Shown one piece after another: positions 1 to 64,000 of a stretch of 64,000 nucleotides of DNA. The notes under the pieces were generated by a model. It was not told the DNA's origin. It searched no databases and saw nothing but the letters and a program-made list of their open reading frames with translations. How positions within the stretch are numbered: the stretch's first letter is position 1; each line of letters opens with the position of its first letter. A program made the translations under genes and the position numbers. The DNA lies in contig JBBELK010000570.1 of assembly GCA_037783545.1 (NCBI GenBank), positions 682,001 to 746,000 on the forward strand, written 5' to 3'. The stretch is from Henricia sp. BOLD:AAB3569 (taxonomy: Eukaryota; Echinodermata; Asteroidea; Spinulosida; Echinasteridae).

Positions 1-35
1 CTACGGGTATCCCGTCGGGACAGAATGAGAAGGTA

Positions 36-926
36 CCCCTTTCATACAGTGGATTGTTGCCATTTTGCCCGGAAATTAGAATCACACCCAAATATTTCCT
101 CCTAGTTGTGTCCTACAGTGGTTTGAGATGTCCATGATTGGAAAATGATTGGAAAGAAATACTTACAACACCGTTTTTTAAGCAAAATTGTTCTCCCAAA
201 TGCAAACTGACCGACAGATTTCCTCGTTGACGTGTTAATAATTCTGGAGTTGAGAACCAGCCAGAACCTAGCACGAAATTCGGGCCGGAATTTCCGCTGG
301 CCGGATTTTGTACATATTGTTATTTTTACGGCTTCCGGAAATGCTCGAAAGGTCGATGGAAAGTTAGGCACAATTCTACACACAGATGCCGCGCTTTTCA
401 AATGATTTTGTAAAATCGTAAAAAGGAAAAATTCCACAATTGTTTTCTTCTAATCGGTAAAGAATATCCTCAAGTTTATTTTATAAGCGCCCCGAAAGAT
501 TTGGTCATGGGAAAACTTCAAATTTTTCCTTTTTACGATTTTACAAAATCATTTGAAATTCTACATCATCTGTGCGTAGAATTGTGCCTAACTTCCATCG
601 ACCTTTCGAGCAGTTCCGGAAGCCGTAAAAATAACAATATGTACAAAATCCGGCCAGCCGAAATTCCGGCCCGAATTTCGTGCTAGGTTCCGGCTGGTTC
701 TCAACTGCAGAATTATTAACACGTCAATGAGGAAATCTGTCAGTCAGTTTGCATTTGGGGAAACAATTTTGCTTCAAAAACGGTGTTGTAAGTATTTTCT
801 TTCAATCATTTTCCAATCATAGACATCTGAAAGTGAAACCACTGCAGGACACAACTAGGAGGACATTTTTGGGTGTGATTCTAATTTGGAGGAAAAATGA
901 CAACAATCCACTGTATGAAAGGAAAG
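36..926. repeat. Foldback (long inverted-repeat) element
   Basis: Two arms of about 400 bp (about 36-436 and 512-926) are imperfect reverse complements, separated by a loop of about 75 bp. The outer ends share CTTTCATACAGTGGATTGTTG and its complement. Arms differ by scattered substitutions and small indels, so the copy is not recent. No coding capacity is evident; the short open frames on both strands mirror each other and are by-products of the inverted repeat. It looks like a non-autonomous hairpin transposon. Flanking duplications could not be identified because the left end is close to the window edge. Confidence 0.75.
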
Positions 927-1340
927 CTGACTGACTAGCCTAGGACTAGGTCCTAGCATTAAATTTTTAAAAATTAAAGTTTGGTGAATTTTCTTTTTTT
1001 TTCTTGACGCCTTCTGACGCCAGTGACGGTTTTGGGCCGTTTCCTGACAGCTTCCGACGGTCCCTTGAGTTGACGGTGATCGGGCACCGTGGCCGGCTGG
1101 CCACACGGCCACAAACACATGACGAACACTGGAACAGCACTCTCTGACTCTGACTCTGAGTCTCTCTAGCTAGCCGTGGGAAGTTCCACGATTTTAGAGA
1201 ACGCTTTTTGAATACTTACCATAACATTTAACGTGGATACATGCCCCGCGCGAGGACGGTCACCATGGTCACTAGATGCGGAATCAAATCGGCCTTCATA
1301 CACATCTCTCATCTGGAGCCGACCGTCAATCGCCGACGAC

Positions 1341-1380
1341 ACGTACGTACGTACGTACGTACGTACGTACGTACGTACAC
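1341..1380. repeat. (ACGT)n microsatellite
   Basis: Ten near-perfect copies of the self-complementary tetranucleotide ACGT lie inside dispersed repeat copy A. The equivalent place in copy B (about 54,845-54,875) has a shorter, interrupted version. Confidence 0.9.
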
Positions 1381-2136
1381 ACGACACGGCAAATGAAAAA
1401 GCAAAAGCCCGCGCTAATTCTGAAACAGCTTGCCATATACATGGTGCGATGATACAATCCTATGACTGCCACGTAACAGAATCCCCACCAACTACACTCG
1501 CTTTAATTTTGCATGCATTGTCGTCTGTGTATCGAAGTGAGAAACTAGACTGGTTCCCGGACCTTACGTTCCACTGAAGCTGGATCATTTGAAAAGCAGT
1601 AAACTAGGTAGAAAGAAGACGATATTGTTGGGTTTCACCTTCTTAACAACCGGTTGCTATCCGCTATTACTCTGTCCGTACTATGGCACGCCTAAGCGAA
1701 AATAATTCAACACTAATAATTTAATGTCGACGCATATTTTCGCAAATGTTGCGCAAGGAAAAAAAAGCAAGGCATGACAGACGGTCCGTCATGCCAGGCT
1801 TTTATGTTGATAGACTGTTTAAAACTGGCATACCGTGCTTTTGTTGGCAAGTTTTTGAAAATGTTGAGACTTTATAAATGTTTCTGGGTCGACGGCAGAA
1901 TTATCAATGTTGAATTATGTCCGCTTTGCCGTGCCATAGTATGGACACAGTAATGGCGGGTATGATAGTTGTTGACGTCACGCTTACATTTGACAAATAG
2001 ATTATCAGCAAATTATGTTATATCCCACAAAAAACACATTGAATGCAGTGCTTATTAATACAAAATGTTTTTTCAAGATGCAAAAAATGGATATCAGCTA
2101 GGGCGGATCCAGGAATGTTTCTAGGAAAGGGTTTTG

Positions 2137-2242
2137 GCAGGGGGGGGGGGAGGGAAGGAGGGTGGAGCAGGGGGTGGGGTGGGGGGGGGGGGGGGGGAGG
2201 AGGGGGTGGAAGGGGAAGGGGGCGGTTGTGGGGGGAGGGTGG
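2137..2242 (+). repeat. G-rich low-complexity tract
   Basis: A run of about 100 bases made almost wholly of G with scattered A and T. The matching site in copy B of the dispersed repeat (about 55,630-55,705) is a (GGGGGT)n tract. It is a G-quadruplex-prone simple repeat; glycine-rich open frames here are artefacts of composition. Confidence 0.85.
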
Positions 2243-2306
2243 CGTTACCAGTCACTTTTATATTAGTGCAGACACTGGCGGACACACAGAAAATGCATTA
2301 CATTAG

Positions 2307-2438
2307 AGGCACAGGCTCGTCAGCAATGCGCGCCCGCCAAATGTGTGCCACGCAATACGCAGCTCCATAGCAAAGGCATGGAGCTGCGTGTTTCGAGCAC
2401 GAATTTGGCGGGCGCGCATTGCTGACGAGCCTGTGCCT
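2307..2438. mobile_element. Hairpin MITE, TTAA type
   Basis: A 132-bp near-perfect hairpin with ends AGGCACAGGCTCGTCAGCA and the reverse complement. It is flanked by TTAG (2,303-2,306) and TTAA (2,439-2,442), a one-mismatch TTAA duplication. The orthologous site in dispersed repeat copy B (near 55,772) is empty and carries a single ATTAAG, which directly shows an insertion. A second copy is at 23,169-23,300. The first bases AGGCA also match the terminus of the 12-kb Kolobok-like element in this window. Confidence 0.85.
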
Positions 2439-2918
2439 TTAAGCATGCCTCCCACTGTGCGATTTTTGTTACGAATTTCCGAATATTAGGTACGATTTGG
2501 TACGATTGTGTAGAGTCTATAGACAGGGGAGAGGCTATAAGCCAGGCACTCCGTGCATGACGTAAGCTTGATCCCATCACAGCCCGTGCACGAACCATCA
2601 TGGTATGGAAGGAAATGTACCCAATTTATGTTTACCTCTCCCCTATAGACAGTCTCTGCTAATCGCACCAATTCAATTGTACCTAATTGTTAGAAATTCG
2701 TGGCAAAAATCTCAGTCGGAGGCCCACTTTAGTGTAGGGCCTACTGTTTTTATTCAGAGGGGGCGGGGGTTTGACCACCACCTCGCCCTCGCCCCCTCCC
2801 CCCGCCTGCATGCGATGAAACGTTAGGTACTTGCAAACCGGAAACTAAAAGCCAAGCAATTTTATTTTAATTGCGACTGGCAACATTTTATAAATTTAAT
2901 CTGCATTGTAGAATTTAA

Positions 2919-3467
2919 ACAGCTAGAATCCCCCCTTCCACATTTTGAGTTTTTCTGTTTATCATGGAGGTGTATGTGTCTACAACACCATCACAACTTG
3001 TTTTTCACCAAAAAAATCGACAGGCTTTTGCTTAAAACGTAAAGCAGTTCCGACCCTCTTCACCCGAAATTCTGAAACGCTCGAGGTCACTTGGTCTGTT
3101 TATCAACAGGGTTTTGACGTCATCCTGAGAAACATACAAAACGGCGTGTGCAGTATTGAATGGAAAATACACGAAGTGAATGTTTATCATGCCTGTTTTG
3201 TCCTTGTAATTCAAAATAAAAACGTGAAAAACACTTCATGTAATATGACAACAATCTACTATTACCTGTTTTGTGAAAAAAAAAACGGTGAAATTGTGGC
3301 TCACAATGAAGCTCTTTTGAAGTAAATACTGGTGCATTGCGACGGGTGGTTTTGTCACGGAACGAACGGCATTCACAGCGGTCTATCTGCAGCATTGAAC
3401 GGTTCCCTGCGGGCCGTATAGTTCCCACATCGGCCGGTACAAGTTAGAATGAGCGACTCATTTTTCT
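2919..3467 (+). mobile_element. TTAA-type DNA element 'A', truncated copy
   Basis: Begins right after TTAA (2,915-2,918) with ACAGCTAGAATCCCCCCTT, the left terminus of the same family found complete at 4,552-5,505 and 7,171-8,695. It lacks its right end, being cut at about 3,467, where dispersed repeat copy A resumes. It contains no coding sequence that survives comparison between copies. Its uninterrupted TTGCTTAAAACG at about 3,030 is the empty-site counterpart of the element nested in the 7,171 copy. Confidence 0.8.
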
Positions 3468-4551
3468 TAATTTTGAAAAATACCCCAGTGTTGCTTTGGA
3501 TTAACTTTTATACACTTTACTTCCAAGTATACATGCATGTAAAAACAATGATTTTTGAAATTATTTTATTGCATGCTGTAAATTTCTCTAATGCAAGATT
3601 CTATATCGGCATTATTTTGCTAAGACAGCTTTATTTAAAATGCAGAAAACGCAAAGAAAACATTGGAAATCAAATTAGATTTGTTTTTTATTATTATTTT
3701 ATTTCTCTCCACAAAACAAAAAATCCATTACGTACACCAGTAAAAAAAATAAAAATTTAAAGTTTAGTACTCGAGACAATAATTGCTCGGTAATGGATGA
3801 CGTTTTGCTATTAAATATTAAAGTTAGTCGAATTAAAAAGTACGATTTACGCCTTACCTACTCTAATGAACTTTAAAAAACAATAAATACAGTTACTCAT
3901 TAGCAAAAACGCACGTGCTTGTTTGCCTCAAAACATTAAGGACGCGTTTAATGCATTCTTTTCGCAAAGCCATTTAACTTCGACATACTATACCTTTTGC
4001 CAAAAATTAAATGTCACGCACACCGCGTATAAACTCCGAGATAATGTGTTTTGCCAGAGAAAATATCAAGAAAAGTTGTAAAGTGCCCAAGATTGGTGCA
4101 CGGTGCTATTTTTAAATTGAAGCTTTGTAGATAGAGACTTGAGGTTTTTAGAAATGAAGAGAGCGCCCCTAATTTTCCCCAAAATAAATTTATCTAAAAA
4201 AGTATAATGTTCGTGTAATTTTTTTTAAAGGATGTTTTACCATCAAAGAGTTTTATATAGCAGTTTCAAACCCCCCATGTTAATTGTTATTGACTGAAAA
4301 CAGGGAAGTTCTTATACCGTGCACTGAGGAATAACAGCAAAGGGGGACAGAAATTATAGTGGGACACCGGCACGTCAAGCCAGCAATGTGTCTGAACTTA
4401 ACCGTAAATACAACAGACACACAACCAAAACTTGGACAGCCTATACTAGCATAACCTAGAACAACTAAAAGCAGAAAATGCGCAAAAGATGCGCAAAAAT
4501 ATATTTCTAAACTCAAAACAAGAGATAAACGCCTTGACCAAAACTACTTAA

Positions 4552-5505
4552 AGAGGAAGAATCCCCCTTGACGAAAATCCAGCATTTAGGCTTTTTTCGA
4601 TAGTCCAAACATCCCTCTTGCCGACGTGGATTTTTATTATTTTTTATTTGTCGGTTTTAAGTGGATAAATTGCAAGCAAAAGTGCGCTTTTCGAAAATGA
4701 GATTTTCGCGATTTCTGAAACGCTCATTAGGTATTCATGATATGCGCGTGACCCCGTGACGCAATCCTGAGAAAGAGAAGTCAACACGATTGTTAGCTCC
4801 ATACGTTTACACGCAAAAAACTTGGAAAACCGTCTCTGTTAGATGGTGTTTTTTGAAGAATTGTGTTGGTCCAAAAAGCCAGAGATATGCCCAGTAGCTG
4901 CGTAGTTGTATGTTTTACCAGACACTATGAAAAACAAAAGAGCAGAAAGATTTTCTTTTCTATTACCAAGAGAGAGAAAAATGAGTCGCTCATTCTAACT
5001 TGTACCGGGCGATGTTCAAACACGTCGAAGCTTCCCAGGCAGTGAACCGTCCAATGCTATAGACAGACCGCTGTGAATGCCGTTCGTTCCGTGACAAAAC
5101 CACCCGTCGCAATGCACCAGTATTTACTTCAAAAGAGCTTCATTATGAGCGACAATTTCACCGTTTTTTCACAAAACAGGTAATAGTAGAGTGTTGTCAT
5201 ATTACATGAAGTGTTTTTCACGTTTGTATTTTGAATTACAAGGACAAAACAGGCATGATAAACATTCACTTCGTGTATTTTCTATTCAATACTGCACAGG
5301 CCGTTTTGTATGTTTCTCAGGATGACGTGAAAAGTGACCTCGAGCGTTTCAGAATTGGAGTGAAGAGGGTCGGAACTGCTTTACGTTTTAAGCAAAAGCC
5401 TGTCGATTTTTTTGTGAAAAACAAGTTGTCATGGTGTTGTAGACTCATACACCTCCATGATAAACAGAAAAACTAAAAAAATGTGGACGGGGGGATTCTA
5501 GCTGT
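4552..5505 (-). mobile_element. TTAA-type DNA element 'A', full-length copy
   Basis: A 954-bp element flanked by TTAA on both sides (4,548-4,551 and 5,506-5,509). Ends are AGAGGAAGAATCCCCC and the complement of ACAGCTAGAATCCCC, so the terminal inverted repeats are imperfect. It lies in opposite orientation to the copies at 2,919 and 7,171. The only open frames are short and not shared in a conserved way, so it is non-autonomous. TTAA duplications are known for Kolobok and piggyBac superfamilies; which one mobilised it cannot be decided here. Confidence 0.85.
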
Positions 5506-5509
5506 TTAA

Positions 5510-7166
5510 ACACTACAGAATATAACCTAAACATCAGTAGGCATATTGTTATATTCATACCGAAACTACTAAAACTGTCAAGGCTAAACAAAACTCAAAA
5601 AAACTAAGAGATCACTAAACACAGAAAAAAGCAAACCAACTACTAATGGATGCGAACGCAAACCTTAGAAAACCTAACCAGGAACAACCTGTGAACAACT
5701 ACCAACCTATCCAAAGCAAATCCTTCAATAACTGAAAATATACTGCTTTGGGTAAACAACTAAAACAAATTGTTCCGACAATTGCTAAAACATTGGGAAA
5801 ATCTACGAGCGATATACAGGTATAACCTTAAACCACTTATAAATGACAGTGGCCAATATGTTAAACACGCAAAAATCCTTAATTCTAACACCAAACGGCG
5901 TTTTAAAGAAGGCATGCCGGCAAACGCCTAAACAAGCCAACGGATCAAAATAATGAAAGGAAACCTCAAAAAACAAACAAAAACCACTCAGTTTTAATAT
6001 CCATAACAATACCAGCAACAAACCAGAATTTAAAAAAAAAGCAGTCACTCAATACTAAACAATCCTGCTCTAACTAAAAAATATTAAAAAAAGCTAGTTC
6101 TATCGCTCTCAAGAATTACCCAAAAATAGCCCCATTGCAATGCGAGAATAAGCCGATTCATTTTGAATCCACCCGCAACTGATGAAGGGCAGACGGAAGC
6201 CCAGAAAGCTAGCTCTTGCTAAACCTAAAGGAACTGAAAAACGTTCCTTTACTCGCCCAACCTAAAACCCGGGGAACTCTCCCGTATATATACCACCAAT
6301 GGCTATATTCAAAACCAAACAAGGAACAAACGGGACAAAACAAACTTTGAAATAAATTGAATTTTATTTCATACAATCAAAGCAAGTCAGCCATGACGGC
6401 CGTTTCACTGAATGGGAAAACGCCATCACCCCATCCCCCATTTATTTCAGTCACATTGATCAAAAATGGTTACCGGTATAAATAACGGCTAAGATGTGCA
6501 TTTTATGAAAGTTAATCATTAGTTTACCGTAAAGTAGAGGCAAATGCCTTATCAGTGATACCATGATTGTATTTTTCACTCACGCCTGACGTGGACACTA
6601 TTGTTTGGAAAATGGTATGCGAAAACACCTTTGTGACTGTTGCCGGTCAGACACGAGTTACATCAACATTATGGGCATGGAACACTGAAGGAAAATTTAA
6701 TTGTTGGACTGGTGAACACTGTTCTTTAACTACCTCACTAGAAAAAGGAGTCAAATCCGGTGACCCTTAAACCCAATTCATACTCGCTTGGCGACCTACA
6801 TGCGGAACGGAAATTTTGTCCGCCGCAGTTGCGGATTAGGGTCAAACAAGTGCGCGGTCAGTCCGCATCTGAGCGGACGAGTCGTTTCCACCCGTTTCTA
6901 TGCGCGCGCTCTGAATTAAAACGCGCGCTCTGAATTAAAACGCGCATACAACGTGCGCCGCGGAGCCCGTTTATACCTCGGCGACTACTATGCGCAAAGC
7001 GGATTCGTATGATCGCGTGAAAACTCTGCGGCGACTACACTCGGCGAGTGTGCGGCGAGTGAGTTCGGCGGAGAAGTATGAACCTAGCTTAACTCAGCAC
7101 AAATTGAGCGTGATCCAATTCCGTCCCTTACGTGAGGGCCGAAAATCAAGACACAAATGCCTTTCC
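5510..7166. other. AT-rich intergenic stretch, no gene seen
   Basis: No supported gene. The first 800 bases are A-rich with many AAAC words on the plus strand. Around 6,178-6,215 is a short hairpin (GGGC..GCCC) between CTGATGA and GAAA, resembling the motif found near some Penelope-like retroelement ends, but it has no matching outer helices. Near 6,900-6,945 a 20-base GC-rich unit (CGCGCGCTCTGAATTAAAA) occurs twice in tandem. Confidence 0.5.
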
Positions 7167-7170
7167 TTAA

Positions 7171-8695
7171 ACAGCTAGAATCCCCCCTTCCACATTTTCT
7201 GAGTTTTTCTGTTTATCATGTAGGTGTATGTGTCTACAACACCATCACAACTTGTTTTTCACAAAAAATCGACAGACGTTTGCTTAAAGGGCCCCTTATT
7301 TAGGATTTTTATCAATGAAATCTATGCTTTAAAACCACTCTACTCAGTTAAAGTCATAAAAATCCTATTTGGAGCTTGCTTTGGGGGTTAAAACAAAGGT
7401 TTTTAGTTTTTATGCTAATGAAAATATGCATATTCATGACCAAAGTCACGATGTAAAATCACATTCAACTGTGCACAAAAGATTCCCCTTTTTTTTCTAA
7501 ATTTTCCTGAAACTTTTGTAATCCATGGCTGTTTGAGTTTGTTTTACATGTTGCCTGTTGTAAGCCATGACAAAACTGGGGGTAGAAACTGCAGCAATTT
7601 GCCACAAGTCCAACTTGAAGTCTTATGTTTTTTCTTAACTTTTTCCTTCCGTCTTCCTTATGTGATGCACTCAAAACAGCGCCCTCTGTCTGTGATTTAT
7701 TGCAATAAAATCTTCAAAGTTGAAAAAGGCCACCTTTTATTGATTTTACATCCAAACCAACAATAGTATGTCTTGCTGAACAAGTAAACCGTCATTATGA
7801 AGCAAAGCTTAGGCACAAAGTTGTTTAGCATGTCACAGGCCCTTTAAAACGTAAAGCAGTTCCGACCCTCTTCACCCAAATTCTGAAACGCTCGAGGTCA
7901 CTCGGCTTGTTTATCAACAGGGTTTTGACGTCATCCTGAGAAACATACAAAACGGTCTGTGCAGTATTGAATGGAAAATACACGAAGTGAATGTTTATCA
8001 TGCCTATTTTGTCCTTGTAATTCAAAATACAAACGTGAAAAACACTTCATGTAATATGACAGCAATCTACTATTACCTGTTTTGTGAAAAAAACGATGAA
8101 ATTGTGGCTCACAGTGAAGCTCTTTTGAAGTAAATACTGGTGCATTGCGACGGGTGGTTTTGTCACGGAACGAACGGCATTCACAGCGGTCTGTGTACGG
8201 TCCACTGCGGTGTAGTTTCCACGTGTTTGGACATCGGCCGTACAAGTTATAGAATGAGCGACTCATTTTTCTCTCTCTTGGTAATAGAAAAGAAAATCTT
8301 TCTGCTCTTTTTTTTCCCATAGTGTCTGGTAAAACATGCAACCACGCAGCTACTGGGCATATCTCTGGCTTTTTGGAACAACAAAATTCTTCAAAAAACA
8401 CCATCTAAAAGAGCCGGTTTTCCAAGTTTTTTGCGTGTAAACGTATAGAGCTAACAATCGTGTTGGCTTCTCTTTCTCAGGATTGCGTCACGGGGTCACG
8501 CGCATATCATGAATACCTAATGAGCGTTTCAGAAATCGCGAAAATCTTATTTTCGAAAAGCGCACTTTTGCTTGCAATTTATCCACTTAAAACCGACAAT
8601 TAAAAAATAATAAAAATCCACGTCGGCAAGAGGGATGTTTGGACTATCGAAAAAAGCCTAAATGCTGGATTTTCGTCAAGGGGGATTGTTCCTCT
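7171..8695 (+). mobile_element. TTAA-type DNA element 'A' carrying a nested element
   Basis: Flanked by TTAA at 7,167-7,170 and 8,696-8,699, starting ACAGCTAGAATCCCC and ending GGGGGATTGTTCCTCT. Without the 556-bp nested insertion plus its 4-bp duplication it is about 965 bp, close to the 954-bp copy at 4,552-5,505. The sequence is collinear with the 2,919 copy in the same orientation. No conserved coding region. Confidence 0.85.
7288..7843 (+). mobile_element. TTAA-type DNA element 'B', nested
   Basis: A 556-bp element beginning AGGGCCCCTTATTTAGG and ending TGTCACAGGCCCT, flanked by TTAA (7,284-7,287 and 7,844-7,847). The host element copy at about 3,030 has a single uninterrupted CTTAAAACG at this point, giving a clean filled/empty comparison. 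A related copy in reverse orientation is at 35,922-36,380. Non-autonomous. Confidence 0.9.
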
Positions 8696-8861
8696 TTAAA
8701 CCTTTATAGATTTATTCGGTGAATTAGAATAAATCTGCTTTATCCTTGTTACGTAAGAGCAACGGTTCAGTGCTAGGGGTTGATAAATGAGGGGTGTTCA
8801 CGGGTGTTGGGCATTCTCACGTTGCTTGCATACTGCAGCGCACATCGCTAAAATGGGTGAC

Positions 8862-9617
8862 CAGGGGCCGATTTCACTAACACGCTGTTTTGCGACCATC
8901 GTTAGAATGATCGCTAAATTCAAATCCATCGTTATTGCGATGGTGATGGATTTTGCATTTCACTAAAGCCGTCGCAATAGCGATGAGTATTAATTATAAA
9001 TACATTTATTGGACGAGGACGATCGCTTAGTAACGCGTAAACAACCAGAAATTCGGTGACTTGATGCACGATTCTGCAGCGCAGACACTATAGCGACAGA
9101 TATATATGCCATGATGCTCGGATGTTGTGGAATAGAAGCATCCTGTATGAGAGCTTAATACTTGAACGGTTGCATCTATTGCGTGGCTCCTTAGAGTTGA
9201 AGGGCGGAGATGTGGCTCTAAAATGTCAATAATTCTCATGACACCATTCCGCGTAAACCGATAATATTTGTGCATCTTTTTGTCATTGTATGAATCCAGA
9301 GGATTTGTCCTGTCCCCGTTGTTTATGTACAACAACTGAAACGCCATTTCGAGACACACTGAAAATCACCAAACCTTCAAAATACTAAACAAATGGCGCG
9401 AAATTGTATTTTAGCGATGAATGTTTCCATTTACGATGACAAATTAGTCGTCGCTAAATATTCATCGCTAAATAACAACTAGCGATGGCCAACGCCATCG
9501 CTAAGTTTTTGTGAAATCGCTCTTCGAAGTTGATCGCTAAACTGCGATGGATTTCGAGTTTAGCGATTGATTTGGGCATTAGCGATCATCGCAAAGCGTT
9601 AGTGAAATCGGCCCCTG
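8862..9617 (-). mobile_element. PIF/Harbinger-derived element
   Basis: Long terminal inverted repeats (CAGGGGCCGATTTCACTAAC... at the left, its complement at the right) enclose a fragment of a Harbinger-type transposase on the minus strand. Many ATCGCTAA words occur near both ends as subterminal repeats. The 3-bp target duplication typical of the superfamily is not convincing here. It was probably a defective derivative mobilised in trans. Confidence 0.75.
9027..9359 (-). pseudogene. Harbinger transposase N-terminal fragment
   Basis: The 111-residue open frame contains RTNPLDSYND, then YRFTRNGVMRIIDILEPHLRPST, then HAIDATVQVLS, in the order and spacing seen at the start of HARBI1-like nuclease/transposases. 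The family continues with a DDE catalytic domain, which is absent; after VQVLSSHTGCFYST the similarity ends. It lies wholly inside the inverted-repeat element 8,862-9,617. It is a decayed remnant with no expected activity. Confidence 0.75.
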
Positions 9618-10935
9618 GGCTATGTTACGGCCGACAATATCCTGGAATAAGTAGCGTATACGAACACCTTTTGCAACGCTACAACAACCATGCAACAGAC
9701 TGGCTTCAGGAAACGCCAAACAAAGCTAAGTTGCAGTCATTCAGTCAGATTGTGTAAATAATGTGTATGATTTATCGTCCTATACACTTTCGAAATCTTC
9801 CCCGTATATTTGTGAACGCAAGTAAGGCGATAAATATGCTGGACATTTCCCGTATAGGCCTATCCTCGTGCTGCTAGTCATGCACGAACATAGCGGGATC
9901 GACGCAATTTAAGGGCCTTTTACTATTATATAGATCTGTAGTTTTCTGTTCAAGCACGCGTGGAGAATTGAAGACATTATCCAGCATGGGTCGAAACGTT
10001 TTAGCTACATACATGATGTTTTTTTTCAGCAGTGGTCAATGATTGCTGTGTAGCGAAAAGAACAAGCTGCGTATTAGTAAAGTATTCCACAATGCTAATC
10101 GAATCCAGTTCACGATAGATGACTTATCGTTTGGGAAATCGTGTTAACCCTTTATGTTTATTGATTCCCATGCAAGAATCGGTTATAGTTTACGAGACAA
10201 ATACCCTAACGGGTCACTGTACTAACGCTTTCTTGTTCCCAGACAAATGGGTAGCATATACTGGGCCTATGGGTCGACTTCAGATAAAGACCACTATAGG
10301 CCAACATGCCGGCTGGCATTTCTCCGCGGCCGCCGGCTCCGTACTGTTATTCGTGCTTATAAAGGATAATGACAATGGCCTTTTACTGTTCTATGGAACT
10401 ACATTGTAGGGCTGGAGGTTTTTGTACATCCAGCACCCAGAAAGCCACATTTTGTGCATATTATGCAATATACCGTGTTGAAATTCTACGGTTGTGCATT
10501 CGAATGTTATGTGTGCATTGACTAGGTGTGTGGCCAAGGCACTAAATAAGTTGCCCCTCTCCACCCACGAACAAGCGAGTACCCGCAGCGGGCGCCGTTC
10601 AGCATTTGTGTGTCACGCTGCGGGGGCTACGTTCTACCCACTATACAGGCAGTTATGCCAATGACTAGGGCGGCACTATGAGTATCTCGCAGGACACATA
10701 ATGTGCCCTATAAGATGTCATTATAATTTTAATGACCATTGTTTTTCTCAAATTTATAGTTAGCCACCGTCGATGTTGAAAACGGGGTACTATTAATGCT
10801 AGACTGTGAAACTCGTAATTCAGAACAAAAACGGTTTTAAATAAACCTGAGCTAGGCACTCGGAGTGCCACATGTCAATACTGCACTTACGTTTATATGA
10901 TCTCGACAGTCCAGTACGACTTAGAAGTGTCGAAG
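9618..10935. other. Unannotated stretch
   Basis: I see no supported gene, inverted repeat or tandem repeat. Open frames are short on both strands and lack recognisable domains. The segment separates the Harbinger element from the tandem array that follows. Confidence 0.4.
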
Positions 10936-10939
10936 TTGT

Positions 10940-11640
10940 AAAAGTCACGATTCGTGGTGTAATCTAAGAGTTGAAATGCGTTCGAAACGCTAGCGGGTTA
11001 AGGATACCCGAAGACCCCAAGAGTCAGTCATCCTCGGTGGACAAAGGTGTCGCATTTGAGTAAAGTCACGATTCGTGGTGTAATCTAAGAGTTGAAATGC
11101 GTTCGAAACGCTAACGGGTTATGGATACCCGAGGACCCCAAGAGTCAGTCATCCTCGGTGGACAAAGGTGTCGCATTTGAGTAAAGTCACGATTCGTGGT
11201 GTAATCTAAGAGTTGAAATGCGTTCGAAACGCTGACGGGTTATGGATACCCGAGGACCCTGAGAGTCAGTCATCCTCGGTGGGTGTACAGAGGTGTTACA
11301 TTTTTTTTGGGAGCAAAGTCACGATTCGTGGTGTAATCTAAAAGTTGAAATACGTTCGAAACGCTAACGGGTTATGGATACCCGAAGACCCCAAGAGTCA
11401 GTCATCCTCGGTGGATGTACAAAGGCGTTACATTTTTATTTGTAACGCTAACGGGTTATGGATACCCGAAGACCCTGAGAGTCGGTCATCCTCGGTGGAT
11501 GTATAAAGGTGGCGGAGTTGAGTAAAGTCACGAAACACGGTGTAGCCTAAATGCGTTCGGTACGTAAACGGGTTATGGAAACATGAGGACCCTGACAGTC
11601 GGTCCTCGATATTGTGGATGCACAACATGATATTTTTGGA
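10940..11640 (+). repeat. Tandem array, unit about 121 bp
   Basis: Successive units start at about 10,943, 11,064, 11,185 and 11,317 with AAAGTCACGATTCGTGGTG, followed by decayed units to about 11,640. Each unit contains ACGGGTTATGGATACCCGA, a short hairpin, and AGTCAGTCATCCTCGGTGG. The first three units are about 95 percent alike and similarity falls away to the right, as usual at the edge of a satellite-like array. No coding role is supported. Confidence 0.9.
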
Positions 11641-12918
11641 TTTGACTAGAGACACCAAATGGCCTAGTGTAGTAACTAGTAGCCTAAGTGCGTTTCAAAT
11701 GCAAACGGGTCATTTAAACCCGAAGGCACTAGTAGTGTGTTATCCACTGTATATATGAGTCTGTAACCATTCAGCACAAGGACAGAACAGTGTTTAATAT
11801 AACATTACAGTTGGTAAAGTCGTTTTATTTTTCTCTCCTTTCAAGTTCATCTGCAACGGTCAATACCAAACTGAAGGCAGCTAGGGCCTACTATCGGGGG
11901 ATAGCTCCAAGTCGAAAACCGCGTCTACAGTGGGGCACCATAGTTCCGCAGAAGCAAGGAACCAATCCGCACAATACGCCCTGCAAGTAGACCCGTACTA
12001 AAGGTTGGCATCAACGCACTTGAACCTGGAAAAGAGAAATTTGCCTAATCTCCGATACACACCTGCAAGCAGGGACAACTGTCGTTTTTCGCCTGAACGT
12101 TGTCCTACCCAGCTGCAAGGAAATACCGAAATATCGTTATCTTTGACTAACTCCAGAAACGATAAGCAGTCAAAACTTTGGTGATTTGACACCGGCCAGC
12201 ATGGTTCCCATTTCATTTACAAGACAGAAGGCGAACTCGGCGACAGCAGTCAAGTCTGAATCTTTATCTCTATCGACTTGGCACATCGCAATAACCAAAA
12301 CCCATATTGGTTTTTAAAAACCCGCCCAATATACAATTAAGATTTGAAAAGTGTTAACAAACTTATTTCAAAAGTAAACAGGTTGCTTGCCTTTTGTCTG
12401 TGTGTTTAAGGTGGCTCTTATAGTTTAAGAGCAGGAGGAGCCTCGGAGGCTTGTTGAGACAAGGTCTCAAAGCGTCACGGACGCTGGAAATCAGAAACAG
12501 CCAGGAGAAAGGCTGACAGGCAATTTTCTTTTAAACTTTGACTTTCACAAATTGTAGATATTTAAATTTTCTAACCCTGTCTTTTAACTCATATGCAGCT
12601 GGCCACAGCTGCAAGCCATGATCTTCCCAATAATTATATTGGTGTGATCGTTGATTGTGTTAAAAGGATAAATATAGATTTATTCGTTTGAGCCCCGGTG
12701 AATTAGAATAAATCTGCTTTAAATTATCCTTGTTACGTAAGAGCAACGGTTCAGTGCTCTAGGGGGGTTGATAAATGAGGGGTGTTCACGGGTGTTGGGC
12801 ATTCTCACGTACGTTGCTTGCATACTGCAGCGCACATCGCAAAAATTTTGTGTTTTTCGGAATTTGATCAGTTGCATTGCTGGCCTGAAAGCCGTTGGTT
12901 TGCATAGGTCAGGCGTAC

Positions 12919-13609
12919 TGTGGCGGTCCGTACCAGCTTCCGTCAAGGCTGGTCCGGTTGGTAGCGTGCCGCCTCTGCTTTGTGGAACCCCTGCAGTGGT
13001 GGGCCGCAGCACCAGTGGTTTGTGAGACTGAGGAATCGGAGTGAGACTGTGGAGTCGGAGTAATCGGAATCTGACTGTGGAGTCGGAGCTCGGAATATGG
13101 GTGGAGCAACTTAAGGGCGGATCAACTTAAGGAACTTTGCTCCTGATTTGCTTATTCCTAGGTGGAGCCAAACTATATAGACTAATAATTGGTGGACGGA
13201 GGCAAGGAATCAGAAAACAACAGTGACCATGTCTTTAATCATTCATCTTTATCCGCTATGTCTCTCTTTCACAATCACGAGCCCCCTAATTTAAACAATC
13301 TAACAATCGAAGGGAAAACTCTCTCTAAGAAGTAGGCGCCCGGCATGCACGGCGGCCGGCGCCACTCAAACTCCCGTGGCTATAGGCTGAACGCCACTTT
13401 ATAAACTTCCAGGCCCCATAGACTAAAGCACAATTTATCTTTATCATACAACAGTGCCTGACTTAATCGACCAATCAGACAACAGGATTTCCCAACATGT
13501 AATGTGCGAGTGACTTAATACATGTGCTCAAAACATACAGTTGGTTTTGTGCTTAAAACATACAGTTGGTGCCTAGGGCCTATATACATGTAGTTATTGT
13601 TCCGTCACA
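12919..13609 (-). repeat. 3' LTR (691 bp)
   Basis: Starts TGTGACGGAACAATAAC and ends GACCGCCACA when read on the minus strand, giving the TGTG..CACA boundary usual for LTRs. Directly upstream on that strand is a purine run, AATGTTGGGAGGGGGGGC, a good polypurine tract. It matches the 5' LTR at 20,040-20,704 with a few substitutions and short length differences, so the two LTRs have diverged modestly since insertion. Confidence 0.85.
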
Positions 13610-13827
13610 TAGCCCCCCCTCCCAACATTTTCAGTCCCTGAAAACCAAAACTCGGGAACTCTTTAACACAAAAATATAACATAAACTTAACTTACACACT
13701 TTTAGAACTTCGCAACTCTTTAACATGCATGAAAAATATAGCTACCGGTATATGTAGAAGAAAATGTTCACGAAAACAGTCTCATCGGAATACGGTTATG
13801 CTTTAACCCAGCCGGGCAGTTTATTGT

Positions 13828-14526
13828 TCAAGGCATGCGGAAGGTCCTTTTGATCTCCTCTTGGTGGCAGATGGCATCATCGCGAAAAAACGTGGTGGTG
13901 ATTGTCATTTCAATGCGATTGGCTGGACGAGAATTAGCAGGAACAGTCGGACGATTCTGAACCTCTCTCTCGCTGTCCGATGCGGATGAGTTCATGCTAG
14001 GGGCGCTATATTCACGAAGGAGGGTCTTTAGGCACTTTTCCCCCGTCCGTGGATGTGGTCTCGCTGGCTCCACAGTGGTAATGGATGTCGGTCGTCCCAG
14101 AGGAGGGGGAGGCGCTGGCTGCAACTCAATAGTGGGCTCGGGTGGGAGAGGTGGCATAGGAGAGGTAGAGTGTGGATCGGGGTGGGTTGCCTGTGGCTTA
14201 GGGCGTGATACGGAAGACAAGACTTTACAGCGCCATGTCTCAGGGTTCTTGCTGCCTCTCTGGTGATTTTTGAGGTGCCAGTCCCTTGAGTCTCTCCTGG
14301 TGAAACGTTCCCCGCAGATGTCACATCGGAACCGAGAGTTCTCCCTGTGGCATTCTCTGAGGTGCCTGACAAGATTCGACCTTTTTGTCGTCGTCGTTCC
14401 GCACCCCGACTGAGAACAGTGGTATCTGGGTTCAATGGGCTGGGTTTTGGAATCCCGATGCCGGTCCTTGTCGGCTCCCCGCTTTTCTTTGTCCACTCCC
14501 ATCTTCGCCTGCACTGTACGAATCAC
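13828..14526 (-). CDS. Retrotransposon-borne two-finger C2H2 protein
   Basis: A 232-residue protein with two C2H2 zinc fingers near the N terminus. The first is a C-x4-C-x12-H-x4-H finger (starting YHCSQSGC, residues about 35-60). The second is a standard C-x2-C-x12-H-x3-H finger (FRCDICGERF..., residues about 67-89). The remainder is Pro/Ser/Thr-rich and unstructured. It sits just before the polypurine tract and 3' LTR, the position used by envelope or accessory genes in other LTR elements, so it is probably an accessory nucleic-acid-binding protein of the element. Function is unknown. An identical copy lies in the opposite arm (14,652-15,350). The conserved open frame suggests it was maintained until recently. 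Confidence 0.7.
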   Translation of the reverse strand: MIRTVQAKMGVDKEKRGADKDRHRDSKTQPIEPRYHCSQSGCGTTTTKRSNLVRHLRECHRENSRFRCDICGERFTRRDSRDWHLKNHQRGSKNPETWRCKVLSSVSRPKPQATHPDPHSTSPMPPLPPEPTIELQPAPPPPLGRPTSITTVEPARPHPRTGEKCLKTLLREYSAPSMNSSASDSEREVQNRPTVPANSRPANRIEMTITTTFFRDDAICHQEEIKRTFRMP

Positions 14527-14651
14527 GGTAGATTAACGGTCGTAATCACAGTGGAATAACAGTCGAAATCGGATTGTTCCACCGTGATTCCGATAGTTAT
14601 TCCATCCGATTTCGACTGTTATTCCACTGTGATTACGACCGTTAATCTACC

Positions 14652-15350
14652 GTGATTCGTACAGTGCAGGCGAAGATGGGAGTGGACAAAGAAAAGCGGG
14701 GAGCCGACAAGGACCGGCATCGGGATTCCAAAACCCAGCCCATTGAACCCAGATACCACTGTTCTCAGTCGGGGTGCGGAACGACGACGACAAAAAGGTC
14801 GAATCTTGTCAGGCACCTCAGAGAATGCCACAGGGAGAACTCTCGGTTCCGATGTGACATCTGCGGGGAACGTTTCACCAGGAGAGACTCAAGGGACTGG
14901 CACCTCAAAAATCACCAGAGAGGCAGCAAGAACCCTGAGACATGGCGCTGTAAAGTCTTGTCTTCCGTATCACGCCCTAAGCCACAGGCAACCCACCCCG
15001 ATCCACACTCTACCTCTCCTATGCCACCTCTCCCACCCGAGCCCACTATTGAGTTGCAGCCAGCGCCTCCCCCTCCTCTGGGACGACCGACATCCATTAC
15101 CACTGTGGAGCCAGCGAGACCACATCCACGGACGGGGGAAAAGTGCCTAAAGACCCTCCTTCGTGAATATAGCGCCCCTAGCATGAACTCATCCGCATCG
15201 GACAGCGAGAGAGAGGTTCAGAATCGTCCGACTGTTCCTGCTAATTCTCGTCCAGCCAATCGCATTGAAATGACAATCACCACCACGTTTTTTCGCGATG
15301 ATGCCATCTGCCACCAAGAGGAGATCAAAAGGACCTTCCGCATGCCTTGA
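14652..15350 (+). CDS. Inverted duplicate of the two-finger C2H2 ORF
   Basis: Encodes the same 232-residue protein as 13,828-14,526 on the other arm of palindrome I. The two starts are about 126 bp apart and face away from each other across the 29-bp spacer. It has its own downstream polypurine tract and LTR copy (15,569-16,259) but no 5' half of an element, so it is a by-product of the rearrangement and not a second retrotransposon insertion. Whether it is expressed cannot be judged. Confidence 0.7.
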   Translation: MIRTVQAKMGVDKEKRGADKDRHRDSKTQPIEPRYHCSQSGCGTTTTKRSNLVRHLRECHRENSRFRCDICGERFTRRDSRDWHLKNHQRGSKNPETWRCKVLSSVSRPKPQATHPDPHSTSPMPPLPPEPTIELQPAPPPPLGRPTSITTVEPARPHPRTGEKCLKTLLREYSAPSMNSSASDSEREVQNRPTVPANSRPANRIEMTITTTFFRDDAICHQEEIKRTFRMP

Positions 15351-15547
15351 ACAATAAACTGCCCGGCTGGGTTAAAGCATAACCGTATTCCGATGAGACT
15401 GTTTTCGTGAACATTTTCTTCTACATATACCGGTAGCTATATTTTTCATGCATGTTAAAGAGTTGCGAAGTTCTAAAAGTGTGTAAGTTAAGTTTATGTT
15501 ATATTTTTGTGTTAAAGAGTTCCCGAGTTTTGGTTTTCAGGGACTGA

Positions 15548-15566
15548 AAATGTTGGGAGGGGGGGC
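15548..15566 (+). promoter_or_regulatory. Polypurine tract of the LTR element
   Basis: AAATGTTGGGAGGGGGGGC immediately precedes the TGTGACGG start of the LTR copy at 15,569. In LTR retrotransposons this tract primes plus-strand DNA synthesis. The mirror copy is at 13,612-13,630 on the minus strand. Confidence 0.75.
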
Positions 15567-15568
15567 TA

Positions 15569-16259
15569 TGTGACGGAACAATAACTACATGTATATAGGC
15601 CCTAGGCACCAACTGTATGTTTTAAGCACAAAACCAACTGTATGTTTTGAGCACATGTATTAAGTCACTCGCACATTACATGTTGGGAAATCCTGTTGTC
15701 TGATTGGTCGATTAAGTCAGGCACTGTTGTATGATAAAGATAAATTGTGCTTTAGTCTATGGGGCCTGGAAGTTTATAAAGTGGCGTTCAGCCTATAGCC
15801 ACGGGAGTTTGAGTGGCGCCGGCCGCCGTGCATGCCGGGCGCCTACTTCTTAGAGAGAGTTTTCCCTTCGATTGTTAGATTGTTTAAATTAGGGGGCTCG
15901 TGATTGTGAAAGAGAGACATAGCGGATAAAGATGAATGATTAAAGACATGGTCACTGTTGTTTTCTGATTCCTTGCCTCCGTCCACCAATTATTAGTCTA
16001 TATAGTTTGGCTCCACCTAGGAATAAGCAAATCAGGAGCAAAGTTCCTTAAGTTGATCCGCCCTTAAGTTGCTCCACCCATATTCCGAGCTCCGACTCCA
16101 CAGTCAGATTCCGATTACTCCGACTCCACAGTCTCACTCCGATTCCTCAGTCTCACAAACCACTGGTGCTGCGGCCCACCACTGCAGGGGTTCCACAAAG
16201 CAGAGGCGGCACGCTACCAACCGGACCAGCCTTGACGGAAGCTGGTACGGACCGCCACA
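15569..16259 (+). repeat. Inverted copy of the 3' LTR
   Basis: Reverse complement of 12,919-13,609, within the right arm of palindrome I. It is followed by GTAC and then the same host flank that lies outside the true 3' LTR, showing that the duplication copied flanking DNA and did not arise by retrotransposition. Confidence 0.85.
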
Positions 16260-18425
16260 GTACGCCTGACCTATGCAAACCAACGGCTTTCAGGCCAGCA
16301 ATGCAACTGATCAAATTCCGAAAAACACAAAATTTTTGCGATGTGCGCTGCAGTATGCAAGCAACGTACGTGAGAATGCCCAACACCCGTGAACACCCCT
16401 CATTTATCAACCCCCCTAGAGCACTGAACCGTTGCTCTTACGTAACAAGGATAATTTAAAGCAGATTTATTCTAATTCACCGGGGCTCAAACGAATAAAT
16501 CTATATTTATCCTTTTAACACAATCAACGATCACACCAATATAATTATTGGGAAGATCATGGCTTGCAGCTGTGGCCAGCTGCATATGAGTTAAAAGACA
16601 GGGTTAGAAAATTTAAATATCTACAATTTGTGAAAGTCAAAGTTTAAAAGAAAATTGCCTGTCAGCCTTTCTCCTGGCTGTTTCTGATTTCCAGCGTCCG
16701 TGACGCTTTGAGACCTTGTCTCAACAAGCCTCCGAGGCTCCTCCTGCTCTTAAACTATAAGAGCCACCTTAAACACACAGACAAAAGGCAAGCAACCTGT
16801 TTACTTTTGAAATAAGTTTGTTAACACTTTTCAAATCTTAATTGTATATTGGGCGGGTTTTTAAAAACCAATATGGGTTTTGGTTATTGCGATGTGCCAA
16901 GTCGATAGAGATAAAGATTCAGACTTGACTGCTGTCGCCGAGTTCGCCTTCTGTCTTGTAAATGAAATGGGAACCATGCTGGCCGGTGTCAAATCACCAA
17001 AGTTTTGACTGCTTATCGTTTCTGGAGTTAGTCAAAGATAACGATATTTCGGTATTTCCTTGCAGCTGGGTAGGACAACGTTCAGGCGAAAAACGACAGT
17101 TGTCCCTGCTTGCAGGTGTGTATCGGAGATTAGGCAAATTTCTCTTTTCCAGGTTCAAGTGCGTTGATGCCAACCTTTAGTACGGGTCTACTTGCAGGGC
17201 GTATTGTGCGGATTGGTTCCTTGCTTCTGCGGAACTATGGTGCCCCACTGTAGACGCGGTTTTCGACTTGGAGCTATCCCCCGATAGTAGGCCCTAGCTG
17301 CCTTCAGTTTGGTATTGACCGTTGCAGATGAACTTGAAAGGAGAGAAAAATAAAACGACTTTACCAACTGTAATGTTATATTAAACACTGTTCTGTCCTT
17401 GTGCTGAATGGTTACAGACTCATATATACAGTGGATAACACACTACTAGTGCCTTCGGGTTTAAATGACCGATACAAGCCTTTTTCTTGAAACGTGCTTC
17501 ACATGTTGTACATGTGCGCGTACGCTCATATGTACATAGTATGTGTACAATGTACACATGTACGCGCACATGTACATTTACGTCATAACCCTGTCGATTA
17601 ATTGACCTGCCAGCCTTTTAATCATTTCTTGTTTTTAATCGACTGGCATTAATCCTTGACGGATTTTTACGTTCTTGGTACCAAATGAAAGCTGATAACT
17701 TTTTCTATTCTAGAAAAATACCTATTTAACTTTAAAAAACAAATTTGACGCCCAAATCGGCCCAAACACGGGCAGTGCAACTTTAACGTTTTTGCAAGTA
17801 CATCATTGTTGGATTACTGATTATATCCGATAAAAATAAAGAGTTTGACAAATGTTCATTGAAACGGAATGGTGTCAAAAGTTTTCCTTTGGTAGTAAGC
17901 TCAACTCATACCGGGTGATCCCAGAAAAAGGTAATCATGACAAAAAGGGGGTTACTGTGGACAAGATACGCAATTTATTGCTTTTGGTCATGCTTTCCAG
18001 TGATAACTTGATTGAATTTCTCTATAGTCCCACACCACTGAGCACCTTTGTTCGGAAAATGACTGGCTTTTTTCTCCTGCTCGGGTGTGGGTGGATTACT
18101 TGTGGCATTTTCAAACTCTGCAACACTTTCTTGACGGTTACGCCAATGCGTCTGTGAAAGGTATTCTCAGATTAAACCCCACGTTATGCTAGGTTTACAT
18201 TATGTTCCCGCGGTGGCCACGGCAATCACGTTGCAGGCCACCGTGGACAAAACGGGATGGACGTGCGACAACGCGGGGGGACGGGATGGGCAAACGTGAA
18301 AGGCCGTGAATGCCGGGCCAGATTTTTAAACTGTCAAAACATTTGCCACGGCAGTCACGGTGCTGATGAGAAACCTAGTAAGCCGTATTAAAACGGCAGG
18401 AATCACGGTGGAATAATTGTCGGAT

Positions 18426-19091
18426 TCATGGTGGAATAGCTGTCGGAATGTTTCTTGAATGGCTGAATACGTGTGGTCTTCCCGAAAGCTGAAGTATGAA
18501 TGCAGATTCTGTTTCCAGAGTTGCCCGTATCGCTTCATCTAAGGACTTTGGGTGTGCTCTGAAGATACCCGCTCGCACTTCTACATCTTGGATAGCATCC
18601 ATGAAATGCCCCTGGGCGAGTCTTTCCCTCGAACCTCTAGGGAGCTCTGGGTATGCCAACTCGGTAAGCCGTCGGATGCTGTGTCCGAGAGCTTGTAGAC
18701 CTTCATTGACTCCCCTCGTCGTACTCCGCAGTTCCGATAGGAATCTCTCGGCCTTTTCTCCGGGACCAAATCTCATTTCCAACCTTGTAGTAAGGTCGTC
18801 GTAGCTCACTTGTTCGCCGTGTGCCCCGTCTCCAAGCACCTGCTGGGCCTGCCCTTTCAGACTTGCTGCCAAGAAGAATGCTTTTTCTGCCGAAGTCCGC
18901 GCGTTAATGGCGGCACAAGCCTCAAAATGAGCCTTGTAATCCCTCCAAGGAAGGTCACCTGAAAATCTGTCCGGAATAAAGCTCGGCTTTCGTTGTGCAC
19001 TGTGGATCTTCTCATCCCCTGCACCCGTCTTCTCTTCTGGTTCTGCCGTGGGTCTCTCTGGTTTCCTGCTTCCAATTGTCGCTCCCGTCAA
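18426..19091 (-). pseudogene. gag: Retrotransposon Gag capsid region, C-terminally cut
   Basis: About 220 residues with the Retrotrans_gag pattern: FIPDRFSGDLPWRDYKAHFE, then AEKAFFLAASLKGQAQQVLG, then YDDLTTRLEMRFGPGEKAE, then ELAYPELPRGSRERLA and DAIQDVEVRAGIFRAHP. This is the capsid-like core of Ty3/gypsy Gag. The frame runs out of similarity after ETESAFILQ, close to the rearrangement junction at 18,395, and no zinc knuckle, protease or reverse transcriptase follows. The listed start is arbitrary; coding similarity continues a little upstream, and a frame change separates it from the N-terminal region at 19,220-19,852. The protein would package retroelement RNA if complete. Confidence 0.85.
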
Positions 19092-19219
19092 TCCTTGCTC
19101 CAGTCCTCCATTTTCGTTGATGAGGAAACCTTTGGTAGCTGTGATTGACTCAACTCCATCTTGGTAGTAAAAACTGGACCCCTTGTGCTGGATCGTTCAT
19201 CTGCAGTCCACACATAGGC

Positions 19220-19852
19220 CTATTCGCTTCCAACTCTCCACTGTGCCACCTTGAAAGGTCTCGCTTGAGTGGAAACCGTGCTCAGGTTTGCCGCTCGTGC
19301 AGACTCTCCGGCTGCCACTGCATATCTTGGGGATGTTCGCATTCCTGCCGCCATGGTGCTGAAAACCAGTGGCACGTACCCCGGTTGCGTTTGGAAGTCC
19401 CCACTAGCGGTAGTGATTCCCGGTGGTGCAGAAACTCCAACATTCACTGTGGAATGTTCTCTTGTTCCCATTCCCTCCGGGTACCAGTCTTCGATCTTCC
19501 CGGTTGTTACAGGTGGCCTACGTGCCGCCTCTGCTTTGGCTCTTGCCATTTGCACGTTGCTCACTGGACTAGAGGAGCTAAATGGATTTAGCATAGGCGA
19601 TCCTCCGGCTGGTTCCCCGAGCTCGCCTATCCATCCACGTTGTAGCACCCTCTGCTGAGCCCCCTCAAGTTGTGAAGTGGTGCTTGCCAATGGTTGCTTC
19701 ATCCACCCTTCCCCATCAATTGTCCATCCTGACAATCCTCCTGGAGCCGCTCCGGGATTCACTGTAGATGTCATTGGAGACAAGTGATGCTGGGTTGCTT
19801 CTTTGACTGATTGAAGCACGTTGGCTGCTCCACTTGTTGCTGTACTCCCCAC
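19220..19852 (-). pseudogene. Probable Gag N-terminal region
   Basis: A 210-residue open frame between the 5' LTR and the Gag core, in a different frame from the core. It is rich in Ala, Gly, Ser and Thr with no recognised domain. Position and strand suggest it is the N-terminal leader of Gag, disconnected by a frameshift or stop in the 19,092-19,219 interval; alternatively it is a separate short ORF. A shorter upstream open frame (19,771-19,962) overlaps it. Confidence 0.45.
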
Positions 19853-20039
19853 AGCCGCTTGAAAGGAGTCACTCCCTCGGTATACCGGAATTCCACTCCA
19901 GAATCGACCTCTTTCACCTGGTGTCTCCCCGGTGTAAGTACGACTTGCTCCCTCTGCTCCATTCCGTTGTCCTCCGCTTCAGTTATCCAGAGTACTGGTG
20001 GATCCCACCGCTGCCGAAATGTGGCGGTCCGTACCAGCT

Positions 20040-20704
20040 TCCGTCAAGGCTGGTCTGGTTGGTAGCGTGCCGCCTCTACTTTGTGGAACCCCTGCAGTGG
20101 TGGGCTGCAGCACCAGTGGTTTGTGAGACGGAGGAATCGGAGTATGACTGGAGTCGGAATAATCGGAATCGGACTGTGGAGTCGGAGCTCGGAATATGGG
20201 TGGAGCAACTTAAGGGCGGATCAACTTAAGGAACTTTGCTTCTGATTTGCTTATTCCTAGGTAGAGCCAAACTATATAGACTAATAATTGGTGGACGGAG
20301 GCAAGGAATCAGAAAACAACAGTGACCATGTCTTTAATCATTCATCTTTATCCGCTATGTCTCTCTTTCACAATCACGAGCCCCCTAATTTAAACAATCT
20401 AACAATCGAAGGGAAAACTCTCTCTAAGAAGTCAGCGCCCGGCACGGCGGCCGGCGCCACTCAAACTCCCGTGGCTATAGGCTGAACGCCACTTTATAAA
20501 CTTCCAGGCCCCATAGACTAAAGCACAATTTATCTTTATCATACAACAGTGCCTGACTTAATCGACCAATCAGACAACAGGATTTCCCAACATGTAATGT
20601 GCGAGTGACTTAATACATGTGCTCAAAACATACAGTTGGTTTTGTGCTTAAAACATACAGTTGGTGCCTAGGGCCTATATACATGTAGTTATTGTTCCGT
20701 CACA
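20040..20704 (-). repeat. 5' LTR (665 bp)
   Basis: On the minus strand it runs from TGTGACGG to CCGCCACA, matching the 3' LTR at 12,919-13,609. It lacks a small piece present in the other copies around the GGCATGCACGG segment. It is followed inward by TTTCGGCAGCGG, where a primer-binding site would lie, though I cannot name the tRNA. Confidence 0.85.
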
Positions 20705-21378
20705 GTACGTTTCCACTTTTCCCAATGGGTTTTTGTGGTTTTTCGTATCTGGCAACCAACACAGCAACTGTTAAAATGTGCAAATTTTTAGCAGTCTGAT
20801 CACACTCGGCGATGATCTTAGTTTGTTAAGGGGTTTTGCTTAACAGATAAGTTTACTTTGCATCGTATACAATCGTCAAGTGTTGTCGTGATTGTCGCTT
20901 TTAGACAACTTTTTGATCAAAGTGACTGGATTGTACATGATAATTAAGACATGTGAGGTAGCTGAATAAACCAGGTCACAGCTGCAAGCCGTGATCTTCT
21001 CAATAATTATATTGGTGTGATCGTTGATTGTGTTAAAAGGATAATGAACCTGTATGTTTACCTGCTACCGATATAAATACACACACCCAGTTTATCACAT
21101 GTTTTATGCAGAGTTGTTTTTATGCGTGAGGGACGGACAATCAATACAATTGACAAACTACAATTTTTCATGCATTTTCAACTATTTCTTGAAAATGTGA
21201 TGGCACAGTGTGCCCGGCCAAAATTATGTTCTCTGTTAATTTGTGTAATATAATCAATGGTGAAAATATGATCATTTCTTTACTGTTATTACTGGTATTA
21301 TTTTGATTAATTTAAGAAATTGAAATTTTTATCCAGTTTTTACCGGTTTTGGATCACGTTTCTGAACCATCCTGCTAA

Positions 21379-22237
21379 TGCTAGGTTTACATTATGTTCC
21401 CGGTGTCCACGGCAGCCCCGTTTGCCCGAAACTTAGTGCGCCGTGGGATTTTGGCCAGTTTTTCTCCGTGTTCAAGTTTTGTTAGGTCTTGCTAAGTTTT
21501 ATCACGGTCTATCACGGTATCCGTGACGGGCCTGGGGGGAGGGGGGTGCGGCGGCGGCGGAAGGGGCTGCTGAGTCCCGGAGGCTCAAAGGCGCACTACG
21601 GTTCGGCCCGCGGTCTACCACGGATGCCGCGTTTCTGTCAAGGCTTTCTAATTCTACGGATGAAACGTGGACACCGTGCATCTTTGGAGCACGTTTGTGC
21701 CCACGGTATAAAAAGAAGCCCTCCCAAGCAATATCAATCATTGCATCCCTCCCAGACCGCGCGCGCCGTGTCGGGCCGTAGTAGAACGCAACGCGCCGGG
21801 CCCGTAAACCGTCACACGCCGGGACGCGCCGTGATTGAACGCGACGAAACGGCTACCATACACCCTACCTTGCCGTGAGAACCGTGACAAAACGCGCACT
21901 GAACGCGGCAGAACGTGACAAAACTTGAAAGGACCGTGAGATGCCGGGGAATACACATGCTTCCCGTCCCACTATACGGACCGCCTCCAAGTGTTGTTAC
22001 GGCCTATTACGTATTGTTGCGTTTACCCCGTTTTAATACGGCCTACTAGGTTTCTCATCATCACCGTGACTGCCGTGGCAAATGTTTTGACAGTTTAAAA
22101 ATCTGGCCCGGCATTCACGGCCTTTCACGTTTGCCCATCCCGTCCCCCCGCGTTGTCGCACGTCCATCCCGTTTTGTCCACGGTGGCCTGCAACGTGATT
22201 GCCGTGGCCACCGCGGGAACATAATGTAAACCTAGCA
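21379..22237. mobile_element. TAA-flanked inverted-repeat element
   Basis: An 859-bp GC-rich element with terminal repeats TGCTAGGTTTACATTATGTTCCC and its complement, flanked by TAA (21,376-21,378 and 22,238-22,240). Three-base TWA duplications are typical of PIF/Harbinger elements. The interior is rich in CACGG/CCGTG words, with subterminal inverted blocks. No transposase is present. Its right end is duplicated in the left arm of palindrome II (about 18,186-18,395). Confidence 0.75.
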
Positions 22238-23168
22238 TAACGTGGGGTTTAATCTGAGAATACCTTTCACAGACGCATTGGCGTAACCGTCAAGAAAGTG
22301 TTGCAGAGTTTGAAAATGCCACAAGTAATCCACCCACACCCGAGCAGGAGAAAAAAGCCAGTCATTTTCCGAACAAAGGTGCTCAGTGGTGTGGGACTAT
22401 AGAGAAATTCAATCAAGTTATCACTGGAAAGCATGACCAAAAGCAATAAATTGCGTATCTTGTCCACAGTAACCCCCTTTTTGTCATGATTACCTTTTTC
22501 TGGGATCACCCGGTATGAGTTGAGCTTACTACCAAAGGAAAACTTTTGACACCATTCCGTTTCAATGAACATTTGTCAAACTCTTTATTTTTATCAGATA
22601 TAATCAGTAATCCAACAATGATGTACTTGCAAAAACGTTAAAGTTGCACTGCCCGTGTTTGGGCCGATTTGGGCGTCAAATTTGTTTTTTAAAGTTAAAT
22701 AGGTATTTTTCTAGAATAGAAAAAGTTATCAGCTTTCATTTGGTACCAAGAACGTAAAAATCCGTCAAGGATTAATGCCAGTCGATTAAAAACAAGAAAT
22801 GATTAAAAGGCTGGCAGGTCAATTAATCGACAGGGTTATGACGTAAATGTACATGTGCGCGTACATGTGTACATTGTACACATACTATGTACATATGAGC
22901 GTACGCGCACATGTACAACATGTGAAGCACGTTTCAAGAAAAAGGCTTGTATCTCCAATTCCCGACGTCGGAAATTTAAGTTTTTGATATTTTTCGTTAC
23001 AGAGACACGTAAGCTTTCTAAATTCGTTCGCTTGTGTAAATTAATTTTTTAAATCCTTTCACCGAAACACGGGCAATGCAACTTTAATTGAAATGCTAAA
23101 TTGAACATCAAAAACTAATTTCAAAACCAGGAACACAACACCTAAACGTGAATCTAAAGCCAGAAGCA

Positions 23169-23300
23169 CGGCACAGGCTCGTCAGCAATGCGCGCGCACC
23201 AAATTCGTGCTAGGAATTACGCAGCTCCATGCCTTTGCTATGGAGCTGCGTATTTCGTGGCACGAATTTGGCGCGCGCGCATTGCTGACTAGCTGTGCCT
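23169..23300. mobile_element. Hairpin MITE, second copy
   Basis: Same family as 2,307-2,438: GGCACAGGCTCGTCAGCAATG arms around an AGCTCCATGCC..GGAGCT core. TTAA follows the right end at 23,301-23,304; the left flank has decayed. Confidence 0.8.
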
Positions 23301-24715
23301 TTAACGCAAAAAAGGGGTGCGATTTGTTAATTTATTTTATTTACCAAAACATTACAACAATTGATGTCAAATCAGCTTTTTGACGGACGCTGAAGAAAAA
23401 ATGTTTTGGTGGGAGGTCAACTCTACATACCCAAGCACATGTGGACAAAACCCACGTGATCAAGACACTGAAAACAGGATTCGGACCCAGGCCACAGAGG
23501 TGGAAGGCTATGATAGTTTCTCCACACCAGCTGTATTCCTGTAATTTTCCGTGGGTGGATTTCAGAGTTTTTATTTTATTGCCATCCTTTTCCAATTTAA
23601 TTCTTCCCTAGAAGGGGAACACCCTACATGCACACTGCAACAAAATAAATATTTTTTTTATGAGATCAGAAGGTAAATTTCCGGAATTATTCTGTTCATT
23701 TAGTTGTTTTTCCGTCTAAATACAGAAAATCCATAAATTTGTATATTTGTACGGAAATTGTTTCGACAACAAATGTGTTATAATTTTTTTCCATGCCCAA
23801 AAATATTCTGTACGTAATTAAATCAGTAAATATTTTAGAAATAATCCGTTTGTCCAATACAAATTGAGATACTTCGCAATTAGTCTGTAAAATTACTGAA
23901 TTTTGTCTTTAAACACTGTTCGTAAAAGTACGGAATCTTTTACACGGTTTAAGCTATTTTATCTTCAATAAAAGTTCATAATTTACACAAAACACTTCTG
24001 TGTAAATTCCAATATCCTTTTATACATCCCTAAATAGGCCCATCGATTTTATTACATTACAGAGGCTTTCACGTCAATACAACCTGGGATTTGCACATTC
24101 CTGGGACGTGTAGGTGGGGATGGCTACCACGAAAAACAAAATCTTGAATTTGATTTGTTGTTAAAGGTCTCACACATGTACTTTCTTATTTATAGTTTTG
24201 TATGTTGTACTACCCCTTCCTGGTAGATGTAATATTAAGCATGCATTGCATATTACTGCTTCCCACGCCCAGTTTAACCCCCTGCACCTAACATGTGAGG
24301 TTGTTGATTTTCAAGTGACAAAATCATCTCACCCTGGGGCAAAATTTGAAAGACCATGTCCCCACGGAGGGGACAAGACATGCAGGTTTTGTTTCCATAT
24401 GCGCTGAACATTTGACTTGTCAAAATCCCCATCCTGTGGTATGAAACAAAAATGTGACCAAATCCCCTCCCAAAGGGTGGTGAAGCACAATGGGGAAGGG
24501 AGTTAATTGACAAATGTACAATTTATGCAAATTGTATCATACTGCTCCCATGTTCCCTGAAGATTTGATGTATGTGTCAAATTCCCCAACCTGGGCAGCG
24601 CAGGGGCGTGGCTAATTGATAGGTACATATGTTCTAATGAAACTGCAAAGAATGATGGTACAGGCCTACTGTACATCGACCACAAGTCATTACAAAGTAG
24701 GTGCTCTCTAATTAT

Positions 24716-24980
24716 CAGGGGCCAATTTCATGGCGCTGTTTAGCACAAACATTTGCTTAGCACAGAATTTATTCGCTTTATATTGCAAAAATTGGTTGAC
24801 GACCAAAATTGTATGTGATGTGTATTTACTATTTGTACTAATACATGTAGTTTGCTAGTCTTTCTAAAAACACAATTTGACATACGATTTTGGCTGGTAA
24901 CCCATTTTACAAAGCAAATCAATTATATGCCACTTGTAAGCAAATTTATGTGCTAAACAGCGCCGTGTAATTGGCCTCTG
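24716..24980. mobile_element. Terminal-inverted-repeat MITE
   Basis: Ends CAGGGGCCAATTTCATGGCG and TAATTGGCCTCTG with GCTGTTTAGCAC repeated inside both ends. Length 265 bp, non-coding. A related, more decayed copy in reverse orientation lies at about 31,890-32,095. Confidence 0.75.
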
Positions 24981-25344
24981 AGCTGCAAGCCAAACCGAAC
25001 TGGGACACGGTGGTAGATCATTTTTGTTGCAAAAACATCTGCATTTAAATTTTATGGCCATGTTTCTAGCCAAAATTGTGTGAAAAGGGCAAGCGCATCA
25101 AACATGTACAGTACATGTAACTCACATGCACAGTACAGTGGGATTGCTTTAGGCAATTCATACACAAAATGGCCCGTACCAATGGACATGCATAACAACC
25201 AGCTTAACTTTTCATTCCTGATAGGTTTAACTTGTGATACAAGAGTAGAGTTGAGAATTAGGCAGACAGTGATGACCTCATGAATAAAAACGTCTTTTAT
25301 TGGCTACAAGTACAATTACGTGAATTATTACTGAATGTGTTGCA

Positions 25345-26897
25345 TCACCTGTCCTGGCCTCCAGTATGGGTTCTCATGTGTGTCTTCAAGCTAACCCTCC
25401 ATGTGAATGTCTTATCACAGTGTCTGCATGCATATGGCCGCTCACCAGTATGGGTTCTCATGTGTGTCTTCAAGTGGCCGCTCTCTGTGAATGTTTTATC
25501 ACAGTGGCTGCATGCATATGGCCGCTCACCAGTATGGATTCTCATGTGTGCCCTCAAGTTACCACTATCTGTGAATGTTTTATCACAGTGGCTGCATGCA
25601 TATGGCCGCTCACCAGTATGGGTTCTCATGTGTGTCTTCAAGTGAATACTCTGTGTGAATGTCTTATCACAGTGGCTGCATGCATATGGCCGCTCACCAG
25701 TATGGGTTCTCATGTGTGTCTTCAAGTGAATACTCTTTGTGAATGTCTTATCACAGTGGCTGCATGCATATGGCCGCTCACCAGTATGGGTTCTCATGTG
25801 TGTCTTCAAGTGAATACTCTTTGTGAATGTCTTATCACAGTGGCTGCATGCATACGGCCGCTCACCAGTATGGGTTCTCATGTGTGTCTTCAAGTGAATA
25901 CTCTGTGTGAATGTCTTATCACACTGGCTGCATGCATATGGCCGCTCACCAGTATGGGTTCTCATGTGTGTCTTCAAGTGAATACTCTCTGTGAATGTCT
26001 TATCACGGTGGCTGCATGCATATGGCCGCTCACCAGTATGGGTTCTCATGTGTGTCTTCAAGTGAATACTCTCTGTGAATGTCTTATCACAGTGGCTGCA
26101 TGCATATGGCCGCTCACCAGTATGGGTTCTCATGTGTGCCCTCAAGTTACCAATCTGTGTGAATGTTTTATCACAGTGGCTGCATCCATATGGCCCCTCA
26201 GTTGTCTTGCCCAGTCTTTGTTTCTTCACAGCATCTCTTTTAGAATTTCTACCCGACATTGTTCCTGAGTGAGTTATCATGTGTTTCTGCAGAGCACTGT
26301 TCTCTCCAAATGTCTTCGTGCAAACATTACAGGAATAGGGCTTGGCACTTGTATGAATTCTTACATGCTCTTCAAATGAGCTGTCATCCGAGAATGTCTG
26401 ACTGCAGTAATTGCAATGATGTTGCTGCTCCACAGGGTGAATTCTCTTATGTGCTGCTGAACGACTTGACATAGAACCAGTTCCTGCCAGTGCAGAGTTT
26501 TCATCATGGCATTCTGTTTTAGATTGGTCATTGTGCATCCCATGTTGGTGCTTCATCAACAATGCATTCGTTGAGAATATAACGCCACAGAGCCGGCAAA
26601 TGTATTGTCTTTCATAATTTGTGTTTTCTTTACAAACACTGTGGCTAGACTGATTCCCACACTTTGATTCGGTACATTTCTTAAATCCTCTGTGGACACT
26701 GCTGAGGGATTTCTTTACTTGTGATGCTATTTTAACATTACATGAATTAATGTTAAAAGAAGACACTTTGATCTTTTGACTCTTCAAGTAGTTATACCAC
26801 TCTGTAGAGGACTGGTGGGATTGTCTAAGATGTGCTGCCAGAAACTTGTAGCCTGTGAAGATTTTACTGCATTTTTGACATGGGTGACGCTCTGCAT
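25345..26897 (-). CDS. PRDM9: PRDM9-like exon 8: zinc-finger exon
   Basis: Acceptor TTTTGCACAG before ATGCAGAG, entered in phase 1; stop TGA at 25,345-25,347. It opens with the PRDM9 post-SET finger [19 protein letters not shown], then a linker of about 45 residues, three divergent fingers (YICRLCG.., HHCNYCS.., YSCNVCT..) and ten tandem 28-residue fingers ending TGGQDR. Vertebrate PRDM9 likewise places its whole array in one terminal exon. The three intermediate fingers are an addition relative to the mammalian layout. Confidence 0.93.
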
Positions 26898-29800
26898 CTG
26901 TGCAAAATTTTAAAAGATTAAAAGAAACAAATTAAAAAAGCATTAAATCACAAAGTTTAAAACATCTTGCTGACCAGCTAACAATTTTCAGAGCCAGATA
27001 CAATACAGATTGTGCTAGAAAAACGGAAACCGAGAATAACACTAATTACTCAATATTGAAACTAAAAACAAACGGAAAGGACTATCCATTTCATCACTAA
27101 GAAATCCAGAATACCTTCAAGGATAAATGAGCACCGTTGGTTAAAAGCGACTGTCAGAAACGGCTTTGTACCAGACTTAAAATATATTAATAAATAAAAA
27201 AAGAAACAGAACAAAATTAAAAATAATCATGGGGTCGTGGGTTCAAGTCCCACCTGAGCACGCAACGAGTTTTAGCGTGTCCTCGGGAAACGCACTTAAA
27301 ATAGTGCATATCGCGTTGTGATGGGCAAAAAAGAACTTCCACAATATCATTAAAGTTTGTTTTGTTGAAGGCTTTTTTAAAGTGATTCTTTGTCTTTTTA
27401 TGTTGATCATTTTTAGCAGATGATGCATAATCTGGTACAAAACTATTTCCAACAAGGTCGCTTTGAACCATCGGTGCTCAGTCATCCATGAAGATATTCT
27501 GGATTTCTTGGTGTCATAGGGAATGAGGACACAGTGATTGAATCTTGGTTTCCTTTTTTCTGGGTCATTTATCCTGTACTAAACCACTAGTTATACCTTA
27601 AGATATTGTAAACCTCAAATTTTATCCGACTGTAAAAACCTTACATGGAAAATAAAAGTGATTCCAATTGTGCGATTCCATCTCAGATTCTTTTATATGA
27701 AAATAATGGAATAATTACACAATTTGTTTTTTACAAGAGCGCCCTCGTGTCAAAGAAAATAAGTGCATGATTGCAGTGTCCAACCAGTACAACCACAGAA
27801 CCAAATAGGACAGTGGCTTTGCAAAATTTCTTAAAAACATCAACACAGTTTTTAGTTGTTTTCTCAGAGCGAATATAAGGCACTGAGCTGACACAGGTTT
27901 GTTTTTATCATTTACATCTTTTATTCGCCTGAAGATAATGTTTTTAACATTCAGTTTGAAATAATTATTTTATCACTTCTGAAATGTACAACAAGTTTGC
28001 CAACTTACTGATGGTCTTTTGTGTGTCACTCTTGCCATTCACTACAATCCCCAGCTCAGCAGCATATTCCTCTCCATAGAACACAAGCAGCTCTTGGCCC
28101 GGGTAGATTGGCTTAAAACTCCTGTAGTAAATGTGTTCTTGATACTGGTAAGCCACGAGGTTCTGCTCAGTTTCACTGCAAGCACAGTTCACATAGCGCA
28201 TCCAGTTGCCTTTGGTTAAGCTCTTGCCATCCACATAACGGCTTTTCCCATCACGATCAAAAATCTGCAGAGAAATGTTCAAGTGCTTTCATGGATGACA
28301 GTGAGCACCAATGGTTCAAAGCGACTAAGGGCAAGTTCGGGCGGGCGACTAGACTTAACCAATATGGCATATTCGATATATGGCCTTGAGCAAGTTCGCG
28401 CAGGCGACTATAGTTAACTAGACTGACCTAGCCCCGAGTGACATCTACATGTAGAGCTGCTTTCGAGCGCTCGTCCCTGGTGCTCCTAGGTGTTGGGAGC
28501 GTTACGTCACATACATGCATACACACCCAGTCGCGCATTACGTACGCACTGTGGACGTTTCTTTGTATTCGTGCACTCAAGAAAATTGGTCGGAAAATCA
28601 TTGTTTTTTTCCAAATTCTTCCCTCTTCCACCCCAATTTTTTTTCTAATCCATGTTTCTAAACTTTACTCCTGAACCCTAACCTTTTTTTTTAAGCCTCC
28701 ACCCCCACCCTAATCCCTTTTCCCAAGTTTGGACAACATGACTGTGGACTTGAGCGAACGAGTGCAAGTCCACAATCCGTCACTTTTCCCCGCAAATTGT
28801 GGACTTGAATGGGTTTCGAGTACGCAAGGTGTGTACTTGTAAGCTTTCAGGCAAACACCATGGAGCACCAGGGATCCCTGGTGCCGCACTCGAAAGCAGC
28901 CGTGATCGACTATGGTTAACCGTATAGTCACCCAAACGCTGCATGGTTTGACTAGCTAGTCTGACTAGTGGACCCAAGCCTCGGGGGTAGGTTAGTCTAG
29001 TTAACTATAGTCGCCCGCCCAAACTTGCTCTTTTTCACCCGAACGCTGCGTGGTTTGACTAGCTAGTCTGACTAGAGGACCCAAGCCTCGGGGGTAGGTT
29101 AGTCTAGTTAACTATAGTCACCCGCCCAAACTTGCTCTTTGTCACCCGAACGCTGCGTGGTTTGACTAGCTAGTTTGACTAGAGGACCCAAGCCTCAGGG
29201 GTAGGTTAGTCTAGTTAACTATAGTCGCCCGCCCGAACTAGCTCCATGTGACCCTGTCAAAAATAGTTTTGAAACAGATTGTGGTTTGTCTCTTTATCGT
29301 TTCTAAGCCGATAAACATATTCATAATATGGTACAAAGCTATTTCCGACAGGGTCTTCTGGAACCATCGGTGCTCAGTTATCCATAAAGGTATTCTGGAT
29401 TTGGGTCTTTCCAAAAAACCAGGAGCCAAAGTATGACATTTTGATGCATTTGTAAAATTTGTCATTTTAAGTTAACAAAATGTCTAAATAATGTAGAATA
29501 TTTAAAATAATTTAAAAACGGTTAAACATGTCTTGGTATCATAGTCTTGAAAATATTCAAGAAAATTGTTTCACGGCGTAATGGGGGACTTCAAGGCATT
29601 TTCAACTCTTGCGATTACATTTCAAGTCTTTTTGACCAGTTTCTTTCTGGAAAGGGTAGTTGCTGATTTTACCCAGTTGTACAACCTGGACTTTATCGAT
29701 TCAAATTACATTATGAGCGAAATTTGTCAGTTGCATGCATTTGTTTTGAACAGCGCCCTCAAGTGGTGAGTGTGTTCATTTAGGGCGCTGCATGCTCAGT

Positions 29801-32800
29801 GCAGTGGCGTAGCAAGCAAGGTATGGGTGGATCACCTCCCCCGCCCCCCCAAAAAAAATCTGGACCAGTGGAGAAAACTGATATCAAAATCTAATTTTAC
29901 AGTAATTCCAACCACGACATGATTTTCCAAAATTACTGAGTGATTGGTTGCATTTTTGTTCTAGGACACCCTTGACATAGACATACTGTATCACATACAA
30001 ACGTATAGGTGTTTTCCCTTTAATACAGGAAATTATGTTTCCCCATTTCGGTGATAATTGTGAATGAAAGATTTCATCTTCCCTTTCCTCCATTAAAATA
30101 AAATCAATGTAACAGCGAGACTTGCAGGAAAAAGAGTTTGCAATATGGCCCATTGTTGAAATAATTAATTGTTTGCATCACAATGACTGCACACGCATAG
30201 CGCGATCAAGAAAATGCGCAGCACGGGCAGTGATTCTCTCAAAACAACAACTGATCGTGCCCGACACGTACTATGGGGAACAACACAAAGATGGACGCAC
30301 CGTGATGAAGGTCTAGGATTGCAACAACTGAAATTACCTCCCAAGCATAACCGCCGTCACGCCCAGCATCTCCTCCAACGATTTCTCCTCCGTATGGTCC
30401 AAACCTCACACCTTTAGGGAAGAACTTCTCAGCCCAAACACCAAGGCCAGCATCCTTGATGCTTGCTTCTTTCACCACCAAACCATCTGGGAGGCTGCGT
30501 CTGGCTTGATCTCGACACCCTTTGGGAACTGGTGTATTCTCGATGATGGTCAATGGATGGTCAGGACAGTCGTGCTCGTAGAGTTCATGGCAGTCTTCAC
30601 AATCTGTAATGTTTAATAGTACATATGGTAAAAGATCATCGGTTTGTCCACATTTGTATCGGATTTATTCACCCCGGTGGTCCCTTGGTCATAATCTCAA
30701 AAAAAAACAAAAAACAAGCAACAAATTTTAATGGGCCACGCACGCGCTCGCAACGATCCACCCATACCTTGCAACGCCACTGCGCTGAGCATGCACCACC
30801 CTCAAGAGATGAACACATTTACCACTTGAGGGCGCTGTTCAAAACAAATGCATGCAGCTGTCATGGCCGTTATATCGACGTTGATGCGATAGATTTGCGT
30901 GTTAAGTGATCGATAGTAGCAAGCAAATCATGTTTGTTGAATTTACACCTCATTTTGAAATGACTTGGCTGTACTTTCATTATTTTTGTCTGGGCGGCAA
31001 ATTTTTGTCTGGGCGCTAACGGTACCTGTGATGATTTTGTCCGGGCGGCGCCCCCGGACAAAACTGGCAGTGGAGATCACTGATTAAGCAGAAGGCCCGC
31101 AGTTTGAATCCCGGTGGAGCCAACTTGTTTTTCATTGCATTCAGGTTTCCCAAACTCATGGACATTTGTCCACATTTTTAAGAAATAATTTTGATACAAC
31201 AATACGCACACACAAAGCAGTCATCACTGGGTCCATCTAGATCCTTGTAGCATTTCTTGGAGCCTGCTCGTTGAGGGTAACGACGAGCATTTTCGTTCGA
31301 CTGGCCAGGAGCTAAATGGAAGAAAACAGCAAATATGATATGATCTCATACAGACCACTTCCCATCAGGCTGTCGTTGGAATGGTAACAAGTTTCATATA
31401 ATGGCAATAACAATGCGTGCATTCACAATTGCAATACTATATTGTACTACTGAGATGTGTCAAAACAACTTTCGACTTGGTATCCTCTATTGTCTACATG
31501 TATGTGTTGAGGTCCCGTTGCACCTCTTGATGTTGTGAAAAACGATCGAGATGGTTTGCAATAACATTAAGGGTGATCCTGCATTTCTTCAGAAGATTTC
31601 AATTGCAGCATGCACATTCTGGTCACCACCCTCTCCAATGATATATTGACACGTACTGAAAGGTGACGAAACTCACTCAACAAAATTCATCGGGCCTTGT
31701 ATACATGATCAGAAATTTTGGTTTGAATCCGTCTAGAAATAGGACTTTTTTTGACACGTAGTATATCACAGTAAAGAAACACATGATTCCAATATTTCGG
31801 TAATCTCATATTTTGGTCATTTTTGACACGATGAACAGGTACCATACACATGTTTGTTAACTTGCTGTTTGCTCTTTTGTAAAAGTTCAGTTCTTGGGGA
31901 AACCGGAGGGCTTTGTGAAAATGGGTTTCCAGCCAAAATTGTACAACGTATGTATACCGGTATGTGATGTGTATTTACTGGAATTCCGCTATTGTTTCTA
32001 AGAACACAATTTGTCTGGATAGTAACCCATTTTTACAAAGCAAATTCTGTGCTAAGCAAATGTTTGTGCTCAGCAGCAACATGAAATTGGACCAGGATAC
32101 TACAGGGTGTATCAAAACAAAGTATACACTCAGAAAAATGTCAAAAAAATGAAAACTTTATAAGTTTCAGAATTTCTCTCTATACATATTGGTAGTCAGA
32201 CATTTCAAGCCTTAAATGACACCACGATCATTTGGTAAACTTCACGCATGACTGACCATGTTATTTCTTCATAAATGTTGGCAAACGTGGCTTGCGCACA
32301 AAAATGCAGGGTTTTTAACACAACCAAATAATGGTGTCATTTAAAGTTTGAAATGTCTGCCTACCAATACCGGTATGCATAGAGAGAAATTCTGAAACTT
32401 ATAACGTTTTGTTATACTGAGACGATGGTAAAATAGAAAATGGCAAAATGTTACTGCTGTCCGCATTTGGACTTTTTCACACGGGAACATTTTTCCGAGA
32501 CCGTGGGAGAGTATGCGCAGTATCCCTTCACATGTATGCTGTGTTCGTACTAGACTTATCGTCTCGGGAAAAGTTCTCTGGTCAATTTTGCTGGGCAGCA
32601 GTTGGCCAGAAAAAGCAAATGCAGGACTTAGGAAAGTAGAAGAAAGTGTCCTAGGCTGTCCGCATTGGACTTAAAATGGGAAAAGTACCCATCGTCTAGG
32701 TACGTTTTCCCCAAAAAAGTCCATTGGCGACAGGCCTAAAGAGACACAAATGTAACCACTGGTAATAAAAACGGTATCACTGTTATTTTTAGTTGTACCG

Positions 32801-35800
32801 CTGTTATTTTTAGCGGTACTGCTGTTTTTTTTAGCGGTTAGTTTTGGGTGTCATTCCTTTTGAGCACAAACCCTTAAAAATTTTCGAATCAAACATTTGT
32901 TTTCTGCAGAGGCTAGATATCCAATTTGTATCAAGTAAACCATTCAAGTAAACCATTTCAAACCTGGTTTTCTTGCTCTCCTCTTGCGTGGTATCTCATC
33001 AGACTGTTTCTCTACACTCTCAAGATCTTCATCAGCAATGAGGTCTCCATCTTCATTGATCGTCACTCGGCCCATATAGTCAAATGTATCTTCACCCTCT
33101 CTTTGCGGGGGTGCAGTTTTAGACGGTCCTTGTCTTGAAGAGTTCTGAGTGCAAATATCCAAATTTGAGTCAAGAGAAAAACATGCATTGTAAGCAAGCT
33201 CAAATAGTGTTCTCTTGCAGACTGACTTGATGCTCCGCTAGGCTGAGCTAGGCGACCCATGGTGTTACCCTCAAGTTTCCCCAAGAACCTAATTTTTTTA
33301 AGCACAGCGTAGATCGACCTTGCAACTGGAAGAGACTCAACTGATCGGTTGCTGTCGATGTCCATTTTACGTATTCAGATGCACTTGTGCAACTAAACGC
33401 AACTAGTTGCAAGAGCTTGTACATCAACGAAATTGACCGCAACTAGATACAACTAGTTGCCGAAAGTAGAACACGAGTAACTCACGGCTACTGCAATTTT
33501 TGCAGTTGCAAGTGTGCATACATGTACATCAACTAATGTTGTAACGAAGTCCTCAAGTTCGGGTTCGGTTCGGGAAAAGGTCTGAAATGTCTTCCCGAAC
33601 ATTTGTTCGGTTCGGGTTCGGCAAGTATTGTCAGCGGTGTGGGTTTCGGTTGAAAGTGATCACGCACGTGCAGCTAGCTTTCTTTATAAATTAGGGCCTA
33701 TGTATTCCCCTTTTGCTTGGAGGATGAGAATGTGTCAATGCACTTTTTGACAATAGCAATGCATTTTGTGACATTTCACTTTACACTTGCCCCGTATTCA
33801 GCTGTGCTGCACATCCCCCAATTGCTTAATCATAACAAATGACACATCATCGTAAAGAGGAATAACAGGGCTTTCCAATGATATAAAATTCAAGGAAAAT
33901 TATTTTGCAACAAGAGAGAAATCGTCAGTCAAACTTGACTTTCCGAACTTTTTTTGGGGAGTTTACATCGATTCATCATCTATGCTTCAGAAAACCTTCA
34001 AAATTCATTCATGCTTTTTGTGTTAAGTGAATGGTAGAAAATGTGTGGGTTAAGGTGAGTGATACAAGTAGGTAGGCATGTTCGTTTGTTTCTGCTGTTC
34101 AGGCCCGTGTTGTGTGTGCACATTTCCCCCTCTGAAAACACTTTAGAAGTACGGCTAAGTCATTCCAAAATGCAATCGATTTGCTGGTCGCTGGTGTCAT
34201 TGGTCACTTACCACGCATATCTATCGCATCAGCGACCTAATCTGTGGCCGATAATGGCCATGCATGCATCTGTTTTGAACAGCGCCCTCATGCTGCGAAC
34301 GAGGGTTGGTCAGTTTTTGTCGCAGGAGGGCGCTGCTCAGTTCGCCTGGACAAATTGTCGACCAGTGGTGAAAACTCATTGAATATTAAAATTACCTCGG
34401 GTTGGCGTGAATTGGCTTTGTGCTTAACAGGAACTCGAAATGTCTGTTTCCTCTTGCACACTGATGGTGCTGCAACACAAAAAATATGATTAGCATTCAG
34501 AATTGATTTTTATGCACTTTGGGAAAGTGTCCACAAGCTGCCAAAATCTTACTTGTTCATGAACTACATGTACATTTACTATCAAGTATTAATGCAGAAT
34601 GCGGGTATTTTTTAATAGCAAAAACAAATCCTTGTCCCGAAATAATACCAAGTTCTGCCAGGTTGAACTTGCCCTAGGATGGCCTGGTACCCTCAGTCAT
34701 GTCAGTACGGTACCCTCAGTCATATCAATACGGTACCCTCAGTCATGTCAGTACGGTACCCTCAGTCATACCCTTACAAAAAAGTCCCATGGTAGCGCTA
34801 TGGGGTCGCCATGGGTTCCTCATGGTGTCTCATGGGGTTTTGGACAAAACTCATGGTGGTGACTAAAACACCATGGTAGCCCACTTGAACACCATGATGA
34901 TCCATGGGAACACCATGATGAACACCATGGGAACCTCATGGGAAGTGGCCAAAACCCCAAAGGAAATCGCCTTGGGACATTTTTGAACAGGATGTCAGTA
35001 CGTACGGTACCCTCAGTTTGCTTGAAATATATACAGTAAACTCTCATTATAGCACTTTTCAAGAGACCAAAATAATTTGAGCTTTATATCCAGAAAGCGC
35101 TATTACCAGTGCATACACATAACAGAGAATAATGGCTGGGACTTAGAAAAAAGGAGCTTTATATCGAGAGGAGCTTCACATAACGAGAGTTTACTGTAAA
35201 TGTGAAATTAAAGTCGATCGCATCCAACATTAAGCACAAAGTCTGTCACAGATTGATTCTAACTCGGGTTTAATCCATGTTGATTTTAAAGCAGTCTTTC
35301 ACTAAACATGTGGGTGAGGAGTGCGTGATGGTTACATTGCCTATATACTTCACTCAAACAAAATTAATTTTGAGGTGGGAAATGCAATTATGAAAATGTG
35401 CTTTACGGTATAAGCTCCAACCTGTTTGTCTGTGAGATTTCTCCGTTCCACCGGGCTTCCAATCTTCATCACTATCGCTGGAGTCAACGTACTTGGGCTT
35501 CTTCTTGCGAAATGGTCCATTCATAAACTCTGGCTTCGATACATTCAGACCTGTGGAGGGTTCAAACATGCAGTTTGTTAAAGTTATAGCCTACTACTCA
35601 CAAATGAAATGCGAGACACTTGAAAGTCAGTTTTTAGGGGTGTTTAGCATATGATACAAATGCACATTTGAAATGTTCCACTAATCATCAAGCTGCTTGT
35701 GATAAGCCACCTTGATGGGTCACAGTTCAGCATATAAGCCTATTAGGCCAAAGTTAGGAACAGGATAGGCCAAAGTAATATATAACAGGCCTAACAACAG

Positions 35801-38800
35801 GCCTCGAAATTCATTTTCAAAAGGGCACGGCAATTTACTCTTAGTACATGTAAGGGCACCTCAATGAGGAAATGGACAATTTGTGTTAGAACTTTTTAAG
35901 GACAACACGGCAAAAGCTTAAAGGGCCTGTGACATCCTAAACAAGTTTGTGCACAGACAGAGGGCGCTGTTTGGAGTGCATCATGTAAGGAAGACAGAAG
36001 AGAAAAGTTAAGAAAAAACATAAGACTTCAAGTTGGACTTGTGGCAAATTGCTGCAGTTTCTACCCCCAGTTTTGTCATGGCTTACAACAGGAAACATGT
36101 AAAACAAACTCAAACAGCCATGGATTACAAAAGTTTCAGGAAAATTAAGAAAAAAGTGGAATCTTTTGTGCACAGTTAAATGTGATTTTCCTGTGATTTT
36201 CCTGTGTTTGTGACATCGTGACCTTGGTCATTAATATGCATATTTTCATTAGCACAAAAACTAAAAACCTTTGTTTTAACCCCCAAAGCAAGCTCCAAAT
36301 AGGATTTTTATGACTTTAACCGAGTAGAGTGGTTTTAAAGCATGTATTTCATTGATAATAATCCTAAATAAGGGGGCCCTTTGGGCACTGATGGAAATTT
36401 GCCATGGTGCTGTGGGTTATTTCAAGCCCTGCTTTTGTAGTATGCCACATCAATATTTTATTTATGGGCTGGCACAGACATCTAGGAACTCTTACACCCC
36501 ATTTACACTCGATTCGCTAGCTTTGCCGAATCGAACTCCGCAATTTCCAAAAAGGGGAGTTGAAGCCGGGTAGGCACTATAAGTGTAAACGCAAAAGGTG
36601 AATTGAAAAAGGCGGATCAGACCCGGGTCTGATTCACCTTTTTCAAGTCACCTTTGGGGTAGGGTTGAACCCCACAATTGCGGGATTGAACCCTGCAATC
36701 GTCAAGGTCGCTTGTAGTGTAAACGCTACCCGAATACAGATTCAGCAATTTGAGTGTCCTTGGGGAGGTGCCCGCCTTTTTTTAATTGACCAATCTGGCA
36801 CTAGTGCAGCAACACCTAACAGCGGACGCATGCGCTGCAGTTAGTGGTGACTTTTGCGGTGACTTTTTCTGAAGTGAGTTGAAGCGATTTGGGGTGTAGT
36901 GTAAACGCGGCAAATGTTCAGTTTTGTGGTCGCAATAAAAATGCTGGATCTGTATCCACCTTTGCCGATTCGAGTGTAAATGCTGTGTTACTCTTAAAAG
37001 CCCAATTTTGTTTTTCATTAGTTGACAAGAACAACCTTACTCAAAGTGTTGATAGCAATGGTAACAAACACCACATGAATTTATTTCCGTCCAAAATGGT
37101 AGTTCATGTTGGAAATTGACAACCGAAGGTACATGTAGTTTAACTTTCAAGGTTTTCTGAAGCATTGATTCATCTATGTACATGTAGCTAAAACTTCTTC
37201 AGGCTTGTTTAACGTTCATTCTTCTTCTTTGGGGAGGTGCCCCTTGGAGAAGGACAAGGTGTTTGATGGTTTGGTGATGAGCTCCTTCACTGAGTGAGGT
37301 CTCGGATGCAGAAGTGAAGAGGCTCATCCTATCCTCACCGTCAAAATCATGTGCCTTAGACCCAATACCCACATGGCTGCTGAAGGCGAGTGTAGATGTC
37401 CTTGTGCCAAAGGTAGCTGACATAGTCAATTCATCTCTCAAGAGTGCAGTGGTCCCATCATCCTTGAAAAAAGCCAATGTTTGCCCGTTGTTCAAGAAAA
37501 CAGGTTTGAGCACGGAAGAGTTGAAAAGTTATAGGCCGATTTCTAATCTTCCTTTTTTATCAAAAATCATTGAAAAGGCTGTATCTTTTCAACTTGACGA
37601 TCATTTGAATACTAATAATTTACATGATCTGTTTCAGTCAGCTTATAGACCACTGCACTCAACAGAAACTGCATTGATTAAGGTTCAGTCAGACATAGCA
37701 CAGGCACTTGATAATGGAGAGGTTGTGCTTCTTTTGATGTTAGATATGTCAGCTGCCTTCAACACAATTGACCATACCATTCTCCTCCATCGCCTTGAGC
37801 ATTCATGTGGCATCACTGGGGACGTTTTGACTTGGTTTAAAGGCAGTATACATCATTGGTAATTCGAAAATCAGAAATGTTCACAGATTTACGCCTAACT
37901 TACACAATATAAACATGATGACCGTAGAAAACTTCCCCTGAAATGATTTTGTCTAAAGTGCTATAGTCTTTGAGAAATGAGCAAAAGAAATAGTTTTGGT
38001 CTCATGAGACGAAAATTTGTTTTTTTTTAACATTTCGTTCAATGCTGCCCTCACACGACCGATTGTCTGCAGGATGTAACTTAGACTGGTTCCCGCTCCA
38101 CATATTCCACATACAACGAAAATTCAGTCTACTCAAAAGATTTTTGGTCCGGGTACCAGACTAGATGTAACTTTGCAAATGCCCTTCTCCAAATTTAAAC
38201 TTGGGCTAAGGCTCCGGCTCTATGTGGCCGTACACCTTTTCGCAAATACTTCTGCAACAGCACTGCAATGATATGCGGGAAGGATAGTTATTCAACAACC
38301 TTCGCCCAATGTCACTCTGTCTTTTGTCCAAGCTCACTCAAGCAGTATTTGTGAAAAAGTTACAGTTGATGCCGGAGCCTCAACCTCAGTCTAAGTCGAG
38401 ATTTGGAAAAAGACAAATTTTTATTCGCGAATGGGCCGTGTTGCTGAACAAATCGGGAGAAATGGAAAAGGAGCGGCGAAAATCAGGAAGATCGAAGGCA
38501 AAGCAAACAGACAGCGCAAAAAAAAACGCTCAAAGTCTGCCTCAAACCGCCTCTGTCGAGAAAACAAGCGGCTTTTGACGGACAACATAGCACTCCCAGT
38601 TTCCATGCTGCATCGCCAGATCGCTGGAGGCAGGAGGATAAGCTCTCGATCCACATCGAGCTCTGCGAATCTACATGCATGACATGCATGACATGATGTA
38701 GGCCTAGGCCTAGCCAGAATGCTTCTGGATATGCATGATAAGTAAGTAAAGTACATGTAGCCTACATGTATGATGTAGCCTAGGCTATTAGTATTTTATA

Positions 38801-41800
38801 ATTTGGAAAGAATTCCGTTAACTGGTCTCCACTTATTCTCCATGCATACTGACTTGATAACCTAACCAATGGCAATGCTAACCATGCTAACTGGGTGTGG
38901 GTAATTTGCGGAACTGTGGAACTTTAACTCTGCGGACAGGTCAACTCGTACGCAAGCCAACTCGTGCACAAGTTGGTGGACTTGTACGCACACCAACTCC
39001 TACGCACACCAACTCGTACACGTACCAACTCGTAGCCTACTCGTAGCATTTAGTTTGTGGTTTACTATGCAAATAATAAAATTGCTGATTTATTTTATTT
39101 AATTTTATTTTTTAAGGAACGGAGATTTTATTTAAACCAATTAATTAGGTGTGTTTACTGTAAAGAAATTGCCAAAACCTTTTAAAATTTATTTCGGCAG
39201 TAAAACCCAATTCTTGGGAAAATGAAAAACTGCCCTCCAGGGCCACAATATCCAAAAAAGATTTCTGCAAAAAAACAATCGGTTCTTTCAAAACCAGGGC
39301 TGCCCAATGCCCCAAAACCACTCGGTTCTCAAAAACAATGACCCAGATTTCTGTAAATGCCCGGCAACATTTTTCTTGAAAAAGAATTGTTAAAAACGGC
39401 AGTTTGTGAAAGTCGGACCCTCCGGATCTTTGTTAAAAATTGATACATGTATTTAACGAGCAGAAAGTACCTAGTTTGACTTCTAAATACGCTTACATAC
39501 CTTTTAACACCATGTATTGCACAAATTTGTAATCATACACCACATCGACTATCCACAAAGTGACATTTTCAAAGAAATAGGTGTAGGAAGTGCAGGACAC
39601 TACGAAAAAAGAAATTTGTTTTTTGTTCACGCCGGATCTTTAAAAATAAGGCCTGTACATGGCGGTAAAAGGTATGAAAGCGTATTAAGAAGTCAAACTA
39701 GGCACTTTCTGTTCATTAAATAGCCATTTTTGAAAAAGATCCGGAAGATCTGGAAGGATCCGGAGGGTCCGTTTTTCACCCAAACCCGTTAAAAACTGTT
39801 TACACATCTTGCTACAGTACAAACATGTTTGGGGCCACGATAAGGATTTCGATATTTGCACAACGGAGATTAGCTACATCATTATTGTACATGTGCTTGC
39901 TGGTCCGGCGTACGGGTTGGTCGGCGTACGGGTTGGTCGACGCACGAGTTGGCCCACGTACGAGTTGGTTGCGTACGAGTTGGTTGCGTACAAGTTGACC
40001 TGTATCCCTCAGAAATCAGAATAACATAAAACATTAGGCTAGAATTGCCACCTGGACAACTCAGTCTGTCATTTTGAGACACATGATTCAGGCACATAGG
40101 CTGTTTAGGAAAAGCGAAATTAAAAGGTAAATTATCTGTTTGCTAATGCAGACCAAGGGCACTATGAGATATCATTGTGATCCATAGAAATACTGTACAT
40201 ACATGTAGGTAAGGCAATCTAAACATGATGGTAGTAAAATTCCCCTGAAATGGTTTTGTCTAAAGTGCTTTTGTTTTGAGGAATTAGTAACACAATTTGC
40301 CTTACACGAGCAGACATTTGCCCCAAAACCCCTTCGCTCTGGACCACTTCGCTCCAAAAGCCACCACCAAAACACAACGTGCACAGGCCTTGGTTCAGGA
40401 AAGAGTAGTTGTGGTCAAATGACCGTAACGTTTTTTTTGTGTTAAGTTGAATGTTAATTAATCTTTTAGAAAACCACCATCAGTTACTAATTTCCCACAA
40501 GATTTTTGACTGAAATAAAACCATGTGTAATTTTTCTTGCTAACTCATGAACAAAAATTGGGGTCACTACATAAGTACAGTTGATGTACAGTATCTTTAG
40601 TGGGATTAAAAGACTGGGAAAAAAAGCAATTGTGCGACAATCTCCAAGTGTGGGGTAGGGCTACTGTTATTCAAATGTGGGCACCCTTGTAAGGAAAATT
40701 AGTTACTTTCATTTTGTGTACATGTATATATTAAGATATTTTTATGTACGAGTTTGTAATTTTTACAGAATCAGCATCGACTACAAACAGGATAAAGAAT
40801 TTCTTTACTTTGACCCTACCAATTCGGACGAAGGACAACTGGATGAGTCATGGTATCCCGTAGTTTCCTACAAGAGCAAGTAGGTTGAAAATGCAACTTA
40901 TTCCGATGTTAGGAGAATGTTAATAATTTACATGCTGACTTGTGCTACATGTACAATCCAATTGAAAGATGCACACCAATATATGATGTTATTACATCAT
41001 ATATTGGCTGAAATATTTGTGCATTTTTGCAACATATACCGGTACATGTATTACAAAATTAATATGTTGGTATGTAATATGGGTCATTCTGTAAATTTGG
41101 GGTCCAACGTGTGACTTTTTCTGTCCCCGTTACACCTGACATACTGCTATTTGCCATACAAGTATCATTAAAAATGCCTTCAAAACATGTTTTTATGAAT
41201 AATACTTTAAGTAATCACTCTTTGAAATAGAGAGCATTTAAAGAATATGTCCTGAATTTACGAACTACAACATTTTACAAGATGTCAGATGTAACGTGGA
41301 CAGAAAAATTGGATCCCAAATTTATAGAATGACCCATACGTTAATAGAATATAATTTTTAGGTGACGATGGAGGTTTGAATGATGTTTAGGATGCTGTAG
41401 ATGGTGTATGGTCCGCAACATAAAAATATGTTCTCTTTATCAGAAAAAAAACTGATGGCCTGGAGTTTATCGCAGGGGATGAGGAGATTCATGGGAGAGT
41501 GCAAGAAGACTTCAAGGAAGCAGAAGAAGAGGACGTGCCAACCTTCACACGGAGCGAGCTTCATAAAGTTGCACCTTCAGTCAAGAAAGCTGAATCTACA
41601 CAGCTTTACATCATAACTGAGACAAGGCTGAGAGATTTGGCACTGGAGGCAAGGTCCCACTGTCAGTCTTGCCAACAGCCAAATGACATCAACATAGCCA
41701 AGTCAGGAACGTCTGCACACATAACATGGGTTGGTAATTGCTCCATTTCACTTGTTTTGTACTTTGTATTAAAACGGTTTCTGCTTTTATTACATATGGC

Positions 41801-44800
41801 TGATACTCAGTGGGTCTTTCACACTGTCAATTTGGATCCATTTACGAAAAAGCAATATTTTGTATATTCTCAAGAAAATAGCAATTCAACTTTTTCTCTG
41901 CAAACGGTGTTTAAGAGTCAGTCCACAAAAAGACCATGCAAAATCTTTAAAAATCGGCAAGGTGGGGGGTCAGCGAATCAAAGTCAAATTCTACCCACTT
42001 AACCCCCTTCTGGAACAATGAGACCCAGTGGAGTAGCTCGGCCAATATTCACACAGGGGCCGAGAACAAGGCACCAACAATTTCCGTTAAAAATTAGGGA
42101 CTTCTGGGTAGTCATTTTTGAGACGTTTTTAGCGTATAATTATCGTCGCGTTATGCGCTCTACCAAAATCGTATATTGTCGACCTGTACATCAAATGAAA
42201 GATCAGTTTCTGCTCTACACGATGTATCATAGACCCTGGAGTTGCAAGTAATCACGGCAGGTTTTTAGGCCTTGAGAAAACATACATCAGTTCCTGTAGT
42301 AAAAATACATCTTTTACGCGCTGATCAATAACGCAATTAGTGCAGGGAAAAAATTCACCAATCTTGGTCAAAAATATAGTTCAATTATCCAGCTACAAAA
42401 ATAAAAAATAAAAAAATTGTCAGCTTTTTTAGTTTGGCGTCAGGAGCGGAATGAATTTCTACCAATTCCAGTTAAAGCCACGCTCATCGTACTAGCGCGC
42501 TACCAACAGAGGGCGCCATCACATTGCACATTCCCGTCAGCGTGTTTTTTTTTACACCGCAGCGAGGGGTACACCCCAATTCTAAGTTTCCAATGACTGA
42601 TACTTCTCAAGTGACAATCTTGGAAATAGTCAGAACTCTTACTCTCACTATTAGAGAAAAAGAAGAAACCGATAAATTTCGGAAAATCCCAAACAACACT
42701 GAGATTTGAACCAGGGACCTTATGATTGCAAGTCGAGATCTCTTCTAACCAGACAACGAAGCTGGTTGCAAACCGACCGCATTCAAAACCCTAAATTCCT
42801 TAAAAATAACCAACCCTAACCCCTAACATATTATATAGTCTCCTTTCAAGGCGCTAAAAAGGTACAAAACCCCTCGTTTTCCCCTCGCAGTGGTGTAAAC
42901 AAAATTACGCTTCCTGCGTAGATAGCGGCTGTTGATATGCCGACTGTGGCATTGCAGTGCGATTTTGCTGATTTAGACCAATGTAGAAGCATTCAGTGTG
43001 GTATTTACCTGTTCTATCCGAATGAAAAGAAGACATTGAGCATTATTTGCAGATGCACAAAAGACATTCGGAGGCACTTGCAAAAGTGGAAAGTTGCTGT
43101 AAATGACGTCAAACTGGAATGGAAACTAATTCTCCTGCGCTGTGGTTTGTTCGATGTTGATGCTCATGGTGATATGACAATATGCCCGGCACATAGGTAC
43201 AAATTAGGGTTGAGTTGGACATCAACAAGGAATTGTACTCATCCACTCCAGGAAGGAAAAGTGAAACCATTTCGTGGTGTGAATAAAACAACAAGTCGTG
43301 AGGTGTTTGATCGATGGGGTACCCTTCTCCCAGTAGGAACAGTTGAGTCATGTCATGCATTGTTCCCCCTCCCCTCCCCGGGGTGCCCCACCCAGGAGGT
43401 GGGGATTCTTACTTTTGCGCGACAAAATCCCCACTCCTAGAGCAAAATTTAGGCGACAAAAAATCCCAATCCTCAGGTGCAAAACATGCACGCCTTGCTA
43501 TTTATGCATATCACATTATCAGTGGGTCAAAATCCCCACCCTTGGGCTCAGGTCAGATAATGCAGGCTGTTACTACTGTGCACCTCTTATCCTATCCATG
43601 GCTGATCTCTCAAGAAAAGTGAGCATCAACATTTGAAGGTATGACTTCTCTGAGGTGCAGGCAGGAAAGGACATATGTGATCATAAGATAGCACCAATGA
43701 AAGCCCATATCGAGAGGTATGTAAATGAAGGAAACAACGTACTCACTGCTGATGACATGCACACTGCCTTGGAGTCATAACAAGTGAGAGGATGCTATGC
43801 CGCCGTTATGACAATCGGCGACATGCCATCTTCACAGGAAGCTCTCAGATGGCCAGGTGTTACCAACTATACAAATTTCTGTTTTGAGGAAAGTGGAGTG
43901 CGCTCCTGGCTTGCTTACAACATCAAGAACCAGTTCCATCCATATGCGAAACTGATCAAATGACCCCTTGACCCACTGAACACCGTTTACTCTGTTGGAC
44001 AGTACACTGAACCCAAAGTCTTTACAGGAGTAATTTGTCAAACTGCATCAAAACCTTCCGAACGGATGAGCTCCTCACACAACACTTGGCAGCATGACAA
44101 CATATGTGTCGTCCCCTGCGGGAATCTCGTTTTGACCAGATTGCACGTCAATGGGCTGAAAAGGTTGGTGAGATGCCACTTGGTACCTCTCATTCTGATC
44201 AAGGTTCAACAGCAGCTTCTGCCTCCATGTCCCAGCCACTCGAGTGTGGATGGGCTCGCAAAATGTTCAGGCCAAACAAGAGGTTCTCGCGGGAAATAAA
44301 GGATTTCTTGCTTGCTCAGTTCATGGTTGGAGTTGAAACGGGAAAAAAGGAAAATCCAGAAACTGTGTCCCGCCGTCTGAAAAGTCAGTTCCGCAAAGAC
44401 GATTGGTTGACTGTCCAACAAATGACAAGTTACTTCTCCCGTCTCACTGTCCTGCAGAAATCAGGGACTCTACATGTACCCTCCAAGGACCTCTCTAATG
44501 TTGAGAACAGTGTGAAAATGGCTCAAAGACAGATTCTTGCAGATGCTGTGCAGGAGCAGTGTGGACTGTAGAGACTTGTCCTGCCCCTCACTTGCCACCA
44601 CACCCCTGCCGGCTTGGGGTACATCATAATTATTATACAAATATCACATAGTTTGAGTGTGAATAGTCGATATTAGCTCCCCAAGGTATTGGAAGTTGAC
44701 ACGCTCGTGTGTCTGCACGCGCGTTGTACCGTCGCGGTGCTGTCGTATCGTGTGTACTGCGCGCTGTATGCGCTATGTCCAGTTGTTTCGTAAATCGGGC

Positions 44801-47800
44801 TGCCGAGAAAGAATGCTTCACAAAGCGCGTGCCTCCCACCCCTGCCACTTTCCACCCCGCCTCCGCCCACCACCTCGCCCAATGCCCTGACCGCCCCCCT
44901 TTTGAAATTCGGGAATGGGTATTTTTCACAATTTTACATTTGTTACGGTTAGTGCCCCACTGGAAAAATGTGTGCACCTCCAGGTGTCCCCTCAGATGTC
45001 TCACCTAGTTACGCCACACCTTCCCACCCCACCCCATGCCATGCCTCCCCACCCCTGCCACTTTCCACTCTTCCTCCGCCTACCACCTCGCCCCAATGCC
45101 CTGACTCGCCCCTGTCATGCCTCTCCACCCCTTCCACTAGCCACCCCGCCTCCAACCACCACCTTGCCCCAATGCCATGCCTCCCCACCCCCTGCCATGC
45201 CAACCCACCCCTGCTTCACCCTCACCCCTGACATGCCTCCCCACCCCTGCCATGCCATCCCACTCCCCACTCCCCACTCCCCACTCCCCACTCCCCACTC
45301 CCCACTCCCCACTCCCCACTCCCCACCCCCACCCCACATTTGGAAAAACATGCAAATATAGGTTCCTATTGGTAAACAGCTAGATACAATTATGATGAAA
45401 ATTGAAGTCCCACTACACCATACTAGAAACTGCTGACAATTTTTTTATTAGTGCTGCCAAGAGATCACCATACCAACACTCTTTCACCAGAAATTCATTA
45501 CTGAAGGACCTGCACTAATGACAGTACGGTGGCTTAAAAATGACACATAATGTGTAACATATTTAGTGGTACCCTTTAATAATGACTTGCCATTGCCTTT
45601 TATGAGTATTATTTTTTCTTGGTTTGTAGTTCCCCAAATAGGTCAGGATACACCCTCAAGACCCTGCAAGTTTGATGGCTCTACGACTTTCCATTGTTCA
45701 GCAGCAAGCGTTTGAAGTTATGTAGCCCAAAATGGCGAAAATAGCCCAATCATTACAAGTAAAATATATTTTGGGCTCTCATTTGTGGTACGGAGATTGG
45801 TTTGGCCTAAAACTTTGTATAAGTTCAAGGCTCCCTATAGCCCACCTACCCACCAAATTTTACCCAAATTTGCCGACCCCCACCTTGCCACGATTTGCAT
45901 GGTCCTCTCATGGACACACTCTTAAATAAATGGCTTCCTAAAGAGACTTTAACCTCGGGTATTTGTTTTCAAATCAGATCTGATGTGTGTGTGCAGTAAA
46001 TGAACACACCAATGTCGACCGATCTGTCACTAAAATGCCCTCTCGGACAGAAATGCTTGGTGGTGCTCTTATTGTTAAACGCCCGAATTGTGTATTTTTA
46101 GTGTACATTTCTCATAGTTAAAAAGCTCAAAAAATGACCCAAAGTTTTACATGATTGAACATAACATGTGTGTGAGAAAAGCCAATCTGTTCATAAGTCA
46201 TTTCAATGCCTTATCATTTTCTGTGGCTGCACCTTGTCTTTAGAACAAATAGCCATGACACATCACCCTCGATACCTAATTTTTAACATGCACTTAAAAA
46301 CTTATCTGAATGTCAACTGCTATGCATCAGTACATTGATCACTTTCTAGTGGATATCATTGCATCAGGATGCTTTCTGCAAATTGCTTTAATCAAAGCAT
46401 TTTCTTTTTCAGAAATGTTCCGAGGGACACACATCTTTTTGCTGCCAAGAGACCATTCAAAGAAGTCATGTAGCAGATCTAAAGCTGGGAGCAGCACTAG
46501 TGCTGGCAACAATTACAGGAACGTGGCCCTCATGTTTACGTTCATGAACTTGAACATGTTCCATCCAAACACTTTCCACAGCTACCAATTGAAATTTGTC
46601 TTTCCCGCGATTGATGACATGGCATCCGGCGTCTTTCAGCAATCAAGGGACAAATGCCTTGGCAAGAAAGTTGTGGTTCTTGGTAAGTTATGTTGCAAGT
46701 GCCATATTAACTATTCATAATCAATGCATTCAATGTACACTAAAACTATAGTGGCTACCCAAGGGACGAACAAAATCTGGCCAGAATAAACAGGTGGTCT
46801 TACACAGAGGTTAAGCAGGCACATGCATGGATAAACAATAATTTTATAACATACAGCTACGCTGTAGAAGTAATACATTATGAAGTTGATATCTTTCAAG
46901 TTTTTATCAACTTTTTAGGCTTCTCATAAAATTTCCCTTTTTTTAAAACAAAATTTTATGCAAGTTGCCCATTACAAGGCCCGATGGCCACTCGAGGTAA
47001 GGGCTACCGAAGACAATTACGGAGAAACCAGCTCTTCACACCGAAACAAGATCAGAATTACGAGTCTCTTTACCATACAAGTGGGGCTGGGAGGGGTAAC
47101 TAGTCCGAAGCGAGACAACCAAGTTGCTTCTGCCCCTATTATGAGCAAGCATGGTAAAGTGCCTTGCTCAAGGGCTCAAGTGTCACAACCTGTCACGGCC
47201 AGGATTCAAACCCATATTCTAGTAGTGGCACATGAGGCAATTTACTGTATGTGGCCAGATTATCCAGGTTCAACTGCTATAGAATTGTATACAAAGAAAA
47301 TCTATTGCCCTGGCCCATTGACCATGTTAGAGAGGGCCCTAATATCAAGGTTCCACCTTCAGATGTTTGTGTACACTTTGGAAAGGTGGCCTGGCCTATA
47401 ATAACAGGTTTCACTCTTGCCAATTATTTACATTATTGATTGTTGTCTTTTTTTATCCACATCTGTGCAGGTGATGGGCGAAATGATAGCCCAGGGCATT
47501 CTGCTCAGTACTTGACATATCAATCATGGACAATGCCACAAAGGAGATACTTCACATGGAGTTCATAGACAAGAGGGAGACTAAGGCCCGCTTCAAACGT
47601 TGCGCTTATGCCGTGTCAAATCAAATTCAACTTGATTTTTTTAATTCGACACGGCACAAGCACGACGTTTGAAACCATTTGGCTCGGAAAAATGAGTTCG
47701 ACACGGCAGAAGATTTTAGCTTGACAGGGTCTGCCGTGCTAACTCTATTTACTGCGGCACAAGCACGGCTTTGCTTCAAACGTCGTGCTTCTGCCGTGTC

Positions 47801-50800
47801 AAATTTAATTCCAGTTCGAAGTTGGTCCGCGATTTTGTTCCTAACTAGGAATGCGCATGCTCGCAGCGCGTAATGTGAGTAAAGAAATAACCAACAAACA
47901 AGTGCATCAAAATAATAAAATGGCGACGTACAATGGACAGAATGGAAAACGCACGTGCACAACTTCCATGACGTGCACAATACTCATCCGCCATGTTGGA
48001 TGTATTTAAGCTCGACTGTGAGTTTGCAATTAAGTTCGACGTTTGAAGCCAACGTCGTGCCAACGTCGTGCCATTTTTGTCAAGCTTTCATCAACAGGTG
48101 CAAGCAATAAGTTGCCGAAAGAAATGTCTGTTACAAAAGAATTCTTTTGCCGCCCTATCTACGTTTTTCAAAGCTGAAGTGACTGAAAGAAACAAAAAGG
48201 AAAATTTTACTGCAAACGGCATTTCCAATTTTCCTCTAATTATTGTGTCCCGTCACCTGATTGCGTTGTTTGTAATTTGTTCACATTAGGCTTAGGCCTA
48301 CTTGGAATATGTTTTCTTGCGTATTTAAACATTTATGCAATCGATTTGTCAACCATATCATCTGCAAGTAGAGAATGACAATTTCTTCAGAAAAATATAG
48401 GAATTTCTGTGGTCTGTATCTCCTTTTGTCAGCGGTGTACAGAGTGTTTTGTACTGTAGGCCTACTACCCACGTACTAGCCTCCTACTGTATATTATGTG
48501 CAACTAAAAAATGGAAAAATTGGGTGGTTGTATCACAATTTTGCGTGTTTATTAAAGAAATGAGCGCATGTGTAAATGAGCATATTGATGTGAAATTCTC
48601 ATTGCTTATGTTGTTTCAGATTAATAACCACACAAGATGGTGATATTACCACCCAGTTTTTCCGAGCCGCATACGTTTCCCATACGCGTATATCATCACA
48701 AGGGACCAGGTGGCTTGAAAAATACGGGGTGGTTGCCTCACAATTTTACGTGTTTATGCAAGAAATGAGCGCATGTGTGCATGAGCAAATTGATGTGAAA
48801 TTCTCATTATCTATGTTTCAGACATGGAGGAAGTTGTTTTAGATGAAAAATGTGATACAACCACCTTATTTTTTTCCCGAGTCGCACACGTTTCCCGTAC
48901 GCATCATATTAGAGACTATATTGGGGACCATTAGAAATAGTACAAGTACGGTATGCGGTTCGAAAAATCGGGTGGTTGTATCACAATTTTGCGTGTTTAT
49001 TTAAGAAATGAGCGAATGTGTACATGTACAGAGGCCTATTGATGTGAATTTCTCAGATTAATAACCACGCAATATTTCAGGACAATAACTAACGGCCCGG
49101 TTTTTGACTGTTTTCTGAAAAGTCACCGTCGGAGAGATTACACTATTTGAAACGGTTGACCAATCATGTATACTGCCTTTAATTCAAATAAACACAATTT
49201 AAGAAAAATAAAGAATGTCTTTGGTCTGTGTCTCCTTTTGTCAGCTGTACAGTAGTGTTATGTGAAATTAATTAACCACTTTTGTGAAAATGTCACAAAA
49301 ATTTTCAATACATTGTATTCTACAAAACCCGGCCGAGAGTTTGAATTTCAAAAAAAGTTGCGTTTTTCAACAAACTCGTCAACCTTGTTTTCACAAAAGT
49401 TGTAACAAATTCACAAAACTTTGATAAGCTGATTTCCTCTTGTTTCCTCATATCCCATTGAAAATTTGGAATAACTACCAGCATACACCACCTCCAGTTG
49501 AGACTTCATGCACTAAATCTATGGAACATGGCATAAAGATTCAAAGGAAAACTTTACATTTTCACCCCTAAATTCATGTTTCTTCACCATATTTACACTT
49601 TCTCAGTGGGGTGTTGTGTCATCTTATTCTTATGAAGGATTAGTGGCGAGGGTGTATGGTATTTATACGGAATATAAAATAAAAAACTGTCCTGCATTGT
49701 CCTCTTTTTTTTAAAAATGGAGCTACATGTATAACGTATACGGTTACCCATATACAAACATCGCCTAAAAAACACGTACATTATAATAGGTATACGGTTT
49801 ACTGTGCATATGCCATTGACCTCGATCGACTAGCCATGCGCGCGCGCGTACTAGCTCACGGTGTCAGATTACGACTTGATTTGGTTACATATCAAACAGC
49901 TGTTGTATTAGTAAACTACGTAAACATGAAACAGTGCATGCTTTATCCATGCATCGATTTATTTTATCAGTTCGGACGCAAGAGGGCGCTAGTACAAAAA
50001 CTCGCCGGGACTTTTGGTTTCACACAATTTCGGAAGAAAAACGACACGATTTTTTACTGTTTTCTCAAAAGTTGGACGAGGTATGGAGCTGGATTTTACT
50101 GAGGTTGGTTTTAATCATGCATATCTTCATTCACACAGGGAGATGACACTATATGACACTATTTGTAGTCGCTTACCAATGATGTATACTGCCTTTAAGT
50201 CATATTTGTCAAACAGGTTCCAGAGCGTAGTGATTGAGGACACCCATTCTGATGAGAAGGCAGTTAAGTATGGGGTTCCTCAGGGCTCCGTCCTGGGACC
50301 GAAATTGTATAGCATCTACACTAGGCCTATTGGTCATATTTTGAGTAGTTATGGTCTTCCTTACCATCTTTACGCAGATGACCTTCAGGAATATGTCCTA
50401 GTCAAACCGTCCCCTGTGAATTTAGCTGCTGCTATTGGTAAAATTCAGGAATGTTTGCTTGAGCTAAAATCTTGGTTTAAGATTAATGGTCTCAAACAAA
50501 ACGATGACAAGACTGAATTTATGGTTTTTTGTCCAAAACGACTAAACGGCCTTTGTGAAAAAGTTTCTCTTATGGTGGGTGACTGTACTGTTTATCCATC
50601 GAATAAGGTCAGGAACCTTGGTGTCCTGTTTGACAGGAACCTGGATATGGAAAAACATGTTAGTAACATATCCCGAGTATGCTACTATCAGCTACGTAAC
50701 ATCAGTAAAATAAGGAGGTTTCTTACTGATGATGCATGCAGAGCCCTTGTTCAAGCCACTGTTGTATCTAGGCTTGACTATGCAAATGCCCTCTTATATG

Positions 50801-51752
50801 GTATAAGGGTCGATCTTATGAACCAGCTTCAACGGGTCCAAAACACAGCAGCTAGGATCATTACCAAGACAACTAAACGAGCCCACATTACACCTATCTT
50901 AATCCAGCTTCATTGGTTACCTGTTTGTCAGAGGGTAGATTTTAAGATTTTATTGTTGGTATAAAGCACTAAATGAACAAACGCCAACTTATGTTACTTC
51001 CATGATCCAGCAGTACAGACCAACTCGGGCTCTGCGTTCTGCAGATCAGTACCTCCTGTCCGTTCCAAGAACAAAAACAAAAGGTTTTGGAAAGAGGTCC
51101 TTTAGACAGGTGGCTCCTGATCTGTGGAACGCACTGCCTTTGGGTGTGAGGTTGGCAGGATCAGTCAGTGTCTTCAAGAAAGTTTTGAAAACTCATCTTT
51201 TTACTAAATGTTTTAACTAGTACATGTAGTTTGTTTTAATGTATTTTTAGTTTTGATGTACGTTTTTATCCTAATTTTAATGTAAAGCGCCTTAGAGCTT
51301 TTTTGGATTCTGGCGCTATATAAGTAATGTATAATAATAATAATAATAATATGTTACACTCTTATTGCACGAATCTGTAAAAAGTTTTATCTTGCAAAAG
51401 ATACAGGGCCTTTAAACTCCCAATCCGAGTAAACTGTGTGGCTTTAGAGGATTGTTTTATAAAAGGCAACCAGTACAGTCAAAGAACCAGTCGAACAATG
51501 AGGCATGCGCACACAGTTATTTTTGATTTGCGGGGCATTCTCCCTTGCTCCTAAAAGTAAAACATGTAAAGGTCTAACCAATTACAAAACCCGCAACTTC
51601 AACATCAAAGAACAACACTTACCAATTTCTATCATCATTTCATAGTTCTCCTTGATGTTTCTCAGCCGCAGCTTTTCATAGTCTGAGAGTTCCTTAAATT
51701 CACTTGCATTAAAAAACTGCTCAATATCATCTGAACTGCTCGCTTTCGGCAT
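25345..51752 (-). CDS. PRDM9: PRDM9-like histone methyltransferase (8 coding exons)
   Basis: Joining eight exons (51752-51623, 35550-35422, 34469-34396, 33144-32964, 31311-31210, 30603-30338, 28264-28009, 26897-25345) gives 2,691 nt, 896 residues plus stop, with every splice phase matching. Human PRDM9 is 894 residues. Domain order: KRAB (about 9-43), SSXRD-like (about 170-205), zinc knuckle (207-218), PR/SET (about 240-365), post-SET finger (about 385-408), three scattered fingers, then ten tandem fingers. Tyr276, Tyr341 and Tyr357 are present at the human numbering. In vertebrates PRDM9 binds DNA in meiotic prophase and trimethylates H3K4 and H3K36 to place recombination hotspots. Introns are full of transposons, yet no frame damage is seen. 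The first, non-coding exon was not located. Confidence 0.9.
25366..26190 (-). repeat. Coding minisatellite: ten 84-bp zinc-finger units
   Basis: Ten C2H2 units of 28 codons with TGERP linkers. Frameworks are almost invariant ([17 protein letters not shown]); differences concentrate at helix positions -1, 1, 2, 3, 5 and 6. The -1 residues run Q, E, E, Q, K, K, Q, D, E, W; position 3 is N, H (six times), N, H, S. The third unit reads CSHRD, so its second zinc-binding cysteine is an arginine. This is the pattern of a PRDM9 array: DNA-level homogenisation with selection on contact residues. Confidence 0.93.
26898..28008 (-). other. PRDM9-like intron 7
   Basis: About 1.1 kb between the PR/SET exon and the zinc-finger exon. 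It holds a hairpin-shaped SINE/MITE (about 27,105-27,510) and AT-rich unique sequence. Donor CATCA|GTAAGT, acceptor TTTTGCACAG. Confidence 0.8.
27105..27510. mobile_element. tRNA-related SINE with inverted ends
   Basis: Contains the B-box-like GGGTTCAAGTCCC within GGTCGTGGGTTCAAGTCCC, followed by CTGAGCACGC, as in the SINE at 60,885-61,025. The ends are inverted copies of one another (ATCCAGAATACCTTCAAGG at the left; ATGAAGATATTCTGGAT at the right), suggesting two head-to-head pieces. Fragments of the same unit recur at 28,294-28,326 and 29,262-29,402. Confidence 0.6.
28009..28264 (-). CDS. PRDM9: PRDM9-like exon 7: second half of PR/SET
   Basis: Phase 0 entry after TTTCTCTGCAG, exit CATCA|GTAAGT in phase 1. 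Encodes 85 residues starting [14 protein letters not shown]. It has the conserved NWMRYVNCA and EQNLVAYQY segments, IYYRS (Tyr341) and [14 protein letters not shown] (Tyr357), which form the cofactor and lysine-channel side of the PRDM9 PR/SET fold. Confidence 0.95.
28330..29243. mobile_element. Inverted-repeat element with internal tandem repeats
   Basis: Ends are GCAAGTTCGGGCGGGCGACTA and GACTATAGTCGCCCGCCCGAAC (decayed complements), with inner inverted blocks around 28,440-28,490 and 28,855-28,910. The right part (about 28,930-29,243) consists of three tandem copies of about 111 bp, each containing TTTGACTAGCTAGTCTGACTAG and AGTTAACTATAGTC. Non-coding; sits in PRDM9-like intron 6. Confidence 0.7.
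29640..30900. repeat. Inverted repeats bracketing the first PR/SET exon
   Basis: The segment around 29,730-29,850 (GTTTTGAACAGCGCCCTCAAG ... AAGGTATGGGTGGATC) reappears as its complement around 30,755-30,865. The exon at 30,338-30,603 lies between them. The CAGCGCCCTCA motif also occurs at 34,278. The pair could be two copies of one MITE in opposite orientation. Poly-A and poly-C runs adjoin both copies. Confidence 0.65.
30338..30603 (-). CDS. PRDM9: PRDM9-like exon 6: zinc knuckle and start of PR/SET
   Basis: Acceptor AAACATTACAG; split codon gives Tyr, then [15 protein letters not shown], a Cys/His knuckle that precedes the PR domain in PRDM9. Then [22 protein letters not shown] and FGPYGGEI, where Tyr276 lies, and GGYAWE at the donor TTGGGAG|GTAATTTC (phase 0). 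88 full residues. Confidence 0.95.
31210..31311 (-). CDS. PRDM9: PRDM9-like exon 5: SSXRD-like segment
   Basis: 102 nt, phases 1 to 1, acceptor CTTCCATTTAG, donor GTGT|GTGCGT. Encodes [21 protein letters not shown] followed by SDDCFVYC across the junction, aligning with the human Y-S-L-R-E-R..Y-K-E..DDDYLYC stretch. SSXRD is a short repression motif shared with SSX proteins. The donor is weaker than its neighbours but is the only GT that keeps phase. Confidence 0.85.
31312..32963 (-). other. PRDM9-like intron 4
   Basis: Holds a decayed MITE copy (about 31,890-32,095) and a hairpin element (about 32,145-32,410). The segment at 32,430-32,760 contains duplicated CTGTCCGCAT(T)GGACT words. No gene seen. 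Confidence 0.7.
32145..32410. mobile_element. Hairpin MITE
   Basis: Arms containing ACTTTATAAGTTTCAGAATTT...CTCTATACATATTGGTAG and the reverse complement at 32,350-32,405, around a loop with two CAACCAAATAATGG-type blocks. Non-coding. Confidence 0.75.
32964..33144 (-). CDS. PRDM9: PRDM9-like exon 4: acidic and basic linker
   Basis: 181 nt, phase 0 to 1; acceptor ATTTGCACTCAG, donor AAACCAG|GTTTGA. Encodes 60 residues: an acidic centre ([18 protein letters not shown]) then a basic tail ([10 protein letters not shown]) that may act as a nuclear localisation signal. No domain is recognised; position corresponds to the KRAB-SSXRD linker. Confidence 0.85.
33145..34395 (-). other. PRDM9-like intron 3
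   Basis: No gene seen. Contains repeated AACTAGTTGC words (33,395-33,470), a GGTTCGGGTTCGG-type tract (33,556-33,640) and a MITE fragment with CAGCGCCCTCA (34,278). Donor CCCGAG|GTAATT, acceptor CACTCAG. Confidence 0.6.
34396..34469 (-). CDS. PRDM9: PRDM9-like exon 3: short linker exon
   Basis: 74 nt, acceptor TTGTGTTGCAG (phase 1), donor CCCGAG|GTAATT (phase 0). Encodes [20 protein letters not shown] plus RQPE. Support is the clean splice sites and the exact phase fit; sequence similarity to other PRDM9 proteins is weak here. Confidence 0.75.
34683..34770. repeat. 23-bp tandem repeat, four copies
   Basis: GGTACCCTCAGTCATGTCAG units with 1-3 substitutions each, followed by a CATGG-rich stretch (34,790-34,960) with several inverted ATGGTGTTC/GAACACCAT words. 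A lone half unit recurs near 35,000. Confidence 0.85.
35034..35196. mobile_element. pogo/Tigger-like MITE
   Basis: 163 bp with ends CAGTAAACTCTCATTATAG and CATAACGAGAGTTTACTG, flanked by TA (35,032-35,033 and 35,197-35,198). The CAGT terminus and TA duplication fit the pogo branch of Tc1/mariner. A weak internal palindrome is seen, with GCTTTATATC occurring in both halves. Confidence 0.85.
35422..35550 (-). CDS. PRDM9: PRDM9-like exon 2: post-KRAB exon
   Basis: 129 nt, phases 1 to 1, acceptor CCCTCCACAG, donor CAAACAG|GTTGGA. Encodes LNVSKPEFM..., a basic KKKPK run, and [11 protein letters not shown], aligning with the human RPAFM...DTEDSDEEWTP stretch that directly follows KRAB in PRDM9. 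This similarity links the distant KRAB exon to the rest of the gene. Confidence 0.92.
35922..36380 (-). mobile_element. TTAA-type DNA element 'B', second copy
   Basis: 459 bp, starting AGGGCCTGTGACATCC after TTAA (35,918-35,921) and ending TAAATAAGGGGGCCCT; the right duplication has decayed to TTGG. Reverse orientation to the copy at 7,288-7,843 and about 100 bp shorter. A sequence such as GCTGCAGTTTCTACCCCCAG is shared. Confidence 0.85.
36495..36987. mobile_element. Inverted-repeat MITE
   Basis: Ends ATTTACACTCGATTCG and CCGATTCGAGTGTAAAT, with GTGTAAACGC words repeated internally on both strands. Non-coding, about 0.5 kb, in the large PRDM9-like intron. Confidence 0.7.
37230..37840 (+). 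pseudogene. CR1/L2-like LINE, 5' part of reverse transcriptase
   Basis: Reverse-transcriptase start of a Jockey-superfamily [51 protein letters not shown] and [15 protein letters not shown] (catalytic region A with the first Asp). The frame runs to TWFK and then stops being LINE sequence exactly at the TTAA where the 12-kb element begins. The remainder of the same LINE continues at 50,195. The endonuclease end is missing, so the insertion is 5'-truncated. Confidence 0.9.
37863..40768 (+). other. 5' non-coding part of the 12-kb element
   Basis: No supported gene. A Lys/Arg-rich open frame near 38,430-38,680 has no recognisable domain. Segments at 38,940-39,040 and 39,895-39,990 are inverted relatives (CAACTCGTACGC / GCGTACGAGTTGG words), which may mark a further foldback insertion. 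The block around 39,360-39,780 contains GGATCCGGAGGGTCC-type inverted words. Confidence 0.45.
40769..40879 (+). pseudogene. Kolobok-like transposase, exon A
   Basis: Acceptor AATTTTTACAG, donor AGCAA|GTAGGT. Encodes [20 protein letters not shown], then [17 protein letters not shown]. Phase matches exon B (joined codon AAA). The acidic D-S-D..E pattern resembles the linker before the cysteine motif in such transposases; the family call depends on exons B-D. Confidence 0.6.
41080..41336. mobile_element. Tc1/mariner-type MITE
   Basis: 257 bp with ends TGGGTCATTCTGTAAATTTG and the complement of TGGGTCATTCTATAAATTTG, flanked by TA (41,078-41,079 and 41,337-41,338). The same family is at 58,623-58,865. 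It lies in the intron between transposase exons A and B. Confidence 0.85.
41444..41729 (+). pseudogene. Kolobok-like transposase, exon B
   Basis: Acceptor TCTCTTTATCAG, donor ACATGG|GTTGGT; phase 2 to 0. Encodes [19 protein letters not shown], then [17 protein letters not shown], then [19 protein letters not shown] and AHITW. The C-x2-C followed by G-T-S and, across the intron, W-K-C-S-E-G-H is the zinc-binding pattern I associate with Kolobok transposases. No stop interrupts this exon. Confidence 0.7.
42524..42936 (+). other. Intronic stretch with a tRNA-like fragment
   Basis: Contains CAACACTGAGATTTGAACC and CTTATGATTGCAAGTCGAG, resembling the 3' half of a tRNA-derived SINE on the minus strand. 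No coding support. Confidence 0.35.
42937..44571 (+). pseudogene. Degenerate unidentified gene inside the 12-kb element
   Basis: Three collinear plus-strand blocks. Block 1 (42,937-43,350): a Cys/His-rich start with CRSIQC.., [11 protein letters not shown] and [17 protein letters not shown]. Block 2 (about 43,640-44,060): [16 protein letters not shown] and [15 protein letters not shown], with in-frame stops at about 43,778 and 43,963, and [17 protein letters not shown]. Block 3 (44,104-44,571): [38 protein letters not shown] and [10 protein letters not shown], ending in a stop at 44,569. I do not recognise the protein. The blocks resemble a repetitive protein family found in marine invertebrate genomes. 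It is a captured host gene or another transposon's gene, now broken. Confidence 0.6.
44600..45380 (+). repeat. C-rich low-complexity region with (CCCCACT)n
   Basis: Repeats of CCACCCCTGCCATGCC-like units (44,830-45,250) lead into about ten perfect heptamers CCCCACT (45,265-45,330). Open frames here are compositional artefacts. Confidence 0.85.
46413..46682 (+). pseudogene. Kolobok-like transposase, exon C (frameshifted)
   Basis: Acceptor TTTCTTTTTCAG, donor TTCTTG|GTAAGT. Reading starts [29 protein letters not shown], then similarity continues one frame over as [33 protein letters not shown] and GKKVVVLG. The exon is 270 nt where phase requires one more, so a single-base deletion near 46,505-46,520 breaks it. 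The pattern (LAAA..SG..Y.K... then Q..FV.PAID) fits the region before the catalytic motif. Confidence 0.7.
47090..47300 (-). mobile_element. SINE with GAGCAAGGCAC core
   Basis: On the minus strand it reads ATGGGTTTGAATCCTGG (B-box-like) then GAGCCCTTGAGCAAGGCACTT, the conserved central block of a widespread group of tRNA-derived SINEs in fish and marine invertebrates. Boundaries are approximate. Confidence 0.65.
47471..47590 (+). pseudogene. Kolobok-like transposase, exon D (frameshifted, cut)
   Basis: Acceptor CATCTGTGCAG; joined codon gives [17 protein letters not shown], a motif I associate with Kolobok-type transposases, and then, one frame over, [19 protein letters not shown]. The frame change near 47,522 and the inserted inverted-repeat DNA from about 47,590 destroy the remainder; the expected C-terminal catalytic part was not found downstream. 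Confidence 0.75.
47588..48080. mobile_element. Probable inverted-repeat insertion
   Basis: Rich in CGTCGTGCTTCTGCCGTGTC-like blocks on both strands: TTCAAACGTTGCGC (47,592), ACGACGTTTGAAAC (47,662), CTTCAAACGTCGTGC (47,774), CGACGTTTGAAGCC (48,038). It interrupts transposase exon D. Exact ends and target duplication were not resolved. Confidence 0.5.
48515..49100 (+). repeat. Subterminal tandem repeat, three units
   Basis: Units near 48,520, 48,722 and 48,965, each containing GGTGGTTGTATCACAATTTTG (or a close variant), AAGAAATGAGCGCATGTG and TTGATGTGAAATTCTCA. Unit length is 200-240 bp with variable tails. It sits near the right end of the 12-kb element, where DNA transposons often carry transposase-binding arrays; that role is inference. 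Confidence 0.8.
49159..49182 (+). repeat. Second copy of the right terminus, internal
   Basis: ACCAATCATGTATACTGCCT followed by TTAA duplicates the outer end at 50,175-50,198 with one base missing. The preceding 80 bases also resemble those before the outer end (TTTTTGACTGTTTTCTGAAAAG versus TTTTTTACTGTTTTCTCAAAAG). This means a nested or tandem related element end about 1 kb inside the boundary. Confidence 0.75.
50195..51356 (+). pseudogene. CR1/L2-like LINE, 3' part
   Basis: Continues the reverse transcriptase from 37,840: [39 protein letters not shown] (catalytic YADD), [18 protein letters not shown] and [16 protein letters not shown] frame shift near 50,960 moves to [15 protein letters not shown] and [20 protein letters not shown], the usual C-terminal end. 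The tail has AAGCGCCTTAGAGC, GGCGCTATATAAG and (AAT)n at 51,331-51,351, a 3' structure typical of the CR1/L2 group. The copy is inactive. Confidence 0.92.
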
Positions 51753-51816
51753 TGTGATGAAACAGATGGTGGTTGCAGAAAACTTTGCACACAAAATCAG
51801 CACCTTCTCAGTTAGT
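51623..51816 (-). CDS. PRDM9: PRDM9-like exon 1 (coding): KRAB domain
   Basis: Acceptor TATTTTTTTCACAG at 51,817; 64 nt of 5' untranslated sequence, ATG at 51,752, donor GAAATTG|GTAAGT in phase 1. Encodes [20 protein letters not shown] and [20 protein letters not shown] then IEIG. It aligns with the PRDM9 KRAB A box (DISIYFTKEEWAEMGDWEK..RNVKRNY..L..IG). No other in-frame ATG lies upstream before the acceptor. The upstream acceptor implies a non-coding first exon farther out, not located. In mammalian PRDM9 the KRAB domain contacts partner proteins such as CXXC1 and EWSR1. Confidence 0.88.
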
Positions 51817-51849
51817 CTGTGAAAAAAATAGGCAAAACTTTCATACAAG

Positions 51850-54645
51850 ATTACATTAGGCCAAACAAAATAAATGGTGAGTTTACTGTAACGGCCTAAA
51901 AAAAATCCAGGTAGGTAGGAAAATTATTTTATTTTGTCTTTTTTTGTTACATTTCAGTTTAAGCATTTGCATGTTGTTTTGCAATGTTTGAAACTCACTA
52001 TTAACACTATTAAACATGTTCATGTACAGGTGCATCCTGAGATCTCAGGGAATTTCCACTATGCGAAGCGACGTGACAATACCCTGAGGAAATACACGCA
52101 AATCTGTGGAGCGAGCCGGCTGTTGTCTTGAACCAACTCACGCCCGAGTCATTTTGATGTAATTTAATCAATTCGGTCATGTTATGCCAAAAAGAAACAA
52201 TTTCTATACTTTCCAGAAATTGTATTGGGTTCCGTTCCTTATACTGTCCCATTCCTACCAAACTTTCAAACGACGAACCTTATTTACTCCGCAGTTGTTC
52301 ACATTAATAACAGGGATGCATGCTGACGAATGTAATGGAACGGATTCCCCAGTATGCTTTAAATAGCAGCCAATCGCCGACGCGGACAACGGCCAGCATT
52401 ACCGAGTACATGTATCACATGCATGCACGGTGTTTACAATCTGCGCGCGTTACATTTGAATGCCTGCAATCGTGCTACAATGCACTGCAAGCGTCCTGAT
52501 TGGTCCAGCAGAGGCGACAAGATTTCTGTCGCTAGTCCCACCGCCAAATGGGGCCTTTTTCAACAGGGCCACTGTACGCAGGAGCTAGGGAGTGCGTTAA
52601 AGGGGCACTGTTGCAAGAGGATGGTACAGGTGCAGAAAATGTTATGTTCGTTGGAAATTATTGCAAATAGTGCTCATTTAAAATTGGAATTAAATATCAA
52701 CTTGAAAATTGGCAACAAAAAGTTTGAGGTCGGCAATTTTGCCTCAAAAATTCCAGGTAGGTCGGGTTACCGTAAACACACCATTTATTTTGTTTGGCCT
52801 TAGTACCGGTACACCCAACCAAAAAAGTAAGTTCCCATTTAATACTTTATGATGTAACTCAAAAACTAATTTATTGATTTTTGTCATTCAATGTGTGCAC
52901 AGTACGTTTTCGGGGAAAACGGACCACGGTACTACATTCTGGAGATTCCAGGTAAATTCCATGATAAGTTTTTCAATGTTTAATTTTGACTGTATTGGTG
53001 AACTATAGTTTGGGGTACGGCGGCCATCTTGCCGCGTGCAGCAAAATGTACGATAGCGAATGGGGTTAAATTGGTAAGGTGCTAAAAGTGTTACTAGAAA
53101 ATGATAACGTCCAATATATTGTTGATGTCCCCCAACGTGGCGCGGCCCCTAACGTGGCGGGCTTTACTTTCCGTTCTCTCTTGGCGCAATAAACAATCTG
53201 TTGCACTTGGCATTACATAGAAATAAAGTTCTCAAGTACCTTCATAAATTCTAAAACTGAAATACGGAGAAGAATCATTCAGTTACTAGAAATTCACCGG
53301 AATGTGAAGGCATCGCCGTTTGCTTCAGGTTGTCATGACACCATACACGGAAGCCTGTAATAGGCATTTCACGTGAATAAAACCAGGCATACTGGCGTTG
53401 TGTAGTGTCACAGTGTGTGCGTGCAAGTGGTCTTTGTGGGCCATCGTAGTAAGGCATCAAACCGTTTCAGCCAATCAGCGACGCGCTCCACGTTAGGGGA
53501 CAGTCCGGGCGATTTCGGGAAAAAAAGTGTTCATCGTTTTGTCCTGATTCAGTGATTGTTTTGTCCTGATTCAGTGATTGTTTGTGTTATTTTGTACTTG
53601 TTGATGAGTCAAAATATTAAAGTATTACTTTTTCTTGGAGCCTATGAATTATACTACAAGGTGTGTAAGTTTCAACTAATTCTGCTAGGGGGTTTTGCTA
53701 TAAGGTGAGCGGATTTCCAGTGAGTTGTCGAAGTGCGCCAAGTTAGGGGACATCACTATGCATGATATAAACGTTTAAAAAAAACACTTTTAGCCTTCTA
53801 AAAGTAGGGTGAGTCCTAGCCCAGGTTGGACGTCGTCTTCATTGCATTACGAGTGACGTCCAGGTCACGATGTCTCAAAACAGGGTGATTGAAACTTCCA
53901 CATCATTTTTTGAGCTATTTTACCTTTTAGTGGACGTCGAATTGATGTCCGTATGTTCTTGGCGTCTTTATTTACAGGAACGGAAGGTTTAAAAACCATG
54001 TACACCAAATTTGACGAAAATATGCTGGATTTTAAGCACGAACCAACGTTAAATTCCAGGAAAAGCTGCCGGTATCATCGACTTTGAATAAGCGCGTGCC
54101 ACGCAATTCCATTCACGCGCAAGGACTTGCGCGCGCGCGACTTGTCTAGCAACCGCAAATTGCGCGAGCGCGGTGAGAACAAAAAACGCATTGCGCGTTT
54201 CGAGCCGGCTATATACCTTATGTGTTGGGAAAATTTGTGCACAAATATATAGCAAATTAGCGTGATTTTTTGCCGTTTTACTCCGGAATATGCAGTTCGG
54301 TGATGTGTAGTGGATTTCTAAACCCGGCAATCCCAAAGATTAGGACACATGGAACTTTGTTAGCACATTACTGGCTTCCTGCACAAGGTAGAAATATTGA
54401 TTTTTTTGGTTACAAAAATTTTCACCCTGTTTTTGGAACTTCATATCCTGGACTCTGTGTGAGTCCCAGCCCAGCTGCCCAGGGGGAATTAGTGTGTCAC
54501 GGGGAGAAAATGACACCTTTTGATTTGAAGTTTTTTCAGATAGCGTGTTCATGTTCATATATTATATTTATAGGTAGGCTAACCTAGCTCGGCTCTGTAA
54601 AAGATTACCACATGAAACAATTCGAGCCGAGGTAACCTTACCTTG
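51850..54645. other. Upstream region of the PRDM9-like gene
   Basis: No supported coding gene. The promoter and first exon may lie here but no core promoter is distinctive. TTAGGGGACA words in both orientations (53,128, 53,491, 53,743) mark a probable inverted-repeat insertion. The pieces CCAGGTAGG + TTACTGTAA-type inverted words at 51,885-51,915 and 52,752-52,800 bracket 52.0-52.75 kb and suggest another terminal-inverted-repeat element there (AAATAAATGGTGAGTTTACTG versus AACACACCATTTATTTTG). Confidence 0.5.
51866..52800. mobile_element. Possible terminal-inverted-repeat element
   Basis: Left AGGCCAAACAAAATAAATGG and right CCATTTATTTTGTTTGGCCT are exact complements about 930 bp apart, followed inward by GTTTACTGTAACGGCC and GGTTACCGTAAAC. 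Inside is AT-rich non-coding sequence. Target duplication not resolved (TTACATT at the left, TAGTAC at the right). Confidence 0.75.
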
Positions 54646-54659
54646 TCTACGACTACGAG

Positions 54660-57516
54660 CACGCTAGCTAGCCGTGGGAAGTTCCACGATTTTAGAGAAC
54701 GCTTTAGTTGAATACTTACCATAACATTTACCGTGGATACATGCCCCGGAGGCGGGTCACCATGACTAGATGCGGAATCAAATCAAATCGGCCTTCGCAT
54801 CTCAGCTCATCTCTCGCTCTCGAGCCGACCGTCGACACTAGTACAGTACGTACGTACGTACAGTACACGTACGATCACGACACGGCAAATGAAAAAGCAA
54901 AAGCCCGCGCTAATTCTGAAACAGCTTGCCATAGGCCTATACATGGTGCGATGATACAATCCTATGACTGCCACGTAACAGAATCCCCACCAACTACACT
55001 CGCTTTAATTTTGCATGCATTGTCGTCAGGTGTGTCGCAGTGAGAAACTAGACTGGTTCCCGGACCTTACGTTTCACTGAAGCTAGATCATTTGAAAAGC
55101 AGTAAACTAGGTAGAAATAATACGTTATTGTTTGGTTTCACCTTCTTAACAACCGGTTGCTATCCGCCATTACTGTGTCCATACTATGGCACGCCAAAGC
55201 GAAAATAATTCAACACTAATAATTTAATGTCGACGCATATTTTTCGCAAATGAAAAAAAATGAAAAACAAAAAAAAAGCCTGTCATGACATACGGTCTGT
55301 CATGCCAGGCTTTTAATATGTTGATAAGACTGTTTGAAACTGGCATACCGTGCTTTTGTTGTTAAAAATGTTGAGTTTTGTAGATGGCAGAATTATCAAT
55401 GTTGAATTATGTCGCTTTGCCGTGCCATAGTATAGACACAGTAATGGCGGATATGATAGTTGTTGACGTCACGCTTACATTTGACAAATAGATTATTAGC
55501 AAAATTTGTTATATCCCACAAAAAACACATTGTCTGCAGTGCTTATTAATACAAAATGTTTTTTTGCAAGATGCCAAAAATGGATATCAGAGGCGGATCC
55601 AGGAATGTTTTCAGGAAAGGGTTTTGGCAGGGGGTGTGGTGGCAGGGGGGTGGGGGTGGGGGTGGGGGTGGGGGTGGGGGTGGGGGTGGGGGGGGGGGTT
55701 GGGGGGTGCGGCGTTACAAGTCACTTTTATATAGTGCGGACATTGGCGGGCACACAGAAAATGCATTACATTAAGCGGGCCTCCCACTGTGCGATTCTTG
55801 CCACGAATTTCAAAATATTAGGTACGATTTGGTACGATTGTGTATAGAGTCTATAGACAGTCTCTGCTAATCGCACCAAATTGTACCTAATAATGGGGGG
55901 GGGTTTGACCTCACCCCCGCCCCGCCCCAACCCACCCACGCACCCCCCCCCCCCGCCCCACCCAACCCCCGCCCCACCCAACCCACCGCCCCCTCCCCCC
56001 ACCGCCCCCTCCCCCTCCCACGGATCCGCGCCTGCATGCGATGCAGTTTTATTTCTTTTAGACTGGTTCCCGTCCACATATTCCACGCAGGAGAATATAA
56101 GGACAGGTAAAGGGCGCTCCATCTTGATCTGTAATTGGTCGTCTTGCGCGTGCGCATTGTATTTTTTATATTTAAAAATTGGCCAAGCCCTTTGCTTTAG
56201 GCAATGTACTTTATTTACATAATAGGATATGTTCGACACGCACGGCCAAGTTACAAATGTCAATGCAAAATCTGCGCACTTACTAAAAAACAAAAAATAA
56301 TACCCACGTGACGGGCAGAATTCTGCCGTCATGGCTGCCCTTTAACGATCCCTATATTTTCGCAATAAGCGAACTAATCTATAGGGATCGGGAACCAATC
56401 TATATTTTTTGTGACAGGCAACAATTTCATTTTATAAATTTAATCTGCAGTGTATAATTTAAGATGCTTTTCATTTATTTGCGTTTGGGCGCCTACAAAG
56501 TGACAAATTAAAGAATTGCGTTTTGGTCCCCAGAAGCGTGACCCGCGGCGAAACTTACAATATTTGTCTTTTCTCCTTTTCAAAATGATAAAGATGAATG
56601 GGCGGGAACTGCTGATTTTAATAAATTTATTTTGACAAAATCTAAAAATATTCCCCCAGTGTTGCTTTGGATTAACTTTTAGACACTTTACTTCCAAGTA
56701 CATGCATGTAAAAACAATGATTTTTGAAATTATTTTATTGCATGCTGTAAATTTCTCTAATGCAAGATTCTATCGGCATTATTTTGCTAAGACAGATTTA
56801 TTTAAAATGCAGAAAACGCAAAGAAAATATTGGAAATCAAATTAGATTTGTTTTTTATTATTATTATTTTATTTCTCTCCACAAAAAACAAAAAAAATCC
56901 ATTACGTACACCAGTACAAAAATAAAATTCAAAGTTTAGTACTCGAGACAATAATTGCTCGGTAATGAATGACGTTTTGCTATTAAATATTTAAGTTAGT
57001 CGAATTAAAAAGTACGATTTACGCCTTACCTACTCTAATGAACTTTAAAAAACATAAATACAGTTACTCATTAACAAAAACGCACGTGGCTTGTTTGCCT
57101 CAAAACATTAAGGACGCGTTTAATGCATTCTTTTCGCAAAGCCATTTAACTTCGACATACTATACCTTTTGCCAAAAATAAAATGTCACGCACACCGCGT
57201 AACTCCGAGATAATGTGTTTTGCCAGAGAAAATATCAAGAAAAGTTGTAAAAGTGCCCAAGATTGGTCACGGTGCTATTTTTTAAATTGAAGCTTCGTAG
57301 ATGGAGACTTAGGTTTTTAGAAATGAAGAGAGCGCCCCCAATTTTCCCCAAAATGAGCTTATCTAAAAAAGTATAAAGTTCGTGTAATTGTTTTGAAGGA
57401 TGTTTTACCATCCAAGGGTTTTATAGCAGTTTCAAAGCCCCATGTTGTTATTGACTGAAAACAGGGAAGTTATAATACCATGCAGGAATAACAGCAAAGG
57501 GTGACAGAGATTATCC
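54660..57516 (+). repeat. Dispersed repeat, copy B (about 2.9 kb)
   Basis: Collinear with 1,166-4,354 in direct orientation. It lacks the hairpin MITE and the TTAA element present in copy A and keeps a segment (about 56,463-56,640) lost there. Internal inverted G-rich and C-rich tracts (55,630-55,710 and 55,905-56,030) could pair. Divergence from copy A is low (a few percent plus small indels). No transposase or reverse transcriptase is seen. Confidence 0.75.
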
Positions 57517-57699
57517 TCGTAGTTGGTTTCTTAAAGAGTGCTCTATATAGGCCAATATTATTGTAATTTTTTACTAAATGAACTAACTAACTTTGAACCA
57601 ACCAAATTAACTGAACTAACTTAATTTAACTAACCAAATTCTGCTTATAACAAGGAAAGCTTTGGGCCCCCAATTAATTATTCTTTTTTATTTCCGATG

Positions 57700-57857
57700 C
57701 TCTAATCACATGTCCTGAAACTGGTTCCCGATTGGTTCAGACATAAAACATGAGCAAACAAATGTTTGGACATGCTGCTATTATATGGCAAACATTTGTC
57801 TGCTCATGTTTTATGTCTGAACCAATCAGGAACCAGTTTCAGGTCATGTGATTAGAG
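57700..57857. repeat. Short perfect-looking hairpin
   Basis: Arms of about 65 bp (CTCTAATCACATG..CCTGAAACTGGTTCC..ATAAAACATGAGCA) around a 20-base loop. Possibly a small MITE. Confidence 0.8.
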
Positions 57858-58225
57858 CCAGCCAATCGTGCTCACATGATTGTTCCAGAAGTTTGCTTCC
57901 GTTTGCCAATGTAGGCACACAGACAAACATCAGCAAACATACATGTTTAGTGAGGTTTGCAAACAAAACGTTTGGAAGTGTAGACGAGGCTTAGCTAACA
58001 TTTCTGCGGGCTATATAGTTCATACCAAGTTTACCAACAATCTTTTTTAGATGTTTATGCCTTTATTTTAGGAATCCTTTAAAAAACACTTTTATGTTGC
58101 AAGCGGTGATGCGATACATATGGCTTTTGCCAAGTCAACCTCTCATGTACGTATGTTACACCATTTGCAGCCTATACTTGCAAGAAAAGCCCGATCCAGT
58201 AGAGGAAGTACATGTATCTAAAACA

Positions 58226-59989
58226 TTATTTCTTGGTGGCAATGCATGTAGCTCTTCTCAGCAGGATTTGGGGGTCCTTTGGTAGATATGGGAGATGTTT
58301 CCGTAGGATAACTAGCAGTGCAGCCAATGCTTCATGTGTTATGTTATACTTTATAGCCCAGTTTGCAAGATTAATTTGAAATCTATCTCGAGACTCCGTG
58401 TGATCCGCATCATTTACAGCTGACCCACACGCCTTCTTTCTGTCCTGCTGAGCTCTGATCGATGCAACCTCTTTCATAATCCATCCCATGTTGTCGTCAT
58501 CAGCTTGGATACTCTGTTTGGTACGTCTAGAAGCCATTTCAGTTGGAAGAACTGAATAACAAAAAGATATCACTTGTTTCAGTTTTTGTGGAAAGAGGGT
58601 AGGCCTATACTGCTTAGGCGTATGGGTCTTTCTATAAATTAGGGGTCCAATGTTGGTGTCCCGTTACATTTTACATCTTGTTTTTGTAAATTCAGGACAC
58701 ATTCTTTAAATACTTTCCATCTCAAAGAGTGAGTACATAAAGTACTATTCATACAAAATGGTTTAAAAGCCATTTTAATGATTTTTTTACGAATAATAAC
58801 ACATCAGGTGTAACGGGGGACACTAAATGTCACACTTTTGGACCCCTAATTTATAGAAAGACCCCTATACATTGTACATGTACCATAGTTTGGGAGACAA
58901 AGAAATCTCGCCCAGTGTTTGCTTTATAATGTGCACAAAGTGCCGTATAAAGTTACTTTGAAAAATCAGTTTTGCACATCTGCAACATAGTGGAATTTAA
59001 TGTGAAAATTTGCGTTCGTTATTCATAGTGGCGACAGTTTTAAAATAGATTTTCTGGCAAACTGAACATTTTTAAATGTGATGTAGGGACGGAATGACCC
59101 TGTACACAGATTATTTATCAGTCAGAAATAAATGCAATATGCGCATGACATAACATTGCCAAGATCAGAAATACAATTTAACGCTGACGTGATATTCTGC
59201 TGATTTATCCGAGCCCGATGGCTGTTATTAATGAAGTGAAAGTTGCTCTTGTAATTTAATACGATTCGCACGACGCACAGTGTACATTATTCATATTTTT
59301 CGAGATGTATGTTTAATGGTTCAACATGTATTTTTTTGTTAAAGTGTTCCTTCTAAAGACTCTCGCATCTTTAACCCTCTTGTATCAGCTTGCATCCTTT
59401 GTTATTGGCAGTTTCTCGAGACTGTCCTGTGCACTAAAAAGGTTAAAGGGGAAATACCTTTTTAAAAAGACCTTGTATAACAAGTAGGCCTACAACTCGT
59501 ACATTTATGCAAAGAGAAAGACTTATTACCCACTAAAAAGCGGATACGAGACTCACAAAGAATGACAATAAATTTAGCGACGCGTCGCACTACTATGGAT
59601 GTCGCCATTTTGTCCGAATGCTGGGCAAAGAACGACGTTTTGCACACAACCTTTGTGTATTGCCATAGGAATGCACGGACTTTTCGTAAAGACGTCATTT
59701 GCCCAGAATTCGGACAAAATGGCGGCGCCCATAGTGCGACATGACGCTAAAATTGCCATTCTTTGTGAAGTTCGTATCCGCTTTTCAATGGGTAATATTT
59801 CTTGTTCTTTGCATTAAAATAATTTATGAGTTGCACTTGTCGAGCAAAAGGTCTCGTTTCTTGGGTATAATTCCCCTTAGTTTAAGGAAGCGAGAAAAAA
59901 CGCTTTTGCCAGTTCATACCTTGAATTCCGTCACGTTGAACCAACTTGTTTCTTGATACACTTGGATCTTCAATGTGTTCAGTCACCTT
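58226..59989 (-). CDS. Fragment of an unidentified gene, two exons
   Basis: Exon 1 (59,989-59,920): acceptor TTATTTCTTAAAAG, donor ATTCAAG|GTATGA, encoding VTEHIEDPSVSRNKLVQRDG then IQ. Exon 2 (58,551-58,226): acceptor TTTGTTATTCAG, encoding VLPTEMASRRTKQSIQADDD, then NLANWAIKYNITHEALAALL and VILRKHLPYLPKDPQILLRR, ending in a stop. Phases agree (G+TT). The W-A-I-x-Y-x-I..AL..LL..LR..LP.LPKD..LL pattern recurs in transposon-encoded proteins of animals. Exons upstream would lie above 60 kb, perhaps ending at the donor near 62,341. Function unknown; transposon origin is likely. Confidence 0.5.
58623..58865. mobile_element. Tc1/mariner-type MITE, second copy
   Basis: 243 bp, ends TGGGTCTTTCTATAAATTAG and CTAATTTATAGAAAGACCCC, TA duplications at 58,621-58,622 and 58,866-58,867. 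Same family as 41,080-41,336, sharing ACATTCTTTAAATAC-type interior words in opposite orientation. It lies in the intron of the 58,226-59,989 gene fragment. Confidence 0.85.
59525..59795. mobile_element. Hairpin MITE
   Basis: Arms TTACCCACTAAAAAGCGGAT and ATCCGCTTTTCAATGGGTAA; inner arms include GACATCATGTC-like and CGCCATTTTGTCCGAA / TTCGGACAAAATGGCG. Also in the same intron. Confidence 0.85.
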
Positions 59990-60261
59990 TTAAGAAATAA
60001 AATGAAAGAAAGTTAGTTTACCAGCGTTTTTCAATATGGTATAAAATGTCTCGTAGTATAGTTGAGGGCATGAATTGAGAAGTTGATCAGGGATATTTCT
60101 CTTTAAAGCCCAAATACAAGATTTACAGTTACCCAAAATTTTACTTCACAAGTTGACAAGAAAAATTAAACTAAAGTGTTGATAGCAATGATAATATTTA
60201 TAAACAGTGTAAACAACACATGATTTCTTCCAATGTAAATACTCGGGCAGCAGCTAACTAA

Positions 60262-60470
60262 GGTAAAGGGTGGTCGGGTTGGTGTAGTGGTTCTTTCCTC
60301 GCCTTTCACCTCTGGCGTCCCGGGTTCGAATCCGGGGCATGTGGATTGGGTTTGCAGTCCCTACTTGACCGCGTGGGTTTCCCCCTGGGATTTCTCTGGG
60401 GGTTTTCCCTCCCACTTCTAAAACCGAAACCTCTTCTTCGACATCTAAAGTGGATAATAAAGTATATAGT
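60262..60470 (+). mobile_element. tRNA-derived SINE
   Basis: tRNA-like head GGTCGGGTTGGTGTAGTGGTT (A box) and CCCGGGTTCGAATCCGGG (B box), followed by CGCGTGGGTTTCCCCCTGGG and a CCTCCCACTTCT segment seen in the bodies of many SINEs. The acceptor stem does not pair well, so it is not a tRNA gene. Confidence 0.75.
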
Positions 60471-60884
60471 TAAAGGAGCATGACCAGAGTTTCTGGAAAA
60501 TAGTTTTCGATGTAACTTACCAATATTATCAAGTAACTCCCATACACACCTCCCATGTCCCAAAAACCCGAAAACATTCGCGATTTCCAGTAAAAAATTG
60601 AACAAAACTATCGAGTCGGCTTTCAGCGGATAAACGTTGATACTGGAAAATTAGTTTACAAATAATCGGTGGATTTTCGACGATATCCTCGGAAATATGC
60701 GGCCTAGAAGCGCGGGAGTTTCAGTTTCGTAATCAGAAAAATATAACGGATGTTATGATATAAAAATCTCATGACCCATAAGGTACAAGTCCCGGAGAGT
60801 TATGGGTAAAAGAAAGTGATCTGGTCACACTCCTTTAAAAGCTAAAACCGTATAGTTGATGCATGGCATAAAGGGCCGAAGTTG

Positions 60885-61060
60885 CCGAAGATGCCATAAA
60901 ATTAAGACGTCTGCCTTGTTTGCAGAAGGTCGTGGGTTCGAATCCCGCCCGAGCACGCTATGAAGTTTTTCCATAGTGTCTCCGGAAAGCACCGAGTATA
61001 CAGTGCTAATATACGTCGGGTAACATTCATTCTCCTGACGCAAGCTAAATTAATTACTTA
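60885..61060 (+). mobile_element. tRNA-related SINE
   Basis: GGTCGTGGGTTCGAATCCCG (B box) followed by CCGAGCACGC, as in the element at 27,105-27,510, then a body CCATAGTGTCTCCGGAAAGC. A-T-rich tail near 61,050-61,075 with AACAGCAGCAACAACACC. Boundaries approximate. Confidence 0.65.
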
Positions 61061-61600
61061 TAAAATTAACAGCAGCAACAACACCAACAACTAAGGTAAA
61101 ATCTAAACCGGAATAATTGGGAAAGTCAGCGGGGTAATATACATGTATACTCAATTCGGCCAGTGGTCACGTACCCGGAAATGAGGTCCATGTACACACT
61201 AACTTGCATAACACTAACGAGCTGTAAAGAACCTTTATGAAATTTTTATTTTTGGTCGAAAATTGTATGATTCAGAACAGTTTACCACTACTATACCAGA
61301 AGAATCAAGAAAGCATTGTTTATGTCTCTACATATACATCCAGTTTAGCAGTAAATGTATGGACACAGTTTACCACCAGCGTTTATCTCACTACATAGTT
61401 TATTTTATACTTTGGGTGTCCCAGTATTTATGCCTGTATATTAACTGTCAGTGCCGATGAACATCTCCGGAATGATGACTCAACCATTCGCTTTCTTAGT
61501 TGTGTTACAATAAACTCAATACATTCAACCATTTTTGTAAAATCTTATTCTTAAATTCGAAACCAGTTACAAAAAACCACGATTGAAAACCAACTTAGTT

Positions 61601-61748
61601 AATAGACCTTATGCACGGCGGCCATGATAGAGGGCAGTCACATTGTCACAGTGCGTCATGCACGAGTAGGCACTTTGTGGGTCTATAGTCACATCATTTG
61701 AATATGAAAACCTGCTCTCTGTCATGGCCGCCATGCATAAGGTCTATT
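61601..61748. mobile_element. Hairpin MITE
   Basis: 148 bp, ends AATAGACCTTATGCACGGCG and the complement of AATAGACCTTATGCATGGCG; the central region carries GTCACATTGTCACAGTGCG. Non-coding. Confidence 0.85.
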
Positions 61749-63290
61749 GCAATGAACCAAAAGCCAACACGATAAAAGCAGGTAAAGCCAACACAGTGAA
61801 ACGTCTACAACGGAACAAAATAAAAATATTCGCCAAAAACAGTCAAAAAGCAAATTAGGAACATGTTATTTGTAACATAATATTAAGCGAAATTAAAAGA
61901 GCAATCATGAAATGTGGCTGTATACCCAGCACGATGTGGCTGGCAAAGGGTAAAACAAACAAATTAGTCCCTATTATACAAATAATGAATGTTTACGAGT
62001 GCAATAAACCTTATCGACGTTCTCAATGCATTATGGGATTGGATGACAAAATTGATTTCTACAAGGGAGTTTATCAAAATTCTTTCAATAGGCCTACGCT
62101 GTTTCCGTTTTCAAAAGTTTTCCAATCATGTAATCTGGGCTCGTACAAAAGATTCCTTAGCGAAATTGCAAAGATACAAAAACTGAAAAGCAACAATTTC
62201 CTCGATTACCGGTTACCCCGGCCTGCAGCACTATTCTATTGGAAAAATTCCAAGCAAATCTTTAGTCTTAACAAAATACATTAAATGCCTACTTAAAGAA
62301 ACAAGAACTGAAGTATTTACAAAATGAAAATACTATAAACTTACCAGCAGTAGTATGGAAATTCTCACCGGTAGGAAATAAAAAGCGACTAGGTTGTTGA
62401 GACTATGAGAGCTATGATGAGAGCGACGAGATCGAGAGAGCAGGTTCAGTTGAGATGTACACACGCTGTTAGCAGAACTGTACAATATTGCGTGTTCCTG
62501 GTCACCGCACCTCATAAACAACTTGACCACAAGTGACCTTACTCAGAAACAACTACACCGTATGCGTGTTTTTTGTTTAGACTGCAGTGATGGGTACATC
62601 GAATAGCCGCCATTACGTGGGGCAGTTTCTTTGTTCCTTGAGGACATGCATGGTTGCACATATTGTGCTTCCGCTGTTGAACGTAAGCAGCACGATATGT
62701 GGCAGAGGGTATCGTATCCCCCTACCATTGTTCCCCCGGGCCCATTGTGTCTCAAACATCCAAGGAATCTCCAAGGAATTCCTTTCAGGGGGTTTGGGGG
62801 TGGAGTCCCTTTGCCACATATCGTGCTTGGTATAGGGTATACTGTTGAACAAGATGGCAGCTATTGGATACGGTCTATAGGCTTGTAGTGACCTTTAGTG
62901 ACTGCCCTTTAACTGTATACATGTAGGCATCGGCTCATGCTGAACCTTTGAACCCTTCAGCTAGCTTGGCTTTAGGGAATAATATTCCCAGAGCAATTTG
63001 CCCAAAAGTGCCTTGTTTATGCTTAGACCTTTTGACCCCTTTTACCACACAGTCATTAATCTTCAGTGTCCATACCAAGTTGCCAAGTAACTAGTTTACT
63101 AGCAAAAGGTGTTTCACATTGTATATATGTATTGTGTTTCTAAGATTACACCCACGGTCAGCTAAGCCTTATAAGAACTGCCCTTCTGATAATTCACTCT
63201 CTCTTTCCAACTACCAAACACTGTTCACTTTGATTCTCCATTTTATGCATACGTAGTTATTAATAAAACCTGTTGCTAGTTTCAACTTTG
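61749..63290. other. Unannotated stretch
   Basis: A plus-strand open frame (61,907-62,284) has no recognisable domain. Around 62,590-62,870 partial inverted blocks (CCGCCATTACGTGG, GCAGCACGATATGTGGCA, TGCCACATATCGTGC, AAGATGGCAGCTATTGG) suggest another decayed inverted-repeat element. A minus-strand splice donor CTGCTG|GTAAGT near 62,341 could end an upstream exon. Confidence 0.4.
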
Positions 63291-63309
63291 TGTATGCATC
63301 CCAGGTATC

Positions 63310-63512
63310 ATACCCACATGGGCCCATATTGGCCCCATATGGGCATATGGGTCCCGTATGGGCTGCACCCAAGGCCCATGTGGGGCCCATATGGGTCAAC
63401 CATTGTTCTCCTGCCCAGATCATTCCCACATCATCATGGGTCCCATGCGCGCAGAATGATCTGGGCAGGAGAACAGTGGTTGACCCATATGGGCCCCACA
63501 TGGGCAATTTTC
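63310..63512. repeat. Nested palindromic repeat (GGGCCCATATGGG words)
   Basis: Inner arms of about 50 bp: GGGCCCATATGGGTCAACCA..CTCCTGCCCAGATCATT and their complement around a 25-base loop (63,429-63,453). Outside are further self-complementary CCCATATGGGC units. Possibly a small inverted-repeat element. Confidence 0.8.
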
Positions 63513-63589
63513 GATTGTTGGATGCAATGACTCAACTAAGCGTCAATGGCTTCGCCGCCCATGCTCAGTCGCCAAGCCCAATGTTTTCC

Positions 63590-63948
63590 ACATTATAAAC
63601 ACAGTCTTCATTCCACACACTCCTCGCGGACTACTCCGACCTTACTAGCCCTGATTTCACGAACGCCCGGTCAAGCGTTCCGTGACACACCACATCATAA
63701 ACCAAAGGGCAACCTGTCTCAGCACGACCACGTCGTCTTGCTCCAGCAGACCGACACAAGATCGCACGTCTGGAGTTTGAACACATGCTACAACTGGGAA
63801 TCATTCAGCCATCCAGTAGCAGTTGGGCGTCGCCTCTACACATGGTCCCCAACAAGACGGAAGGGGATCGGAGGCCATGTGGTGATTATCGCGCACTAAA
63901 CGACGCCACGATACCAGACCGCTATCCCATCCAACATATCCAGCAGCC
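63590..63948 (+). pseudogene. pol: Ty3/gypsy reverse-transcriptase fragment
   Basis: In one frame, with two early stops (about 63,682 and 63,697): LLADYSDLTSPDF, then [60 protein letters not shown] and [17 protein letters not shown]. This is the N-terminal end of a gypsy-type reverse transcriptase, just before the first catalytic motif. Similarity stops after HIQ (about 63,948), where unrelated sequence begins. A broken fragment. Confidence 0.85.
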
Positions 63949-64000
63949 GGGCTGCGTTCCAAACACGCGAACGGTTTGTTAACGTTGGCGGCAACGTTTG

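Follow-up and report, generated by a model that had tools for sequence, protein, structure and literature searches.

Here, we describe a PRDM9-like gene in the sea star Henricia sp. BOLD:AAB3569, located in a 64,000-nt window of contig JBBELK010000570.1 (assembly GCA_037783545.1, positions 682,001 to 746,000 of the forward strand; all coordinates below are those of the window). The gene lies on the minus strand (25345-51752) and comprises eight exons that encode 896 amino acids and a stop codon, with zero internal stops when the splice model was re-derived. All seven introns are bounded by GT..AG with agreeing phases; exon boundaries were set by frame and splice consensus, and for exons 3-5 partly by picking what keeps the frame open. 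Exon 1 (51623-51752; aa 1-43) carries the start codon and the first part of a KRAB-like segment, as supported by the splice model and by alignment and profiles with PRDM9 relatives, and is followed by intron 1 (35551-51622; about 16 kb), which contains two plus-strand reverse-transcriptase fragments. By splice model and alignment, exon 2 (35422-35550; aa 44-86) supplies the remaining KRAB-like segment and an acidic stretch. Exons 3 (34396-34469; aa 87-111) and 4 (32964-33144; aa 112-171; acceptor picked by frame) encode linker in the splice model, and exon 5 (31210-31311; aa 172-205) encodes an SSXRD-like segment that is collinear in the alignment. The pre-SET zinc knuckle and first part of the PR/SET domain, including Y276, are in exon 6 (30338-30603; aa 206-294), the remaining PR/SET domain, including Y341 and Y357, is in exon 7 (28009-28264; aa 295-379), and exon 8 (25345-26897) encodes a proximal finger (aa 386-407), three spaced fingers, a tandem array of ten fingers and the stop. 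The eight-exon, 896-residue model offered by the first-pass annotation holds up, with in-frame joins as well as agreeing splice sites and phases; of the span it gave (25345-51816), the lower limit is exact, falling where the stop codon ends, and the upper limit runs 64 bases past the start codon at 51752.

In order, the protein has a KRAB-like segment of ancestral type and an SSXRD-like segment, then a zinc knuckle and the PR/SET domain, and lastly ten C2H2 fingers in tandem. Pfam detects the PR domain (6e-43), SET (2e-10) and 14 C2H2 finger stretches in the 896 residues, and its KRAB and SSXRD models give no match to them. Both N-terminal segments are nevertheless collinear in an alignment with 24 chosen database proteins, which we take to represent echinoderms, molluscs, annelids, one thrips, three ray-finned fish and the coelacanth. 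A KRAB-region profile built from 11 invertebrate rows, with the Henricia protein left out, matched the Henricia protein at 1.1e-34 and, at 1.7e-22, a coelacanth protein whose database record is labelled Pfam KRAB, while a profile from two vertebrate rows matched the Henricia protein at 1.1e-17; 0 of 181 shuffled sequences matched either profile. Compared with solved chains, a 14-row KRAB profile that included Henricia and the two vertebrates ranked ZNF93 (7z36_D; 0.0011) and then ZNF568 (0.017) first, both presumably KRAB domains, ahead of unrelated chains at 0.16 or above. Despite the silent Pfam model, these cross-profile matches indicate that the N-terminal segment is a KRAB of ancestral type, and the SSXRD-like name, given by collinear alignment alone, is the weaker of the two. 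The four PRDM9 modules that had been read at this locus in their canonical order are accordingly retained with qualifications: PR/SET and the finger array as described, KRAB as an ancestral type recognized by profiles, and a putative SSXRD by alignment.

Among solved structures, PRDM9 gave the best match (7e-50), followed by PRDM11 (2e-34) and then PRDM14 and PRDM1. The pre-SET zinc knuckle (C-C-C-H) and the proximal finger are both present, as judged by structure matches and residue checks. Tyrosine occupies the positions of human Y276, Y341 and Y357 in 25 of 25 aligned rows, the Henricia protein counted, and the Henricia residues carry the same numbers as the human ones (276, 341 and 357). 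Mammalian PRDM9 (PDB 4ijd and 4c1q, which we take to be the human and mouse proteins) has the PR/SET domain, zinc knuckle, proximal finger and three catalytic tyrosines in common with Henricia, whereas the Henricia KRAB-like and SSXRD-like segments have diverged past the reach of the Pfam models. PRDM11 (PDB 3ray), the second-best solved family, shares the PR/SET domain and zinc knuckle at a lower score than PRDM9. A bacterial SET-type model, the sole NCBIfam match, was rejected as too weak (20 bits, the cut-off being 550), and Rfam yielded zero matches at gathering scores.

Relatives were sought by a database search with residues 1-410, from which the best 120 of 186 matches were considered. 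Among the matches listed, the closest are the sea star proteins of Patiria miniata (70% identity), Acanthaster planci (66%) and Asterias rubens (62%), with 98-100% coverage; sea star, brittle star, several urchin, crinoid and mussel proteins in that set cover 88-100% of the 410 residues, and many of these echinoderm and mussel matches carry the name PRDM9-like. Across the PR/SET domain, the Henricia protein is 78-82% identical to sea stars, 55-61% to the urchin rows used and 45-46% to the vertebrate relatives checked (coelacanth and fish); the sea star values would most likely place its source in a genus other than those of the three closest proteins. Two PR/SET trees group it with the three sea stars (support 100/98), and in the second tree it falls inside the PRDM9/7 set, with PRDM1 (5 rows) and PRDM14 (4 rows) each forming one group. 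A single PRDM11 row sits on a long branch with vertebrate PRDM9, away from the Henricia protein, in both trees. The suggestion of the first-pass annotation that an invertebrate carries PRDM9 is therefore borne out by the nearest relatives, the trees and the first rank of solved PRDM9, and the PR/SET phylogeny assigns the gene to no other PRDM family, with modest support (61/87, second tree) for the deep branch that separates PRDM9/7/11 from PRDM1 and PRDM14. We consider it close to certain that the gene is a PRDM9 ortholog of an asteroid echinoderm.

The tandem fingers form an 84-bp minisatellite of 10 copies (25361-26200, minus strand; TRF, 94% matches), the first finger starting at aa 618, and the ten units, of which the last includes the stop codon, have a mean pairwise nucleotide identity of 0.903. 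At the DNA-contact positions, five residues are used at -1, three at 2, three at 3 and two at 6; contact variation is chiefly at -1, and I-H-T at positions 2, 3 and 6 is common to six of the ten fingers. Positions -1, 2, 3 and 6 hold a 0.498 share of the amino-acid diversity over 27 positions, a share equalled or exceeded in 19 of 100,000 random four-position draws in which positions were treated as interchangeable, and the share is 0.601 over the 21-residue core of all ten fingers and 0.620 over 28 positions of fingers 1-9. One of the ten fingers, the third of the array, has arginine in place of its second zinc-binding cysteine (aa 677; 26005-26007, minus strand). The PRDM9-like protein of Patiria miniata (bat star) has the same module order, an 82% identical PR/SET domain and tandem fingers likewise spaced by 28 residues, but has seven tandem fingers rather than ten, different contact residues and a finger consensus given as KSF/MRIH against KTF/MRTH in Henricia. 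Non-contact identity is 0.91 within the Henricia array, 0.89 within that of Patiria and 0.77 between them, and contact-position identity between the two arrays is 0.19. Because non-contact positions agree less between the species than within either array, the single-exon array has undergone concerted evolution, and its variation is focused on the DNA-contact residues.

Array evolution focused on contact sites is tied to recombination-directing PRDM9 by Baker et al. (2017; PMC5519329); in their Table 1, the complete vertebrate orthologs that have a value show diversity shares of 0.331-1.000, and partial ones are mostly <0.33. We scanned 182 proteins (181 fetched plus Henricia), 102 of which have a strict run of at least four fingers. 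The median diversity share was 0.634 in arrays with a KRAB-like segment (n=21) and 0.367 in those without (n=81; Mann-Whitney p 9e-8), in a comparison where rows are related, many KRAB-less rows are catfish, gene models are automatic and the 21-position measure differs from that of Baker et al. Counter to this trend, Saccoglossus has the lowest share of the 21 KRAB-bearing arrays (0.264), under the KRAB-less median. The association of KRAB with array diversity appears to follow the rule that Baker et al. give for vertebrates, with invertebrates now included. The evolution of the array fits the inference of the first-pass annotation that the lineage retains PRDM9-directed recombination, a role that is plausible in sea stars.

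Annotated PRDM9-like proteins of Asterias rubens (P0003 and P0121) and Acanthaster planci (P0002) have 2, 0 and 2 fingers, respectively, and no tandem array; the Patiria protein has nine fingers against 0 to 2 in these models, and the two Asterias proteins without an array come from two contigs that differ in length. The missing array may reflect true loss or poor gene models. Because these annotated proteins have no tandem array, not all sea stars may depend on one. We tentatively suggest, at somewhat short of even confidence, that fast-turning hotspots directed by PRDM9 are live in sea stars and that lineages like Asterias dropped the array and switched to another mode; if so, the vertebrate cycle of gain and loss would be repeated inside Asteroidea and could be tested there.

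PRDM9 outside vertebrates has been described before. The literature places Prdm9 in the sea anemone Nematostella, the gastropod Lottia and the polychaete Capitella (Oliver et al., PMC2779102), full-length copies in many metazoans (PMC11703093, 2025), and an ancestral KRAB in sea urchin PRDM9 (PMC8835667). Sea urchin PRDM9 (Strongylocentrotus, Lytechinus, Diadema) is an echinoderm ortholog with an ancestral KRAB like that of Henricia and a finger array of its own. The first-pass annotation was right that the fusion of KRAB and PR/SET is ancient; the deep origin is not new, because PRDM9 of invertebrates, among them sea urchin, was published long ago, and databases already annotate sea star copies. 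The Henricia gene is a well-formed further example of known invertebrate PRDM9, not a surprise. On function, Baker et al. (2017; PMC5519329) limit direct evidence for a recombination role to placental mammals, such a role is reported for salmonid fish in a later paper (PMC11703093, 2025), and the passage concerned in a sea urchin paper (PMC11212366) mentions PRDM9 for other animals only. A limited search of the open literature found no work on PRDM9 in sea stars. A complete, fast-evolving echinoderm PRDM9, some of whose relatives within the class have annotated proteins with no array, offers a system in which to address the age of the recombination role.

The anatomy of the Henricia gene, its homology, its intact catalytic and zinc-ligand residues and the evolution of its array are evident at the locus, and from mammalian PRDM9 we infer DNA binding, methylation, expression and hotspot placement. 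The finger array would bind a short motif in the DNA of meiotic germ cells, trimethylation of H3K4 and H3K36 on nucleosomes near the bound motif would be the task of the PR/SET domain, and the KRAB-like/SSXRD part would help recruit the break machinery, with the outcome that crossovers would be placed at motif sites. A recombination role for Henricia PRDM9 seems moderately probable to us, and the account as a whole, an asteroid PRDM9 ortholog steering meiotic breaks through array binding and H3K4/H3K36 marking, is the reading we favor with similarly moderate confidence. Germ-line Prdm9 transcripts in a sea urchin and a gastropod, reported by Oliver et al. (PMC2779102), favor a germ-line role. 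Weighing against the favored account are the silent Pfam KRAB and SSXRD models, the cysteine lost from one finger, the concentration of contact variation at -1, the sea star proteins annotated with no tandem array and the low share of Saccoglossus.

The gene could instead be a complete PRDM9 ortholog whose role is to regulate transcription or chromatin and not to direct recombination, which we consider unlikely, if clearly the most serious of the alternatives. The annotated array-less sea star relatives suggest that the class may have a PRDM9 function independent of the array, and a review counts PRDM9 among the transcription factors that are upregulated when sea cucumbers regenerate (PMC8718600); this setting is somatic and suggests other PRDM9 roles in echinoderms. 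Because of this somatic expression, we slightly lowered our estimate for the recombination role and slightly raised that for a regulator; against the latter, array turnover focused on contact residues is the recombination-directing pattern of Baker et al. and would be unexpected of a stable regulator. That the gene is a recent pseudogene or decaying copy is very improbable: one finger has the cysteine-to-arginine change and vertebrate PRDM9 copies are often lost, as noted in PMC8892340, but 896 codons run without a stop or frameshift, every splice site is GT..AG and the catalytic residues are retained. Slightly less credible still is that the KRAB-like exon 1 belongs to another gene, making this a partial ortholog. 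Intron 1 is long, with exon 1 lying 16 kb upstream, and holds reverse-transcriptase fragments, but the proteins of Patiria, Acanthaster and Asterias, which are database gene models, join both segments gap-free (the Patiria protein is continuous across the exon 1/exon 2 junction in the alignment), donor and acceptor phases match, and the junction falls within a conserved segment. Membership of another PRDM family (PRDM11, PRDM14 or PRDM1) with an independently gained array can be dismissed as hardly credible, since the KRAB-like, SSXRD-like and zinc-knuckle segments are collinear with PRDM9, scores fall from PRDM9 to PRDM11 to PRDM14, and the two points in its favor are the modest deep-branch support and the first tree's single long-branched PRDM14 row, which fell within the echinoderms (81/86); with four PRDM14 rows in the second tree, that family moved out of them.

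The window also contains two perfect inverted repeats and several open reading frames (ORFs). Arms of 2,867 nt (11708-14574 and 14604-17470) are 100% complementary across a 29-nt spacer, each with the same C2H2-bearing ORF of 234 aa, and represent either a very recent palindrome or foldback element or an assembly artefact. The second repeat (17471-18396 and 22028-22953; 926-nt arms) follows the first directly, starting at the very next base; between its arms lie two ORFs on the minus strand that have no Pfam name and presumably resemble retroelement gag. Within intron 1 of the PRDM9 gene, the plus-strand reverse-transcriptase fragments (RVT_1 by Pfam) lie at 37281-37862 and 49993-50964, and three plus-strand ORFs of 157-192 aa (41424-44571), without a Pfam match at 0.01, may belong to a nested gene or to an unrecognised mobile element.
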